Source: Rozella allomycis CSF55 (taxonomy: Eukaryota; Rozellomycota). Taken from it: 63,619 nucleotides of DNA. The stretch lies in the NCBI GenBank assembly GCA_000442015.1, contig KE561209.1:655503-719121 (forward strand). The letters are read 5' to 3'. Under the pieces are notes generated by a model that did not search any database, had not been told where the DNA came from, and saw only the letters and a list, made by a program, of their open reading frames with translations. Of this stretch, positions 1-63,619 are shown one piece after another. Positions within the stretch are counted from its first letter, which is position 1, and each line of letters starts with the position of its first letter. The position numbers and the translations under genes are program-made.

Positions 1-1362
1 AACCAAAAACTTTGCAAATATAGTTTCAATACTTTCCTGAAACCAACCAAGATAAAAAGACCTGTTTCTCTTTACCAGAAAATCATCAATTTCATAAATG
101 CTCAATGAATGTTTCAAAAGACTAATAAAATTGCCCTTCATTTCGTTTATTTCAGCTTCAGTATTTAAAATTATTGGAATTATCACTCTTATTCTCTCCT
201 CTTTTAAACTATTGGCAATCACATATACTTCAGAATTTAGTTCATACGATACATGGGATTTCAAAATAGGTTTTGCAAAAGATCCTAGTCCACTCTCCGA
301 TGCAAACTGTGTGGTTATTGATGGCAATATTTCCGTGTAAAAGCGGTTCATGAATTTGGAATGCTTCATTATCTGATCCTCCAATTCTTTGAAACTAATC
401 ATTTCACCGATATTCAATCGAAACCCATGCTCATTTATTTCCGTTATTGCTCTATTCAATGCAGTCACTGCTTTTAAACACACGTGTTTTCCTTTGATGA
501 GCTTTGATGCTTCTTGCACTTTGCCTTTAACACACAAAATCGGTTCAATTATTTTCAGAGGTTGTGGTTCTATTATACTACCAACTATCATAGCTTTATG
601 ATAGTAATATTTCAGATCCTTGTCTTTGAAGTTTTTAGGGTTTGCTTTAAATCCTTTGGCAAGTTTGGGTAGTTCATCCAAAAATCTGCTTCTAATATAT
701 CTTCGTCTTTCATCTTTTGCTTCCTTCAAGGCTTTAAAATATTCACTTTCCTTGAAGAACGGAAACATGATTTTAGTGCATTTCACATTCAAGCATTCTC
801 CATTCAAACATATGACATCAAAAGATTTCGTTTCTGGGTGATACCTCTCAATCAAAACATCCGTACATTCAAACTTTGAATCATGTTGCCTATAAATCCT
901 AGAATGCTTCAGCCTATCACCTTTCTTCATAGAAAGCTCGTATTCAACATTCATAAAATACTCTAACCCCAAAATCTCCTCCAATGCACTCTGGTATTCT
1001 AAATACACCCTTATCAACGCACAATCCGATCGCATATCATCAAGATCAATCAAACTGTACCGGTTCTTCCTGCACGATTCATAAAACCCCTCCAGATTCA
1101 CACTCGAATGCTGCTTCATCTTTGATCTCGGCGGGAAACAGTCTGCGGGATTCATCGACAGTTTAAATGCTATTTCTTCAAGCTCTTTGAAATTGGCGAG
1201 ATTAGACTTTTCGAGAAATGATAGTTCGGCAGTTGGCGGGCGCTTCAGTTTGGAAACTAATTTTAGGGCGCTTTTGGAGGGTTTGTAACTTGCTTCGGTG
1301 AGATATTCGTCAAGGATGGATGGTGATGTGAATTGGTCTAGGGTGGGTAAAATTGGATCCAT
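1..1362 (-). CDS. axonemal-type dynein heavy chain, N-terminal part (runs off window)
   Basis: One frame is open without a stop from an ATG at 1362 to the left edge of the window (about 454 codons), so the gene is cut by the window. The protein begins MDPILPTLDQF. Its 'ERYHPETKSFDVI' stretch, followed by a charged helical segment (KESEYFKALKEAKDERRRY), resembles the N-terminal tail of single-headed axonemal dynein heavy chains (DNAH1-like). The ATPase motor would lie beyond the edge, so no P-loop can be checked. It starts divergently from POP4, with 88 bp between the start codons. The flagellar gene CFAP45 elsewhere in the window fits a flagellated organism. The family assignment comes from recalled similarity of the tail only and is moderate; that this is a long coding region is much more certain. 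Confidence 0.5.
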   Translation of the reverse strand, partial: MDPILPTLDQFTSPSILDEYLTEASYKPSKSALKLVSKLKRPPTAELSFLEKSNLANFKELEEIAFKLSMNPADCFPPRSKMKQHSSVNLEGFYESCRKNRYSLIDLDDMRSDCALIRVYLEYQSALEEILGLEYFMNVEYELSMKKGDRLKHSRIYRQHDSKFECTDVLIERYHPETKSFDVICLNGECLNVKCTKIMFPFFKESEYFKALKEAKDERRRYIRSRFLDELPKLAKGFKANPKNFKDKDLKYYYHKAMIVGSIIEPQPLKIIEPILCVKGKVQEASKLIKGKHVCLKAVTALNRAITEINEHGFRLNIGEMISFKELEDQIMKHSKFMNRFYTEILPSITTQFASESGLGSFAKPILKSHVSYELNSEVYVIANSLKEERIRVIIPIILNTEAEINEMKGNFISLLKHSLSIYEIDDFLVKRNRSFYLGWFQESIETIFAKFLV

Positions 1363-1450
1363 TTTGGCGTTGCCAGGTTGAAAAATTGTGTTCAAGTGCG
1401 AAAAATAGGAATTGTTTTGAAAAAAAGCAAATGTCATAAAATATAGTTAA

Positions 1451-2304
1451 ATGAAAGTAAGTACAACGGACAGTACAGCCAGAATTGACCTAAACATTCT
1501 TGGGTGGCTAAGCTCCTAACTATGCAGCAAAGTATTTTCACATATGATATCTTGAATAGATCAGATATACGCCCCTCTACCATTAAAAGTTAAAGCAGAG
1601 CTTTGTCTCCAAGTAATAATTAACAGTTATTAATACCAGAACGCTCCCGAGAATGTTTCGGATCTTTTCCCCACTGTAACAGATTCCTCAATCCAAGAAA
1701 AACTCAAATCTAAACAGATAATACTTGAAAATGCAAAAATTTCAAAAAAGAAGGTGAAGAAACCGAAAAGGATGGGACTGACTGCTGTTGAAAAAAGAAA
1801 GCTGAAAGCTTTTGAAATACCCAAGAATTATCAAAAGTATTATATTTTCCTGTTCTTCAATATAGGTATGAATGTTTTACAAAGTTGAATGAACTTTGGA
1901 ACGGTTATATTACTGAAGTTTTGCAGGATGAAAGGTAATGTTCGAGAATTCTTTAAGAGTAGTGGGGATTCGATGCTTGTCGCTTTAATCAAATCTGATT
2001 TGCATGGCGCGAAAATAAAGGTTCAGAGATCAAAGAATAAATCTGTCATAAACAAATCAGGAATTATTGTGAAAGAAACCGCAAACACATTCCAGATAAT
2101 AACAGAAGATGATAAACTGCAAAGTAAAACAAATTGATTCGGGGAATATAAGGTATCCCGAAAATGAATAGCGTGTTTTTATTAACCACGCCAATTGGCA
2201 AAAATTTTCTGTTATTTGGAAATAGCTTTTGCATTAAATCAGCCGAGAGAATAACCAAAAAGTTTAAACAAAAACCAATGATTGACTTTTTTGACTCGAA
2301 ATAA
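1451..2304 (+). CDS. POP4: RNase P/MRP protein subunit POP4 (Rpp29)
   Basis: Spliced gene. The core 'ALIKSDLHGAKIKVQRSK' followed by 'GIIVKETANTFQIIT' and the C-terminal 'SAERITKKFKQK' are the classic Rpp29/POP4 signature. Upstream, 'KRMGLTAVEKRKLKAFEIP' and 'YECFTKLNELWNGYI' match the conserved N-terminal helix. I infer four introns: a longer first one (about 180 nt, after ATG AAA at 1451), then introns of 29, 25 and 29 nt near 1836, 1936 and 2124. The last exon ends at TAA 2302-2304. The first exon is the weakest part of the model. Known role: a protein subunit of nuclear RNase P and RNase MRP, acting in tRNA 5' maturation and pre-rRNA processing. Confidence 0.85.
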
Positions 2305-2395
2305 AAAGAAATAATAGAAAGCAATAAACTATTCTGATTTAAGTACTTATCAAAAAATAAATATTGGATACACATTTGGATTGATCGTTGCCATA

Positions 2396-2583
2396 ATGAC
2401 ACTGAGTCAAGGGACTAATTGGGATCGTAATATGAGAGAAAAATTTCAGGAGCCCAATGTAAATTTCAACACGACACTCGACTCGGCTGAAAGTCAACGA
2501 GGTCAAGCCCGAGCCCTGGTGCTGAGCCAGAGACCGGGACTCTCTGCCAGCCTTGGGTGATTTAATTTCGGCGTCAGTGTTCA
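2396..2583. other. GC-rich island, possible structured RNA; strand unknown
   Basis: In otherwise AT-rich spacer DNA this stretch is clearly GC-richer. Its ends are nearly complementary (acactga near 2398 and tcagtgt near 2574), and internal hairpins can be drawn, for example CCTGG/CCAG and AGAG/CTCT around 2515-2560. Short reading frames exist on both strands but match nothing I know. I could not match it to U1-U6, SRP, RNase P/MRP or U3 motifs, so the RNA idea is only a suggestion. The rest of 2305-2777 shows nothing recognisable. Confidence 0.25.
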
Positions 2584-2777
2584 TCTCAAAAGGATGTTAG
2601 TCATTGTCACCAAATCACATGGTGGCATTTTCTTCCTATCAATGATTTTTTCTAACTCTACCTGAATCCCTTTTTCTTTAGTAAAATAGTAATTAACCAG
2701 ATTGACGATAGGGGATTAAGCAGGAAATACATATTGGATAATTTGAAGCCTCAATTTCAATTCTAAAATATTTTGAT

Positions 2778-3368
2778 TTATTTTGGAGTGATAGATGATG
2801 CGACCATAGCACTTGGAGTTGGGGCTGAATAAGATGATGCTTGGGGAGATGTGCTAGAGTCTAAAACAGGACTGCTATTGTATGAGGATGATGAATAAGG
2901 ATTATAGTTTGTGTCTGTGGTACCTAAAGTGGATGATCCCAAAGGAGGCGACATCGTTTGTTCGTTCTTATTGCTCTGTGCTAAACCTACTCCCAGAAGT
3001 AACGCCCCTCCAACCATGACCGAGGTTCCATGCTTCATATATTTTCTTTGCCAGCCGCCTATGTTTTTGTCTGTGTTTAGATAAAGTTGTCCGTTTGCAT
3101 CTGTATCTATTCGTGAGTACTTCGATTCCCCATTAGGTTTTACATATACTTTCTCGCCGTATTTTATTGTTTTTCCGTAAAATGTGTTACCCTGTTCATC
3201 TGCTACGGCCACGTTACCCTTTCGATACTTTGAAAAACCAAAATTATATCGTTTGCTTGTCAAGGAAGACTTGGGCATTGATGATACCGAGCTAAGAATT
3301 CTAGGAGGTAACGCCAACGAGGTAGAAAACATCAAGAAAGCGGTTAAAGTTTCAAGTGAAAGTTTCAT
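2778..3368 (-). CDS. secreted or membrane protein, paralogue A of a new family
   Basis: A single open frame of 196 residues, intronless. It begins with a signal peptide (MKLSLETLTAFLMFSTSLAL). The middle (about residues 47-115) carries a pattern shared with the gene at 3884-4762: YxKGN, a D-x-x-G turn, a lysine-rich stretch, YSRI, a G-x-L-x-x-x-T-x-K-x-I motif and then MKHGT. A glycine/leucine-rich hydrophobic segment follows (about 116-130), which could be a second membrane span. The tail is rich in Ser, Pro, Tyr and Asn and looks disordered. I know no family for it. It lies head-to-tail with a coiled-coil gene and its paralogue, all on the minus strand. Function unknown; a lineage-specific surface or secreted protein is the natural inference. 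Confidence 0.8.
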   Translation of the reverse strand: MKLSLETLTAFLMFSTSLALPPRILSSVSSMPKSSLTSKRYNFGFSKYRKGNVAVADEQGNTFYGKTIKYGEKVYVKPNGESKYSRIDTDANGQLYLNTDKNIGGWQRKYMKHGTSVMVGGALLLGVGLAQSNKNEQTMSPPLGSSTLGTTDTNYNPYSSSSYNSSPVLDSSTSPQASSYSAPTPSAMVASSITPK

Positions 3369-3472
3369 ATGGCACTTTAGGGGTTGCTGTTAGAAATTTT
3401 ACATGGGAGTACATATATTTATCAATTCGTTACTAATTTTAAATTAATGATATTTTAAGCATTATTTTAGAT

Positions 3473-3790
3473 TTATTTCAATAATTCATCAAGTTGTACC
3501 TTTTCATTCATTAATTTTTGCCATTCTTGATCTAAATTCTCGCGTTTCTTTTCCCATTCGTTAGATTCTTGTTGCAAAACGGCCGTTTCTTTGTTTATTT
3601 TGTCTTTTTTCTTTTCTAATTCTTGGACTTCACGTTTTGCTTCCTCAATTTGGACTTGAAATTTGTCGGCGACTTCGAATAAGGTCTTCAGTTCATCTTT
3701 TGCCGCATTGATTCTATCGCGCACTGATTGAATTTTGAAATTAATTTCTGTGCTTCCCGTTTCTTCTGATTGATAATTCACGGTTTGCAT
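3473..3790 (-). CDS. small coiled-coil protein
   Basis: A 105-residue open frame with no intron, starting MQTVNYQSEETG. From about residue 20 to the end it is a nearly continuous coiled coil, rich in Glu/Lys/Gln with regular hydrophobic spacing (for example KREVQELEKKKDKINKETA). No catalytic motif, signal peptide or membrane segment is visible. It sits between the two paralogous secreted-protein genes, 105 bp upstream of one and 94 bp downstream of the other, on the same strand. I cannot name it; small coiled coils of this kind occur in kinetochore, tethering and flagellar complexes. The long clean frame and good start make it likely to be real. Confidence 0.7.
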   Translation of the reverse strand: MQTVNYQSEETGSTEINFKIQSVRDRINAAKDELKTLFEVADKFQVQIEEAKREVQELEKKKDKINKETAVLQQESNEWEKKRENLDQEWQKLMNEKVQLDELLK

Positions 3791-3883
3791 TTTGTTTATA
3801 ACTATGGATGGTAAACAATTCAGAAATCAGACATCAAATTTAAATAGAGAAGCCATTATATTAAAAATGTGTGAATTGTTTAT

Positions 3884-4762
3884 TTAAATGCTACTTGGTA
3901 TTCCAGGAGCACCTGAATTCAATGGCGCCAAATTTGGCATGGAACTTTGTGAACCAATATGAGATCCCATTCCGGAACTTTGGGATCCAACATTTGGCCC
4001 CATCCCCATCGGAGTGATCGCAAAATTTCCGGAAACATCTGCGATATTATTAGTTGCCATGCCTGAAGTAGTATGCGTGGATGATGGGGTATGATTTAAG
4101 TCGGTCAAGCTTTCAATATCCATATCAAGATCTAAATTAGGAAGATGCAATGCGTTGTTGTCTACTTCAGCATTTCCACCAGGATTTGTCTTCGTATTGA
4201 TTGATTTATCTGTTGGGTCGGCGGCAAATTTTTCCACTTCCGCTCCGCTTATTTGCGCCATTTGAAGTTGATATTTTTTGTAATCTTCCATTTCTTGTTT
4301 AAATTTTTCTTCGTCTGCGTCTCTGGAACTTCCTCCGATCGCAGCGACAGCACCGAACATGGCAAGTCCGGCCCCTGTGGCAGCGAGTTTCGTACTGTGT
4401 TTCATCAGAGCTCTTCTCCTGGCACTTATAGTTTTGCTGGTATCAAATTCAATTTTCCCATCCTTTCCTTCAGCCAACCTGGTATAAACGTTTTTCCCTT
4501 TGCCATTGTCAACTTTGGCGAAATAGTCATCTTTGATCTTTAAGAGCTTCGCGTTATGAACTATCCCATTTGCGTCAGTAAATTCGAGGCTTCCTTTTTG
4601 ATATCTATTGCGAAGTCCATATAGTCGTCTGCCTGCTAGATTAGAGTTTTTGATTGCGTTGAAGTTATGTGATGCGAGAGCAGATCTCGGAACGACTGGA
4701 CTAGCACCTAACGCCATCTGTAGCATGATGGATAAAGATAATGCTTCAGTAATAAATTTCAT
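3884..4762 (-). CDS. secreted or membrane protein, paralogue B of a new family
   Basis: A 292-residue open frame without introns. Residues 1-20 are a signal peptide (MKFITEALSLSIMLQMALGA). Residues about 54-124 repeat the pattern of the gene at 2778-3368: YQKGS, DANG, a lysine-rich strand, YTRL, DGKIEFDTSKTI, RR and MKHST. A glycine/alanine hydrophobic segment follows (126-143). The C-terminal half has a short charged helix and then a disordered tail rich in Ser, Gly, Met and Asn with repeats such as NVGSQSSGMGSHIGSQSS. The shared layout (signal peptide, core, hydrophobic segment, variable tail) shows gene duplication followed by divergence of the tails. No known domain is recognised. Confidence 0.8.
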   Translation of the reverse strand: MKFITEALSLSIMLQMALGASPVVPRSALASHNFNAIKNSNLAGRRLYGLRNRYQKGSLEFTDANGIVHNAKLLKIKDDYFAKVDNGKGKNVYTRLAEGKDGKIEFDTSKTISARRRALMKHSTKLAATGAGLAMFGAVAAIGGSSRDADEEKFKQEMEDYKKYQLQMAQISGAEVEKFAADPTDKSINTKTNPGGNAEVDNNALHLPNLDLDMDIESLTDLNHTPSSTHTTSGMATNNIADVSGNFAITPMGMGPNVGSQSSGMGSHIGSQSSMPNLAPLNSGAPGIPSSI

Positions 4763-4943
4763 GTTACAAAGGGGTATGTTTCAACCCCTTTTATATATAT
4801 CAAAAATTAATATGATTGGTTCACTAATTGCGTGGGATGTTTAGCACCAATAAAATGAGCCGCTAAAAATAATCAAAAATTACAATTGTTTTGAAGTAAA
4901 CTGTGACAATATTTTGATTACATTTCCTACCCTTGCATTGCCA

Positions 4944-5975
4944 ATGCTCACTTTCAAGCCACCTGAGGATTTACCTAAGCGGCGATCGGCAAAATCAGCT
5001 GGTAAATTATACTTAAAACTAAAAATAGATTCGACTAATTTTTTGAATGAACAAGTAGCGATCACAAATAAAGAAGAGACGAATAAGAAAGAAAGTTCAA
5101 GGAGGAAAAAGCCAACAAAAGCAAAAGAATCACCTAAAAATAATAATAAAGAGAATACAAACCAGAAAAAGTTGAAAAAAGAACCAAAGAGTGACACCAA
5201 GAATAAAATTTTGACAGAGACTTCAAACAATGGAGAAAAAGATATATCGAACGAAAATGTTAAAGTTGTTAATGATATAAGTACTATCAAGGAAGAAGTA
5301 ATGGAGACAAAAAATAATGAGCCTGAAAAATCAGAAGAGTGGCCCGAATTAGAATCAGTAGAGTCAAATATAGTAAGGAGAATTTTTCTAGATGAAAGGA
5401 TTGGAAAAAGAAATACGAGGATCTATTGTATAAACGAACAACGAAGTTGGAAAAGGCGTTACAAGATCAGATGAAGGCTTTTCAAGAAAGGGATAGGCGT
5501 AAATCATGATTAAAATATTAAAAAAGACCTAAAAAGGTTAGTAGAAGCGCTACAACTTGAGATGAAAAACATGGAAACTACATATACACAGGAAATAGAA
5601 ATCTGGAAAGAAAAGTTTAAATCGGCGTCGAAAATGAATAATGAAATTAATAAATCTATAAGCGTTATGCAACAGAAAATAACAGGCTTAAATGTTTTAA
5701 ATACGAAAGAAGAGCAAGATGAAGAATTCGGAACTGTTTTCCTGTACAAGTGTGTTTTTAATTGCCCACAAGGAAGTAACAGAAGATTTTAGGATAAAAA
5801 TAGAATTAGAGTTTTCTTTGAAGCAATTTCCGTCAGAGAGGTGGATTGATTACATTCCTGAAACAATTGCGCTAGTTGGAGATGCAGGGGTTTTTAAGAA
5901 TTCGATTGGATTTGAAGAATCCGAACTTTTTGCCTTTTTTGCTAGATTGGTACTTTTATCACACCAGCTTGAATA
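4944..5975 (+). CDS. coiled-coil protein with possible Csm1/Pcs1-like C-terminal domain
   Basis: Spliced gene. Exon 1 starts at ATG 4944 (MLTFKPPEDLPKRRS) and runs through a very basic, low-complexity Lys/Asn/Glu region. Inferred introns of 26 nt (near 5371) and 28 nt (near 5501) join it to a coiled coil (DWKKKYEDLLYK, then KRLVEALQLEMKN). A further junction near 5750 is ambiguous (a 19-nt and a 37-nt intron both restore the frame). It leads into a compact end: EDFRIKIELEFSL, YIPETIAL, and a final helix ending ELFAFFARLVLL. The order basic N-terminus, coiled coil and small globular C-terminus resembles the monopolin subunit Csm1/Pcs1, which clamps kinetochores. That identity is tentative. Confidence 0.5.
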
Positions 5976-6001
5976 AAAAATAAAATTCAATGCTTTAAAA
6001 T

Positions 6002-7162
6002 TTATTTATTTTCAATTAAAGTTAAAATTTCTCTTTTCCATACACTTTCAGGACAATTTTCAATTATTTGTATTCCATCAAGAGCGATTAATGTTTCTTT
6101 AAGATCCTGAAATTCTTTTTCATCAATTATTGCTTTTTTAATACATTCTTTCAATATTTCTAACCATCTTTCTTTCTTTAAATTGCTATCTAAAGAAATT
6201 TGATGTAAAATTAAGACAGAAACTTCTGTGATCAATTCAAATGGTATTTTCCCAGATAAAATATTATAAAATGTATCAAAGAATGAATTACAAAGCTCAA
6301 AGCTCTCATGTAACCAAAGTCTGGCGAATTCAATCAATGAAGAAATGAAACAGACATTTACGTCATTTTTGAATGTAAAGTTGCAAAGTAAGTGAAAAAA
6401 TGAATTTAATATATCTTTTTCTTTTACTTGATCAAAGAAAATTAAAAAATCTTTCTCCGAAATAGAAATTTGGTCTCTTAAAATTAACAATCCAACTCCA
6501 TCAATTACATATGGTAGAGAAATTTCATTGGTGCGTGATTTTAGCCAATTGAGATCAAAGTCTATTTTTACATCTGATTCTTTTAGCGCCTTTTTTATCA
6601 ACAAATATCCGCATTCATCTAATTTCTCGACAAGTGCTTCTTCTTCATAGTCCACAAACTTTCTTTTATTAGTGGCTATATTATTTTCTAATAATGGTGT
6701 AGTATCATTTATTTGTGATGGTCCAAACATCTGTTCAATAAATGGTCGGATTAACTGCCCCAATGGAGTTTTCATTACATTTTCCGGTAACTCAACAATG
6801 TGACTCGGAATTCTTTTACCAGTTAAAAAGAAAGAAACATCATCGCTAAAGTGATTGCAATTCTGATCCAATAAATGATAACTATCCATCCTATATTTGC
6901 TTTGCGAAAGCTCACTCAAATATTCTTTAAATGTTGCCTCATCAATACAAGTTTCACCAATCTTAATTCTCTCAATGGTTGCTCCATAAATAGTTTCTCC
7001 TGGTCGACTATTAACATGAATTCCTTGGCCATAATAATATTCTTTCCTAAATACCACCACACTAGTATGATATATCGCGTCAATGTTCACTTGGAACATG
7101 GGGCCCAACTGCTTTGCCATACCTCTCGACAAATCATACACATAAAGGTAAACGTCTGACAT
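6002..7162 (-). CDS. PPPDE-family peptidase (DeSI-like) with helical C-terminal region
   Basis: A 386-residue intronless frame. Residues 1-135 form a PPPDE (DeSI) thiol peptidase domain: MSDVYLYVYDLSRG at the start, the catalytic His in 'AIYHTSVVV' (His32), 'YYYGQGIHV', and the catalytic Cys in 'LLDQNCNHFSDD' (Cys102). Family members remove SUMO or ubiquitin from proteins. The remaining 200 or so residues are helical, with an ARM/PUL-like feel; PPPDE plus PUL fusions are known in fungi. The start codon at 7160-7162 lies only 15 bp from that of the divergent RhoGEF gene, so the two must share a promoter region. Both catalytic residues are present, so the enzyme should be active. Confidence 0.88.
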   Translation of the reverse strand: MSDVYLYVYDLSRGMAKQLGPMFQVNIDAIYHTSVVVFRKEYYYGQGIHVNSRPGETIYGATIERIKIGETCIDEATFKEYLSELSQSKYRMDSYHLLDQNCNHFSDDVSFFLTGKRIPSHIVELPENVMKTPLGQLIRPFIEQMFGPSQINDTTPLLENNIATNKRKFVDYEEEALVEKLDECGYLLIKKALKESDVKIDFDLNWLKSRTNEISLPYVIDGVGLLILRDQISISEKDFLIFFDQVKEKDILNSFFHLLCNFTFKNDVNVCFISSLIEFARLWLHESFELCNSFFDTFYNILSGKIPFELITEVSVLILHQISLDSNLKKERWLEILKECIKKAIIDEKEFQDLKETLIALDGIQIIENCPESVWKREILTLIENK

Positions 7163-7177
7163 TTAGAAATTTCATAA

Positions 7178-9596
7178 ATGCGGATCATCCCGAAACACCG
7201 ATTTTTATCGGGGTTTCTAAAATTCAACAGCACAAATGAAATCATAGAAATGGATTCAATTGCCACTGAATTCTTTGAACTAAATATGGAGCGACGTTTG
7301 CTAGACTGTGCATTTGAATTGTTTCAAACAGAAATGGATTATTATAACGATCTTGTCGTTTTTGATACTGTAAAAAGAACCTATTCAGTTGATTAGATTT
7401 TTAGATCAGCACTAAAAGGAACGATCATAGCGAACATCTTTGATAAGATTCTGCCGATTATTAAATTGCATAAAAAGATACAAGAAGATTTAAATAGGAT
7501 TACAAATGCTAGGGATCTATTTGTAATGTTGCCTTTGATTCTAAATACCTACGCCTCAGAATTCGCATGCTACGAACCATATACCACAAACCAAGTTTAT
7601 GTTAGCAGCGAATTAGAAAAGGCGCGTAAAAATGATCCCTCGCTTGATAAATTGTTGTTGGTACTAATATTTATGAGTAGAAATAGCATTGTGAAGACGA
7701 TCCACGTTGCCGGCGTCTTGCATTGCAAAGTTTTCTAACAAGGCCAGCGACTAGATTAGCAAGATACCCTTTACTGATAGAAGCTATATTAAAACGAATG
7801 CCAGATTATACTGAAAGTGCTATATACCATGCGTATCTTGAATTTGAAAACTCTATTGCTGAAGTGTTGAGAAATATTGACAAGGAAACAGGCTTTCACC
7901 ACAACAAGGCAAGAATAGCGGCTTTAAAAGCGAATATGGAAATAAGAGATCCGAATATTAAAGATGTTGTAAAAATGAATTTATGAAACAAAAGGAAATA
8001 AATCTGGATGATCCCAATCGACGACTTGTCAGAGATGGTCTATTGAAACGAAGGCTAGGAATTGAAATTGTTGAAACTATCGTTGTTTTGCTGGACAATG
8101 TAATATTGTTTGGTAAAAAGTATGAATCTTTAAACGAAACGAAAATGGCGCTTCAAAAGATTGTAATATTTTTGCTTTATGAAGAGGAAGATGGATTTAA
8201 GATTTGTGATTGTTTCTTTAGAAGAGATAAATGAATCATCAAACGGCGCGGTTGTTAAATCATCAAGTGTGAAAAAGAATAGCTTCCATACTTCAATAAA
8301 ATCTGAATTACTGATTCGTCCGGGTAAATTTTTAATCTTATCATATAAAGTGACTAAGTTTCCAATCTTTCTTTATGAAGCAACAAGAAACAAAAAGGAT
8401 ATTCAACTTTTTGCATCAAACATGGCTGAACAAAGACAATGGATCAATGCCATTAAAAAACAAATTGAAGAAAACCAGAAAATTTCTTCAATTTATTCAT
8501 TTCAATTCGCTCAACAGTTAATGGGATTGAAGAACGAAACAATAAATTGTAGTCTTCAGATAACTAACCAGGGTAGAAAATACTTTTTATATGCAACAAA
8601 CTTGAATTTGTATTTCTTTGATTCTAAATTACATCAATTATTCGTACTTTTGCCATTTGAGGTAAAGAAAATGGACTATTATGAAGCCAAAAGTTGGTTG
8701 GCGGTTCTAAATTCTGAAAACAATCTTTTTATTTACCTATTTGATTTATTTTTTGAAGATAAAAATGCATTCTTGGAAAGATCGTCGTTGGTTAGTAAGA
8801 GGGTTAGTTTATTCGGGTTTGGGTGTTGCAACTCCAAATGGATTTTGGTTTGTATTAAAAATAGAAAATTAATGTCGCATATTAAAGTATAAGTTGTTTA
8901 ATTTATTTTACAGGTGTTTGAGCCTGTGTTAAACAATAGCGGTTTCTCTGTAGCTAGAATGTTCAAAAAGGGCAAAGAGAACTTAAAGCTTTACAGAGTA
9001 ATTGATTGTCAAATATACCAAAGAAATTGTATATTGCGTCCGAATCCTTGTCATTATTCTTTTTTAAAACAAAATTGTGCATTGGATGCAAGAAGGGTTT
9101 TGAGGTTGTTGACATTGAGACTATAACAACTCAAGGTAAATTGTATTTATACTACATAGCAGAACTTTTAGATCCAAGAGACCCAAATCTTGTGTTTGCA
9201 TTTCATGAAAATAGAATATTCAAACCATTGGCAATCTTTCGCCTCAATGAAACAGAATTCTTGCCTTGCTTCGACGGTTAACAATATTTTACTTCTAAAC
9301 TTAAGATTATGGATTCTTCGTGAATAAAACTGGAAAAAGAACTCGTGAAACTACAATTATGAAATGGAATGGTATTCCGCATTCGTTTAGTAAATACTAT
9401 AATCTTTTTTGTAACAGAAATGCATCAAAATCATCTATTCTGCTTTTGCGACGGAATAATTGAAATCTACGATATATCAACATGCCAGCTAGTTCAAGTT
9501 ATTCATTCAAATGGCGTGAAATTAGTTGATCGTTGTGATGAGCACCTAATCGTTACAGGCGACGATGGTGAATACTATCTATCAGATCTATACTAA
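7178..9596 (+). CDS. Rho guanine-nucleotide exchange factor, Rom2/Rgf-like (DH-PH-CNH)
   Basis: Spliced from about a dozen exons. The DH domain is recognisable from ERRLLDCAFELFQTEMDY, IANIFDKILPI and the strongly conserved LTRPATRLARYPLLIEAI. A PH-like region follows (FASNMAEQRQWINAIKKQ). The C-terminal CNH domain shows KKGFEVVDIET, LLDPRDPNL, RLNETEFLPC, YGFFVNKTGKRTR and a final CDGIIEIYDIS. This DH-PH-CNH order is typical of fungal Rom2/Rgf exchange factors, which activate Rho1 for wall synthesis and polarity. Introns inferred include 7369-7395 (27 nt) and others of 26, 26, 27, 26, 24, 29 and 28 nt. One near 8160 could be 22 or 28 nt. Stop at 9594-9596. The start could also be a later Met (MDSIATEFF). 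Confidence 0.88.
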
Positions 9597-9685
9597 TTAA
9601 ACTTCTTCATAAATAAACCTATACGTATCTATAATATGATAATATCTTGACGGACTTCGTTCGATTTATTAGTATATTTGTCTGT

Positions 9686-9875
9686 CAATCACAAACATTC
9701 CATTGCGTCGTCCGCGACTGCATGGTTATGCTCTTTTTCATCAGGTAATGTTGCCTGTTGGGGGGGGCTTGTGTTATTGCATTAAAGTGACTTGAGAATT
9801 TTTTAGGTTTCTAAAGTCAGAAATTGAACATACACGGTTACATACCTCAAGTTGTGTCACTTTGTTTTTGTCCAT
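9686..9875 (-). CDS. possible small two-exon gene
   Basis: In the 400-bp gap before the intersectin gene, the minus strand has ATG 9875 (MDKNKVTQLE), a good GTATGT donor and a TAG acceptor (35 nt), then KPKKFSSHFNAIT. The reading frame after that crosses a run of seven C (G on the plus strand, near 9760), so the true frame of the end is uncertain; an alternative frame gives an acidic end. I do not recognise the product. The remainder of 9597-9996 shows nothing else. Confidence 0.25.
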
Positions 9876-9996
9876 TAAAAATTTAAAACACTGGCGGGTG
9901 TATCTCGCCATGATATTTTTATAATTTATTTTGCATAAATGTGTAAATGTAGTGCGCTTTTTTCATTTTGATTAATTATTTACTAGTGAATACTAG

Positions 9997-12900
9997 ATGA
10001 CAATAGTTATATCTGCATTCAAAATTGCTGAATTTTCGGAAATGAATGATTCCAGTGTTTCACAATTTTTCAATCAGAACCAGTCCTCGCAAACAATTCC
10101 CAGTAATGCCTTAATTTAAAAGTTAAAGGCGACCTAGCAATCCAATTCTGGATCTCCTTTCAAATCCCGCCGGTGATAGCGACTCACACCAGGTAAAAGT
10201 ATGGTAAACCAATGGCAGAACATTATGCTGTTCAGGTGTTCGAATGAACTACAATGAGTTTATAATTGGCTGTCGAATATGCCAATTCTGGTTAAACACT
10301 CGGCAGCCATTACCGAAATATTTGACAGACGATATGAAGGCTAGTTTATTGGGCAAGGTGGATTGGAGAATAAGGGATGGGGACAGGAAAAGGTATGTGG
10401 AGATGTTCCAATCGCTTGGTATTGATACAGATGGATACTTGTCAGGTAAATGGATGCTGGTGGATGGAGAGGTGAAAATGCGCGTGTGTATTTTATGCAG
10501 AGCAAGTTGCCTAATAATAAATTGCATCAGATATGGTAAAAGAGATTGGTTGAGGTTTTGAAGGAATTTGGTTGATAAGGGGAAGAGGGGGAAACTGAAT
10601 TGTAATGAGTTTTGTGTTGCGATGGAGTTGATTACACGGGCGATTGGTGGGGTACCTGTGCCTGGTGTGCTCCCTGGAGAGTTGGTGGTTGAATTGGAGA
10701 GACCTTGTTATTTGAAGACGCAGAATGAGAAGATTAAAGAGATTGAGAATTTAATTAAATCGATGCCTGTGACTAATAAAAATTTTGCAAGTGAAAAGGG
10801 AGTGTTTGAAAATAATTTGCGGCAGACTGGTAGAAATTCTATTCAGCAAAACATGAATGTTGAAATAGTTGACAAGATTGGAGGTTCAATGAATAGGTCT
10901 ATTTCAAATGTAAAGAGAGATACTGTTAAATCAAATGTATTTGCAAACAAGAATGAAGATTTGAAAATAATGATTCCACTGGACTTGAATTCATCTGCTG
11001 TGAAAACACCGACGATACAAGTTTCATTTTTAAAGTCGCCAGAGAAGAGGCTATCGAGTGCTAAAACAAATTCTAGCATGACTCGATCTATTTCACATTT
11101 GGAGTTCTCCAAAGACGAGATATTTGAGGATCCATTTGTTGAAGATCCATTTCAAGATGAGAGTGAGAGATTTGAGGAATTTTCTATAATAAAATCATTT
11201 GAGAGTGAAGAAATTAGTTTGAAAGTTGGGGATGTGATTAATGCGGATATGAAGCATCCGGAAGTGAGTTTGCTTTGGTGGTTTGGCTATAAAAAGAATT
11301 CAGAGCAAGTTGGATGGTTTCCATCTATTTGTGTTCAAAGTAAATTTGGTGTTTAATTAGTAAAGGAATGTTTAAAGCTAAAGCGAATTTTAGTAAAAAG
11401 AATGATGATGAATTGGATTTGAAAATTGGCGATATTTTGGTTCTATTGAGGGAGGAAGATGATGGATGGGTTTGTGTTGAAAATGAGAGATTGGAAAGTG
11501 GCTACGTGCCATTAAACTTTTTGAGTGAAATAAAAAATGTTGAAAGTAATTTTAATTTATGAAGATTTAAAGGAATGAATTTTAATTCTAGACCACGATC
11601 GTTGAGTTTTAATCAGATTTATTCTTATAATATTGAACCTGAAAAAGTTTCTGGATGGAGTGATTTTGTTGGAAGTGAAATTTCTGAATCTGTTTCTAAA
11701 GAAGAAAGAAAAAGACAAGAAGCAATTTTTGAATTAATTGCAACTGAAAGAAAATATGTCGCTGATTTACAATTAATAATTCAAGTTAAAATTAATTTCT
11801 TTTATTTAAAAGGTTTTTTATTCTCCTTTATTGAAAATATTAAATGTCACAACAGTTGAAATGTTGTTTTCTAATATTGAAGACATTTTACTTGTTAATT
11901 GTCAATTGTTGAGTGATCTTGATGATTTACAAAAGAATGAATTTCCAATTGTTAATAATTTAGGCAAAATTATGCTGAGACATGTAATGATTGACCCTGG
12001 TTATTGTAGATTCCAGAATGTCACGTTTATTTAACTTATTGTGGGAATCAATTATCAGCATCAAAATTATTAAACAATTTAACAAAGAATGATGAAAATT
12101 TTAATTTGTTTTTAAAGAAATGTTTAACTGACCCTAGATGTAGAAATTTACAATTATCAAGTTTCTTATTACAACCAATGCAAAGAGTTACAAGATATCC
12201 ACTTTTATTAAAACAAGTATTTGATAAATTAAGTTTAAATAAAGATTATTCATTATACTCAAAAAGATTGTTTAGATCATAAAGAATTACTTGAAGCTTT
12301 ATTCAAGAGTGAAGAATTGTTAAAAAGAGTTAATGAAGCAGCAAGAGAGAAAGAGAATTTAGAGAAAATTAAAGAACTTTCATTAAAATTAGAAACAAAT
12401 GATTTACAAGAAGTAAAATTATATAATTTATAAATAAAGCCATTAGATTTACTTTCAATGACAAAATACGTTGGGAAAAGAAGAATCATTAAAGAAGGTT
12501 ACATTTTTAAAGCGAAAAGCAACAGAAAACTATACGCAATTCTATTTAATGATTTATTAATTTTTACTGAGCAAATTTCAGTAAATTTAAATAATTCAAA
12601 ATCAAATAAATTATCTATTTATAGAAATGTAAAAAATAGATTAGATCTTTGTTTAAGCCACTTCCACTAGATGAAATTGTTGTTAGAGAAGTTCAAGATC
12701 CAAAAATGTTTTCTTCTTACAATCCTTGTTGGTTTCAAATTGTTCACATTAAAGACATTCTAACAATTAAATCTCCAGATCTTCAAGAAAAGAGAATGTG
12801 GTTCAACGAGTAATCTATTTTCATTCAATATAAAGAATTGAAGAAGCAATAAAACAAATCAGATTAGCCGAAAAACATTCAATGTCAAAAAGCAGTTTAA

Positions 12901-13327
12901 ATTTCAAATGCATTGGTACAGTTCAAGTTTGCATTAGAGAAGCAAAAGATTTACTCTTCACTGCCAGTAAAACATTTCATTTTGCTATTTTGATAAATGT
13001 CATCCATTTTGTCTCGTCCAACTTGGAAACCAACAATTAAAGTCTAAAGTTGTTCAAAATTCAAATTATCCAAAATGGAACCAGAGTTTAATGTTTTCTG
13101 TGGAAACTTTGGATTCAAACATCCGTTTCATTGTTTATCATTATGATCGTTATGGTCAGAACAGTATGATTAAATGTTACATTTTGTTAGCGTATCTCGG
13201 TCAATGCGAAATACAATTAGATTTCTTGGAATACTATGGCGAAAAGGAAACTGAAATCATCGAGTTGTCATTAAAAGATGTGCCGAAAGGATCTCTACTG
13301 ATTCAACTGCAGTATCACTCTACATGA
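9997..13327 (+). CDS. intersectin-like endocytic scaffold and Cdc42-type RhoGEF (EH-EH-SH3-SH3-DH-PH-C2)
   Basis: Spliced gene with about 13 short introns. The first EH domain ends MNYNEFIIGCRI. The second shows GYLSG, SKLPNNKLHQIW and NLVDKGKRGKLNCNEF, ending PVPGVLP. A low-complexity linker with DPF-like repeats (FVEDPF) follows. Two SH3 domains come next (LKVGDVINAD to GWFPSICV, and MFKAKANFSKKNDDELDLKIGD to GYVPLNFL), then a DH domain (AIFELIATERKYVADLQLII, LLQPMQRVTRYPLLLK), a PH domain (KRRIIKEGYIFKAK) and a C-terminal C2 domain (VQVCIREAKDLL, NYPKWNQSLMFSV). This is the long intersectin order with two instead of five SH3 domains. Two one-base frame breaks occur at homopolymers near 12261 and 12990. 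The role in clathrin endocytosis and Cdc42 activation is inferred from the family. Confidence 0.85.
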
Positions 13328-13464
13328 ATAATAAATTAATTTTGTATTTTAATTTTATCCATTTGAAACTTTTAAACTTTGAAAATTTATTCGCCTGCGA
13401 ATCCCCCATCTCACCAATTACTATTTCTGAGTCATCCGATATCTTTTTCCTAAACATTCATTTC

Positions 13465-13795
13465 TTACTGTGCTATTCTATAAAGCTGAGTTGCACCCGT
13501 CAACCCAACAAACAAATTCACCAACAACAATGAATAATTCACCGGTATAATCTGCGTCGAATACCTCGACCATATCAATCCAGTAGCCAGCAGCGCTAAA
13601 TTGCATCCACCCCAATCATACCTGTATTCTGCGACACGGACAATTTCTCAGCCGGCCTGCTGAGATCTCCCAGTCCAGCAACCACCAGTGCCTATCACAT
13701 CTACCACATCCATGTACCCATTTCATCGCCGGCGCCCAGAAATGTATCGTCTTGGGGCCAGCCGGATGGTTCCACAGCTTCTGGAACGATGCCAT
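13465..13795 (-). CDS. MPC2: mitochondrial pyruvate carrier subunit MPC2
   Basis: Three exons separated by two 26-nt introns give a 92-residue protein with an exact reading frame (93 codons including stop). It starts MASFQKLWNHPAGPKTIHFW and contains APAMKWALVVAGLGDLSRP, LLATGLIWSRYSTQIIPVN and VNLFVGLTGATQLYRI, which are textbook MPC2 signatures. MPC2 pairs with MPC1 in the inner mitochondrial membrane to import pyruvate. The length is shorter than most MPC2 proteins (about 110-130) because the N-terminal extension is missing. It starts 33 bp from the divergent VPS51 start. The codons are noticeably GC-richer than those of neighbouring genes. It implies a mitochondrion that still burns pyruvate. 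Confidence 0.92.
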
Positions 13796-13828
13796 TTGTT
13801 TTGTTATTTTTCTTAAATATCAGGATTC

Positions 13829-16303
13829 ATGGCGCAAGTCAGCAGAGCGAAAAATATTCTCGCGAAATACTACAGTGTTAATGATGGTGAGAAGGGTAAG
13901 AGCGGATTTATTGTGGGATAGTTGAGTCGCCGAAACGCGCAGAGGTTGAAATCGAGGATCCGAATCAGCCGCTCGGTATGGTGTGCTTTGGAGAGTTAAT
14001 TAGGTATGATTATATGTTGGGGTGTACAGATCATGCAGAGTTTAATGCTGATACGTATATTTCGTCAATGCTGGCGAATAAGGGGTTTGAAGAATTGACT
14101 ATTGAATTGGACGATCTGGACCAGCAGATCAAGCGATTCGAAGTTGATACAAAGACTCTTGTTTATGATAATTATACAAGATTCATTAAGGCTACTGATA
14201 CCATCAGTGACATGAAAAACGATGTTGAGCAAATGGAAAAATCAATGACTAGTTTGCTCACCCAAATGAATGAAATGTCACAGGATTCTAGTGCCATTCA
14301 CGAGAGATTTTCTGAAAGGCGTGTGAGAATAAATCAGTTATGTGAGGCCCAGAATATGGTGAAAAAGGTAATTCACTGGAGTAGAGGTTACAGATTCAAT
14401 ATATTTTGGAATTGCCGACATACTTGCAGAGAAATATATCGAAAAAGTCTAGCTGGAAAGCCCTAGTGCATAATTATTCGTGGATGATGGATAGTCTGCA
14501 AAATAAGGATCATATTGACAGTTTTGCAAAGATTAAACGGGAAGCAACTGAAATTATTGCGCCGATAAAGGATGAGGCGTATAAAAAGGTTACCCTGAAG
14601 AGTGCGGGAAAAGTAATAAATGTTAAATGGGTTTTTAGATCAAAATGGAAGATTTAATTGAAAGTTGCTCGATTCTGGTAGGAATTAAAGAGAACCCGCT
14701 GGACATCTCCCAATCTTTGATTAGCAGGTATGCATATCTTTATTGCAATTTTTAGCGCGGATACAATCTTAAAGAAGATTTCTTCATCGCTGCCTTTAAA
14801 GGGAACTTACAATGAGCAACTAGAGAATGTGAATTCTCAATATATTAAACCAATGACTCCTTTTTTGATTCATTTCCATTTCATTTTCATGTCAGAATTT
14901 GAAGTAAAAAGAAACAAAAAGAAGAATCCCAACACTGAAATTCAAGATTTACTACCCGGTCTACATAAAGTTCTATTATCCACGCAAGTAAATAACATAA
15001 ATTCGTATGATAGGAATATGATACTTTAAAGGCTAATCTTCTAGCTCAGGCAAATGAATGGCTAAACAATTTCTGCGAGTTGTTGAAAAATATTTTAAAA
15101 GAGGAAGTAATTTCTCTTTAAATTAATGTTTAAGAAAGATTGGCCTGTTTTGATTTCGTTTTTTCATGATGTGAATGAAATCGCAATGGTTTCTGACCAA
15201 AATCACTGTGTCGACATATTTTCTACAACAAAATCATTCATCCTATCATTCTTTATTAATAACATCCAAAAGAAATTCGTAAATCTCTCGTCGAGTTTAA
15301 TGGAATCCTTTGATAAAAATGACGAAATTGCTCCGTTAACAGATAACATTATGAATAGTTACACAATGATTATTAATGACATACAGCCAGTTTTAAGATC
15401 AGAATTCAGTTACATGAAATCATACTCTCATGATATTTTACTCACGTGTCAGACTCTCTTAAAACAATCTTTAACGGATTTCGTTAACTATCTAGGGAAT
15501 TTGAGTGTTTTGGATACAAAGCTTTTATTGAAACAAGTGTCGGTTCTATTTGAGCTTAATATTTCTATCCTTGATAAAATATTTGTTCATTTCTCTGAAA
15601 GTTTGTTCATTGGAAAAGGTGGTTTACGAAATTGGATGTCCCAAGTCGCCCCCATAAAATTAGAGGCAATACAATTAGCTCAAGTAAAATATTCGCATAT
15701 TTATGACAGAAATGTTTGGAACTCAGTGTTCGTCTCACAGAGACTTCCACTTTGGATATTCTGGAAACCTTTTTGGATAATCAACCCTGGCTTCAATATG
15801 AAATCCCGACTGGACACTCATCCGATATAGTGCGCTGTATTAATATTGTTCAAAACTTTAATTCCTTTTGTAACACATATTTGCCCAAGGCTCCGTCTAA
15901 AAAGAACTCTTCGTCTCAAAAAAGCGGATCAGATTCACGCAAAAGCAAGAATAACAGAAAGTCAACATTTGATGATCAACTATCAGCAAATATAGATAAG
16001 ATATTTTCTGAAAGAATAGTCATATTTGCACCAATTACAATAGACAACACATGTCCTGTCATGCAAGTGTGTAGGTCATTCCTGAAGGCATGGACTGAGT
16101 ATGTACGAATGAAAACACTTAATGCAAATGGATTTAATCAAATTCAAATTGATGCAGAGCAGTTTAGAATCGCTCTGTGGAAGATGGATAACGAAAATGA
16201 GACTTTAATGACTTTATTAGATGATGTCATTTCCAATGCATACAAAAGATCGATAAATCCAAGACCACTTTCACCAAATAGTCTCTCTAATTTTTCTAAA
16301 TAA
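13829..16303 (+). CDS. VPS51: VPS51, GARP/EARP tethering complex subunit
   Basis: Starts MAQVSRAKNILAKYY. After splicing, 'FNADTYISSMLANKGFEEL', 'TLVYDNYTRFIKATDTI' and 'MKNDVEQMEKSM' are the conserved N-terminal coil of VPS51 (Vps51/Vps67 family). 'KKIQYILELPTYLQRNI' and the later helical rods continue the fold to the stop at 16303. Inferred introns are 26 nt (after GEK), 54 nt (13976-14029, unusually long here), then 26, 26, 28, 26, 28 and 26 nt. GARP tethers endosome-derived vesicles at the trans-Golgi. The protein ends with a Ser/Lys-rich linker (SKKNSSSQKSGSDSRKS) and a helix bundle. Confidence 0.88.
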
Positions 16304-16365
16304 AGGTGTTATAGATTTCAATATTTTTTTGGGGTATTGATTTTGTAATTTTCAGAGTCTGTGTT

Positions 16366-16594
16366 ATGAATTCACTTGCTCGTCAATCAATTCGTCCATT
16401 GGCGAGAAATTCGCTAACACGCTACCAACTTCACTTTGACATTAAGGGTTCATGCGATGTATGTTAATCATTGCTCGTAAATATAGTGGCAAGGATTTGA
16501 GGTCCGCAAAAGCTGGCTTGGATACAACAAAGCCTACATTTATGCCATATTAGGATTTGGGGCACCAATTTTTCATTGGCTTTATAACGGGTAA
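16366..16594 (+). CDS. small mitochondrial inner-membrane protein, cytochrome c oxidase subunit VIIc/8-like
   Basis: Two exons joined by a 28-nt intron (16459-16486, GTATGT...ATAG) encode 66 residues with an exact frame. The N-terminus (MNSLARQSIRPLARNSLTRY) is a typical mitochondrial presequence, with Arg and Ser and no acidic residues. The C-terminal half has one membrane segment (YAILGFGAPIFHW) preceded by basic residues (VRKSWLGYNK), resembling Cox8/COX7C. That family assignment rests on size, topology and the GFGAPIF stretch, so it is moderate; mitochondrial location is more certain. It sits 62 bp after VPS51 and before the convergent SEC1 gene. Confidence 0.55.
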
Positions 16595-16702
16595 TGTGTA
16601 GAGAATTGATGGAACGATAGATTTAAGAAAGTTGAAACATGAGATCCATGATGAATAAACTTCAATTTGATGCAATGTAAATTATAAGGCATTTATAGAG
16701 AT

Positions 16703-18769
16703 TTATTCTACTTTTTTCAATTCTTTTAATTGGCCAATGAACTTCTTTGGGGTGAGGACGTCTGTTGTGACGATATATATTTCTCTTTTCAATGAAGATG
16801 CACATTCATAAATAGTTCTTAATTCTGCGTATGTAGCGCCTCCTGCTATGAATAAAATGATCCGACCAGTCGATGATGTTTTATCCTTGTTATTTGCAAT
16901 TAAATGGACTTACCTTTGAATCTTTATTCTTAGTCTGCCATGTAGGTTTTGCGTTTCTTAGTGAAGTAATCTTTTTGGATCCCGAATTGTCGGGGTTATC
17001 TTCCGCGGCATCGCTCTCACGCATATAGGGATAATCCGAAGGCGTTAGCTGGTTTGCTATATAATCCTAGGTTATTAAAAATATTTTGTTACCTCAATGA
17101 GATATTTTATATTGGGGATGTATCTTGACAGTTCATATGGAACGTCATCGTCCCTCTTCTTTCTTTTCTTTTCCTTCTTTGAAACCTTCTTTTTCCCACT
17201 AGACTTTGAAAGTTTTATTCCCAATAAAGCTAAATTGGTAATGGCATTTGCATCATCGAATGGAATCTTGGCAATGTCTAACAATTTCTTCCTATCATTG
17301 TCATTGACCCCTTCTCTTGAGATTATGAACAGAATTAACAAGCGTATTTTATCAACAATTCTATAAATGAAAATTAATCGCCTTACGAAACATCTCTATC
17401 TGCTAACAATGGCGCCAAGTCAGCCACTGGGTTTTTCACTTCTGAGCCATCTGCGGTAAGTCCTGTAGCCATATCCTACATAAAAATAATAAACTCGTTT
17501 ATACTTGTTCAATGGAGGCAATTTTGTTCAGCTTTTTTCTTTCAAACTCTGCCATGCATTCTTGTGCCATTGTCATGTGTAAAGAAAACTTTCCTTTCAA
17601 CTCTTGAAACTGTGGAAGAGCATTTATCGTGTCTCTCATTTCTTTCAAAGTATTGGCACCCGTAGCAGCTGATCTTTGAGATGTTGAAATGGCTGCCTTA
17701 TTTTCAGACACGAATTTGTTAAAGTTATTCAAAAGATTGTTAATTGTTTCAGCGATATGGGTGTGCCTCAAACCTTCCCAAATATTATCAGTATCATCCA
17801 GTATAGTCTCTTTTTCATCAGCGCCTTGAGAGGAACTATAACGGTATCTCTTAAAAATATCAAGGAATCTTACGAATATTTTCTTCCATCAACTAACTCC
17901 AAAAGATCATTGGCCATTGCTTGATAGGTAAATTCATGAAGTATTGGACTAAACACATCAAACGAACGATCTATAACAAACATGACTGCCCGTGGTCGAT
18001 CAAGAGGTTCCATATTAGCCATTCTTGAATATCTATCTAATTTATCTTGGATAGTAAGAGCAAGTCGCTGGGTTAATTTATCAGGTGCTGTGGAATTCGC
18101 AGCATATCGAATGATTGGAATTTCACCCATTGTCGCGCAAACAGACANTTCAGAATTAATATTACTTTTTCCGCGATGAAATTTATTTCTTCTTGAAATT
18201 CATGGGAATCCGGAGAATAAAAGTGATAAAATGATTCTGGCCGTTCAAAGGTAATTACTTTTGATTCAAAAGCTATGATTATGAAATTGCATTGCTACCT
18301 ATAAAATCAACAAAAAGCTCTGTAATATTTTTGATATATCCTTTGTATGGACTAGTTGCAATTTTCTTGAACAACCCGTCACTTAACGCTACCTTGTGAT
18401 ATTAATACACGGTTACCAGCAGTAAAAAAGATATGTCCTCCAGCATATATTTTCGCTTTCATATCATTCAACAATGCATCAACAGATTTGGCCATTGGAG
18501 TAAGGAAATATATAGCTTGATAAGCCGGATAAGGTTGTCTTCCTTTTGTTATATCTTCCACAACTTTTTATGTAAATACATGCCTCAGTACCCATGATAT
18601 TTTCATCCGTTATATCATACATTTTAACTGCTGCTGAAATGACCTTTACTGAAATTGGATCTGTGATCAATATTTTCCATCCATTCGAAACAGATCGTAG
18701 CATATCCACCAAAATTCCTTTAAAATTGATAGCAAAATCTTTACTTTTCCTTACTAAATCTGTCGCCAT
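16703..18769 (-). CDS. SEC1: Sec1/Munc18-family SNARE regulator
   Basis: Spliced gene. It begins MATDLVRKSKDFAINFKGIL, then 'GWKILITDPISVKVISAAVKMYDI' and 'GRQPYPAYQAIYFLTP', typical of the first Sec1/Munc18 domain. 'RPRAVMFVIDRSFDVFSPILHEFTYQAM' is the strongly conserved central signature. Later parts include a lysine-rich insert (SSGKKKVSKKEKKRKKR) and the C-terminal 'IILFIAGGATYAELR', also diagnostic. Stop at 16703-16705. Several introns of the usual tiny size divide it. A single N at 18149 falls inside. Sec1 proteins bind syntaxin-type SNARE complexes and drive exocytosis at the plasma membrane. Its start is 28 bp from that of the divergent Atg15 gene. Confidence 0.88.
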
Positions 18770-18797
18770 TTCAATCCAAAATATCGTAAACAAGGAT

Positions 18798-19928
18798 ATG
18801 TATTTTCTAACTATTTTTCAGCTAATTTCACAAATAGCAGTGGCTCAAAATTTGCAAGAATTTAAATTTGTCCAAGAATATAAAGTGCATGATAATGGTA
18901 TAAAAGCTAGGGATGTTGTGCATGATGATACCTTTTCGATTAGGACAAAACTTAATGTCGCTGAGGATTATTTAGATCCAGATCCTGAATCGAAAGAGAC
19001 AATTGAAACATTTGCACGAATGGCCGCGATTGGATACTTTAAACCTGGTAAAGTTGATAAAGCACCTTGGGAACCTGTCCCGGGTTATAATAGAGTAAAA
19101 CACAATATTTATTGCAACTTGAATAGTAGTTTTGGCTGGGGTAATAAAGGATTAAGAGGTCATGTTTTTATAAGTACTGATGAATCATTCATCGTTGTTT
19201 CCTTTAAGGGGACTACTTTAGGACTGTCAAAGAAATGGGATTCGGACAAGTATCAAGTAGATCCATTTCATTGACGTTAAAGGATAATCTAATGTTTTCA
19301 TGCTGTTGTTCCAAAGTAGATATTACATGGAAGCCAATGTGCCCTTGTGTTAAAGGAGAAAAAGTATGCTCCTTGAATTGCCTTAAATGGTGGGCCCACA
19401 GCGATGAAACGTACTATCATGCAGCGATAGTAAGAAATCTAATCCTTTTAAAACAAGAAAATAGTAGAAAACGTTAGAATAAATTACCCATCGTCTAAAA
19501 TTTGGTTCACAGGGCATTCCATGGGTGGTTCAATCGCAAGTCTTTTAGCAGCAACCTATGAAAAATCAGCGGCGATTACATTTAATGCTCCTGGAGAGAA
19601 AAAGTTCGCAGAAATTCTGAATCTGAATCCAAATCCGAATGTGTTCCATTTTGGAGTTTCCACAGATCCCATTTTCAATGGAGCTTGCCAAGGTATTTTT
19701 TGTAAGTAAGTAATTAAAGGTAAGTTGTCTCCATGCTATGCCGCCGGTTATGCAATGGAAACTAAATGTCATTTGGGTAAAGTCTGCGTATATGCGAAGA
19801 GCGGGAAATTTGATATTTTGCATCACCAGATTAAATATTTTTATGACCATTTCATCTCAAAAAACATCGTCCCAAAATGTTACATTGAAAGCGATTGCAA
19901 GGATTGTAGTGGATGGGCATTTGAATAA
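18798..19928 (+). CDS. ATG15: Atg15-like autophagic-body phospholipase (lipase class 3)
   Basis: It begins MYFLTIFQLISQIAVAQNL, a signal peptide or anchor. Domain hallmarks are 'HVFISTDESFIVVSFKGTT', a cysteine-rich stretch CCCSKVDITWKPMCPCV, the nucleophile motif GHSMGGSIASLL, 'AITFNAPGEKKFA', 'FHFGVSTDPIFNGACQG' and the end 'AGYAMETKCHLGKVCVY'. These are Atg15 features, including the conserved cysteines. In yeast the enzyme enters the vacuole and dissolves autophagic-body membranes. Several tiny introns are needed (near 19253, 19466 and 19708). The catalytic Ser is present. The N-terminus has a longer luminal region than expected, without a clear second membrane span. Confidence 0.85.
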
Positions 19929-20234
19929 AAAATGATTTAGATTTTATGTTCAATTGCAGGCGGGATCTAAGCCAAATATTTAATAAGCACAAATCAAGCA
20001 AAATTTAAAAATATTTATATGGTCTCAGTTCCACATAATTACATAAATACCTTTACGCCAGTAACCAACCATTAGTACCCCCAGAAGTTACACGTACAAC
20101 GTATCTGGATGTATTGGCTCTTGAATAACGTTTTATACATTCTTAGCTAATAGCTTACGGGTAAACCAATGGTATAAGTTCATGTATTTAGTCGTTAAAT
20201 TTTGGGCGGGAATATTTTTGAAATTTTGGAGTTT
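19929..20234. other. intergenic spacer, no feature recognised
   Basis: About 300 bp of AT-rich sequence between Atg15 and the next gene. I see no tRNA, no conserved ORF and no clear repeat. It must hold the promoter of the downstream gene, but I cannot point to a specific element. Confidence 0.5.
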
Positions 20235-21419
20235 ATGCTTGGCACTTCAATGATCACAGATACCAATGAAACAGACCAGTTTGAATCCTTCAAAGCAATG
20301 TTACTAAAAAAATATACATTTCCTGTATTATTTGAAGATTTTGCTCGTGATTTAGTTAGCTACTTAAAGCTTCCCGAACACGAACATTTGCATACAGATA
20401 CAACCATAAATACTATAGAGCAAAGTTACTCCAAATTATTTGGAACTCCTTTGGCGTGGGATGATTGCATCAATTTTTTAAATGTCATATTGGCCATGAC
20501 ACGAGAAGAAAAACAGTCAAAGGTTATTGTTAGTCCAACCAAAAAGACATCATTATCGCCTAAAAAGCAAAAAGAATTTTATGAAGAAGCATTAAAGCAC
20601 CACGAAAGCATTTTAGAAAACCAGCAACAAGAAATTTCACGACTAACAGAAGAAATTGTTAAACAAAAGAAAGAAATTAGCACTCAGAAACAACAAATAG
20701 AATTACTTGAGGATATAAATTCAACAGTAATTGATTATCTAAACTAAAACCAAAGATTGAAGCGCAATTAGATTTGGCTCAAAAAGATGTTGAATTGTGG
20801 AAGTCTAGATCTAGAATAAGAGAAGAAAAAGTTGTAAATCGTGTCAATGTCGCTTGTCAAGCTCTAGTACGTCAATCAGAAGATATTAGCATTCAAACTG
20901 ATCTCGAGCCACCAAAAGAAAATGAAAATTTTGATTTTGACAATTATTTTGAAAAAAGTGAAACTCCAAAGAAAGAAGTAGAGCTTCCTGCAGAAACAGA
21001 GAAAAATTCTATCACACAAGAAATAGTTATTTCTGAAAGTGTTCGTGAGCAACTTGAAATTCGAGATCGATGTAATTTTTATTCCTATTTATGTAATAGA
21101 TATCGCATTGCTGAAATCAATGTTAGAAATGAAAACAAAGATTAATCCCCCGGAAATTCAGGAAAATAAAGTCAACAAACACTCTCGCCAAAGCAATCCT
21201 TTTCAACAATCGATTCGAAATGACGACTCTACTAATTCATTAATGAAAAATAACTTAGATCATAAATTTTCTCTACTTCAAGCGAAATTTTTAGTGCCAT
21301 TTAACAAATGGCATATCGCTGTTTACACTTTTGCCATGTGGTTAGTAGGAATCTTTATTTCATTTTTTGTACTATTATTCCATAGTGAAACGTATCCTGA
21401 TCTTATTCTGGTAGCATAA
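20235..21419 (+). CDS. coiled-coil protein with C-terminal membrane anchor
   Basis: Three exons joined by introns of 29 nt (near 20728) and 28 nt (near 21074). I start at the ATG at 20235 (MLGTSMITDTNETDQFES); no ATG lies upstream in frame. The first 85 residues form a helical globular region (LLKKYTFPVLFEDFARDLVSYL). From about residue 105 there is a long coiled coil (ENQQQEISRLTEEIVKQKKE, continuing after the splice). The end has one strong membrane span (WHIAVYTFAMWLVGIFISFFV) followed by only about 15 residues. This looks like a tail-anchored coiled coil, as in golgins or KASH/spindle-pole proteins such as Mps2. The compartment cannot be decided from sequence. Confidence 0.75.
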
Positions 21420-21465
21420 ATTCATTAATAAATTGAAAATTAAAGTTTCTCATTTTTTCTTGCAT

Positions 21466-22142
21466 ATGGGAAAGCCTCAATCCATCACCCTTTCATGGAT
21501 TTTAAGACATGCAGCTAAATCTGAAGGCATTTATATGGATTCTAAAGGGTATTGTAAAGTATCAGATATTGTAAAACAAAAAATATATCTCTACTAGCTT
21601 TCTCATGAGAAATTCAAAGAAGCAACAGAAAAAACTATACTCAATATTGTCGCGAACGATCAGAAGAACAGATATAGTACTGAAAATCGAGATGGCGAGT
21701 TGTGGATAAAAGCAAATCAAGGTCACTCCTTGGAAGTAAAGGACATTGAGCTTGAAAAAGTCACAGCTGAAGATGTCCCTGTTGCACTACATGGTACATA
21801 CGAAAAGAATTGGGAATCACTAAAACAAAATGGCCTTTCGAGAATGAAAAGACAATACATTCATCTAGCGACAGGAAGGTTTGGAGAAGCGATCAGTGGT
21901 ACAATTTTAATTTAATATAAATCAGGCGTGCGAAAAAGTTGCGATTTATTCATCTATATTGATATATCAAGAGCCTCTGAAGGTAATTTATGCAAACTCA
22001 TGACAAAGATGGCATCGAGTTTTTCAGATCACCCAATGGAGTTATTTTGACACAAGGAAAGGAAGGAATTTTATCATCAAAATATTTCTTAAAGGTGGAG
22101 AAAGGCAACGGGGATATAATAAATTTATCTTCGGCGAATTAA
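21466..22142 (+). CDS. TPT1: tRNA 2'-phosphotransferase Tpt1
   Basis: Four exons with introns of 27 nt (21571-21597), 27 nt (near 21911) and 26 nt (near 21982). It begins MGKPQSITLSWILRHAAKSEG, where the 'LSxxLRHxA' motif is the Tpt1 signature. 'DGELWIKANQGHSLEV' is the conserved RANQGH-type loop, here KANQGH. 'VALHGTYEKNWESLKQNGLSRMKRQYIHLATG' follows the family closely, and the last exon has FFRSPNGVILTQG. Tpt1 removes the 2'-phosphate left at the splice junction after tRNA splicing, transferring it to NAD+. The usual Arg of RANQGHS is replaced by Lys, a mild and probably functional change. Stop TAA at 22140-22142. Confidence 0.92.
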
Positions 22143-22209
22143 TTAAAAGATTTCATACATCTCATTGTTAATGGAAGAATGTACTTCAAATGACATTTTC
22201 TTACATTTT

Positions 22210-23183
22210 ATGTCTGTACAGAATTTTTTATTTTTCTTTTACAAGACGCTTTTGAATGAATGCTTTACAGAAACCAATGGTCTCGTAGGGACTCTATTTG
22301 GTATTACTAATAATTGAATTTAAAAGGGTACATTTCAATTATGTTTTGGTTTATTGCTCAATTTCCGTAAGTTTTATAATCAATTTCGAAAGTCAAATCA
22401 TCCAAAACTATCGAAATCAAAGTGTACAATCACTAAGTCCACTATTCCTGTTAAATTGGATTCTTGGAGATAGTGCTAATCTTATTGGCAGCATCTTGAC
22501 AAAACAATTACCAACTCAGGTATTGATGATATTATCTTAATCCAAACAAAAGATATATTTGGCGACTTACTTTGTTATCATCGATATTGCACTATCAGTC
22601 CAATACATTTACTATAAAAGAAAAGCAATTCATTCACGCATAACTGTAAGCGAAAATGCTTCTTTGCTTCGCTATAACTCTTCTTCAAATTCTATCAAAA
22701 GTTCAGAATCTGTTTCTAAGATCCTAGCCGTTATACCTTTTTTAACTAAAGCGAGCGCAATGCCATTAAATTCCCAAGAACCTGATTCTTTAGTTCAGCT
22801 CGGTGTAGCAATCTCCTGGATTTGTTCTGTTCTTTATTTGTCTTCAAGAATACCTCAAATTTACCGAAACGTATCTTTCTTAAGCTCCAATAATTTAGTG
22901 GAAGCGTCAATCCGTCCAAGGATTATCCATATCAATGTTCATTTTCGCTGCTTTGGGAAACTTGACTTATACCATATCAATTCTACTGAAAACAAAGTCT
23001 ACTGAAGCTTTTTATAATTCATTGCCCTTTCTTATAGGGAGGTACATAAATTTAATTTTTATGATTAGTGGAGGGACTCTGTTGTTTGATTTTAGTATTT
23101 TCATGCAATCCACTTTCTACAAGAATGCGGAAAATGAAGGAATAATTACAGACAGTAACTCGATGAGTTATCATACGTTCTAA
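22210..23183 (+). CDS. PQ-loop vacuolar/lysosomal amino-acid transporter (Ypq/PQLC2-like)
   Basis: Starts MSVQNFLFFFYKTLLNE. Two 26-nt introns (22301-22326 and 22367-22392) bring together the first PQ loop, 'WFIAQFPQIIQNYRNQSVQSLSPLF'. After further tiny introns the second PQ loop is 'YLSSRIPQIYRN', followed by 'AALGNLTYTISILL'. Seven membrane segments can be counted. The two PQ dipeptides, about 190 residues apart, place it with Ypq1-3/PQLC2 transporters that export cationic amino acids from the vacuole or lysosome. A hydrophilic loop rich in Ser separates the halves. The frame ends at 23183. Confidence 0.85.
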
Positions 23184-23249
23184 TAAATATTTTTAAAAGA
23201 AATGATTACCTTGAAACTTAATTGAAAAAGGAAATCTCAAATATCACAA

Positions 23250-24018
23250 ATGAACTTTCCCTACTCATTTCGTTTGTACTCTACTACAAGCATGTCTAAC
23301 ATATTAAGAAAAGACATTCAACCAAATTTGAACACTTCCAATTTGAAATTAAGCCAATTCGGTCCAAGAAAGACAACTGAAGCATATGAAGTAAGAGAAA
23401 GGATTGAGTATGCTGTTATTTTAAGCAAAATAATTAAAAGAAGAAGTAAAACGAGCAAAAAGGGCTTCTTTTGGACATTCTCTGCTGCTGGGAACGGAAA
23501 AGGAGCGGTTGGAGTTGGAATTGGAAGGGATGAGGCTCCATCAGAGGCGATTCGCAAATCGTTTGAAAATGCAAGAAAGAACATGGAGTTATTCGATCTT
23601 TATGAAGATAGATCAATATTCCATGACGTATTTGTAAAATTCAAAGCCAGCAAATTGTACAAATATTTACACAATCTTATTTAGGTTGGTTTGGGCAGCG
23701 CCTCCAAAGCATGGAGTTCGTGCTCATCACGCTATACAGAATATATGCAAGGTAGCAGGAATCCGAGACCTTGGTGTTAGGACATATGGATCCAAACATC
23801 CCATGAATGTTGCCTATGGCTTCATGGAGGCATTGAGGAAACAAAAGACGCCTGAGCAGATGGCTTTGGATTCCGGATTGAAAGTCATTGAGCTTAATAA
23901 AGCATTTTATTTGGAAAAATCAGTATGCGAAACATTAAGGAATTCACGAACGGTGCACGCGGCGATGCCACGAAGAGATAATGGAATGGCAAATCAAATA
24001 CAACAGCAAACAAACTAA
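23250..24018 (+). CDS. MRPS5: mitochondrial ribosomal protein uS5m
   Basis: Two exons with a 28-nt intron (23657-23684). The first 45 residues are a basic, Ser-rich mitochondrial presequence (MNFPYSFRLYSTTSMSN). 'KTSKKGFFWTFSAAGNGKGAVGVGIGRDEAPSEAI' is the uS5 N-terminal domain, and 'LVWAAPPKHGVRAHHAIQNIC' with 'KVAGIRDLGVRTYGSKHPMNV' is the S5 C-terminal domain. Residues after that match mitochondrial forms. The gene ends 14 bp before the end of the convergent T-box gene. Confidence 0.9.
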
Positions 24019-24032
24019 AATAAATTTTATAA

Positions 24033-25241
24033 TCAATGCCATTCTTCATCGGATGAAGACGATTCCTCTCCTCTTTTTCGTTTCACATTTCCCCTTGAAA
24101 TGTCAAACAATCTTAGACCATCCATTACAGCAGACTTCAAATCCCAAAATTCAATTTTTGGAGGCTCTAATGTCCATTTATCTTTCAGAGGAATTTCAAC
24201 TGCAATATCTTCCTTGAATCCTTTGGCATGTGGATTGTAACTCTTTTTTAATGAATTCACTGCCTGATTTTGATAATGGGTAACACCAACGAATTCAAGT
24301 TCTTGAAATGTAAATGTAGTTGTCAACAGGTTATCATGAAATAATAAATCCTTAGTATCGTGTTCAACTATATGTATTCTTGGAACGTAACGATAAAAGG
24401 ACTGAACTATTAAGTGATTGGATTGATCCTCACTGATTACTTGAGTAATTAATTCTTTTGAGAAATCGATATCAGTTATTTTCCCCTGGTCATTTGATAA
24501 CTTAGCTTTTGCAAATGAAAAGCCATTCTTCATTAAGTTTTCACCATATGTTGCCTGCTCTTCACTTTTATACATTTTGTAAAGTCCTATAGGTGAAAGC
24601 TCTTCTGATTTTTGTGAATAGTTCCAAGATCCGTTTCTAAATCTTAAGCGCCGTTTGGAAACAGGGACGACATCCATCATGATCGTATAATGTTTGATAG
24701 GATCTAAGTTTGAAATGTCTCCTTTAATTAAAGGGAAAAAACATCTTCCGTTCCTAGTCAGTATCATTTCATTACCCAAGTAATGAAACTTAGCCCAGAG
24801 ATCTTCCTGATCCAATCGTAACTGATACTTGTTTTCGTGGCGTATAAAGTCTTGATTTATTTGACTCAAAGCGTAAGCATCCTGTACAAAATGAGAAAAG
24901 GCTTTTGCTGCCTCTATTGTATCATGAGAAATCACATTTCCTTCGCTCACTGAGTCCTCTGTATGAATTGCTGGACAGAGCCAGTTATGCGGGTATGACT
25001 GCAATGTAGAAGGCGAGCCTTTTGAAGCATTGTATCTTTCAGAATGGGAATGTTGGAAAACATGCTGTCCCAGAGATTTAGGGCTCGAGAGAATGTAATC
25101 GCGATAAATATTACTTAAAGAGTGAGCCGCTTTGAATGTAGAGTACGCTTCATCTTCTATTCCCTTGCTAATGAGATCATCTGTGTCCGATGAAGATTCT
25201 TGAGATTTCGGTGATTTCTTTGGAGTGTTATTGTTACTCAT
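24033..25241 (-). CDS. T-box transcription factor
   Basis: A single uninterrupted frame of about 402 residues from ATG 25241 (MSNNNTPKKSPKSQES). The T-box spans roughly residues 148-344: it opens 'LWAKFHYLGNEMILTRNGRCFFP', continues 'HYTIMMDVVPVSKRRLRF' and 'NGSWNYS', and ends 'FVGVTHYQNQAVNSLKKSYNPHAKGFKE', matching the canonical VTAYQN...NPFAKGFR end. DNA-binding residues therefore look preserved, with some divergence (VTHYQNQ for VTAYQN). The N-terminus is Ser/Lys-rich. The C-terminus ends in a basic patch (NVKRKRGEE) and an acidic Ser/Asp run, a possible nuclear signal. T-box genes are known in animals, Capsaspora and a few early fungi but are absent from Dikarya. Its target genes are unknown. 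Confidence 0.85.
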   Translation of the reverse strand: MSNNNTPKKSPKSQESSSDTDDLISKGIEDEAYSTFKAAHSLSNIYRDYILSSPKSLGQHVFQHSHSERYNASKGSPSTLQSYPHNWLCPAIHTEDSVSEGNVISHDTIEAAKAFSHFVQDAYALSQINQDFIRHENKYQLRLDQEDLWAKFHYLGNEMILTRNGRCFFPLIKGDISNLDPIKHYTIMMDVVPVSKRRLRFRNGSWNYSQKSEELSPIGLYKMYKSEEQATYGENLMKNGFSFAKAKLSNDQGKITDIDFSKELITQVISEDQSNHLIVQSFYRYVPRIHIVEHDTKDLLFHDNLLTTTFTFQELEFVGVTHYQNQAVNSLKKSYNPHAKGFKEDIAVEIPLKDKWTLEPPKIEFWDLKSAVMDGLRLFDISRGNVKRKRGEESSSSDEEWH

Positions 25242-25324
25242 AGCGCTAGTACACTTGCCGGTCAACGAAAATAAGCTTTCATGAATTTAGAAAATAATAA
25301 AGTTAATCGAATGTATGAAATTTA

Positions 25325-25935
25325 TTAAAGTATCATACATTTCTTCTTTTTCTTGTCTGCTTTTTCAGGTAATGATTGATTGATTTGCCTTACAAGATCA
25401 TGAAAAACATCATCGACACATATTTTCTTTCTGGCAGATGTTTCAAAGAAGGCCACATTGCCCCACGAGGAGGCCAAATTCCTGCCCTCCTCTGACGGGA
25501 CAGCCCGATCATCTTCTAAGTCGCACTTGTTTCCTGCAAGTACCATCGGAACCTATTTAATATTATGTATAAGAATTACTTTATCTGTATCCTTCACACG
25601 TAATATTTGTTCGCGCAACTCTGCCAAATCTTTAAAAGTAGACATGGAAGTTATTGAATAAACCAATACAAATCCCTGGCCGTTTTTCATATATAAATCT
25701 CTCATTGCTGTGAATTGCTCCGTCCCAGCAGTGTCTAGAATTTCTAACATGCATTGTTGACCGTCTACTTCCACTTGTTTACGATAGGAGTCTTCAATCG
25801 TAGGGTCATATTTTTCAACAAATATACTTTGAACGAATTGTACAGTCTAAAAGTTATTATGTATGAAATTGAATGTACTAGAGCCGATTTACCGACACCA
25901 CCCGAACCCAAAACAACAAGTTTATATTCTCTCAT
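25325..25935 (-). CDS. Ras-family small GTPase, Rap1/Rsr1-like
   Basis: Three exons with introns of 32 nt (near 25850) and 27 nt (near 25562). It begins [19 protein letters not shown] (G1). Switch regions are '[13 protein letters not shown]' and '[20 protein letters not shown]', followed by '[10 protein letters not shown]'. G4 is '[12 protein letters not shown]' and G5 is '[10 protein letters not shown]'. It ends with a polybasic stretch and a CaaX box (KKKKKCMIL) for prenylation. The '[10 protein letters not shown]' stretch and Thr61 (DTAGTE) are more Rap1/Rsr1-like than Ras. Rsr1 controls budding or polarity in yeast, and Rap1 controls adhesion. All catalytic motifs are intact. Confidence 0.92.
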
Positions 25936-26058
25936 CTATTATTAGTACTGCGCTATAATGGTATAAATTAAAATAAATAATTAAATGTAATAGAAATAGG
26001 AGCCAATGTATACCTCCGATAAACGTGTGGCGTTACTTGGTAGCCAGGGTGTTTATTT

Positions 26059-27821
26059 TTATGTAGATTTTTGCTTCTTGGCCTTCTTTTTGGCCTTACT
26101 GCGTTGTTTTAAGTATTCCTCACGACTCGAGCCACCTAATAAATCAGCAAATACTCGTTTCTTCAATTGTTGTTGTTCCTGTCTTTTTAGCCAATCCTCT
26201 TCCCCAAACGATCTAAGGTTTAAATTGTTCACAACCTTCTTTCCGTAAAAATTGCCTTCTAATTTTCCGAGATTTTTGACCAGTGATTCTGCAAGGGTTT
26301 TCTTATATTAATTTCCAAATCGGTATTTACCTTTACGTTGACTTCAGCTGCAGACCAAACTGATTCTAATATATAACTGCCATACTGATCCAGAGCAAGC
26401 TCTAGAGCCTTGCCTATAAGTGTGTGGGACAATTTCTTTTTCATTTTATTAGGTGCTGTTCCTTTCAAGAATGATTCTATCACGTGGCATGCAACTTTAT
26501 CGGTGGACCATTGAAATATATTATTTTCATCCATGTCTAGAATGCTATCTAATGACAATGAATATTATTTACCTGTTAGAGAGCATTGATACATGTTCAA
26601 ATGGAAACATGAATAATTTATCGAGCAAAACAGCACCCTGTGGTTTGAATGATTGCTACATCAGATTTATTGATGAAAATTACGGAAGATAAGAACAAAA
26701 GAGATTTTAAGAGTAAGGAGTCTTCTACATTGACTGATTTCTTTAAAACTTCCATGAACTTTTTGTAAAGAGCTTCGATTCTGATGCACGCATCTGCGCA
26801 TTTAATTAGCACGCCAATGTTTGTGGCTTCTTAATTGAGAATGTCGCAAAAAATTACTTGTGACATCACTGATGACATTCTCCGTTTTTAAAAATATTTC
26901 TAATTGCTCCTTGTTACAACGATCTAAAAACTGCTGGACTACAAAATTCGCACAATCATGAGAGACATATTTAGCCAATTTCTTTTGAAGAAGGTTCTCA
27001 AATAGAAACACGAAGTCTTCGTCGCTAATAGTTTCCAAAATGACCTGCATAAAATGACTGCCATTTTTATTTGTTATCAAAATATCAGCGTTGACAAGAG
27101 ACTGCTTATCTGATAATAAATTAATTGGAGCGTTACTTTCCAAATCCAAAACATTTTTAAATATTTTGTTGAAGAGTTCAATGTGATTATTTTTATGCAA
27201 ACAATTCATTAATTTCTGTAATGAGCAGCTACTATGCACAGATAAGCCCAACTGCCAGATATTTTTGATTTGTGATATTCTGTTAATAACACTTTCTAAC
27301 GACTGTTTCAGTTCCTCATTGGCGCATAAATTATCAATAATAATTCTGAAAATGTGTGATCCATATTGGTCACCCAAGAGCTGCTGAACGTCCAATTCTT
27401 CTAAAGAATCTTGCAGAAGTTTCTGAATGTTTCTTAAATCCTTGTTTTCATCGTTATCTTGTTCATTTCCCTGCATTAAAATTGTTTGTACGTATTACTG
27501 CACCCTCATCTAACATTCTTTTAAATGTCTTTTCCAAAACATGTGAACCACTTCGATGAAAGGCCAATCTATCGACCCTATAACAAATATTTGAATGAGA
27601 TACTGTCCAGAAATTCTATCCACAAATACTCGTATATGAAATATGCTACATTTTTCAATAATTTTTTCCAAAACCGTGGATGTTACCTTGTGTAACGACA
27701 ACTGTACTTCATGTCCATCTATTTCTCTAAAAACATTTTCTAAAAATTCTGATAAATCTTCTTGCGAATTTAAGATTGCTTCAAGAGATTTGAAATAAGC
27801 TATTTTTTCAGCTGTTAACAT
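26059..27821 (-). CDS. NOP9: Nop9-like Pumilio-repeat nucleolar RNA-binding protein
   Basis: Spliced gene starting MLTAEKIAYFKSLEAIL at 27821 and ending in a lysine-rich tail (SKAKKKAKKQKST) at 26059. Pumilio-type helical repeats are visible: 'LLGDQYGSHIFRIIIDNL', 'ADILITNKNGSHFMQVILE', 'YVSHDCANFVVQQFLDRC', 'STDKVACHVIESFL' and 'ALDQYGSYILESVWSA'. The spacing and the 'SFGEEDWLKRQEQQ' segment before the basic tail fit Nop9, a nucleolar protein needed for 18S rRNA maturation. Small introns fall near 27480, 26810, 26690 and 26560. Its start codon lies 27 bp from that of the divergent REX4 gene, another RNA-processing factor, so the two may be co-regulated. Confidence 0.8.
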
Positions 27822-27848
27822 TTTGATTTTTGTGTGGCTTGGGGACAA

Positions 27849-28609
27849 ATGGAAAACTGGTTGAAACTGAAGAATAAATTCAAAGAAAAAGAAGGCAAAG
27901 AAAAGATTGGGAGAAAAAATAATAAAATTCAATCCGTGAAGAACAAAGAAAAAGATTCAAAGGCAACGGAGAAGAAGAATGCAGCAACAACATGCATCAT
28001 TGGAAAATATATCGCCATAGATTGTACTAATTTAAAGTTTAATTTATAGGTGAATTCGTTGGAGTTGGTGTAGAAGGCAAAGAACATGCTCTCGCGCGCG
28101 TTTCGATAGTAAATTACGAAGGTGATGTAGTTTTCGACGAATATGTGAAACCGGCTGAAAAAGTTGTAGATTACAGAACATGGGTTAGTGGAATTTTACC
28201 TGATCATTTAATTAATGGTATGAGAATAATTCATCTATTTAATTAGCCCCATCTTGGATAGAAGTTCAAAAGAGAGTCGGCGAACTAATTAAAGATCGAA
28301 TTTTAATAGGTCACGGTCTTGAAAACGATTTCAAAGTAAAAATGATAATAGTCCTTATTGTAGACTTTAATGATAAATCATCCCAGAAAACTAATACGCG
28401 ATACCTCAACATTTTCAAAGTTTAGAGCATTGAAGAATGGACGGACACCAAGTTTGAAGCTATTAGCTGAAAAGGTTCTATGCATTAATATTCAAGGAGG
28501 CTCCCACTCTTCAGTAGAAGACGCCAGAGCCGCAATGCTACTTTACAGAAAGGTAAAAAAAGAATGGGAGCAAGAATTAACATCAAAAAATAAAAAGCGA
28601 TACATATAA
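27849..28609 (+). CDS. REX4: Rex4-like DEDDh 3'-5' exonuclease
   Basis: Four exons with introns of 26, 29 and 28 nt. Starts [17 protein letters not shown] basic Lys-rich N-terminus is followed by the exonuclease core: '[27 protein letters not shown]' contains the DxE motif across the first splice (AIDCE). '[18 protein letters not shown]' and '[11 protein letters not shown]' (ExoII Asp) follow. 'IRDTSTF' and '[16 protein letters not shown]' supply the ExoIII His and Asp. All four catalytic acidic residues and the His are visible. Rex4 acts in ITS1 processing of pre-rRNA in yeast. The short C-terminus ends in lysines. Confidence 0.88.
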
Positions 28610-28664
28610 TATATTCTTTTGGTATTTAGATTTTCACCTCTTTTGCTTAGTTACACATTTCCAT

Positions 28665-30346
28665 ATGTCAACGGATCAAATTCAAGTTATCACTCGCGAT
28701 AATATACGAACCTTACACCCTAAAAATAATTCAATTAAACAACGTTTGCATTTACCCAAATCTCCGCGGGCCGCTGTATTGAAAAGCAGTGATTTTGCGA
28801 GAATTAAAGTAAATTGAAAATAAATGCAAAAGTAGAATTTAGCAATGGATCTCTCCAAAGAGGAAGAATTGAAGAGGGCACTTGATGGAAATAAAGAGAA
28901 AATTCAAGCAATGGAAGCAGCGAGACTACGAAAGGTTATTTACAGATCCCAAATTTAAATCTAGTTGAAAATGGAGGAGTTTGAAAGAATTAGAAATGAA
29001 AAAGCAAAATTGTCGGATATTGAGATGGCCAATTTGCAACAAGATGAACAGTTGAGAGCGCGGGCTAAACAACAGATGGAAGATGAAGAAGATGAGATAA
29101 AGAAAATGAAAGAGTATATATTGTACGCCAAATGTGTAGCTATACGAGACGCCCAAATAGATGAAAAGAAGCTAATAAAAACTCAAATGAAAGAGGAAGA
29201 GCAAAGGCTTGATGAAATGATGGAAAATATAAGGATTGAAGAATTGAAGAAGATGGAAGAATTGGCTAGAAAAAGACATGAAGGTAAAAATATAGAACAA
29301 TTCAAGACAAAGAAATGAAGCAAGGGGCCGCCATTATCAGAAAACAGATCCAGGAGAGACAAGAATACCATCTTCTTGAACAAGAGAAAAAGGATCAAGA
29401 AACTAAAATAATATTACAGAGCATCAAAGATCAGGCAGAAAAAGAGAAACAAGAAAAGGTTAAAAGGCTTGAAGAACAGCGCCAGCTCATGAATAAGGTA
29501 TGGTGTTTTCTTATGAATAACAAGATAGCTGCAGCTAATCAAGAATTTATCGAACAGAAGAAAAGGAATAAATTAAATGACTTAGAGGAAGACAAGAAAA
29601 TTTTGCAATATTTGCTTGAAAAAGAACAGAAAGATGTAGAACATGATAAACAACAAGCCTTAAAGAAAGCTGAGAGAGAAAAAGAACTGTCAAGATTGCG
29701 CGCCATGCAAGAAAAAGTAAGAACTTGGATGACCTCTAGATAGTCTTTTGATAAACAAGCCCAGCAAGATGCATTGAGAGCAAAGAGGGCATTAGAAGCT
29801 TACGAGAGAGAATGGAGAAGAAAAGAGAAAGAGTCGGTGGAGAAAGCTCTAATCCAAGAAGAAGCTCTAAAGAATGAGAGGTATAAGCAACAGAAGGCCC
29901 GCGAGCAAGCAATAGCTATTGAAGTAACTTTTCGTTATCATTATTATAGGCACAAAAAATGAGACAGGAATTTTATGAAGCTCTCAAAAGACAAAAGGAA
30001 GTGGAAGAAAGGCTTAAACAAGAGGAACTTGAAAAAGCCAAGAATAATAGACAATATGCCGTACAAGTTAAAGTAATTACTCTATAATGCGTTTATAGAA
30101 ACAAATTTCTGAAAAAGAATCTTTAAAGATTAAGGAACGCGAAGATTTCTTTTATGAAGGAATCAGGAGAATGAAAGAAATGCAAGAAAGGGAGAAAAAG
30201 ATAGAATCGATCAAAGAAAGAAAATTGAAGGTAAATATGATTGAAGTTATGGATCAAAGGAATTGGAAATGAATGGTGTTCCTGTCAAGTATGTCAATGA
30301 GGTTAGGCGAAAAATGAAAAATGAAAGCAAGTCTTTTACTAAATAA
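28665..30346 (+). CDS. CFAP45: CFAP45-like flagellar microtubule inner protein
   Basis: Spliced coiled-coil gene. It begins MSTDQIQVITRDNIRTLH. The bulk is charged helix, as in CFAP45: 'MEEFERIRNEKAKLSD', 'QIDEKKLIKTQMKEEEQRLD', 'SRLRAMQEKV', 'QQDALRAKRALEAYEREWRRKE' and the end 'ELEMNGVPVKYVNEVRRKM'. The 'QQDALRAKR...WRRKE' and C-terminal 'GVPVKYVNEVRRK' segments are diagnostic of CFAP45 (CCDC19), which lines the inside of axonemal doublet microtubules. Several short introns are needed; the exact 5' junction near 28810 was not resolved. Stop at 30344-30346. It supports a motile flagellum in this organism. Confidence 0.85.
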
Positions 30347-30365
30347 AATGATTGTTAATAATCCA

Positions 30366-30785
30366 TTATGCATTGGTCTTGCTGTAAACACATATGCTGG
30401 ATCCGAATGTTATTAACGTGGCTCCAACTAGACCTTTCCTCGAAAAACATCATCTTATGTACTCTTTATGCTTATAGGCTCTTTTAGAAATACGGACCCC
30501 AAAATTGTCCAAACAAACGCCATTGAATTAATTATGGGAACTGTTATGGACAGCTCTTATCATGATCTTTATACAATGTTACCATTTTTGCCAATCAAAT
30601 AATAGTACCAGATTGATCCACTCAAATTAAGACCCAATGCAATGTAATACAATTACGAAAACTCGTTTAACATTTACCTTCAAGTGACTCAGTTTGTCCT
30701 TTTTGTCAGAAAATTCCTTCATGAAAGGAGTAGTGAAACCCCAGAAAAATGAAACCGTGATATATGAAAAGATATCCCAAATCAT
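30366..30785 (-). CDS. TMEM234-like small multi-span membrane protein
   Basis: Exons read MIWDIFSYITVSFFWGFTTP, then NLSGSIWYYYLIGKN, ELSITVPIINSMAFVWTILG and LVGATLITFGSSICVYSKTNA. A 27-nt intron (near 30560) and a 29-nt intron (near 30441) are clear. The layout (small, four membrane helices, WG near the start, 'VPIxNSxAF') is that of the TMEM234 family, part of the drug/metabolite transporter superfamily. The junction near 30680 between the first two exons does not resolve with a normal GT-AG intron, so either a base is missing or the intron is unusual. Function in cells is not established. Confidence 0.7.
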
Positions 30786-30840
30786 GAGAATATGAGCGAA
30801 GGCCAAGCCCCATCAATACATTAATTCATAAACATTTATT

Positions 30841-32002
30841 TTAAAGCAATGATTCCAATGTTTTTTCTAGCGTGACAGAGTCCTCTGCAAATTTTCTAAT
30901 TCCTTCAGATAACTTCTCAGTGGCCATGGCGTCTTGGTTTAACTCCCAGCGAAATGCTTTCTCATCAAAGGTGACTTTTGGGATATCTGATGATTTTGCT
31001 ATTATTAGAAGAAAATAATACTTTACCACTTTCAACGGAAAGCTTTCTACTAATAGATTGTGTTGATAGACTCAGTTCTTCCAATAACGATGGACTTGCT
31101 TAGCACTTTAAATATTGTTTACCTAATTGTTAAGAAATCAATTCCAGCTAATTCAATTATTTCCCCAGAATTTCTAAACGAAGCACCCATGACAATTGTT
31201 GAATAACCGTGCTTTTTGTAATATTGATAAATAGACTTGACAGAAACGACACCTTGAATGTCCAAAAAGGGATTTAAATACCAGGATCTTCTTCAGCGGT
31301 GTAATTCTTTCCTGTAGACTTTTTGTACCAATCAAGAATTCTGCCAACAAAGGGAGAAATCAAAGTCACTCCAGCTTCAGCACATGCCACAGCCTGTAAA
31401 AGGAAAAGAGTTCAGAGTACTTGTGGGAAACTAAACAGCAATGTCAAATTGCAGTGAATTTTGTGCTTTTGTTCCAACTCCCTGGCCGCTTGGATTCCCT
31501 CCCACGTAGATGCTATCTTAATTAATACTCTTCCTTTGTTAATCCCAATTTCTTCGTAAAGGTTTATAATTCTCAATGCTTTTTTAATAGTAGCCTCTTT
31601 ATCAAATGACAATCTGCCAATTAATTCTAGTGTCAGCAAAGTACCTTGCATCGACTTCGGTCGATACTCTTCCGGGAATTAGTTTCAATATTTCGGCGCC
31701 AAATATAACGAGCTTGATTAACGTTTTATATTTATGTTACTAATTTATCCGATGCCAGGTTAATTATTTCATTTTTCTCGCTGGCTTTGGTTTTGGCATA
31801 TTTTATAGCATCTTGAAGCAAGTTTGAATAGTGTGGCTGCTTTATTGCGTTTAGTATTAAAGAAGGATTGGTAGTGGCATCAGTTGGTTTGTATTTTGCA
31901 ATAACTAGGTATTTCACCGTTAAAAATATTACGTTTAAATTCACCTGTATCAGCGACTACAGTGGTCATTTTCTTTAGTTGCTCCAATGCTGTTTCTCCC
32001 AT
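30841..32002 (-). CDS. TAL1: transaldolase
   Basis: Starts [20 protein letters not shown]. Conserved parts are '[14 protein letters not shown]', '[12 protein letters not shown]', '[16 protein letters not shown]' (Schiff-base lysine in the KIAST motif), '[11 protein letters not shown]' and '[19 protein letters not shown]'. All belong to class-I transaldolase of the pentose phosphate pathway, which moves a three-carbon dihydroxyacetone unit between sugar phosphates. Several tiny introns lie near 31120, 31275, 31415, 31660 and 31730. The reading frame ends at 30841. It starts 35 bp from the divergent 2PGK-like gene, so both carbohydrate enzymes may share a promoter. Confidence 0.9.
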
Positions 32003-32037
32003 TCCAAATTGAACTTTGAGGTGGCGTAGCCAGGTTT

Positions 32038-33148
32038 ATGAAGAAGAGCTTGTTCATTTACGATCCTCCTTCATTGATATACGAAATTAAAGAACACCAG
32101 ATGATTTCTATTCTAAAATTCTTGAGTGTGAAACCTCAGAGGGCAACTGGATTAGCAAATTCAATACTTTCGGCAACCCAAGTCTTAAAAATCAATAATC
32201 ACAAGTTTCCATGTCAAGAAAAGATTCTCCACAAAAATGATTTGATAAATGTTATTACTAACCTAACAAGCTTTAAAGTTAAGGAAATAGAGCTTAGTCT
32301 GTCAGTATTGAGACATTCCAGAAGCTTCTGTATAATTATTGGGGGAACAAGCGGTACTGGAAAATCTACAATAAGTTCTCTACTTGCAAGCAGAATGAAT
32401 ATATCGACAGTATTAAGTACAGATCACATTAGAAACATTCAGAAATCATGCATATCAAAAGCTGATGATCCAATTTTGCACAAGTCTTCGTATGAGGCAT
32501 ATTCCACGATATACAAAGATGCAATCCCTAAAAAAGATCTTATAATTGAAGGATTTGAAATGCAAAGCGGAAAGGTTGTTCATGACCTTCCAAACCTTAT
32601 CAAAACCTTTATTAACAGAGGTGAAAGCGTCATAGTTGAAGGAGTAAACTTTTCCATACAAAACATTCTTCAATTCTTTAGATCAGAACCTAAATGCATA
32701 CCATTTTTAGTTTATATCAGTAATCCCGTGAAGCATTTAGAGAGGTTTGCAGTCAGAGCTAAATATATGACATTAGAACCTAGAAGAAACAGATACGTTG
32801 AAAACTTTGAAAATATTAGAGTTATTCATGATTATCTTTGTAGTGACGCAGCTGAAAATGGGATTCCGGCAGTAGACAACACCAATATTGATCGGTCTTT
32901 AGCAATAATCCATGAAACAGTCCTTAAATACCTTTTGGATTTTCAAATTGACTTTAAAATGTTTGAAGAAAGACTCAAGCATTTGAATGATAGTTTAAGA
33001 AAGGTTTATGAACGACATTGGAGTTCAAAGCCAATGTTGCAACTAATAAAAGTAAGTTTTCTACATATTTTTACAATAGAATAAAAGAAACGGTGATAAC
33101 AAAAATGAATCTCCCTTTGAAGGTTTTGATGATTGCTTCGGCTCATAA
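32038..33148 (+). CDS. 2-phosphoglycerate-kinase-like P-loop NTPase
   Basis: A long exon (MKKSLFIYDPPSLIYEIKEH) plus a short last exon after a 28-nt intron (near 33052) ends at TAA 33146-33148. Residues 102-110 are the Walker A motif GGTSGTGKS. 'STVLSTDHIRNI' and 'EGVNFSIQNILQFF' follow, then the conserved 'VRAKYMTLEPRRNRYVENF' and 'DNTNIDRSLAIIH'. These match the 2-phosphoglycerate kinase (2PGK)-type P-loop family found in plants, oomycetes and other protists. The archaeal member phosphorylates 2-phosphoglycerate to 2,3-bisphosphoglycerate; the eukaryotic role is unclear. Fungal occurrence seems rare, which adds interest. Confidence 0.8.
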
Positions 33149-33266
33149 CTCATAAGGGTAAAGGGAAATCATAATGGAGTAAATAAATTTTGTAGAAATA
33201 GTTTATACGTAATTTAAAACTCGTAATACATTATTTAATGCGATTTATTATGTCGCCATGAAATCA

Positions 33267-34229
33267 TCAGTGATCTCTTCCATGTTCTTTACCGTGATCT
33301 CTTCCATGATGATCTTGTCCATGGTCTCTTCCATGATGGTCTTTTCCATGGTCTTTTCCATGATCTCCTCCATGATGGTCTTTTCCGTGGTCTCTTCCAT
33401 GATGGTCTTTTCCATGATCTCTTCCATGATGGTCTTTTCCATGGTCTCTTCCATGATGGTCTTTTCCATGATCTCTTCCATGATGGTCTTTTCCATGGTC
33501 TCTTCCATGATGGTCTTTTCCATGGTCTTTTCCATGATCTCTTCCATGATGGTCTTTTCCATGGTCTCTTCCATGATGGTCTTTTCCATGGTCTTTTCCA
33601 TGATCTCTTCCATGATGGTCTTTTCCATGGTCTCTTCCATGATGGTCTTTTCCATGGTCTTTTCCATGATCTCTTCCATGATGGTCTTTTCCATGGTCTC
33701 TTCCATGATGGTCTTTTCCATGGTCTTTTCCATGATCTCTTCCATGATGGTCTTTTCCATGGTCTCTTCCATGATGGTCTTTTCCATGGTCTTTTCCATG
33801 ATCTCTTCCATGATGGTCTTTTCCATGGTCTCTTCCATGATGGTCTTTTCCATGGTCTTTTCCATGATCTCTTCCATGATGGTCTTTTCCATGGTCTCTT
33901 CCATGATGGCCTTTTCCATGGTCTTTTCCATGATCTCTTCCATGATGGTCTTTTCCATGGTCTCTTCCATGATGGCCTTTTCCGTGGTCTTTTCCATGAT
34001 CTCTTCCATGATGGTCTTTTCCATGGTCTCTTCCATGATGGCCTTTTCCGTGGTCTTTTCCATGATCTCTTCCATGATGGTCTTTTCCGTGGTCTTTTCC
34101 ATGGTCTTTTATTTCCATTTTCGTTTCGGTAACTATTTCAGTTGCTTTCTTCTTTCCTTCGGCCTCCAAAGTCAAGGGTGCAGCAAAGATTAGATGGATT
34201 GCAAGTGATAGGAAGAAGAATGACTTCAT
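33267..34229 (-). CDS. secreted histidine-rich tandem-repeat protein
   Basis: A 320-residue frame without introns. It begins MKSFFFLSLAIHLIFAA, a clear signal peptide cut after about residue 17, then a short acidic/basic spacer (EAEGKKKATEIVTETKM). The rest is a tandem array whose basic unit is 22 residues (HHGRDHGKD, HHGRDHGKD, HGKD), built only from His, Gly, Asp, Lys and Arg. About ten units are seen, with shorter and mixed units at the ends. The content suggests metal or acid-sugar binding. Two other frames across the array are also open (one on each strand) because the repeat has no stops in them, but only this frame has a signal peptide and unique ends. Function unknown; a parasite or wall-surface metal-binding role is inference. 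Confidence 0.75.
   Translation of the reverse strand: MKSFFFLSLAIHLIFAAPLTLEAEGKKKATEIVTETKMEIKDHGKDHGKDHHGRDHGKDHGKGHHGRDHGKDHHGRDHGKDHGKGHHGRDHGKDHHGRDHGKDHGKGHHGRDHGKDHHGRDHGKDHGKDHHGRDHGKDHHGRDHGKDHGKDHHGRDHGKDHHGRDHGKDHGKDHHGRDHGKDHHGRDHGKDHGKDHHGRDHGKDHHGRDHGKDHGKDHHGRDHGKDHHGRDHGKDHGKDHHGRDHGKDHHGRDHGKDHHGRDHGKDHHGRDHGKDHHGRDHGKDHHGGDHGKDHGKDHHGRDHGQDHHGRDHGKEHGRDH
33290..34110. repeat. 66-bp tandem minisatellite inside the histidine-rich gene
   Basis: About ten imperfect copies of a 66-bp unit rich in 'ttccatg' and 'tcttttcc' strings. The 66 bp equal 22 codons, so the reading frame is kept in each copy. Copies in the middle are almost identical, and differences cluster at the array ends (for example 'gatggcc' in place of 'gatggtc' near 33905, 33970 and 34037). 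This pattern fits expansion and contraction by unequal crossing-over or replication slippage. Confidence 0.85.
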
Positions 34230-34382
34230 ATTGGTATTGGCAAATGCAAAATATCGATTATTATTGTAGTTGTTTGACAGGATTTTAGTTAACTCTTAGA
34301 CTCTACAATGACATAGGTTCTGGAAACATGATTATTTAATGCAGAGCTTGAGGAAAAGGTGACATTTGCGAAATTTACGAAA

Positions 34383-35002
34383 ATGTACTCAACGACACAG
34401 CAAAGATTGTCGCAGGCATTTTCATTTGCGTCAACTGTTCTATTCTTTCTCCTGCCTTTTATAGCTATAACTGGGCTTATTTTACCTAGGGAAGCCCATG
34501 TTGATATGAATTTGAAAGATATATATTTGTAATTTTTAACAAATAACCAAGATAGCAATCGAACAATTAACAGAGTCACTGGAAACAAAAAAGGCGTCAT
34601 ATCACTTGATTTAAATGCTGGTACCTCTGCACCAATCTCTATTATAGATTTTAGCAAAGTTTTTCATTGGAACACCAAAATGATTTATGCCTACTTGGTA
34701 CTAGAATATAAAGATAAAAATTACGTAATGATTATTATTTATTCTGTTACCAGGAACGGAATGAAATTATTTTCTGGGACAAAATAATTTGGAGGACTGA
34801 CGAAAAGGTTATCGATCAAAAAGTGAAAAATGTTTTTGACATTTCTTCATACAAAAATTCTAAATTATTGTAAATTCACTTCTAAATTAAAATAAGCGGT
34901 GTTAACGCTACTGTATCATTTAGGTACAATACGATCCCATGGGTAGGTCTTTTATTTGATGAAGAAATACAAAGAATACCAGTCACTTTTCCGAATAAAT
35001 AA
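34383..35002 (+). CDS. SPC3: signal peptidase complex subunit SPC3
   Basis: Four exons with 27, 29 and 27-nt introns. Begins MYSTTQQRLSQAFSFASTVL, with a single N-terminal membrane span (VLFFLLPFIAITGLIL), as in SPC3/SPCS3. Further motifs are 'FNRTINRVTGNKKGVISLDL', 'VFHWNTKMIYAYLVLEYKDK', 'NEIIFWDKIIWRTDEKV' and the end 'YNTIPWVGLLFDEEI'. The 'W(D)KII' and 'IPWVGLL' segments are diagnostic. SPC3 is an essential part of the ER enzyme that removes signal peptides. It is the first gene in a same-strand cluster with PEN-2 (71 bp downstream) and SPP. Confidence 0.9.
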
Positions 35003-35073
35003 TTTTTATGTGTCAATTAACGGATTCCAAATGTCAATGGCGTTAATCTAATCTTTCTTAAATTTCCATTCAG

Positions 35074-35431
35074 ATGCCTTTAACACTAAACATTGATGAC
35101 CTGCAAAAATTGACTAGAAAATATATCCTTTTTGTATGATTTATAAGCACTGTGTTTCGACTGTAACTTTTTACATTGGTTAGCAGGGTTTGCATTTCTC
35201 CCATTTCTTTGGGTACTGAACTGTTTGGTTTATTTTCACACTGGGATGAAAAAAGAAATTTATCCACGTAATTGCATTCATATTTAAGTCTTAGACTTCA
35301 TACGTTCCTTAATTGGATCGATCTTTTGGGCGGCAACAATCATAACTTGGTTTATAGTGTACTATATATTTAGGAATAAATGGGACAATTGGGGAGACCG
35401 GATAAGTTTAAATATACCGAAAGGATATTGA
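35074..35431 (+). CDS. PEN2: gamma-secretase subunit PEN-2
   Basis: Begins MPLTLNIDDLQKLTRKYIL. The core 'GFAFLPFLWVLNCLVYF' is the PEN-2 signature (animals: GFAFLPFLW). After a 27-nt intron (near 35261) the end reads 'RSLIGSIFWAATIITWFIVYYIFR' and 'WGDRISLNIPKGY', matching the conserved PEN-2 C-terminus. The protein is close to 100 residues, as in animals. One junction near 35130 is unresolved: a simple GT-AG intron does not restore the frame, possibly because of a homopolymer error in a T run. PEN-2 stabilises and activates presenilin in the gamma-secretase complex. It lies between SPC3 and SPP on the same strand. Confidence 0.85.
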
Positions 35432-35678
35432 AAATAAATTATATTGATGCAAGATCACTCGCTGCGTAATTTGGCGTTGGTAAATTTCTTTCATTACAAA
35501 AGAATTATTCACCAATTTCTGTTTTTTGACTTTTTAAACGCAACCAGTGCATTTATTTAACCTAGCTTCAACCTGATGCCATTTTTATGATTCATTTCTC
35601 CGCGTTCACCTATTTACTTTTTAATATTAGTGAAAAACAGCTGTCCTCACAAACTGACCAGGGTTGTTTCGAAAAGCG

Positions 35679-36740
35679 ATGGATGCCATTTATCTTACCT
35701 ACACTGCCTTAATTATACTGGCTGTTATACCGATTTACGTTGGCTCACATTATGCAGCAGATTCATCATCTAAACCTGAGGTAGCAAATATATGTCCTTA
35801 TTTATCTAGTCTGAAACTGTTTCTGCTAACGACGCTTACCTTTTTCCTGTGTATGGTTCAGGAGTTCTTTTTGGTCTCTATTTGCTGGTTAACTATCTCT
35901 CCAAAGAATATTTGAATTACTTGCTTGCAGCCTACTTTGGAATCTTTGGGGCAATGGGAATGGCGAAAATTGTCGATGTCATTTTACGTGCGTTTATACC
36001 TCCCGCAATGTTAAATGAACCATATGTGGCAAAGATCAGTCACAAAGAGAAAAGTAAATTTTACCCTATCATAATAACGAATAGCATTATTTCATCTTGA
36101 AGTGGATTGGTTAAATGCATTTTCATTTGTATTAGCTGTATCTTTTACTGGAGTATATCTTTGGTGCAAAAATTGGATTATGAGCAATGTCTTTGGTGAA
36201 GCATTTTCCATTCAGGCAATTTCATTGTTAGAACTTGATTCTTTTGGAACTGGTATGATTCTTTTATCAGGTCTATTCCTGTACGATATTTTTTGGGTAT
36301 TCGGGACTGACGTTATGGTATTGAATCTTGTTGTTGTCAAATAGGTCACCGTTGCAAAGTCTTTTGATATTCCAATCAAGCTCTTGTTTCCTCGAGATGT
36401 TTTTGCTCCCTCTTACAAGTTTGCTTTGCTCGGTCTTGGAGATATTGTCATTCCTGGAATATACGTCGCGATGTGCTTGAAATTTGATCGTCATTTGACC
36501 AAAACCAACGAGAATCACGGAAAGCCATACTTTAAGGCATGCTTATTGGCTTACATTTTAGGATTGTCCACCACAATGGCTGTCATGCATATTTTCAACG
36601 CCGCCCAACCTGCACTGTTGTATCTCAGTCCAGCTTGTATCCTCTCTTCGGTTCTCATGGCTTTGTATCGTGGCGAATTTTCTGAACTTCTTGCTTTTAC
36701 AACTATCGAAGACGTTAAAGACAAGAAGAAAAGTGAATAA
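35679..36740 (+). CDS. SPP: signal peptide peptidase (presenilin-like aspartyl protease)
   Basis: Multi-exon membrane protein from ATG 35679 (MDAIYLTYTALIIL). After several tiny introns the catalytic aspartates appear in 'SGLFLYDIFWVFG' and 'FALLGLGDIVIPG', matching the YD and GLGD motifs. The 'NAAQPALLYLSPA' motif supplies the PAL signature. About nine membrane helices can be counted. SPP cleaves signal-peptide remnants inside the ER membrane. It ends with a short Lys-rich tail (EDVKDKKKSE). The stop at 36740 lies 18 bp from the end of the convergent ArfGAP gene. Confidence 0.9.
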
Positions 36741-36758
36741 ATCGCATAGATTCTAAAT

Positions 36759-38156
36759 TTATTTCCATGGATTTCCACTTATTAAATTAGCAAATGGATC
36801 TGCTTGTTGAGTTGTCTTTGCTGAATTATTCTGACTTGGAAGATTTGGACTTTGATTTACCTGGATGGTCGCAAAATCACCGAAATCATTCTGACCTTGT
36901 TGCTTCGTCGGACTGAATACTGAGTAGTTGTTGATATTTGCTTGATTTATACCTGTCATGAATTGATTATTTGCTGTTGTATTAACATTGTTCATCGGCT
37001 GGTTATTAATGTTGGTGAAACCGCTCATTGAGTTTTGACCAAACTGTGAAGGCGTAGAATTCAAGTTATTCATACCATTGGGCTGTGTGGTTGTTGATTG
37101 CATAAAGCTGTTCCCGTTCATGAATGATTGAACATTTCCAAAGCCATTTGATTGATTTCCCTGCATTCCATTCCCGTTAAAACTACTTCGTTGATTAGGT
37201 TNCCGTTCCCGTTAAAACTACTACGTTGATTAGTTTGCCCTTGATTCTGAAAAGAGGCGGCTTGTTGAAAGTTTGAAAATTGGGGACTTGAAAATACTTG
37301 TTGATTCTGTGTATTGAACGCATTCATAACATTCTGTTGAACAGAACTATTTGTATGAAACTGGGTGCTATTTCGTTGCCCAAAGTTATTCTGCGGAGGA
37401 AATGAAGGGTTGAAACTTTGTTGAGAAGAACTAAAGAATTGGTTCTGAGTAGACATTGTAGGATTTGAATTGGTGAATGTCTGGGAAGGTACAGGCGCTT
37501 GAGTTGGCATGACTTGGTTTACGAATGAATTTTGTTGCACTTGTTGCTGACTTGCTCTGAATGAGTTGTTTTGTTGCATTCCAANATGAGTTGTTTTGCT
37601 GCATTCCAAAGCCTTGCTGTTGACTTTGATTTTGAATCGGTTGAGGTTGCGTCAAGTCGATTGTGTTTGGGTCTGGCACGACTGGGCTTCGAACGTATTG
37701 TTTTCGTTCATATTTGGATCTGATAAATTGTTCTAATGTTCTTTTTAAATATAAAAAACTTATGTTACGATTCGTTTGGTTCATGGCCAGCAGGAAGAGA
37801 AGCTTCCCAATAGTAGTTTGCCTTGGCGTTTCCCCATTTGGAGACTTCCTAAATCAAGAATGATTGTACGATATTACCTGTATTTGCTCTGGTGTGAATG
37901 TGTCCAAATCAATTGATCTGATTTTGGTAATGTGAACACCGATTGATCTGTGTATTCCGGAACAACGAATGCACACAAAAACGCCGAGATTTATTGAAAC
38001 CCATCTAGAGTCTTTTAACTTCCGTGATTATAAATTACCTTTCTTTTTACAATCGGCGCACTTTTTATTTTCTGGTCTAGAAACCAATTCCTTTAGTATC
38101 TGTAAATGCATATCATTTTGAGTCTTGTTTGATTGCCTTTCTTGCCTCGTAGACAT
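36759..38156 (-). CDS. ArfGAP of SMAP/Age2 type with Asn/Gln-rich tail
   Basis: Begins [18 protein letters not shown]. The zinc finger is 'CADCKKK' followed after an intron by '[25 protein letters not shown]', with all four Cys and the arginine finger region. '[10 protein letters not shown]' and '[12 protein letters not shown]' complete the ArfGAP domain. The long tail is rich in Asn, Gln, Ser and Phe, with an NPWK end that could bind adaptor proteins. ArfGAPs switch off Arf GTPases in vesicle coats. Two single Ns (37202 and 37585) fall in the tail, flanked by near-identical copies, so the tail length is not reliable. Confidence 0.8.
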
Positions 38157-38241
38157 TTGATGATAAGCAAGGAACTAACGAGGGTGAAGAGCCAATTATA
38201 ATTTAATTAAAAATTACTAAAAATAGTTTATTATCGCGTGT

Positions 38242-38676
38242 TCATTTTTCAAGTAGAATTTCTAGTTCATTTATTCTTTCCAAAGCTTTATTGTGCTTTT
38301 CTAAGAGTTTATGATATTCTAATTTCCAATCCATTTCTTTTTCTAATTCTTTCTTGTCATTTTCTTTCTTGAGTTTTGCTTCTCTTAATTGCAGAAACTT
38401 TTTGGCTTCTTGAGCAAAGTCTGATGGGGCCATCTTGACAGTGACATTGTCGTTTTGACAATCAGGGTAAACTTTAGTTTTTGAATCTTTTTGACTGTTC
38501 GACTCTATCAAATTGTTTTGATTTCTTCCAGAGGAGAGGACAATATTCTGAAGTCTTAGGAGAGCGTCTTCAGCGTTTCTCCTGATTCTGCTTGCTTCTT
38601 TAAGTATTCTTTTCTTTAATGAAGTTTTATCAAACGAAAATATTTCATGGCGCAATTCCTTTCTAATTGAAGGCAT
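38242..38676 (-). CDS. coiled-coil protein, unknown
   Basis: A 144-residue frame beginning MPSIRKELRHEIFSFDKT. Two helical, charged segments are visible (a basic N-terminal half, then a coiled coil AKLKKENDKKELEKEMDWKL to the end). No known domain. It begins 53 bp downstream of the end of the PIX-like gene on the same strand. PIX proteins have a C-terminal coiled coil, so it might be a last part of that gene, but I found no splice that joins them cleanly. I keep it as separate. Confidence 0.55.
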   Translation of the reverse strand: MPSIRKELRHEIFSFDKTSLKKRILKEASRIRRNAEDALLRLQNIVLSSGRNQNNLIESNSQKDSKTKVYPDCQNDNVTVKMAPSDFAQEAKKFLQLREAKLKKENDKKELEKEMDWKLEYHKLLEKHNKALERINELEILLEK

Positions 38677-38728
38677 AATGCTATTCCCATCTTATATTGA
38701 GATTTTTAAAGATTATTACTTTTAGAGA

Positions 38729-40481
38729 TTAAACTTTGTAATTTTGATAACCAACCTGTTGTATCTGATTCCATTTCACAGCTAAAAGTGTAAGAAGATG
38801 TTTTTGAACCATTGTGGTGACCAACGCATGAGAGTTGCCAAAGATGAAAATATTCTATTCAAATGAAACATTTTTTTTACTTTTGGAATCTGGCACTCTA
38901 ACAGCTACGAGATTTTTTCTTGAAATTGGAACTGCAAAATGTAATTTGTAAGTTTGATTTTTTGTTATATTTCCTTTTAGACAAACAAATAGTTTCTCTA
39001 AAAGTAAAATGTAGCAATTGATAGGTTTATTTTCACTAATTTCTAAAGCGTATCCCTCCATTATTAAATCCCCATAGTATTGAATTGATACCCCTGTCCA
39101 ATCTTCTATTCTTTTATCAAAATCATCTAAAAGCCACTGATTTTCTTTTTTTCTAACAATTTCACGAAGATTATCAACCTCTTTCTGTAAACTAACTTTG
39201 CATTCGTGTAAACTTTCTTTTTCTTTCACTGCTGATTTTTCTGCATCAGATAAATAATCCAAATAATATCGAAGTCTTTCCATTGGACCCAAAAAGTATG
39301 AAGAAAGATGCATGATTGGTGGATTTGTTTCAAACCCTGCCTTGCTAAGAAATTTATTCATCTTTTCATCCTTTTTATACTTGTCCAGTATTTTGCTTCT
39401 ATTATACGATGATTCACAATATTCTTTATAAACTCCACTTAATTCATTTGTCTATTTCTGGCAATCATTTTCATTACCATTTTCTTAAATATTTGAGAAA
39501 CTAGCAATTCTTTCGTTCGAATGTTCTTCAAGTTTTGCAAGTCTCTGAAAAAATCATCGTGAAAGCTAATTATTTTTCCAATTTGATCTACAATCAGTTT
39601 TTTATCATTCGAAGAAAACCAAGATTGATAAATTAATGGAAGTATCCTCTTCTGCATTGAATCCAAATTTCCTATAAATTGATATTCTGTTTCCAATAGT
39701 AAATTCAAATGCAAGTCAAAATCTTCAGAAACAATTGTTTTTTCCTTTCATTTTATTTAAATATTTCCTACCAATTCTTCAACATAATTCGCTGGAAACC
39801 ATCCTATAGAACCTGAACACTCTCCAATCCACCAACCCTATAAATTTAACAATCAATTATTACATCATCAGATTTCTTTCTTGCGATAATCGTATCACCT
39901 TCTTTGAACGACAACTCGTCCGATTTCGTAGCATCAAAATTGAATTTGGCAATGTACACATTCGACTTGCAAACTATTTATTATAACAATCATTAATTAC
40001 GCTCCTGGAATAGCTTTTCATCTGTATTTATAGAAACAGACCTCATCGTAGGCAGTAATCCAAAATCTTCGGCATATTCGGCCAATTTCAGTAACAGCGC
40101 AAGTAACTCTCAAAAATGCAAAAATTAATTTACTTTTTCACCTTCAGACTTTTTGGTAAAAAGCAATGTAGTATCAAACAACAATTCACTCGGCAACTTT
40201 AGCTCATACTTGCACACCACCAAAAACTTGTTCAAATTGTCCATTGCCGCAAACGGCCTCGTCGCCGCTTCAAGGTGGTAATTAGCGATACTCTGCGGAA
40301 TCAGACAGTTCATTAGCCGACACAGCGACACGCCGTCTTTCAGCAAGCTCACCAGCAGATCAATGGACATGAGTGCGGAATACCTCTTGGGCCAGTTGTC
40401 CTTGACAAACGGCGAAAAAACTCCCATAGCGTCCAACCACAGAATAACCTGATTAACTTTTTTGTGCGAATCAATGGGCAT
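38729..40481 (-). CDS. PIX-like RhoGEF (CH-SH3-DH-PH)
   Basis: Starts MPIDSHKKVNQVILWLDAMG. Residues 1-100 form a calponin-homology domain (DGVSLCRLMNCLIP and AATRPFAAMDNLNKFLVVCK). An SH3 domain follows (AKFNFDATKSDELSFKEGD, then after a 26-nt intron GWWIGECSGSIGWFPANYVE). The DH domain starts LLETEYQFIGNLDSMQKRIL and shows MERLRYYLDYL. A PH domain follows, ending FGNSHALVTTMVQKHLLTLL. This order is that of animal alpha/beta-PIX (ARHGEF6/7), which activate Rac and Cdc42 at adhesions. Several tiny introns were assumed. The end near 38729 is the least certain part. Confidence 0.8.
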
Positions 40482-40556
40482 TTCTGCGCCACAATTTTAT
40501 TTCCTTTTTTCTAGATGACTTGAAGTTTGAAGAGCCTTTTGATGAGATGCATGTGT

Positions 40557-41156
40557 TTAGTACCCTGTAAAGTCGGGAGAGCGTGAAAGAATTTGTTCGA
40601 ATTCGACAGGCGAAATTTTTTCGTCGCCGTCAATGTCCACCTCTTCGAATATCTTGTTGATTACTAGCTCGATTTCGCCTTCGACTAGCTCGTTGGAGAC
40701 TGTGGAGCGCAAAACTTGGCGGATATCGTCGCGCCCTATGTAGCCGTCGTCGTCGTAGTCTATTTTGGTGGATGTGTGAGGGTACCGAATATTTTAAAAG
40801 CTGTGAATGCTTTGACATCTTTTGAAGCCTATTTTATATGTGGGTTTGTGTTACTTCGGGTGAAAATGAGGAGAGGAAATCCAGGAAATCGTCAAAATTG
40901 ATGGTTTGGTTTTGCTCGTCTGTACAAAAGATGTTGTGAATTCGTTCTTTAAATGGATTATGGATAAGCATTGGGAGATGAACGAATTCTAGTTTGGACA
41001 GAGCCTTGTTTCCGCCTGTTAGATCTACAAACAGTCGATGTAATCTTTGGCTGAATAGATTGTAAAATACTTTATGATTTCTTTGCGAGTAAAAAATGTG
41101 CATTCTTCGTATTCATCCAACTGCTCTCTTGTGAATGCAGAATATGCGTTTCCCAT
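40557..41156 (-). CDS. CIB-family EF-hand calcium-binding protein
   Basis: Begins MGNAYSAFTREQLDEYEECT, with a possible N-myristoylation glycine, as in CIB1/2. 'THFTRKEI'-like context (TFFTRKEIIK), 'MLIHNPFKERIHNIFC' and 'INFDDFLDFLSSFSPE' match the CIB N-lobe. Two 26-nt introns then lead to EF-hands with intact calcium loops, DYDDDGYIGRDD and DIDGDEKISPVEF, ending SRSPDFTGY as in animal CIB1. CIB proteins bind calcium and partner membrane receptors or flagellar proteins. Codons are GC-rich relative to neighbours. An additional short intron near 41050 was assumed. Confidence 0.85.
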
Positions 41157-41313
41157 GTCAAATCAGTAACCAAAATAGAGATCCTTCAGCTCCAACTTTC
41201 TCAAATAAAATTACAAAATACTAAACTCTTTCAAAAACAGCTAGCCAATTTATCAAACTATTTAAACTTTCCATTTTAATTTCTAACATTTCGAAATTTC
41301 GTAAACTCAAAAA

Positions 41314-44300
41314 ATGGAAAATGACGATGACCAAGTAATATCGCAGTTGTATTCCGCTGCGAGTGTGCTGTCTAGTGACAATAAATTTGAGTTTGATTTT
41401 GCAGTGAATAGTAATTTTGTGCGGGATGTGACGACTGAAGAGGAAGAGTTTACGGTGGAAGTGTTTTCGCATCCGATTGAAGAGGAGTTGGAAGGGAATG
41501 TTGGGGATGGGAAACATGTTGGAGATGGTTTTGATAGAGATAATGGAGTGGGTCGTGATGTTGAAGGTGCTGAAGAGGTTGTGAGAGTTGATGATAATGA
41601 AGAAGGTAATAATGAGGGAGATAATGAAATCGATATGACAAAAGAAGATGGAAATGGAGAAGAGAATGCAGAAAATATTGCCACAGAAATTGATAATGTT
41701 GCGACCGTCGATGAAACCACTGCTGATAAAGAAGATGAAAAGATTAATGAAAACAACGAAAGTGAAGAAGAAGATTTTGGATTCAAGTATTTTGAAATGA
41801 ATGAGATTGAAGCAACGCATGAAAATTTGATGCACGATCAATTTGAGGAATACAATAAATTTTTGATTGACAGTGAAATTGGCCTTGTTGAAAATGTGGA
41901 ACCAAAAGATGAAAGTGAATCTAAGGATGTGGAGGATGAGGATGAGTTTCTTGCAGCTACACAGTTGCCTGATGATTTTGAGACTGCGAATGTTGAGATT
42001 CCGGTTGTTGAGAGTTTTGAAGTTGAGGGGACTGAGAGGGAACAGTTGACTGAGGGGGTGGATGAAGTTACTGAAGAAGATGATAAAAGAGAAGAAGGGA
42101 ATGAGCAAGCAGAAATTGAGCCGATAGAAAGTAATGAAGTAGTTGAATTTGAAGATGCAAAAGATAATGCAGTTATGGAAGATTTTGAGATATTGGGTGA
42201 GTTTGAAGGCGAGAAACAAGTTGAAACAATTGAAGAAAGTGTAGACAGAGACTCTAGTGAAGTAGAATATGTTGAATCAGAACATAATAAAGTGGAACAC
42301 AATGTAGAACATGAAGAAGTTGAACATGGCAGGATTGAACATGATGTAGTAGAAAATGATGAAGTGTGTGGAGAAAGAGTTGATGAAAATGAAGAGAACA
42401 ACAACTTGAATGAAAATGAAATGGTTGCTGATCAAGTGGATGTTTCAATGGAAAAGAGAGAAGAAACAAATTATGAGACTAGAACAGAAGATGGCATGGA
42501 TGGAATGGATATTGTTGAAGATTTTGAAAGGGATGTGATGTTTGCTGAATCACAGATCATTGGAAGATCAGAAGAAGTAATGGTAGAAGAAGATGAAGAA
42601 TCAAAGGAAGAAAATGAGAGTATTGAAGAGAATAATCAGCAAATTGAAAGCTTAAACATGGAATCTGAAGTCAATAAGAAAATTGATACTATTGAAGAAA
42701 GTCATCACCATGATAACACGGAAACATTTACTGGTGGAATTCTTAACGTTGATAATAAAATGGAAGCAGTTACTGGTGAACACCCCATTGACAAAGTTGA
42801 AGTGACTCACAAAGTTGACACTGAAATGCATCATAATGTTGATGTGGAAGCAGTAGTACTTCACAGCTCTGAGAATGTTGAAATGAGTGAAACACATCAA
42901 TTTGAGACTGAATTGGACTCTTTGGATGAATCTTTAGATTTGAGGGGGGTTGAAAAGGAAAAGGAAATAGAAAAGTTAAAGTTTCATTTTAAGAGTTTGA
43001 TTGAAACATTTAAAGTGAATTTTGAAGCGTCGAATCAAGCGAAAAAGTATTTTGAAAAAGAGAATGAAACGATTGAGAATAATTTTAATTTGATTAAAGA
43101 AAGAAAGATGGAGATTAGTAATTTTACGAATGAAAATATTCAAATAATGAATTGTATTTCATTTGAAGGTATTTTAGAAAATTTAAGAAATATGAATGAA
43201 AAGAATTTAATTCAAGAAAAAGAAAAAAAGAAGATTTTAGATTTGTTTGAATTTTCATTTAATAATTTTGTGAATTTAAAACAGAATTATCATTTGTTGT
43301 ATGAAATGTTGTTCAAGTGGGATAATTCAATTAAAGAAACAATTGATTTTATTTATTCAGATTTTTTAGATAAATTAGAAAAAGTATTTTTAAAATTGAG
43401 AAGAGAAAATAAAATATTTTTAGAATTGTTTAAAAGATTAGAAAATAAAATTTTTGAATTGGAAAAATTTTCAAGTAAAAAAAGATCAATCTAATCTAAT
43501 CTAGGTTCAAGGGTTGAGAAAAAAGAGAAAAATTTTATCAATGAAATTATTAAAGAAATTAAAGATAAAGAAATTGAAATGGAGAAAATATCAAATCAAT
43601 CAAAAGATTTTAAAGTTCAAGTTTTAAATAAATTTGATTTGTTTAAAAATGATTTGATTATAATGAAGAAGCAAGTTGGAATGTTTAGAGAGATTTGGAT
43701 TGAATCTTTAAGAGAAGTTTTAGAAAATTACAAGAATGATTCAAAAGAAAATAAAATTAATAAAGAAAAAATTATTGAATTGGAATCTATTTTAAAATGT
43801 TTAACAAATCATTCAAATCATTTAGAATTAGAATTAAACAAAGAAAAATCAGAAAGAAATGAAATTGAAAATAATCTCAAAACTAAATATGAATCTGAAA
43901 TTGAAAATTATAAAAAGAGATTTGAATCTGAAATGCAAAATGAAATTCAATCTTTACAAAATGAAATTCAATCTTTGCAAAATGAAAATGAATCTTTAAA
44001 GGAGAAAATTCAATCTGAAAATTTAAATGAAATTCAAAATGAAATTGACTCTTTAAAGAATAACATTGAATTGTTAGCAAATGAAAAAGAAACTTTAATC
44101 AATCAAAATATGGAACTAAAAGAGACTGTTCAAGTAACAAAGTTAGAATTGAAGAATAATAATGAATCACTAAACAATGAAAACACCTTGTTAAAGGAAA
44201 CAATTGAAGCATTAAAGAGTGAAAACGAAATGCTAAAAAAGGAAAATATAACATTGAATGAAAATGTTGAAGCTTTAAAGAATGAGAATATTGGATTGAA

Positions 44301-45630
44301 TAATTCTGTTGAAGAATTAAAGAATGAAACAAATAAATCAAATGAAACAGTTGAATATTTAAAGAGTGAAAAATCTAAATTGAATGAAACAGTTGAATCA
44401 CTTCAAAGCAACATTGAATTATTAAATAATGAAAATGAATCTTTAAATGAAAAATATCAAAATATTTTAACAGAAAATAATTCAACAAAAGAGAATGTTA
44501 ACAATCTATTAATAGAAATTGAATCTTTAAAAGAAAATTCTCAATCTAATGATAAAATCATTCAATTAGAAAATGATCTAAAAAGATCTATTGATGAAAA
44601 AAATAATCTTGAAAATATTTTAAATAATTTAAAATCTGAAAATTCAAACAAATTAAATGAATTAGAATTATCTCATTCCACTAAAATTTCTTCTTTAAAT
44701 CAAGAATTAATTTCTAAAATTTCAGAAATAGATTCATTAAAATCTGAAATTGAAAAATTAAAAAACTTAAATTCATCTCTTGAAAAAGATTTGAAATCTG
44801 CAAAAGATTCTTTAAAAGATTTTGAAATTGAAAATATTAAAAATGATGACTTTGATTTTGATACTTCAATCTCTGTCTTAACCCCTTCAATCCAACACAA
44901 GAGAAAATTAGTAAATGATTCTGGAATCTTAAAACCAATCGAAAATTCTTCAATGTCGGCCAAGAAAATTAGAAAAGGTTTTTATTCCATTCTTTATTTA
45001 CTTAGACGCTTCAAGAGTTGCTCATCCTGTCATCATGCTCAGTGGGTTCCAAGAAAAACATCCAATCTACAATCTAGAACTAAGAGAACGTTTAATTGAA
45101 ATCTTAAAGTAATTTCTTTTATTCCCTCTCAACAGTCGCTTAAATATTGAATTCTTGCTAACCTCCAATTTTGAAGACAAGATCACTCATCTAGTAGCTT
45201 GGTCTGACAACAAAACCTTGAAATACTACGCTTCATGCATAACCTTCAAGTACATCTACACTCCATTTAATATTTTAGATGGGTCATGCACCACGAATGG
45301 CTTCTAGAATCTGGTCGACGAGGCTACCTCATAGATGAAGAATCATTCGGTAAACAATTATCAACAAACCCCGTCCTGAAAAAGAAAATTTACAGAACTT
45401 CTAAATATTTAAAAGAAATGGAAAGAAAAACTGTTAGAAAAGATTATGGTGATATTCTCTTGATTCAGGTATTTATTTGTTGTTTTTGGTAATAGTTGGG
45501 AAATGGCGTTTATACGGATGACAGGCAAGAAGCTGATATTGTTTTGAAGGCTGACAAGGAAGCATTCACTTCGTCTATTCCGTCGTTCACTTGGAGTCAA
45601 TTGCTGAATCTCATTGAAAGGGGTCAATAA
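41314..45630 (+). CDS. very large acidic coiled-coil protein with C-terminal BRCT region
   Basis: A 726-codon first exon (MENDDDQVISQLYSAASVL), then a 30-nt intron (near 43465) and a long second exon; together over 1,300 residues. The first 550 residues are extremely acidic and low-complexity, with many Glu/Asp/Val repeats (for example HNVEHEEVEHGRIEHD). The next 900 residues are Asn/Glu/Lys-rich coiled coil with repeating 'NEIQSLQNE' and 'LKNEN' units. After 28, 27 and 29-nt introns a compact region follows: 'DASRVAHPVIMLSGFQEK', 'KITHLVAWSDNKTLKYYASC' and 'WVMHHEWLLESGRRGYL', the hydrophobic pattern and 'W' of BRCT folds, probably a tandem pair. A nuclear scaffold for phosphoproteins in DNA repair or chromosome structure is inference. 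Confidence 0.75.
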
Positions 45631-45741
45631 ATTTTAAACTGAAATTAAACGTTATTTAACCATTTTTGTTTAAATTTTTAGTCTTTATTATTCCATGCCC
45701 ACTTTATGTCTATGGAACTTGGTGGAAGTGGCTCAGTCAAA

Positions 45742-46638
45742 ATGGAGAAACTTTTAAAATGGGGAATCGAAAACAGCAGCGGTCCCATCCCATCAACCCT
45801 CCCATCCCACATAGTAATATTAATCATTTCAAAATATAGGATCCCAGCATGGTTGACGAAATACTCGGTCCATCCGATTCCGACAAAATGATCCGTAAGT
45901 CAACTTACAAAACTATATAGAATGCATGACAGTTATAACCGACAAGAGTATTTCCCTGGAAAACAGGATCACGGCGTTTGACAATTTCGAAATGCTTATA
46001 GAGAACCTAGACAATGCTAATCGTAACAAATACGTGAATTATATATAGTGATGCAAAAGATGGCGCTGTGGGCGCCAGTCATATCGATGCTGGACGATGA
46101 GGCGAATGAGATGAGGATGTACGCGGCATGGGTGATAGGTACCAGTGTGCAGAATAACAGCACCGCACAAAGTGATTTCATCCAGAACGGGGGGCTGGTA
46201 AAAATCGTGCAGATGGTCAAGTGCGAAAAGGATGTTGGCGTGTTGAAAAAGATTGTGTATGCTTTGAGCTCGCTGCTCAAGAACAATGCCGCCGGTGTTA
46301 AGCAGTTTGTGGCGATGGACGGCATCGAGACAACGCTGGAGGCTATGGACGTTGATGAGAGTGTGGCGATGCGCGTGGTTTTCATGCTGCATGGGATGCT
46401 TGTCGGCGATAGGGAGATGGCTGCCGTGATGAGGGAGAAGATGGTGCCGTGTAGAGTTGCACAGGTGCTCGCGTGCGAGAATTGCGATGCAAAGGAAAAG
46501 GCGGCAGAGTTTTTGGTGGCGTTTAATTCAAAAGTTACGATGAACAGGGATGAGAGGTTGACTGTGCAAAAAGTTTTGGGAATGGCAAGGTTGGATGGGT
46601 TGGAAAAGAGTTTGGTGAAGAAACTTGAAAAGATTTGA
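45742..46638 (+). CDS. FES1: Hsp70 nucleotide exchange factor Fes1 (HspBP1-like)
   Basis: Four exons with three 26-nt introns (45814-45839, near 45894 and near 46021). It starts MEKLLKWGIENSSGPIP, the typical Fes1 start. 'ENRITAFDNFEMLIENLDNAN' is the conserved segment before the ARM repeats. 'AAWVIGTSVQNNSTAQSDFI', 'GVLKKIVYALSSLLKNNA' and 'SVAMRVVFMLHGMLVGDR' are the ARM repeats that grip the Hsp70 nucleotide-binding domain. Fes1 releases ADP from Hsp70. The last exon is unusually GC-rich for the region. A tRNA-Val follows 150 bp downstream. Confidence 0.9.
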
Positions 46639-46786
46639 GGTTTTTTGGTTTGGGAATAAATTGTGTTGTGCATATTTCTTTGAATTTTATTGTGAGGGAA
46701 TCAATTGAGGGTGCAAAATCGAATATGCGGTTTTTGGCTGTTGAACGTTTAAGAGATATACTAGTATTTAGGGAAACTCCAATCAT

Positions 46787-46860
46787 GTTTTCATGGTGTA
46801 GTTGGTTATCACATCTGCTTAACACGCAGAAGGCCTCCAGTTCAAGTCTGGATGAAAACA
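46787..46860 (+). tRNA. tRNA-Val (anticodon AAC)
   Basis: A complete cloverleaf. The acceptor stem GTTTTCA pairs with TGAAAAC; the D arm holds GGTGTAGTTGGTTATC; the anticodon stem TCTGC/GCAGA closes a 7-base loop TTAACAC with anticodon AAC; and the T arm is TCCAGTTCAAGTCTGGA. The discriminator base is A. No intron is present and the CCA is not encoded, as in eukaryotes. The closest canonical match is eukaryotic tRNA-Val(AAC). Confidence 0.95.
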
Positions 46861-47213
46861 TTTTCAACCTTTTTCTGCTATTACCCTAACATTGAAATAG
46901 GAAATAGAAAGCTGTTCAAAACGCCTAGCAACATAAAAATGTGAGCAATAACGTAGACTTCCAGAATTGAGTTTCCTATGAAAGATGATTGTGCAATATA
47001 TTGAGTTCTTTTTCAACGTGCTGCACAAAATTTCCCTTTTTCACTTGTTAAGCAAATTATACAATTCCGTTGGTCTTCACAGATTGATTCGATTCGCTTA
47101 TACCTTAGGTAGCCATAATGGATTGGTGTATCTGTAAATGATAAAATGAATTTAAATGGAAAAGGCCCATTATTGTTCAAAACACCTGCCAATGTGGAAG
47201 TCCGAGATCGATT
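46861..47213. other. spacer, no gene seen
   Basis: About 350 bp of AT-rich sequence after the tRNA. Two related stretches, 'gttcaaaacgcctagcaa' near 46914 and 'gttcaaaacacctgccaa' near 47177, each lie near a 'gacttcca' or 'ggaagtcc' string. They may be remnants of a small inverted or direct repeat. I see no coding signal. Confidence 0.4.
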
Positions 47214-47362
47214 TTAATTCATTTCATGTGCAATTACGTAATCTTCTAGTTTTTCAGCCTTTTCGGATGTCGACTTCCAGAATACTTTAATAACTTTCCT
47301 TGTGCCTTGTGATATTGTTTCAGTAGTTTTAATTTTAGAATTCTCTTTTCCTCTTTGGTCAT
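47214..47362 (-). CDS. possible small basic protein
   Basis: On the minus strand ATG 47362 opens MTKEEKRILKLKLLKQYHKA, and a 27-nt intron with the usual GTATTC...AAAAG shape (near 47260-47286) joins it to AEKLEDYVIAHEMN and a stop at 47214. The frame also stays open for about 12 Lys-rich codons upstream of the ATG, so the true start could be in an earlier exon. Highly basic and helical; not recognised. Splicing in the local style makes it plausible but unproven. The stretch 47363-47700 shows no other feature. Confidence 0.35.
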
Positions 47363-47700
47363 TGATTTTTTTAATTTCTTTTTAATTTTAACAAGTTTAT
47401 TTAGTCAAATTTACGTGCACACCCTAATTGACTTTTTTTTTGACAAAATAAATGTATTTTCTCACTTTTCCGATTTTCTCACATTTTAATTTAGAATCTG
47501 ATTTGATGAGAACATGATTGACGATTGTATTGTGCTTTTTTTAATTGACAATGATAAAAAACTCGGAAAGGTCGGTCAATTCTTAAATTTTCAAATGTAT
47601 TTTTTTCGTATGCGCATAAAATAATTGAGTTAATGTTTGATATACATTAGTGAATAGTTACATTGTATTCGAAAATTGTCGAAATTTACGTTTGACATGC

Positions 47701-48426
47701 ATGGCGAAGTTTAAGTTTCCTGTTCTGACTATAAAACAGAAGATCGGTGAACATAGTACCTCATAATTGGAAATTCAATTTAGCCATATCTTTTTTCAAG
47801 CATGAACTTCCTAGCAAAGCGTACGACTTTTCATTGCAAGCCTATTTACTAGAAAGAGGTTCTGTTGGAGATTTCTCTAAAAGCTACTTGGATTTCAACA
47901 GCGCAGATTACGATTCAAGGATGGTAATTATCTGACATGTAAATTACAGGACTGGGAGAATAAGGGAAACTTATTGAGGAAAGAGTATAATAAAAGGCGT
48001 CGTTTGTGCCAAATGAATATGAAACAATTTCCAATTGTTTACTCCTTTATGCAAAATGTAATTATCTTGCATAATCAAAGGCATTTACAAATCGACAGGC
48101 TTGTGAAAATCAAAAGTATCTTTCTCGATCTTCTTATGAATTTGCCTAACATTCCTGTGTCTAAAAAATGCTTCTATTTTGATAAGGCTAAACAAATTAT
48201 TCAAGAAGAATCTAAAAATCAAGTTCAAAATAATTCTGCTTCTGTTTTGTGCCTTCTTTCAAATGCTATAAAACGAAGAGGAAAGGAATTTTCAATAAAA
48301 TACCAAGAAGAAATATTGGAGGATTATAACACTGAATTGAAAAAATGGCTCCAGTCAGCAAAAGAAAAGGAATCATGTAGTGATTCTCTCGAAGCGCATT
48401 TCAGAAATCAATCTACAGTCAAATAA
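47701..48426 (+). CDS. unknown helical protein
   Basis: Three exons: MAKFKFPVLTIKQKI, then 'ISFFKHELPSKAYDFSLQAYLLERG' after a 37-nt intron, then from 'DWENKGNLLRKEYNKRRRLC' after a 26-nt intron. About 200 residues, ending SLEAHFRNQSTVK. It is basic and helical with no signal peptide or membrane span. Hydrophobic spacing suggests a folded domain, but I cannot match it to a family. The consistent introns and good frame make the gene real. It lies tail-to-tail with the dolichyldiphosphatase gene. Confidence 0.7.
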
Positions 48427-48452
48427 AGTTACAGACCTATATTTATTTTTTG

Positions 48453-49022
48453 CTAATTTCGACTTCTAAATATCCTCCTTACAATCATGGATACGATCAA
48501 GGCAAATACAGTCCCAAAAATTGCCCCAACAAACACTTGTCCAAATGTGTGATATCCGATGTAAGTTCTAAAAAAATATAATCAAATACACAAACCTTGA
48601 CCATCCCACTAAGGATACCACTGTCAAATTCAAAAAGATCCAGAGAATTCGATTAAATCCAAACATTTTTCTATTGAAATTACGTGATATACGTACAAAT
48701 TAAGAAACATGAACATTAGAAATGCTGTTGTTTGTGCATGATTTGAAGGCATTCCTGACGAATGAGAACGCACTTGCTCATTTGGTCTTTCATGGTTTAA
48801 AAGACGCTTGGCAACATCGTTAATAATCTCATTCACAATTATTCCGATACCCCAGTATATGCACCGTATAAACTTCTTTAGATTTCCATACTCCAAGTGT
48901 GTAAAGGAGTAAAATACAAAACCAGTCGGAGCGAGAATGGGAAAATATGATACAAATGCTGCTATTAATGATAGGAAATCAGTAGGATCGTATTCTGTAT
49001 AGAACAGCCCAACCGGCTTCAT
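48453..49022 (-). CDS. CAX4: dolichyldiphosphatase (Cwh8/DOLPP1-like PAP2 phosphatase)
   Basis: Begins MKPVGLFYTEYDPTDFLSLI. The PAP2 catalytic motifs are visible: 'KRLLNHERPN' (motif 1, K-x6-RP), 'SSGMPSNHAQTTAF' (motif 2, PSGH-type with SNH) and 'SRTYIGYHTFGQVFVGAI' (motif 3, SR-x5-H). Four or more membrane helices alternate with these. Two small introns lie near 48690 and 48580. The enzyme hydrolyses dolichyl pyrophosphate in the ER lumen and recycles the lipid for N-glycosylation. The 'ERPN...SSGMPSNHAQ' wording is typical of DOLPP1. Confidence 0.88.
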
Positions 49023-49083
49023 TATGAAAATTCTTAATTTGCTTAACTATCATATAAATTTTTATTCTCAATTTTAGTAGGAG

Positions 49084-50450
49084 TTACATTGTAAAAAGCA
49101 TCCCCATGTCCATTGGATGGCCTGAAGTTAGTTGAGGTACTTGCCTGTATCTTTGCGAAAGAATGGAACGTGTGCTAGCGAGCAATTGGCTATATGTTTG
49201 TCTAGGATTATTGTTCAAGCTCTGAAGAAATGCCGATGACATTGCACCGACCGCTATGTNGAAGAAATGCTGACGACATTGCACCGACCGCTATTTTAGA
49301 ATAGTCATAAACATCAGCGGAAGTTTGATTATCGGCGCAACCGCTAAACATTATTACATCTGACCACGTTTGACGCTGGTTATTTATTTGGCTGTACGAA
49401 GATGAAGAACCAGTGAGTTTATCTAATTTTTTCTTTATCTTTTTCATTTTTTTGACTTTAAAATCGCTAAAATATTAATTACTTGCTTTCTTTGGTTTTC
49501 CAACAAGCAACGAGAGACCAACTCCCAATGCATTAGCGGCTATACCCACAGCGCCTGTTGCCGAATAGAAATCATAAGACATTACAAGATTTCCATAATT
49601 ATCGTAAACATATGGAAGATCCAGAGCTGTCCCTGAATGGCACGAATCAAAAATTGCTGTTAATCGCACACCAACAGGTAGGTTTTTGACCATAATTGAA
49701 TGCATTTCCTTTTTACTAAGAATATTAATATTACATCATCAATAATTTCTCCAGCAATGGAATAATCAACGGGCAAAATGGTTTCGTCATACCCGTCGAC
49801 CTCATCTCCGTCATAATCCTTTCTTTGAGATCCATGTCCTGAAAAATGAAAAAAACATGAGTCTCCAGGCCTTAAACCTGCAACTAACCAAGACATAGCA
49901 TAAATGATATTGGCTTTTGTGGGCCAGTATCTCGTATCCGTGATTCTAGGGTCATCCATCAGAATTACCATGCTTGAAGGATCGTCTCTATATCCGAATC
50001 TATTCATTATAAATTGTTTCATGTTAAGAACATCGTTGTGGCATCCTTTTGTGCATTTGATAATAATATAATACCCCTTAATGGTGATTTTGAATTGGCG
50101 TAGTTAATTCCAATTAAAAGAGCTTTTTTATAACCTGTACATGTAGACAAGGGGTAATTTGCAGTTTGTTGGGTGCCATTAGCATTATATATCACTGTCT
50201 GCATTGTAACACTGCCTGGCGGGAAATGATCTAATCGATAGCCATTCATCGTAGATTGATTAAACGAGTTATTCTGATATGTATTTTGGTATTGAGGACT
50301 GGAAAAATGAGTTTGCGATTGTTTGTAATCAGGTGGTATCCCTTCTTGGTAAGAGGAAACTTGGGGGTAGAAAGTATGTTCCATTTGTGGAGCGTTAGGA
50401 TTAAAATTATTTGAATGATTTTGATTATTCATTGAATTCCCGGGAAACAT
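49084..50450 (-). CDS. type I metacaspase
   Basis: Begins [19 protein letters not shown], an Asn/Gln/Pro-rich prodomain of about 100 residues as in type I metacaspases. The caspase-like fold follows: '[20 protein letters not shown]', '[21 protein letters not shown]' with the catalytic His, and '[19 protein letters not shown]' with the catalytic Cys. '[19 protein letters not shown]' and 'GAMSSAFL' complete the p10-like part. A single N at 49260 is flanked by near-identical copies, so part of the end is duplicated by assembly. Type I metacaspases are calcium-dependent Arg/Lys proteases involved in stress and clearance of aggregates. Confidence 0.88.
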
Positions 50451-50505
50451 TTCCTACAGCTGTGGTATACTATTAATTATTTGGAAATTCGAATTTCCAA
50501 TTACA

Positions 50506-50856
50506 ATGTTGGAGGAGCTGTTAACACGTTCAGGCTTATTCCGTCAAAATACCCAAATATCAAGGAAAATGCTTGAATCTTTAGCCCATGGGGCAAAGGT
50601 GATGAGTGGATTTGAGCGTGGAAAATACGGGGCAAAAATTAGACGAAAATGGTTTCCAAATATCAGAATTGTACCTTTGTATAGCAAGGCACTTGATAAA
50701 ATGATACCTGTCAGTGTTTGGTCAAAAAAATTACGATCCATTGAATTGTATTATGGGGGCCTTGATAATTACCTGATCAAGACTGAAGACCCATTGCCAG
50801 CAAAGTATGAAGCATTAAAACAAGAAATATTGGAAGCTCTTAGAAAAAAGAAATAA
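50506..50856 (+). CDS. MRPL28: mitochondrial ribosomal protein bL28m
   Basis: A 116-residue intronless frame starting MLEELLTRSGLFRQNTQISR. 'RGKYGAKIRRKWFPNIRIVPLYSKALDKMIPVSV' and 'LRSIELYYGGLDNYLIKT' are the bL28m core (compare RRTWKPN and the IDxxGGIDxYLLKT end). It is a large-subunit protein of mitochondrial ribosomes. The start codon lies 55 bp from the divergent metacaspase start. Confidence 0.88.
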   Translation: MLEELLTRSGLFRQNTQISRKMLESLAHGAKVMSGFERGKYGAKIRRKWFPNIRIVPLYSKALDKMIPVSVWSKKLRSIELYYGGLDNYLIKTEDPLPAKYEALKQEILEALRKKK

Positions 50857-50892
50857 GCTAATCCAATCTTAAAGAATAAAGGACAAAATTTT

Positions 50893-52172
50893 TTATGAGA
50901 ATGAATAATATGAAGGAGATATTGATAATCGTTCATTATCTCCAGGAATAGCGTGTAGATTTAAAGGAATAAGGCACTCGTCAAAAGTTGAAAGTGAGCT
51001 GTTATCAAATTGTTCCACTGAATACGAACCATTATTTTGACTGTGACTTGTCCAATCCTGTGAGCCATAATATAGTACAACCTTCAAATACCATGACAAA
51101 TTCACTTTTTTATATTAAGTATGTCATTTACAATCTATGATTTTCATGGATGGAATACAAGTTGAGGGAATACAAAGTTCTGTTGTGCACTTTTTGATAA
51201 ACCAACAATTTCTCTCCATAGATGAAATGGTTCGTAGCTGTTCGTGATTGGTTTCTTCTTTCAGAGTTTCTAATGTTTCATGAACCATTAGCGAGATCGT
51301 AATCTACAACAAGCACCATGATAAGTTACCTTCTTCACGATGTAAATTTGAATAAATGTAAAAGATAATATCAATGACTCTCCAATCACACATGCTTTTG
51401 GATTAAAAGTTATACGAGCAATACATTCGTCATTTATATTTTTCAATTCATAATTTCCTGTCATTTAAAAACTCTTATATTACTTTCTGTGTTCAGCGAC
51501 ATAAACTCGAGGTCGAAATCAGAATCTAAGGTTTGAGTGTAATATTTCATTCGACATATATCTATTTCTTTGTCGAAGTTTTGGATTTTCCTTAACGTTA
51601 CATTTCCGTTTACTTTTCCTAACCTCTCATGTAAATGCAACAAGTCAAAGTTTTGGTCTTCTGAAGATAGAGATTTTTTATTGTTACCGGAATTATTTAT
51701 CAATCGAAAAGGAACGGTAAATTTTCTTCTAGTCATATGCCCAGTAAGAATAATGATTTGAAGGTAGTAATCAATTCTGAAAAACTTTCCCACAAAAGAT
51801 GACGGAAGAAATTCTGGTAAAGGAAATTTCAACACGACTATTTTATTAAACGTAATGAAAGGTACCTGATATTGAAGATGTATCATCCCATTCCACAGAA
51901 GTAAAAAGTAGTGTCGATGTAGTTAACAGCAATGGAATTGCTTCTGGATATTTTAATACTGTAAAATTACCTTTAGAGGACAAGTATGGGCTAAATGGAT
52001 ATGAAAATTCATTTCGAACAGTATTCAATGCATTTAATTCCCCTATGAGCAATGCTTCCCCGGAAATCAAATTCATGCGTCCATTAGAATTTATAAATAT
52101 CGTGCATTCGTAATTATCGCCACAAAAATATACTGAATTTTTGGCGACAAGGCATGAAACTGAAAATGTCAT
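50893..52172 (-). CDS. RGP1: Rgp1-like subunit of the Ric1-Rgp1 GEF for Ypt6/Rab6
   Basis: I start at ATG 52172 (MTFSVSCLVAKNSVYFCGDN). After tiny introns the arrestin-like beta-sandwich signals appear: 'FPLPEFLPSSFVGKFFRIDYYLQI' and 'RRKFTVPFRLIN', the 'LPPSFRGK...LRVPFRV' motif of Rgp1. A later exon 'DECIARITFNPKACVIGESL' corresponds to the second arrestin-like domain, and the end 'ECLIPLNLHAIPGDNE' fits the conserved close (DLPIxVLP). Rgp1 binds Ric1 to activate Ypt6 at the Golgi. Sequence similarity is weak, so the identity is moderate; the gene itself is clear from consistent frames and introns. VPS51 in this window acts in the same Golgi retrieval route. Confidence 0.6.
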
Positions 52173-52316
52173 ATAAGCCACATGAAAGTTTAAAATACAG
52201 TTTGTTCCCAGTCATTGAAACTCATTATAAATTTTAAAATGCTCATATCGTTGATATCAATGTGAGCGTAATTTCATTCAAAGCCCTACCATCTAAGCCA
52301 CTTCCTATTTGTTCTA

Positions 52317-52806
52317 ATGTCTTCTGACTGGGATTCTGTCACAATTATTCGCAAGAAACTACCAAACTCTAAAGTTAACTCTTCAGATTCTGCTTTAAAT
52401 GCGGCAAGACGTGCTGGACAAGGTATTTCAGTTGAAAAGAAATGTAACTAAATAGTTTTCTTGTAATAAAGTCAACGCTGGTTCTAACAAAAACGCTAAA
52501 GTCGACACTAACGCTGCAAAACTAGATCAAGCTGATGATGTCGTTGAAGGTATGGTATAATGTACATGTTAAAAAGTGAAAAACGTTGGTCTAGCCGTTT
52601 CAAAAGCTATACAACAAGCAAGAATGGAAAAAAAGTGGACTCAAAAAGATTTGGCAGTCAAAGTTAATGAGAAACAAAATGTTATCAATGAATACGAGAG
52701 TGGAAAAGCTATACCAAACCAACAAGTTTTAAGCAAATTAGAACGTGTTTTGGGAGTCAAACTTCGTGGCTCTAATATTGGAGACAAATTGGGTCCAAAG
52801 AAATAA
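52317..52806 (+). CDS. MBF1: multiprotein bridging factor 1 (MBF1)
   Basis: Three exons with introns of 28 nt (near 52447) and 27 nt (near 52552). It begins [20 protein letters not shown]. '[14 protein letters not shown]' and '[12 protein letters not shown]' belong to the MBF1 N-terminal domain. The helix-turn-helix (cro/C1) domain is '[38 protein letters not shown]', very close to MBF1 throughout eukaryotes. MBF1 links sequence-specific activators to TBP and also guards against ribosomal frameshifting. It ends KLGPKK. Confidence 0.93.
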
Positions 52807-52931
52807 ACCTTTTTTCATTCTGTAAATAATGTAATATGTATGTTAAACTCTCTGATAATTGTTATAATACGCATTACGAGATTTAATCTTAAAAAATATG
52901 CAATATGTCTAGAAACTTTTCCGGATGAGTC

Positions 52932-53964
52932 ATGGAAAAATACGAAAAGATTTGCAAGATTGGTGAGGGTACATATGCAGTAGTATACAAAGGCAGGATC
53001 AAAAAAACTAACGAAACTATTGCTATAAAGAAGATTAAGGTTTCTAATTTCACAATAGGAATAGATCACTCGGCACTTCGAGAAATTAAATTTTTACAAG
53101 AGCTGAAGCATCCAAACATCATAAAGTTATTTGATGTGTTTTCACATAAAAAGAACTTAAATATGGTGCTAGAATTTTTAGACGCGGATTTGGAACACCT
53201 CATAAAGGATACAAATGTGGTCTTTATGCCTGCTGACATCAAAAGCTGGATGTGGATGTTATTTAATGGTCTTTCCTATTGCCATATGCATTTTGTTGTA
53301 CATAGAGATTTGAAACCCAATAACTTGCTTCTCTCTCAGAACGGCGTTTTGAAAATAGCGGATTTTGGTTTGGCTCGTGAATATGGGTCTCCTAATGATA
53401 GAATGACCCATGTAGCTGTAACAAGGTACATTATAATATCTTTTAATATCTTAGATGGTATCGGCCGCCAGAATTACTTTTTGGAGCTCGATTATATTCA
53501 TCTGCTGTAGATTTATGGTCTTGTGGATGTATTTTTGCAGAGCTTATGCTAAGAACCCCTTTTATTGCTGGTGAAAACGATATAGATCAAATTAAAAAAA
53601 TATTTATGGCGCTCGGAACACCTACTGAACAAGATTGGCCAGGTATGAAGTCGCTGCCCAATTTCATGATGTTTGATGAAACCTTTTTGCGAAGGCCTCT
53701 TTCAAATCTTTTTAGTGCAGCTGGGAAGGATTCTATTGATTTACTGGAGCAAATGATGCGGTATGATCCAGCAAAGCGTATTAGTTCAGTGCAGGTGATG
53801 AATTTCAGTTTTCTATATTAAAGGCTTTGAAACATCCTTATTTTGAAAATGAGCCTCTTCCAACACATCCAGAACTCCTGCCAAAATTAGTGAGGAAAAA
53901 TCAGTTGGAAAACACTGCAATGGATGTAGACGAAGTTGGAATGAAACCAATAAAACTATTTTAA
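52932..53964 (+). CDS. CDK7: cyclin-dependent kinase 7 (Kin28/Mcs6-like)
   Basis: Starts MEKYEKICKIGEGTYAVVYK, with the glycine loop GEGTYAVV and the ATP lysine in 'IAIKKIKV'. 'GIDHSALREIKFLQEL' is the CDK7 equivalent of the PSTAIRE helix (animals and yeast: TALREIK). 'HRDLKPNNLLL' and '[32 protein letters not shown]' follow, the latter joined by a 29-nt intron (near 53427) with the T-loop Thr present. 'VDLWSCGCIFAELMLRTPFIAG' and 'LPTHPELLPK' near the end are CDK7-typical. As part of TFIIH it phosphorylates the Pol II tail and activates cell-cycle CDKs. It ends 8 bp before the convergent Dia2-like gene. Confidence 0.9.
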
Positions 53965-53972
53965 CTTTTTTA

Positions 53973-55595
53973 TTAAACATAATTGAATGTTAATGCTTCT
54001 ATTTTTTGAGCAAACTGAATGGCTGACAAGCTAATGTTGTCGCAATACTTGGCCTCTAGAATTTTAAAGGTATCAAAATTAACTTGCTTTAAAAATTTAA
54101 CAAGGCCTATGCCCCGTAAAGTCTTATTCCGGTTTATTTTCAGACACCTTAATCTAGGTAATTTAGCGAGAAGTTCCAACAATGAATCTGTAAGCCATTC
54201 GCATTCAGAAAACTCAAGAGTTTCTAATGATTGCTGCTTCTCAAGAATAAAATTAGAAAATTCTTCTATTGAAACTTTTAAATCTGTGCAGAAGATTAAA
54301 GAAAGATTTTTTAGTGGAAGCAATGAAAGAGTTGAAAATGCATCATTAAACGAAATGCTCAAAGATTCAAGAAACAAAGAGTGTATATTTAGTGTAGAAA
54401 TGTGCAATAAATCGTTCATTTGAAGATTTGAGATAGAATTGCTTGAATCTACATGTAGTTCAACTAAACTCGGGCAGCACAAAGGCAAACTAGACAAGCA
54501 ATCAGAATTGTTTGAAAGCTCTAACATTGTTAAATGTGAAAATATATTGACTCTAAAAATTTCGACATTAATGCCTTTGATACAAAGCTTCTCCAAGTTA
54601 CAATTTTTGATAAGGTTCAATACAATTGAGGGGCTGATGCGCATATTGGAAATATCAAAATCTTTTAAAGACTTGAATGAAAAATTGATGTCAGATTTAG
54701 AATTGGCAAAACTCCCATTTCGACATGAGAATTTCTCAAGGTGTTCAAGTTTGCACAGATTCCTTAGAGCCGGTGCATTAATCTGACCTTTTGGCAACGA
54801 AAGTTTTTTGAGCTTCCTTAAATAAATACAAAGAATATTTGAATTTTCGAAATCAAGGTTGGCATCTAGCAATTCCAATGATGTTAGATTCTTTAGTGGG
54901 CCAACGTTTAAACATTTTTGCAATTCTCTAGATGAAAGATGAACGTTGATTTTTAATTCCGAGATAAAATGTCTAGCCTTCTCCATCACCTTAGGCCAAT
55001 CATGCTTCTTTGACTTAACGATAACCTGCTGGTAAATGAAACCCTCGCGACTGCAAAAGTCATTCCAAGACTTATTCATCATCGCTAACCACTGAAAGCT
55101 ATGTTGAGGTAAATATTTTAATATTTCATCAATGACTTCTTTAGGAAAATACTGTAATATATCATAGGTATTTTTCTTGATTTGGTTAGTCACTAATTTC
55201 TCATTGAGTACATCTAAAAGTTTTAACAAATGATATTTATCATTTTCATTTAAAAGTTCGGCTTTTAGGCCTAATGTAGCATATTTAACCGCCTCATTAT
55301 ATTTCTTGGATTTAATATTCAATCTAGTCAGTCTTATGTATCCCTACTAGTAAAATACATTTATCCTAGTTACTCTAGCTATACTTGAATTATACTTTAT
55401 TGTGTTCAAAGCATCTGCTTTCGCTGCCTCGTAATCCTTTAAACGCTCGAAAACCTCGGCTCTACAATCATACAAAATATGATTCTTTTTCAGCTGAATA
55501 GCTTTTGTAAATTCTTGTAACGCATTTTCGTAATCTTGAAGCTGGAAAAATTTCTTGCCTGACTCGTAATACTCCTTCCAATGTTCTCCATTCAT
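53973..55595 (-). CDS. DIA2: TPR-F-box-LRR protein, Dia2/Pof3-like
   Basis: From ATG 55595 (MNGEHWKEYYESGKKFFQLQ) the first exon holds TPR motifs ('YENALQEFTKAIQLKKNHI', 'RLKDYEAAKADALNTI'). After a 30-nt intron the second exon continues the TPR and has an F-box ('LQYFPKEVIDEILKYLPQHS' then 'LAMMNKSWNDFC'). The last 330 residues are leucine-rich repeats ('NLTSLELLDANLDF', 'LPRLRCLKINRNKTL'). TPR plus F-box plus LRR is the unusual order of yeast Dia2 and fission yeast Pof3, SCF ubiquitin-ligase receptors that unload the CMG helicase and protect telomeres and replication forks. Confidence 0.8.
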
Positions 55596-56219
55596 CGTGG
55601 CTTTGCTCCTTACTTTTTGCACCAAANTTCATTCAAGTATTATATCAATAATTTTATTATTTATTTATTTAAACTAAATTTTATTTAGTAGATGAATTTT
55701 ATTTAAATATATCTAGATTCTTCGAAACTTCATTTAGTTGTTTCTCGNCGAATTCAATTGTTGTTCTGCTTCCTCAAGTTTGGCGTGTGCTTCTGGGAAG
55801 GCTTCCGGAGGGCATGCTAAGGCTTGCTTGGCGAAGAGGGACACAGCAAGTCGTAATTCATCTGCTNACTTCGTTTAATTGTTTCTCGAGAAAATCAAAT
55901 TGGCGAACTTCTTCTTTTAGATTCTTTAATTTTTCATCGAACAATCTTGCGGCTTTTAAAGTCTCCTCCTGCGTTTGGAATTTCGGAATGTCAAATGATG
56001 AAGGAGCACATTCTTGAATTTGGCCTATCTTTTCAATTAAATCGGTAGAATTTTTTCCATTATAATTCTCTTCGCGCATTCTTTCATAAGCTTCAATCTC
56101 ACGATTTTGATCATCGTATCCTTTTTTCGCCTTCATCATTTCCGCAGTACTGAAGGTTTTTCCATTGTTAGCTTCACATAATTTNGCCATTTTCAATAAA
56201 CATACAAGCCCTTTTAAGG

Positions 56220-57050
56220 CTTGAAATTTTGCTTCAATCTTTATATGGAGATATGTATCCCGTATTCTTCTTCATACGAACAAATGTCGNTTTCTAAACC
56301 CAAACGGTGCACCTTTAAAGATATACCGTTTGCCATGCCACGTGAATGTTGTCTTCATGTGATCTTCTTTTTTAAGCCTGAATTGATGAAATCCAGACTT
56401 CTAATCAATTTTATTGAACACCAATGGACGTTTTAAAGACTCGAGTATTTCCTTTATTAATGGGAGAGGATACGTTATTATCTTTGTGATAAAGTTGATG
56501 TGACGTGGGTCCAAGCAAACTCGCCAATCTTTACGTTTTCAACCAATGTCCTTTTTGGCTTCTACTAGTAATGAGCTGTTCCACTCTGAGTGACCNTTTT
56601 ACGTTTTCCACCAATGTCCTTTTTGGCTTCTACTAGTAATGAGCTGTTCCATTCTGAGTGACCTTGTATTTCCTCAATGAGTCCGTTCGCTTTTCATTTT
56701 TGAACTTGTTGGATTACTGTAGGTCTCAAAGAATGTGCGATTCTGTTTTGCGCCTTAAACGCGAGTGGATTAGTTCCCGTAGGGATTTGAATTTCGGCAT
56801 CTGGTAAGGTGCAAAATCCTTTTATGGTCTTATTTGCTCGAAGTAATGGTTGGAGATGGTCAATTAAATAACTCGAATATTGCGTAGTAAGAAACATGAA
56901 GTATTTTGAATCAAGTTTATTGTTGTCTAAGGTTTGGATAGTTTGTTCAAACGATGGAGCAGGACCAATTAAGTCCGTGGATTGTACTTCTTTGGAACTT
57001 GACGGATTATTTGCCGCTGCGTCTGTATGGGTCGGAAACTTAATCTCCAA
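56220..57050 (-). pseudogene. reverse-transcriptase fragment, Ty3/gypsy type, broken
   Basis: The minus strand shows an early pol segment leading into the RT fingers: 'GLIEEIQGHSEWNSSLLV', 'DWRVCLDPRHINFIT', 'YPLPLIKEILESL' and 'FNKIDXKSGFHQFRL' (X is a stop). The 'WRVCLDxRxxN' and 'SGFHQ' motifs are clear Ty3/gypsy RT. At least two in-frame stops interrupt it (one just after the 'KKDIG' stretch near 56547, one at the aspartate-bearing 'KID' motif near 56399). It runs into an N at 56290, so the catalytic YxDD box is not present. This is a non-functional copy. Confidence 0.75.
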
Positions 57051-57271
57051 ACCGGATACTTCAAGCGTAACTTTGGCATCAGGTCAAGTCCGAAAACAAC
57101 ATTTATCCCTTGATTACGATCATAAACCATGTCTAAGATTTCAAACCGATGTACAACTTCTTGTTGACCATGTCTCACTTTTAGCGGTTCTGTCTTGCCT
57201 ATTCTTGGAACAGTAGTGGAACCTTCGGCAAGGCTAAGTGTACCGGCCACGGGTGTTACTTTTGCTCGCAA

Positions 57272-57984
57272 TTAAGTTACAAACGTCGGAGAGACAAAGG
57301 AATGGGTAGACATTGAGTCAACCCCTGCTCTTACCTTCACATCATTTATATGAGCGCACGTAAAAAGAAATTTTGTGCCATTTTTCCCATTTATCATTTT
57401 GAAGTTTGGGGCTTCCTCCACTGAAACTATTTCTTCCTCTTCTTGAAGGATTTCATCTAACTTAGTCAGCTCAATACGCCTCATTTGAGGATTTTCCTTT
57501 TTTGTTCTTTTGGGACAAACTTGATTATGTCCATTCACGTACTCTTGGCCACNGACATTGAGTCAACCACTACTCTAACCTTCACATCATTTATATGAGC
57601 GCACGTATAAACACATGTGGTGCCATTTTTCCCATTAATCATTTTGAAGTTTGGGGCTTCCTCCTCTGAAACTATTTCTTCGTCGTCTTGAAGGATTTCA
57701 TCTATCTTCGTCAGCTCAATACGCCTCATTTGAAAATTTTCATTTCGTTTTCTTTTGGGACAAACTTGAGTATGTCCATTCACATATTCTTGACCAAAGT
57801 TGCGACTGCACATCTTCTTGGGGAATACTCTCCGCGCCTCCAACCTCTCCCCGTCTTCCTTATTTTTATCTCTATTTTGTCTCTTTAGCATTTTGCATTC
57901 TGATGTATTGTGCTTAACATTTCTATTTTTATGAAACTCGCAAAAGAATGTTTCCTGAGTCTTCTTNTTCTTGAAGGATTTCAT
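57272..57984 (-). pseudogene. retroelement protease/nucleocapsid fragments, duplicated
   Basis: Two partial copies of the same segment lie on either side of the N at 57553. Each has a lysine-rich zinc-knuckle-like part ('GHNQVCPKRTKK' or 'GHTQVCPKRKR'), an acidic linker (ILQEEEEIVSVEEAP) and a retropepsin-like core 'INDVKVRAGVDSMSTHSFV', where DS(M)S(T) stands for the DSGA active site. The second copy has 'VRVVVDSM' before the N. The near-duplicates differ at several residues, so they come from different element copies. Confidence 0.65.
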
Positions 57985-58189
57985 CTAACTTAGTCAGCTT
58001 AATACGCCTCATTTGAGGATTTTGCTTTTGTGTTCTTTTGGGACAAACTTGATTATGTCCATTCACGTACTCTTGGCCACNTCCGATTTGACGTCTGTAG
58101 GCATGCCTGGAAAATCACGGAACGCTTGAACAAGAAAAAAGATAGAGTCAAACTCGGAAAGAGGCCTATTGTTCAGAACCCGCTTGNAG

Positions 58190-59174
58190 AAAATCACGGA
58201 AAGCTTGAACAAGAGAAACGATAGAGTCGAACTCGGAAGAGGGCATATTGTTCAGAACCCGCTTGACTGAATCCGGAAGTTTGCTAAAACGCAATTCCTT
58301 TAAGTAGTCATATCGTGGGTCAGGAATGGTATAGGGTATTCCGTTTTCCTTTAACAAATCTTGAAAGTGGCACGGTTTCCTCTGGTAAATATTGGATTTG
58401 GAATATTTGAGTCATCTGCGTAGTTTTCCAATCAAAGCTTATAAACTCTTTAAGCAGCGCATTCGTTAGCTCAGTGAGGGATGACTCTGGATGTAAGTCA
58501 TTAAAGCGAGCCACCCATTGCGCAATGCGGTCGACGTCATGAGACAAGAGCGTGAGACGTTTCTTGGCGTGGTTTATACGCAAAGAGTGAGCATCGACAA
58601 TACGTTCAAATTTGCGTACGTACTCTTCCATAGAGTTCAAAGACTTTTCCGTCACTTTCATTTTAGGGTAGAGCTTAAACACTTGAGACACGATATGAGC
58701 GTCTGTTTCATCATTATTTGGCTTCGTAACGACCTCTGTTGTCATAGCATCGGTTGTTGTTGGAGCAGCGTCTTGGGTTGGCTCAGTCAGGATAGTGATA
58801 GTTGAAAGAACCGAATTCAANCGTTTCTTGGCGTGGTTTATACGCAAAGAGTGAGCATCGACAATACGTTCAAATTTGCGTACGTACTCTTCCATAGAGT
58901 TCAAAGACTTTTCCGTCACTTTCATTTTAGGGTAGAGNGGAACAGAATTCAATTGTTGTTTGGCTTCCTCAAGTTTGGCTTGTGCTTCTGGGAAGGCATC
59001 CGGAGGGCATTCTAAGGCTTGCTTAGCGACGAGGGACACATCAAGTCGTAATTCATCAGCTCGGTCTTTAAGATCTTTGAGGATTTGCATTGGGTCCAGA
59101 GTGGACAGGTTACTAGCGACTTTGTCAAACTCAGATGTTGGTTCCCGTTGTTTACGGATGATACCCTGGCCCAA
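58190..59174 (-). pseudogene. retroelement gag-like fragment
   Basis: The minus strand begins MGQGIIRKQREPTSEFDKV and continues through a charged helix (ELRLDVSLVAKQALECPPDA) to the gag core: 'YPKMKVTEKSLNSMEEYVRKF' and 'VARFNDLHPESSLTELTNALLKEF', with the helical spacing of a retrotransposon gag domain. Ns at 58187, 58822 and 58938 with near-identical flanks show that the segment is stitched from more than one copy. Not functional as assembled. Confidence 0.65.
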
Positions 59175-59330
59175 TTAAGCCCTTAATATAATAAGAGATC
59201 TGGAATTTCGTAATTCAAACATTTTCAATAAACATACAAGCGCTTTTAAGGCTTGAAGTTTTGCTTCAATCGTTTATATGGAGATATGCATCCCGTATTC
59301 TTCTTCATACGAAAAAAATGTCGTAATGAG

Positions 59331-59645
59331 GCTCACCATTACGGCTTTATAAATTTAAATGAATGAAATAGACAGAAACTTAGTTAAGAATAAACGTAAG
59401 TCGTATGAGAACGGATTATTTATTTAATATCTCCGAGCCTTTTAACTCGGTTTGTTCTATTAATAGTATTTTACAGTTTTTAAGAGATCCATCAATTGTT
59501 AACATTAACGACTATTCAACTCATGTTATTTATCATTAGTTGAACATTATTAGGCTGGTTTGGATTATGATCTCCAAAAAGACTTCCAGGACCCCCTAGG
59601 GTGACTTTCAACATAGTTCGAGAATTTCAAGAATGAACGTCAGAT
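59331..59645. other. spacer next to retroelement, nothing definite
   Basis: About 300 bp without a coding signal. It includes a small hairpin-like 'ccgagccttttaactcgg' near 59452. It may be the outer part of the retroelement or plain spacer. Confidence 0.3.
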
Positions 59646-60086
59646 TTATGTTAAGGACTTCGANATTCGTGCATCAGGGGTTCGTCCAATGGGCGAAAGA
59701 AAAAGGAACGCATCGATTCCATCATGTAAGAGATTTGGTACTTTGCTAACGATTTCAGATCTTATAGCCTCATTTGATTCGCTTGTTGCTTCAAATCCTG
59801 GTGTGTCCACAACATTTAACTTTCGTCCTTCATACGAACAAGGGTAGATTTTGCACTCTTTGGTAACGGCCTGGAAAGAGCAACCAGTTTTCGCTACTTC
59901 TCTTTGGTCGTTTAGTTTTAAATCACATAGTCCATGAAGAATGTTTACGATCGTAGACTTTCCTGAACCGTAGTACCCGAGCATAAGAACATTCAAAGGA
60001 CGATTGCAAGCTTCATTGTTAACAGGTGCTGCACGAATACACGCAAGTAGGCTACAACAGATTCCAACTGCTAGAAAAAAATTCAT
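59646..60086 (-). CDS. secreted AIG1/GIMAP-like P-loop GTPase, truncated
   Basis: I choose ATG 60086 (MNFFLAVGICCSLLACIRAA): the first 20 residues are a clear signal peptide. A P-loop GTPase follows. G1 is 'LNVLMLGYYGSGKSTIVNIL' (GxxGSGKST, residues 37-45), and G3 is 'KLNVVDTPGFEATSES' (residues 92-97). The 'VVDTPGF' wording and small size place it near AIG1/GIMAP or septin-like TRAFAC GTPases. It then runs 'GIDAFLFLSPIGR' into an N at 59664, so G4/G5 are missing in this copy. A GTPase behind a signal peptide is unusual because nucleotide-loaded GTPases normally work in the cytosol; export to a host cell would explain it. That idea is inference. Confidence 0.65.
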   Translation of the reverse strand: MNFFLAVGICCSLLACIRAAPVNNEACNRPLNVLMLGYYGSGKSTIVNILHGLCDLKLNDQREVAKTGCSFQAVTKECKIYPCSYEGRKLNVVDTPGFEATSESNEAIRSEIVSKVPNLLHDGIDAFLFLSPIGRTPDARXSKSLT

Positions 60087-60772
60087 CTTACTGCCAGGGT
60101 AACACAAATCAAGAAAATCTTAAGATCTTACCTGATTTCCGAAATTAAACTGAAAAATAACTATTTCTATTTTTAATGATAAATCGGGGGTCGTGGAGCT
60201 TATTAAAAATTAACAACTATTTTCTAACCATTATCAGTTATTTGTGATTAATTTGAGTTGCNCTTATACGTTGTCGTCTGAGCTTTAAGCGATTCGGATG
60301 TAGATAAAATAGTTAATTCAATGGGTAAAGTATCAAACCTTCGCTTTGTTAGTTGTTAATCTCGCCTTATCATCAGGAAAATAGTCTATAAAAAACACTT
60401 TTTCAATGTGAAACAGTGAAAGCGAGTGAAGCGCAAACCCTCGACTGGCGTGCGAACCCGGAGCTATTGAAACATATGGGGACAACCCTAGAAACAAACT
60501 TTTTTAGTTTAGCGCAAGTATGGGGTATCGGTTTTATCTATAACGAACACAATCCATTTTTAATGCGAGAGAAGCGAGTACAATAAACTTGAACCTTCAT
60601 GATGCCAAATATTATTGAGCGGCATATTTTTTGTGAATGCTTGCTTAGTCCAAACCTACTCTCTTCGGATATGGGTATAATGGAATGCGTAAATAGAAAA
60701 AATTAATAACGAGCACTGCGAGACTTGTATAGGTGCATATGGTCATATAATCTTACAACTGGTCAGAGATCT
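60087..60772. other. spacer with one N gap, nothing definite
   Basis: About 690 bp between the GTPase fragment and the next gene, with a single N at 60262. No tRNA, repeat or conserved reading frame is recognised. GC content is mixed, with a somewhat GC-richer patch at 60421-60480 that gives no recognisable product. Confidence 0.35.
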
Positions 60773-63399
60773 ATGTACTTGAAAGGAAAGCCACAAAAAA
60801 TTTTAAGACGGATGTTACTAGGGTCCTTTTTAGTTTTTTGTGTAAACTGTGCCTTATTTGGTCTTGCATTTGAGATATCCTCTATTTACGAGCTTAGAAA
60901 AAGTAATATCAATCTGATTTCTTCAAAGTTATTGACGATGAAATATCCTTAAAGTTGAACACTATTATCAAGCACCCTTCGGTATCGGACAATCAAAAAG
61001 ACATCAAAATGACCAAAAGCGCCAAGTTTTTGAGAAAGCTTTATTTAGATGAGGTTGAAATAGCAATAGTCCCGGCCGTTGTTTTAGGGGATGATGTTGT
61101 CTTCGAAGAGATTTTAAAAACGAATCGCTATTTAATATCAAAAAAGTATTACAGGAGCATGACACTTCTTTCAATTTCATGTCTATTTGGGCAACATGAG
61201 ATATCAAAGAAAATAGTCAAAAAAACAGACGTGAATTATCTTTTTGAAAAAGATGAAAGTGGAAATTCATCTTTTCATTATTGTAAAGACCAGATGACTT
61301 TTGAATTTCTTGAAGAAAAGGCGGATTTAGCATTACGTAAATTGAAATTAGCGAGGAGTTCATTAGTCAGAACAAAGCGTAATGATAGTATGTATTACAC
61401 AACTAGTGCAAGATCATACAGTTATTTCTAGTTGGACATGTTTAGATAATGGGATGATGAAACTGAAGAACATTGTTTCTAAACAAGAGGTAGAAGCGCC
61501 ATGTTTTGAGCGTTATAAGCATAAGCCTGTGGAATATATTAAATCTTTTTGGCCTGGCAGGGATAATGAAAAAGAATGCCCATTTGAAATTTTGAACAAC
61601 TCAGTTCACCGTGAAAGAATATTTCGGCTTGATAGCTCTGGGGTAGTAAAGTATTTGTCTCGAGTATACAAAATATGTCGCGAAGATAACTTCAAAAGAA
61701 ATTCAGTAGACGATACTTTTGATATATATGGTGATATGCAAGACGATGAAATAAAGTATGACGTTTTGTACGATAAATATGATGGAGACGAAGGAACCAT
61801 TCAAAAAATTCAAACATTATGGAGTAAAAGGGGATGTGTTTCACGAATTGAAACAATTTTTAAAAATGACACAAGACTTGCCAAAAGGTTTACAGAGACT
61901 GTGCAGCGCCTTAACAGTGTGGACTTGCAGATTTTCTTTTCAACAATTATTCCAGTTAATGAACTTGAGATGAAAATAAATATTTATGAAGGGCACAATA
62001 TACTAAAAAGTGACTATGGATATCTTTGCGGCGATGTTTATTTGTCACACCGGGATTNAATTCCAGTTGATGAACTTGAGATGAAAATAAATGTTTATGA
62101 AGGGCATAATATACTAAGAAGTGACTATGGATATCTTTGCGGCGATGTTTATTTGTCACACCGGGATTGTAGTGTTTCAGAATGGACTTTTGATAGATCA
62201 AAATGCTTGATAAATGGGAAAGTGGATATGTATAGAAAAATAATTGTTGTTCCCCTTAATGGAGGAAAGGCCTGTCCTGAATTATACGATTGAAGGGATT
62301 GTTTTGAGGTAACTGAAAATGATTTGAAAGATAATCAATCTGAAAATTTCAAAATGTTGGATGAAATTTGGAAATCAAATAAATGTAATATGTCTTTTGC
62401 TTTCATCACGTCAAAAATATATTTCAGTGTTAAAGAAGAAGAACAGGTGAGAAGTAAAGAATTTTGGATTGGGCCTTCATCTAAAATTGCGTCTAGAATT
62501 CATTTCCTTAGGATAAATTTAAGTCCTGCTTGCAGTTCAGTAGGTAATCATCAAGTTCGCTTTAATAGTTAAGCTTATCAGGCCAGCAAGACTGAGAAAA
62601 TTTCAACATTCCAAGACGATTGTTGTAAAACAGGAAATGAAGTTGTTACAACTAAACTTTTTATTCCTTTTGAAGATACACCAATAGTTACAACCTTTGA
62701 AAGGGCATGTGATCAAAGTTATTACACGTTGATGTCTTCAGAAAATCAAGACTCTTGCTCATCTCAGTTGTGGATTGCTACTGGATGCACAAAACCATTT
62801 CCTGGTAAAGAAGTTATTTTCAAAGCAGCCTATTATACCAAAGACACTTTGGATTTTTTTAAAACTGAATTTGTTAGGCTAGAATACTCAGAAAAATTCT
62901 TTCAACAATCCTCTATTTGTTTGGAGGCTACAGGTATCTATTATTTGTGACTTGAAAATAAGAGTCTGACCATGAATTTCGTGACTCATTAGACGTTTCC
63001 GATTTTTTCAATATCCCTTTCTCGTCACCAACATTGGTTAACACAATGTTTGGTGAATGGATTGAGACGTTTCCTAATGTGAATCTTAACATCAAACCAC
63101 TGGACTTTTCTTTTTCTTCAAAAGTGAATAGCATATCTAATCGTGCAAACGTACTTCCCCATAACGGTGTACCAAATCATGAAAACTTAATTCGTGATAA
63201 CGAAGGTACAGAATTTATTACAGGGAATGACGATTTTGTATTGAGTAACAATGGGTTCGATTATATCTACGAGGCTGATGACGAGTTGTTATATGATGAA
63301 GAAGAAGATAATTTTGCTATGGAAAAGAATACTGAAATCCTATTTATGCCAAACAATCATGTTGCTAACGAATTCGATGTTCCAGAAGGGTTTGGGTAG
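60773..63399 (+). CDS. lineage-specific secreted protein: ankyrin-like N-terminus and cysteine-containing ectodomain
   Basis: Start is ATG 60773, or more likely 60812 (MLLGSFLVFCVNCALFGLAF), which gives a signal peptide. Local-style introns restore one long frame: 26 nt near 60904, 28 nt near 61379, 27 nt near 62562 and 29 nt near 62933. Residues after the signal show ankyrin-like helices ('SMTLLSISCLFGQHEISKKIV', 'DESGNSSFHYC'). The next 500 residues are a Cys-containing region ('YGYLCGDVYLSHRD', 'DDCCKTGNEVV', 'LWIATGCTKPFPGK'). The end is an acidic, disordered tail (DDELLYDEEEDNF). A TGA at 62291-62293 breaks the otherwise good frame, and an N at 62058 is flanked by a duplicated segment. 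It could be a functional gene with a sequencing error or a recent pseudogene. No family known. Confidence 0.6.
61953..62168. repeat. near-identical duplication across an N joint
   Basis: The segment 61953-62057 is repeated, with a few changes, at 62062-62168 directly after the single N at 62058. It carries the same coding segment (ELEMKINIYEGHNIL). The duplication length and the N show an unresolved assembly overlap rather than a real protein repeat. Confidence 0.8.
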
Positions 63400-63619
63400 A
63401 AACTCAAGAGTCCCAAATTTAGAATGTCGATGTTCAATTAGTTCAAAAATAGAAAACAGACTATTTTAATTTTTTCCTGTAAATGCACGAAATCTCTCTT
63501 CTCGTACAGGGATTCTCATCCTAATTCGTATATAAATAATCGAACGAGGAGTTTACGACCCGGACTTCAGAGACGATTTTTGGCATGTTGAGTTAACACC
63601 ATTTTCACCTCGAATACAC
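63400..63619. other. right-end spacer, no gene recognised
   Basis: The last 220 bp hold no clear coding frame, tRNA or repeat. The stop of the preceding gene at 63397-63399 may itself be read through if another intron follows, since a short in-frame tail is possible, but nothing supports that. Confidence 0.3.

Follow-up and report, generated by a model that had tools for sequence, protein, structure and literature searches.

Tiny spliceosomal introns have been described in several systems. Those of Paramecium measure about 25 nt, and their lengths are described as depleted of multiples of three (3n; PMC5014332, PMC5663052, PMC12862383, PMC9612004, PMC2483917). The introns of Stentor coeruleus span 15-16 nt, with a branch A at position 10 or 11, depending on length (PMC9505925), mikrocytids combine sequence-conserved introns of 16-17 nt with a highly reduced spliceosome (PMC10245619), and chlorarachniophyte nucleomorphs carry introns of 18-21 nt (cited in PMC10245619). 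No branch signature was detected in P. tetraurelia, the B. natans nucleomorph and dicyemids (PMC2483917), and the way in which branch points are found in the introns of Paramecium and the two other systems, devoid of a motif, is an open question. Human test introns have revealed a space constraint of about 46 nt between donor and branchpoint (PMC11291888). Recursive splicing at zero-length exons was described mainly for large introns (PMC5126111, PMC2773006, PMC10156609), and fungal stwintrons are nested (PMC8469720, PMC9024468).

The introns predicted here in the genome of the early-diverging fungal parasite Rozella allomycis CSF55 resemble those described for Paramecium in their GT-AG ends, their very narrow and short lengths, a 5' splice site that is largely GT(A), the extra in-frame stops in 3n introns and the counter-selection in exons of intron-like segments at intron lengths (in Paramecium starting with GTA and ending with TAG; PMC9612004), whereas the depletion of 3n lengths is a property of Paramecium that is not found in Rozella. 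With Stentor, as characterized in the cited account, they share AT-richness, tiny size, canonical U2/U6 motifs and a branch A (putative in Rozella) that occupies a nearly fixed position and lacks a strong consensus; its distance is constant to the 3' end in Stentor, but to the 5' end in Rozella. Mikrocytids and chlorarachniophyte nucleomorphs are, like Rozella, intracellular lineages with tiny introns of narrow size, which are shorter still than those of Rozella.

Jointly, our results are best accounted for by an explanation that we consider probable (at about 0.8), in which U2-type spliceosomal introns have been reduced to nearly the minimum length that the spliceosome of Rozella would be able to use. 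The branch A, lacking a clear motif, would be whichever usable A comes first, at position +23 or slightly past it, its location being set by a minimum distance of 22 nt between the 5' splice site and the branch, and the 3' splice site would be the AG that follows at or beyond +26, in most cases 3-6 nt after this A. The A at +23 would act as nucleophile, the limit on distance would be steric, and introns located back to back would be excised one unit at a time.

Intron lengths and the adenosine at +23

The introns of this study are gene-finder predictions from sequence, part of which are supported by homology. In the window, the whole stretch of 63,619 nt that was analysed (Table 1), a self-trained gene finder in which position +23 had no term of its own (A23-blind) called 115 introns, and 572 in about 307 kb, and a second gene finder, in which the A23 rule was built in (A23-aware), called 121 in the window. 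Lengths of 26-29 nt account for 108 of the former 115 and for 114 of the latter 121. Among the 572 A23-blind calls, the distribution rises from 1 intron at 24 nt and 3 at 25 nt to 137 at 26 nt, has its maximum at 27 nt (141) and continues with 128 at 28 nt, 81 at 29 nt, 37 at 30 nt and 23 at 31 nt; with 562 calls between 24 and 33 nt, these form a narrow GT-AG class within the range of 20-35 nt. A held-out set of 92 kb from other contigs contained 149 introns, of which 133 measure 26-30 nt. The predicted introns of Rozella are almost all 26 to 32 nt long. The 3n lengths occur at chance level (178 of 556 introns) and are not depleted.

The tight clustering of GT-AG introns at 26-29 nt that had been proposed in a sequence-only reading of the window is borne out by both gene finders and by the held-out contigs; all eight segments named in that reading start with GT and end with AG, and their interpretation as ultrashort spliceosomal introns is supported. 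Its lower range of 19 nt finds no support, since only 4 of 572 A23-blind calls are shorter than 26 nt, and its statement that the majority of lengths are non-3n is true as a count, but the proportion is only the two thirds expected by chance. Its six standard examples all fit the rules for A at +23 and AG, but only 21571-21597, 23657-23684 and 45814-45839 are found among the called introns, the other three being listed separately in Table 1.

Table 1. Genes and introns of the window, as predicted by the A23-aware gene finder unless stated; intron lengths (nt) are in brackets and sf marks a stop-free 3n intron.
Feature	Positions	Strand	Introns	Remarks
Gene	1522..2304	+	1532-1559(28) 1613-1639(27) 1837-1865(29) 1935-1962(28) 2124-2152(29)	
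Gene	4944..5976	+	5002-5028(27, sf) 5373-5398(26) 5499-5526(28) 5776-5803(28)	
Gene	7250..9596	+	7370-7396(27) 7661-7686(26) 7969-7994(26) 8163-8190(28) 8324-8350(27, sf) 8887-8913(27) 8998-9023(26) 9136-9162(27, sf) 9277-9305(29) 9390-9417(28)	9136-9162: earlier 24-nt intron run on to next AG
Gene	10334..13040	+	10446-10471(26) 10536-10563(28) 11340-11365(26) 11546-11572(27) 11785-11812(28) 11984-12009(26) 12217-12244(28) 12413-12439(27) 12629-12657(29) 12810-12835(26)	
VPS51-like gene	13829..16303	+	13896-13921(26) 14368-14393(26) 14613-14638(26) 14728-14755(28) 14988-15013(26) 15107-15134(28) 15684-15709(26)	Pfam VPS51_Exo84_N from residue 59
Candidate back-to-back intron pair	13976..14029	+	13976-14003(28) 14004-14029(26)	sf, in frame; called by neither model
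28-nt intron of the earlier reading	16459..16486	+	16459-16486(28)	A at +23; called by neither model
Sec1-like gene, 5' end incomplete	16703..18130	-	17848-17873(26) 17476-17504(29) 17361-17386(26) 17067-17092(26) 16886-16913(28)	
Gene	18594..19928	+	19257-19282(26) 19430-19457(28) 19693-19719(27)	
Gene	20235..21419	+	20727-20755(29) 21072-21099(28)	
Tpt1/KptA RNA 2'-phosphotransferase gene	21466..22142	+	21571-21597(27) 21899-21925(27) 21983-22008(26)	Pfam PTS_2-RNA 190.5 bits
26-nt intron of the earlier reading	22301..22326	+	22301-22326(26)	A at +23; called by neither model
26-nt intron of the earlier reading	22367..22392	+	22367-22392(26)	A at +23; called by neither model
Ribosomal protein S5-family gene	23292..24018	+	23657-23684(28)	Pfam Ribosomal_S5 and S5_C
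Ras gene	25325..25935	-	25847-25878(32) 25553-25579(27)	Pfam Ras 193.9 bits
Gene	26059..27821	-	27578-27603(26) 27471-27498(28) 27110-27136(27, sf) 26830-26857(28) 26656-26683(28) 26545-26572(28) 26302-26330(29)	
Gene	27849..28609	+	28024-28049(26) 28218-28246(29) 28336-28363(28)	
Gene	28665..30346	+	28809-28835(27) 28935-28964(30) 29284-29312(29) 29498-29524(27, sf) 29717-29743(27) 29924-29949(26) 30073-30098(26) 30231-30259(29)	
Transaldolase gene	30841..32002	-	31905-31932(28) 31713-31740(28) 31614-31644(31) 31394-31420(27) 31253-31281(29) 31095-31122(28) 30999-31026(28)	Removal homology-supported
Gene	32038..33148	+	33052-33079(28)	
Gene	35679..36740	+	35781-35809(29) 36054-36084(31) 36318-36344(27)	
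Gene	36759..38156	-	38012-38038(27) 37849-37877(29) 37741-37768(28) 37513-37540(28) 37161-37186(26)	
Gene	38242..40481	-	40107-40133(27) 39974-40000(27) 39838-39863(26) 39745-39771(27) 39452-39477(26) 38855-38880(26) 38691-38719(29)	
Gene	41314..45630	+	43475-43504(30) 44978-45005(28) 45109-45135(27) 45250-45278(29) 45469-45495(27)	
Gene	45706..46638	+	45814-45839(26) 45895-45920(26) 46023-46048(26)	
Gene	47701..48426	+	47756-47783(28) 47924-47949(26)	
Gene	49208..50450	-	50046-50074(29) 49709-49734(26) 49456-49482(27)	
Gene	50893..52172	-	51944-51970(27, sf) 51838-51865(28) 51661-51687(27, sf) 51458-51483(26) 51304-51329(26) 51105-51131(27)	
MBF1 gene	52317..52806	+	52444-52471(28) 52550-52576(27)	Pfam MBF1
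Protein kinase gene	52932..53964	+	53426-53454(29) 53795-53823(29)	Pfam Pkinase 250.6 bits; presumably CDK-like
Gene	53973..55595	-	55344-55373(30)	
Gene	60773..62293	+	60903-60928(26) 61379-61406(28)	
Gene	62354..63399	+	62544-62573(30) 62934-62962(29)	

Beyond the GTAA at the 5' end, the sole strongly conserved interior base is an A at position +23 from the 5' splice site, which recurs at each length of 26-29 nt and is new relative to the earlier reading. In the A23-blind calls, it is found in 119 of 137 introns of 26 nt, 98 of 141 (27 nt), 88 of 128 (28 nt), 58 of 81 (29 nt), 20 of 37 (30 nt) and 12 of 23 (31 nt), at a background A frequency of 0.34, and in the held-out contigs in 87, 74, 71, 64 and 58% of introns of 26-30 nt and in 30% of 10 introns of 31 nt. 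At 30 nt, an A at +8 is as common (21 of 37), and at 31 nt an A at +24 is commoner (15 of 23). Where +23 is not an A, the base is found at +24 in 54% of 139 and at +25 in 50% of 96 introns, while it reaches only 37% at +22, as expected under a minimum distance. The A at +23 looks like a branch adenosine positioned without a motif at its minimum distance from the 5' splice site, which would explain the floor at 26 nt. Its fixed position at 23 from the intron start at any length suggests that the spliceosome measures distance instead of reading a sequence motif. The signal emerges upon alignment at the 5' end by length, which distinguishes Rozella, to which alone it was applied, from P. tetraurelia, the B. 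natans nucleomorph and dicyemids as covered in the cited source. If it marks the branch point, the 22 nt would provide a natural measure of the shortest workable distance between 5' splice site and branch, with natural introns at the limit, compared to the approximately 46 nt reported for human test introns, and 5' alignment split by length would offer a simple test for other genomes with tiny introns.

The detected components of the splicing machinery include U2 with GUAGUA and U6 with ACAGAGA, as found in a U2-dependent spliceosome, an SF1 domain and a U1 candidate whose 69 bits lie just below the cut-off of 69.5. Slu7 and Prp18 are dispensable when the branch is very near the 3' splice site; a prediction on both proteins derived from the branch-distance model failed, as both were found.

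An alternative that we consider unlikely regards the conserved A as real but read by another factor, with a branch point that varies. It would accommodate the 157 of 556 introns that lack the A and the weak context for U2 pairing, in which the T weakly favoured at -5 and -2 relative to the A (z only about 3) would fit such pairing and was noticed after the fact, but it is at odds with +23 being the one strongly conserved interior base, and an A, and with a 3' splice site that is located at least 3 nt beyond it in introns of 26-32 nt.

Acceptor choice, in-frame stops and decay

The first AG at or past +26 is used in 549 of 556 introns, and AGs ending at +15 to +25 are skipped 204 times, in 172 of the 556. 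Avoidance of earlier AGs beyond +26 is modest (7 of 538 sites compared to 18.2 expected, p 0.003). The intron previously placed at 9136-9159 (24 nt) more probably extends to 9162 (9136-9162, 27 nt), because an AG ending at +24 is present in 36 of 556 introns and skipped in each, and only one of 572 calls has a length of 24 nt; both versions keep the frame. In exons, GTAA..AG segments of 26-32 nt are underrepresented in sense direction (96 observed, 172.0 expected, ratio 0.56, p 1.8e-10), also at non-3n lengths only (70 compared to 116.7), whereas the antisense control is close to expectation (256 and 258.9, ratio 0.99) and ten other sense control pairs show ratios of 0.84-1.17. The A at +23 is not clearly depleted further in these exonic segments (30% of 89, compared to 34% of 340 segments of 33-47 nt).

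A stop in the retained frame is present in 152 of 178 3n introns, compared to 136.1 (sd 4.5) after permuting phases among introns of equal length, with none of 2000 permutations as high, and in 152 of 183 3n introns of the A23-aware calls (135.0 expected); the non-3n introns match the null (234 of 378, mean 230.8). This excess is modest and partly open to ascertainment, and the claim that nearly all 3n introns carry stops is in part a product of ascertainment, since reading by frame cannot reveal a 3n intron that lacks a stop. In the window, 7 of the 33 3n introns (A23-aware) are stop-free, more than the two exceptions that had been named. About three quarters would hold a stop anyway, because GTAA gives TAA in phase 2 and a TAG at the 3' splice site is a codon in 3n introns of phase 0. 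Hidden stop-free introns of 27 nt seem to be few in exons, perhaps a handful, because called exons show no surplus of GTA..AG at this length (52, compared to a mean of 55 at 26, 28, 29, 31 and 32 nt and of about 69 at 21, 24, 33, 36 and 39 nt).

UPF1, UPF2 and UPF3, for which a genome search had been suggested, are all encoded and, together with the excess of stops, lend partial support to the proposed translation-coupled decay as in Paramecium. That nonsense-mediated decay would mainly shape lengths and stops appears improbable, even if it is compatible with our preferred explanation, as 3n lengths are undepleted, most stops are expected anyway and both the 26-nt floor and the A at +23 would be left unexplained.

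Back-to-back introns

Eleven of 463 internal intervals between introns (in 8 distinct sets) have zero length, compared to one interval of 1-12 nt, and these abutting introns without intervening exon include a triple in PDH E1-beta. As described for recursive splicing and stwintrons, more than one splicing reaction would remove the interval, and 3' and 5' splice sites can abut; in contrast to both, the units in Rozella are complete introns, mostly of 26-31 nt, placed end to end and sometimes three in a row, and by the unit rules used, a nested reading applies to none of the 8 tandem sets. The stop-free, in-frame segment 13976-14029 was previously viewed as a single intron of 54 nt, but it splits exactly into candidate units of 28 and 26 nt, each GTA...AG with an A at +23. 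Since the segment is located immediately ahead of the VPS51 Pfam domain and neither gene finder called it, its assignment as a pair is unproven. In extension of the proposed minimum-distance branch, we tentatively suggest that the spliceosome may find the branch point not by sequence but by counting off approximately 22 nt beyond the 5' splice site, that it may be bound by a hard lower limit of 26 nt and a practical upper limit of about 32 nt in intron size, and that most longer inserts might therefore be removed only as chains of unit introns, one by one, in arrays that may reach five units. Back-to-back introns could reveal intron multiplication by duplication and the way in which a size-limited spliceosome handles longer inserts.

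Anchoring of the adenosine and support from homology

The narrow lengths leave both intron ends nearly fixed, and positions -4 to -7 from the 3' end show some enrichment of A (46-49%), as would be expected if the branch A kept a constant distance to the 3' splice site, as described for Stentor, and if the conserved A at +23 merely mirrored the uniform length. We regard this as very unlikely, as the A shifts from -4 to -7 instead of keeping a constant 3' distance when the length goes from 26 to 29 nt, and as the log-likelihood gain is 95.3 nats for the 5'-anchored +23 compared to at most 18.7 for the best of seven 3'-anchored positions (n=410). Hardly credible is a gene-finder artefact, in which self-training would have locked onto length and pattern in introns that are all predictions, in light of the same length edge in round 0 of the A23-blind training (flat length prior of 15-60 nt; 263.6 kb, window included; 1 intron at 25 nt and 74 at 26 nt), the lack of a +23 term in this model, the replication on held-out contigs, the homology support detailed below and the exonic dip at non-3n lengths, which cannot come from miscalling exon as intron without frameshift.

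Upon removal of its 7 introns, the transaldolase aligns to PDB 2e1d over 315 residues with one 1-residue gap, and intron removal is equally supported by homology in PDH E1-beta and CCT3. The deposited Sec1-like protein implies a different boundary at one of five introns, with further differences in its 5' part; it is 4 residues short at intron 17848-17873, and gene models would improve with the A23 rule, which retains these four residues that are present in relatives.

Intron lengths and a conserved adenosine

The assembly of Rozella allomycis, a parasite of the water mould Allomyces, comprises 9.97 Mb in 213 contigs, and the window covers bases 655503–719121 of a contig of 719121 bases. Introns were called with a blind semi-Markov gene finder, which takes its codon statistics from long reading frames, leaves the GT...AG intron free and contains no term for position +23 counted from the 5' splice site. 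It started from a flat length prior of 15–60 nt and was retrained in six rounds on the window together with a further 200 kb of its contig, in total 263.6 kb with 48.9 kb of N. Under the flat prior of round 0, a single intron of 25 nt was found next to 74 of 26 nt, and the final round yielded 423 introns (26 nt, 99; 27, 103; 28, 97; 29, 67; 30, 25; 31, 13; 32, 7). With 108 of the 115 calls in the window at 26–29 nt, the tight clustering of ultrashort introns that was claimed in the sequence-only reading is certain. The frozen model found 149 introns of similar length distribution in 92 kb of other contigs. The pooled sets contain 572 introns, 556 of which, at 26–32 nt, constitute the core set; the 16 left out by length measure 24–25 nt (4), 33 nt (2) and 36–87 nt (10). 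Their density of 2.77 per kb of coding sequence stands beside the 2.53 per kb stated for Rozella in a previous study (PMC8476143).

Among the literature matches listed, which cover titles and abstract openings of openly searchable papers, we found no Rozella intron lengths, no 5'-anchored branch adenosine and no back-to-back ultrashort introns. Introns of such size are already implied by the single deposited protein compared, a Sec1-like protein of R. allomycis CSF55, to which the prediction from the window is 99% identical over 95% of its length. As judged from this identity, model and deposited protein agree at four introns, whereas a 26-nt reading of another retains four residues that are missing from the deposited sequence. 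All six other aligned relatives carry residues in these columns, with a Y-x-Y or Y-x-F pattern in four (P0061, P0065, P0068, P0086) but not in P0057 and P0138. In the 5' part, where the model is truncated, the two proteins differ.

In position profiles of each class of 26–29 nt, a single base stands out as strongly conserved inside the intron, beyond the 5' GTAA and short of the 3' end: an A at +23, a pattern repeated in held-out contigs. Across both sets it is present in 119/137 introns of 26 nt, 98/141 of 27, 88/128 of 28, 58/81 of 29, 20/37 of 30 and 12/23 of 31 nt, the signal being weaker in the latter two classes, where another position is equally common or commoner. Within the window, 79 of 114 core introns contain this A, whereas A at +18 to +22 occurs in only 29–42, and it is found in all six standard examples named from the sequence. 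Anchoring of the base to the 3' end was rejected on its best likelihood gain of 18.7 nats, compared to 95.3 nats for +23 (410 introns of 27–31 nt). The 5'-anchored A at +23 is a firm property of the sequence, and it is likely the branch point. U2-like context in its flanks is weak and limited to T at −5, T at −2 and A at −1, with z about 3; it was picked out post hoc and is weaker still among introns with A at +23 alone.

Probable branch distance and choice of the 3' splice site

Of the 139 introns of 27–32 nt in which +23 is another base, many have an A further on, at +24 in 54% and at +25 in 50% of the 96 long enough, but A is not frequent at +22 (37%). By class, a fraction of 0.87–1.00 has an A somewhere from +23 to 3 nt before the end, compared to 0.32–0.96 in control windows of equal width, a contrast that fades above 29 nt. 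The distance from the 5' splice site thus seems to be a lower limit and not a fixed measure, where the first suitable A, at +23 or slightly beyond, would serve as branch; we infer that this minimum is steric. In 549/556 introns the 3' splice site is the earliest AG from +26 onwards, with 204 AGs ending at +15 to +25 skipped in 172 introns. Earlier AGs past +26 occupy 7 of 538 possible sites, compared to 18.2 expected, reflecting a modest avoidance.

The very short distance between branch and 3' splice site predicted the loss of Slu7 or Prp18, which was not found: domains of both are encoded, as is one of SF1. U2 was recovered with 139.2 bits and a canonical branch-pairing part, U6 with 88.5 bits and a canonical ACAGAGA part, and a U1 candidate scored slightly under the cut-off. 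For the few families covered, the odd geometry therefore comes without an obviously stripped spliceosome.

Back-to-back introns

A second gene finder using the +23 rule called 600 introns in 164 genes. Eleven of the 463 internal intervals have zero length and just 1 measures 1–12 nt. After removal of one gene duplicate, 8 tandem sets remain, including two triples (26+27+27 and 31+31+27). Gap-free alignments span the triple of PDH E1-beta (human 1ni4, E 5.1e-149) and the 30+30 pair of CCT3 (yeast 5gw4, E 5.9e-162). Under strict rules for a unit (26–32 nt, starting with GTA), 6/8 sets split into adjacent units and 0/8 permit a nested reading; of the two failing sets, one has a unit of 36 nt and the other a unit that begins with GTG. 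Random intron-like sequences of 53–62 nt split in 0.22% of cases. None of the 8 other calls of at least 40 nt splits under these rules, and a few longer single introns may thus exist. Tandem introns are inferred to be removed sequentially. In a USP-domain gene, two 31-nt units resemble each other, aligning with a score of 23 where 1500 random pairs reach at most 17, and one was thus probably duplicated from the other; the remaining pairs show no clear relationship between units. The 54-nt segment in VPS51, a possible 28+26 pair, remains a candidate since no PDB relative was found and its position is outside the Pfam domain.

Genome-wide, abutting GTAA...AG pairs show no excess (129+149=278, compared to 164+125=289 in a backwards-pattern control that may not suit coding sequence well), and nothing is drawn from this total. 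Among the matches listed in this pattern search, overlapping tandem GTAA...AGGTAA...AG matches of up to five units in steps of about 29 nt (28–31) on contigs C87 and C65 may be either intron arrays or minisatellites.

Features located in the window and in other contigs of the assembly
Location	Strand	Feature
UPF2 gene		Tandem intron pair, 29+27 nt
Window 13976–14029		VPS51 segment, candidate pair
C87:4142–7164; C65:2926–6412; C27:3152–10267		Runs of overlapping tandem matches, several per contig, among matches listed
Window 24033–25241	−	Intronless T-box transcription factor; relatives are T-box proteins of chytrids and Mortierella
Window 33213–34295	−	Long reading frame, signal-peptide-like start; open in several frames owing to a degenerate HGKDHHGRD repeat
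Window 46786–46861	+	tRNA-Val (AAC)
Window 55858–59174	−	Gag-like frames, zinc-knuckle-like stretch, repeated segments (by eye); possibly an LTR element
Window 59646–60119	−	Small secreted-looking GTPase with P-loop, AIG1-like by eye
C191:546997–548981; 552697–554681 (stretch L018)		Two WD-repeat gene copies 5.7 kb apart, presumably dynein-intermediate-chain-like; identical predicted proteins, same introns; either recent duplication or assembly duplicate

In-frame stops and intron-like segments in exons

Introns of a length divisible by three (3n) are not rare (178/556). Stops in the retained frame are found in 152/178 of them and in 234/378 of the others, compared to 136.1 and 230.8 upon permutation of phases among introns of equal length, a fairer null than the contrast between the two groups. 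Many stops are supplied by the splice sites themselves, since GTAA yields TAA in phase 2 and the 3' TAG is in frame in phase-0 3n introns. The residual excess of about 16 could reflect selection or stop-free introns overlooked by frame-based calling. The latter would leave a surplus of 27-nt GTA...AG segments in exons, which is not observed (52, compared to a mean of 55 at 26, 28, 29, 31 and 32 nt), thus favouring selection without proving it. Stops are present in 9/9 3n introns of four genes with homology-supported frames, where PDB alignment covers transaldolase, PDH E1-beta and CCT3 and the fourth, an EFL1-like fragment, was recognised by eye. In the window, 7/33 are stop-free. The proposal that nearly all 3n introns carry stops is partly supported, by a modest excess over the null, and the stop-free cases in the window outnumber the two exceptions named with it. 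Translation-coupled decay as in Paramecium, to which the same reading had pointed, is plausible from these sequences but unproven, and domains of UPF1, UPF2 and UPF3, the factors it named for a search, are encoded.

If segments of intron geometry are spliced, exons are expected to avoid them. Sense GTAA...AG segments of 26–32 nt number 96 in the exons of the +23-aware calls (212 kb, with duplicates removed), compared to 172.0 expected from neighbouring lengths with the same remainder modulo three. For non-3n lengths alone, which are informative since such an exon segment cannot pass as an intron without a frameshift, the count is 70 compared to 116.7. The antisense control shows 256 compared to 258.9, and ten further sense controls (GTG, GTT, GTC, GCAA, GAAA or TTAA before AG; GTAA before AC, AA, GG or TG) give ratios of 0.84–1.17. 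For GTA...AG overall the ratio is 0.79, and the same dip appears in blind-model exons (47–63 per length at 26–32 nt, compared to 52–96 at 15–25 nt and 46–83 at 33–44 nt). An extra loss of A at +23 from the remaining exonic GTAA...AG segments is not clear (30% of 89, compared to 34% of 340 longer ones). This counter-selection resembles that of GTA|TAG segments in Paramecium, as described in PMC9612004.

Across the window and stretches L009–L028 there are 60 isolated single N bases, 19 of them in the window, and some lie within genes.
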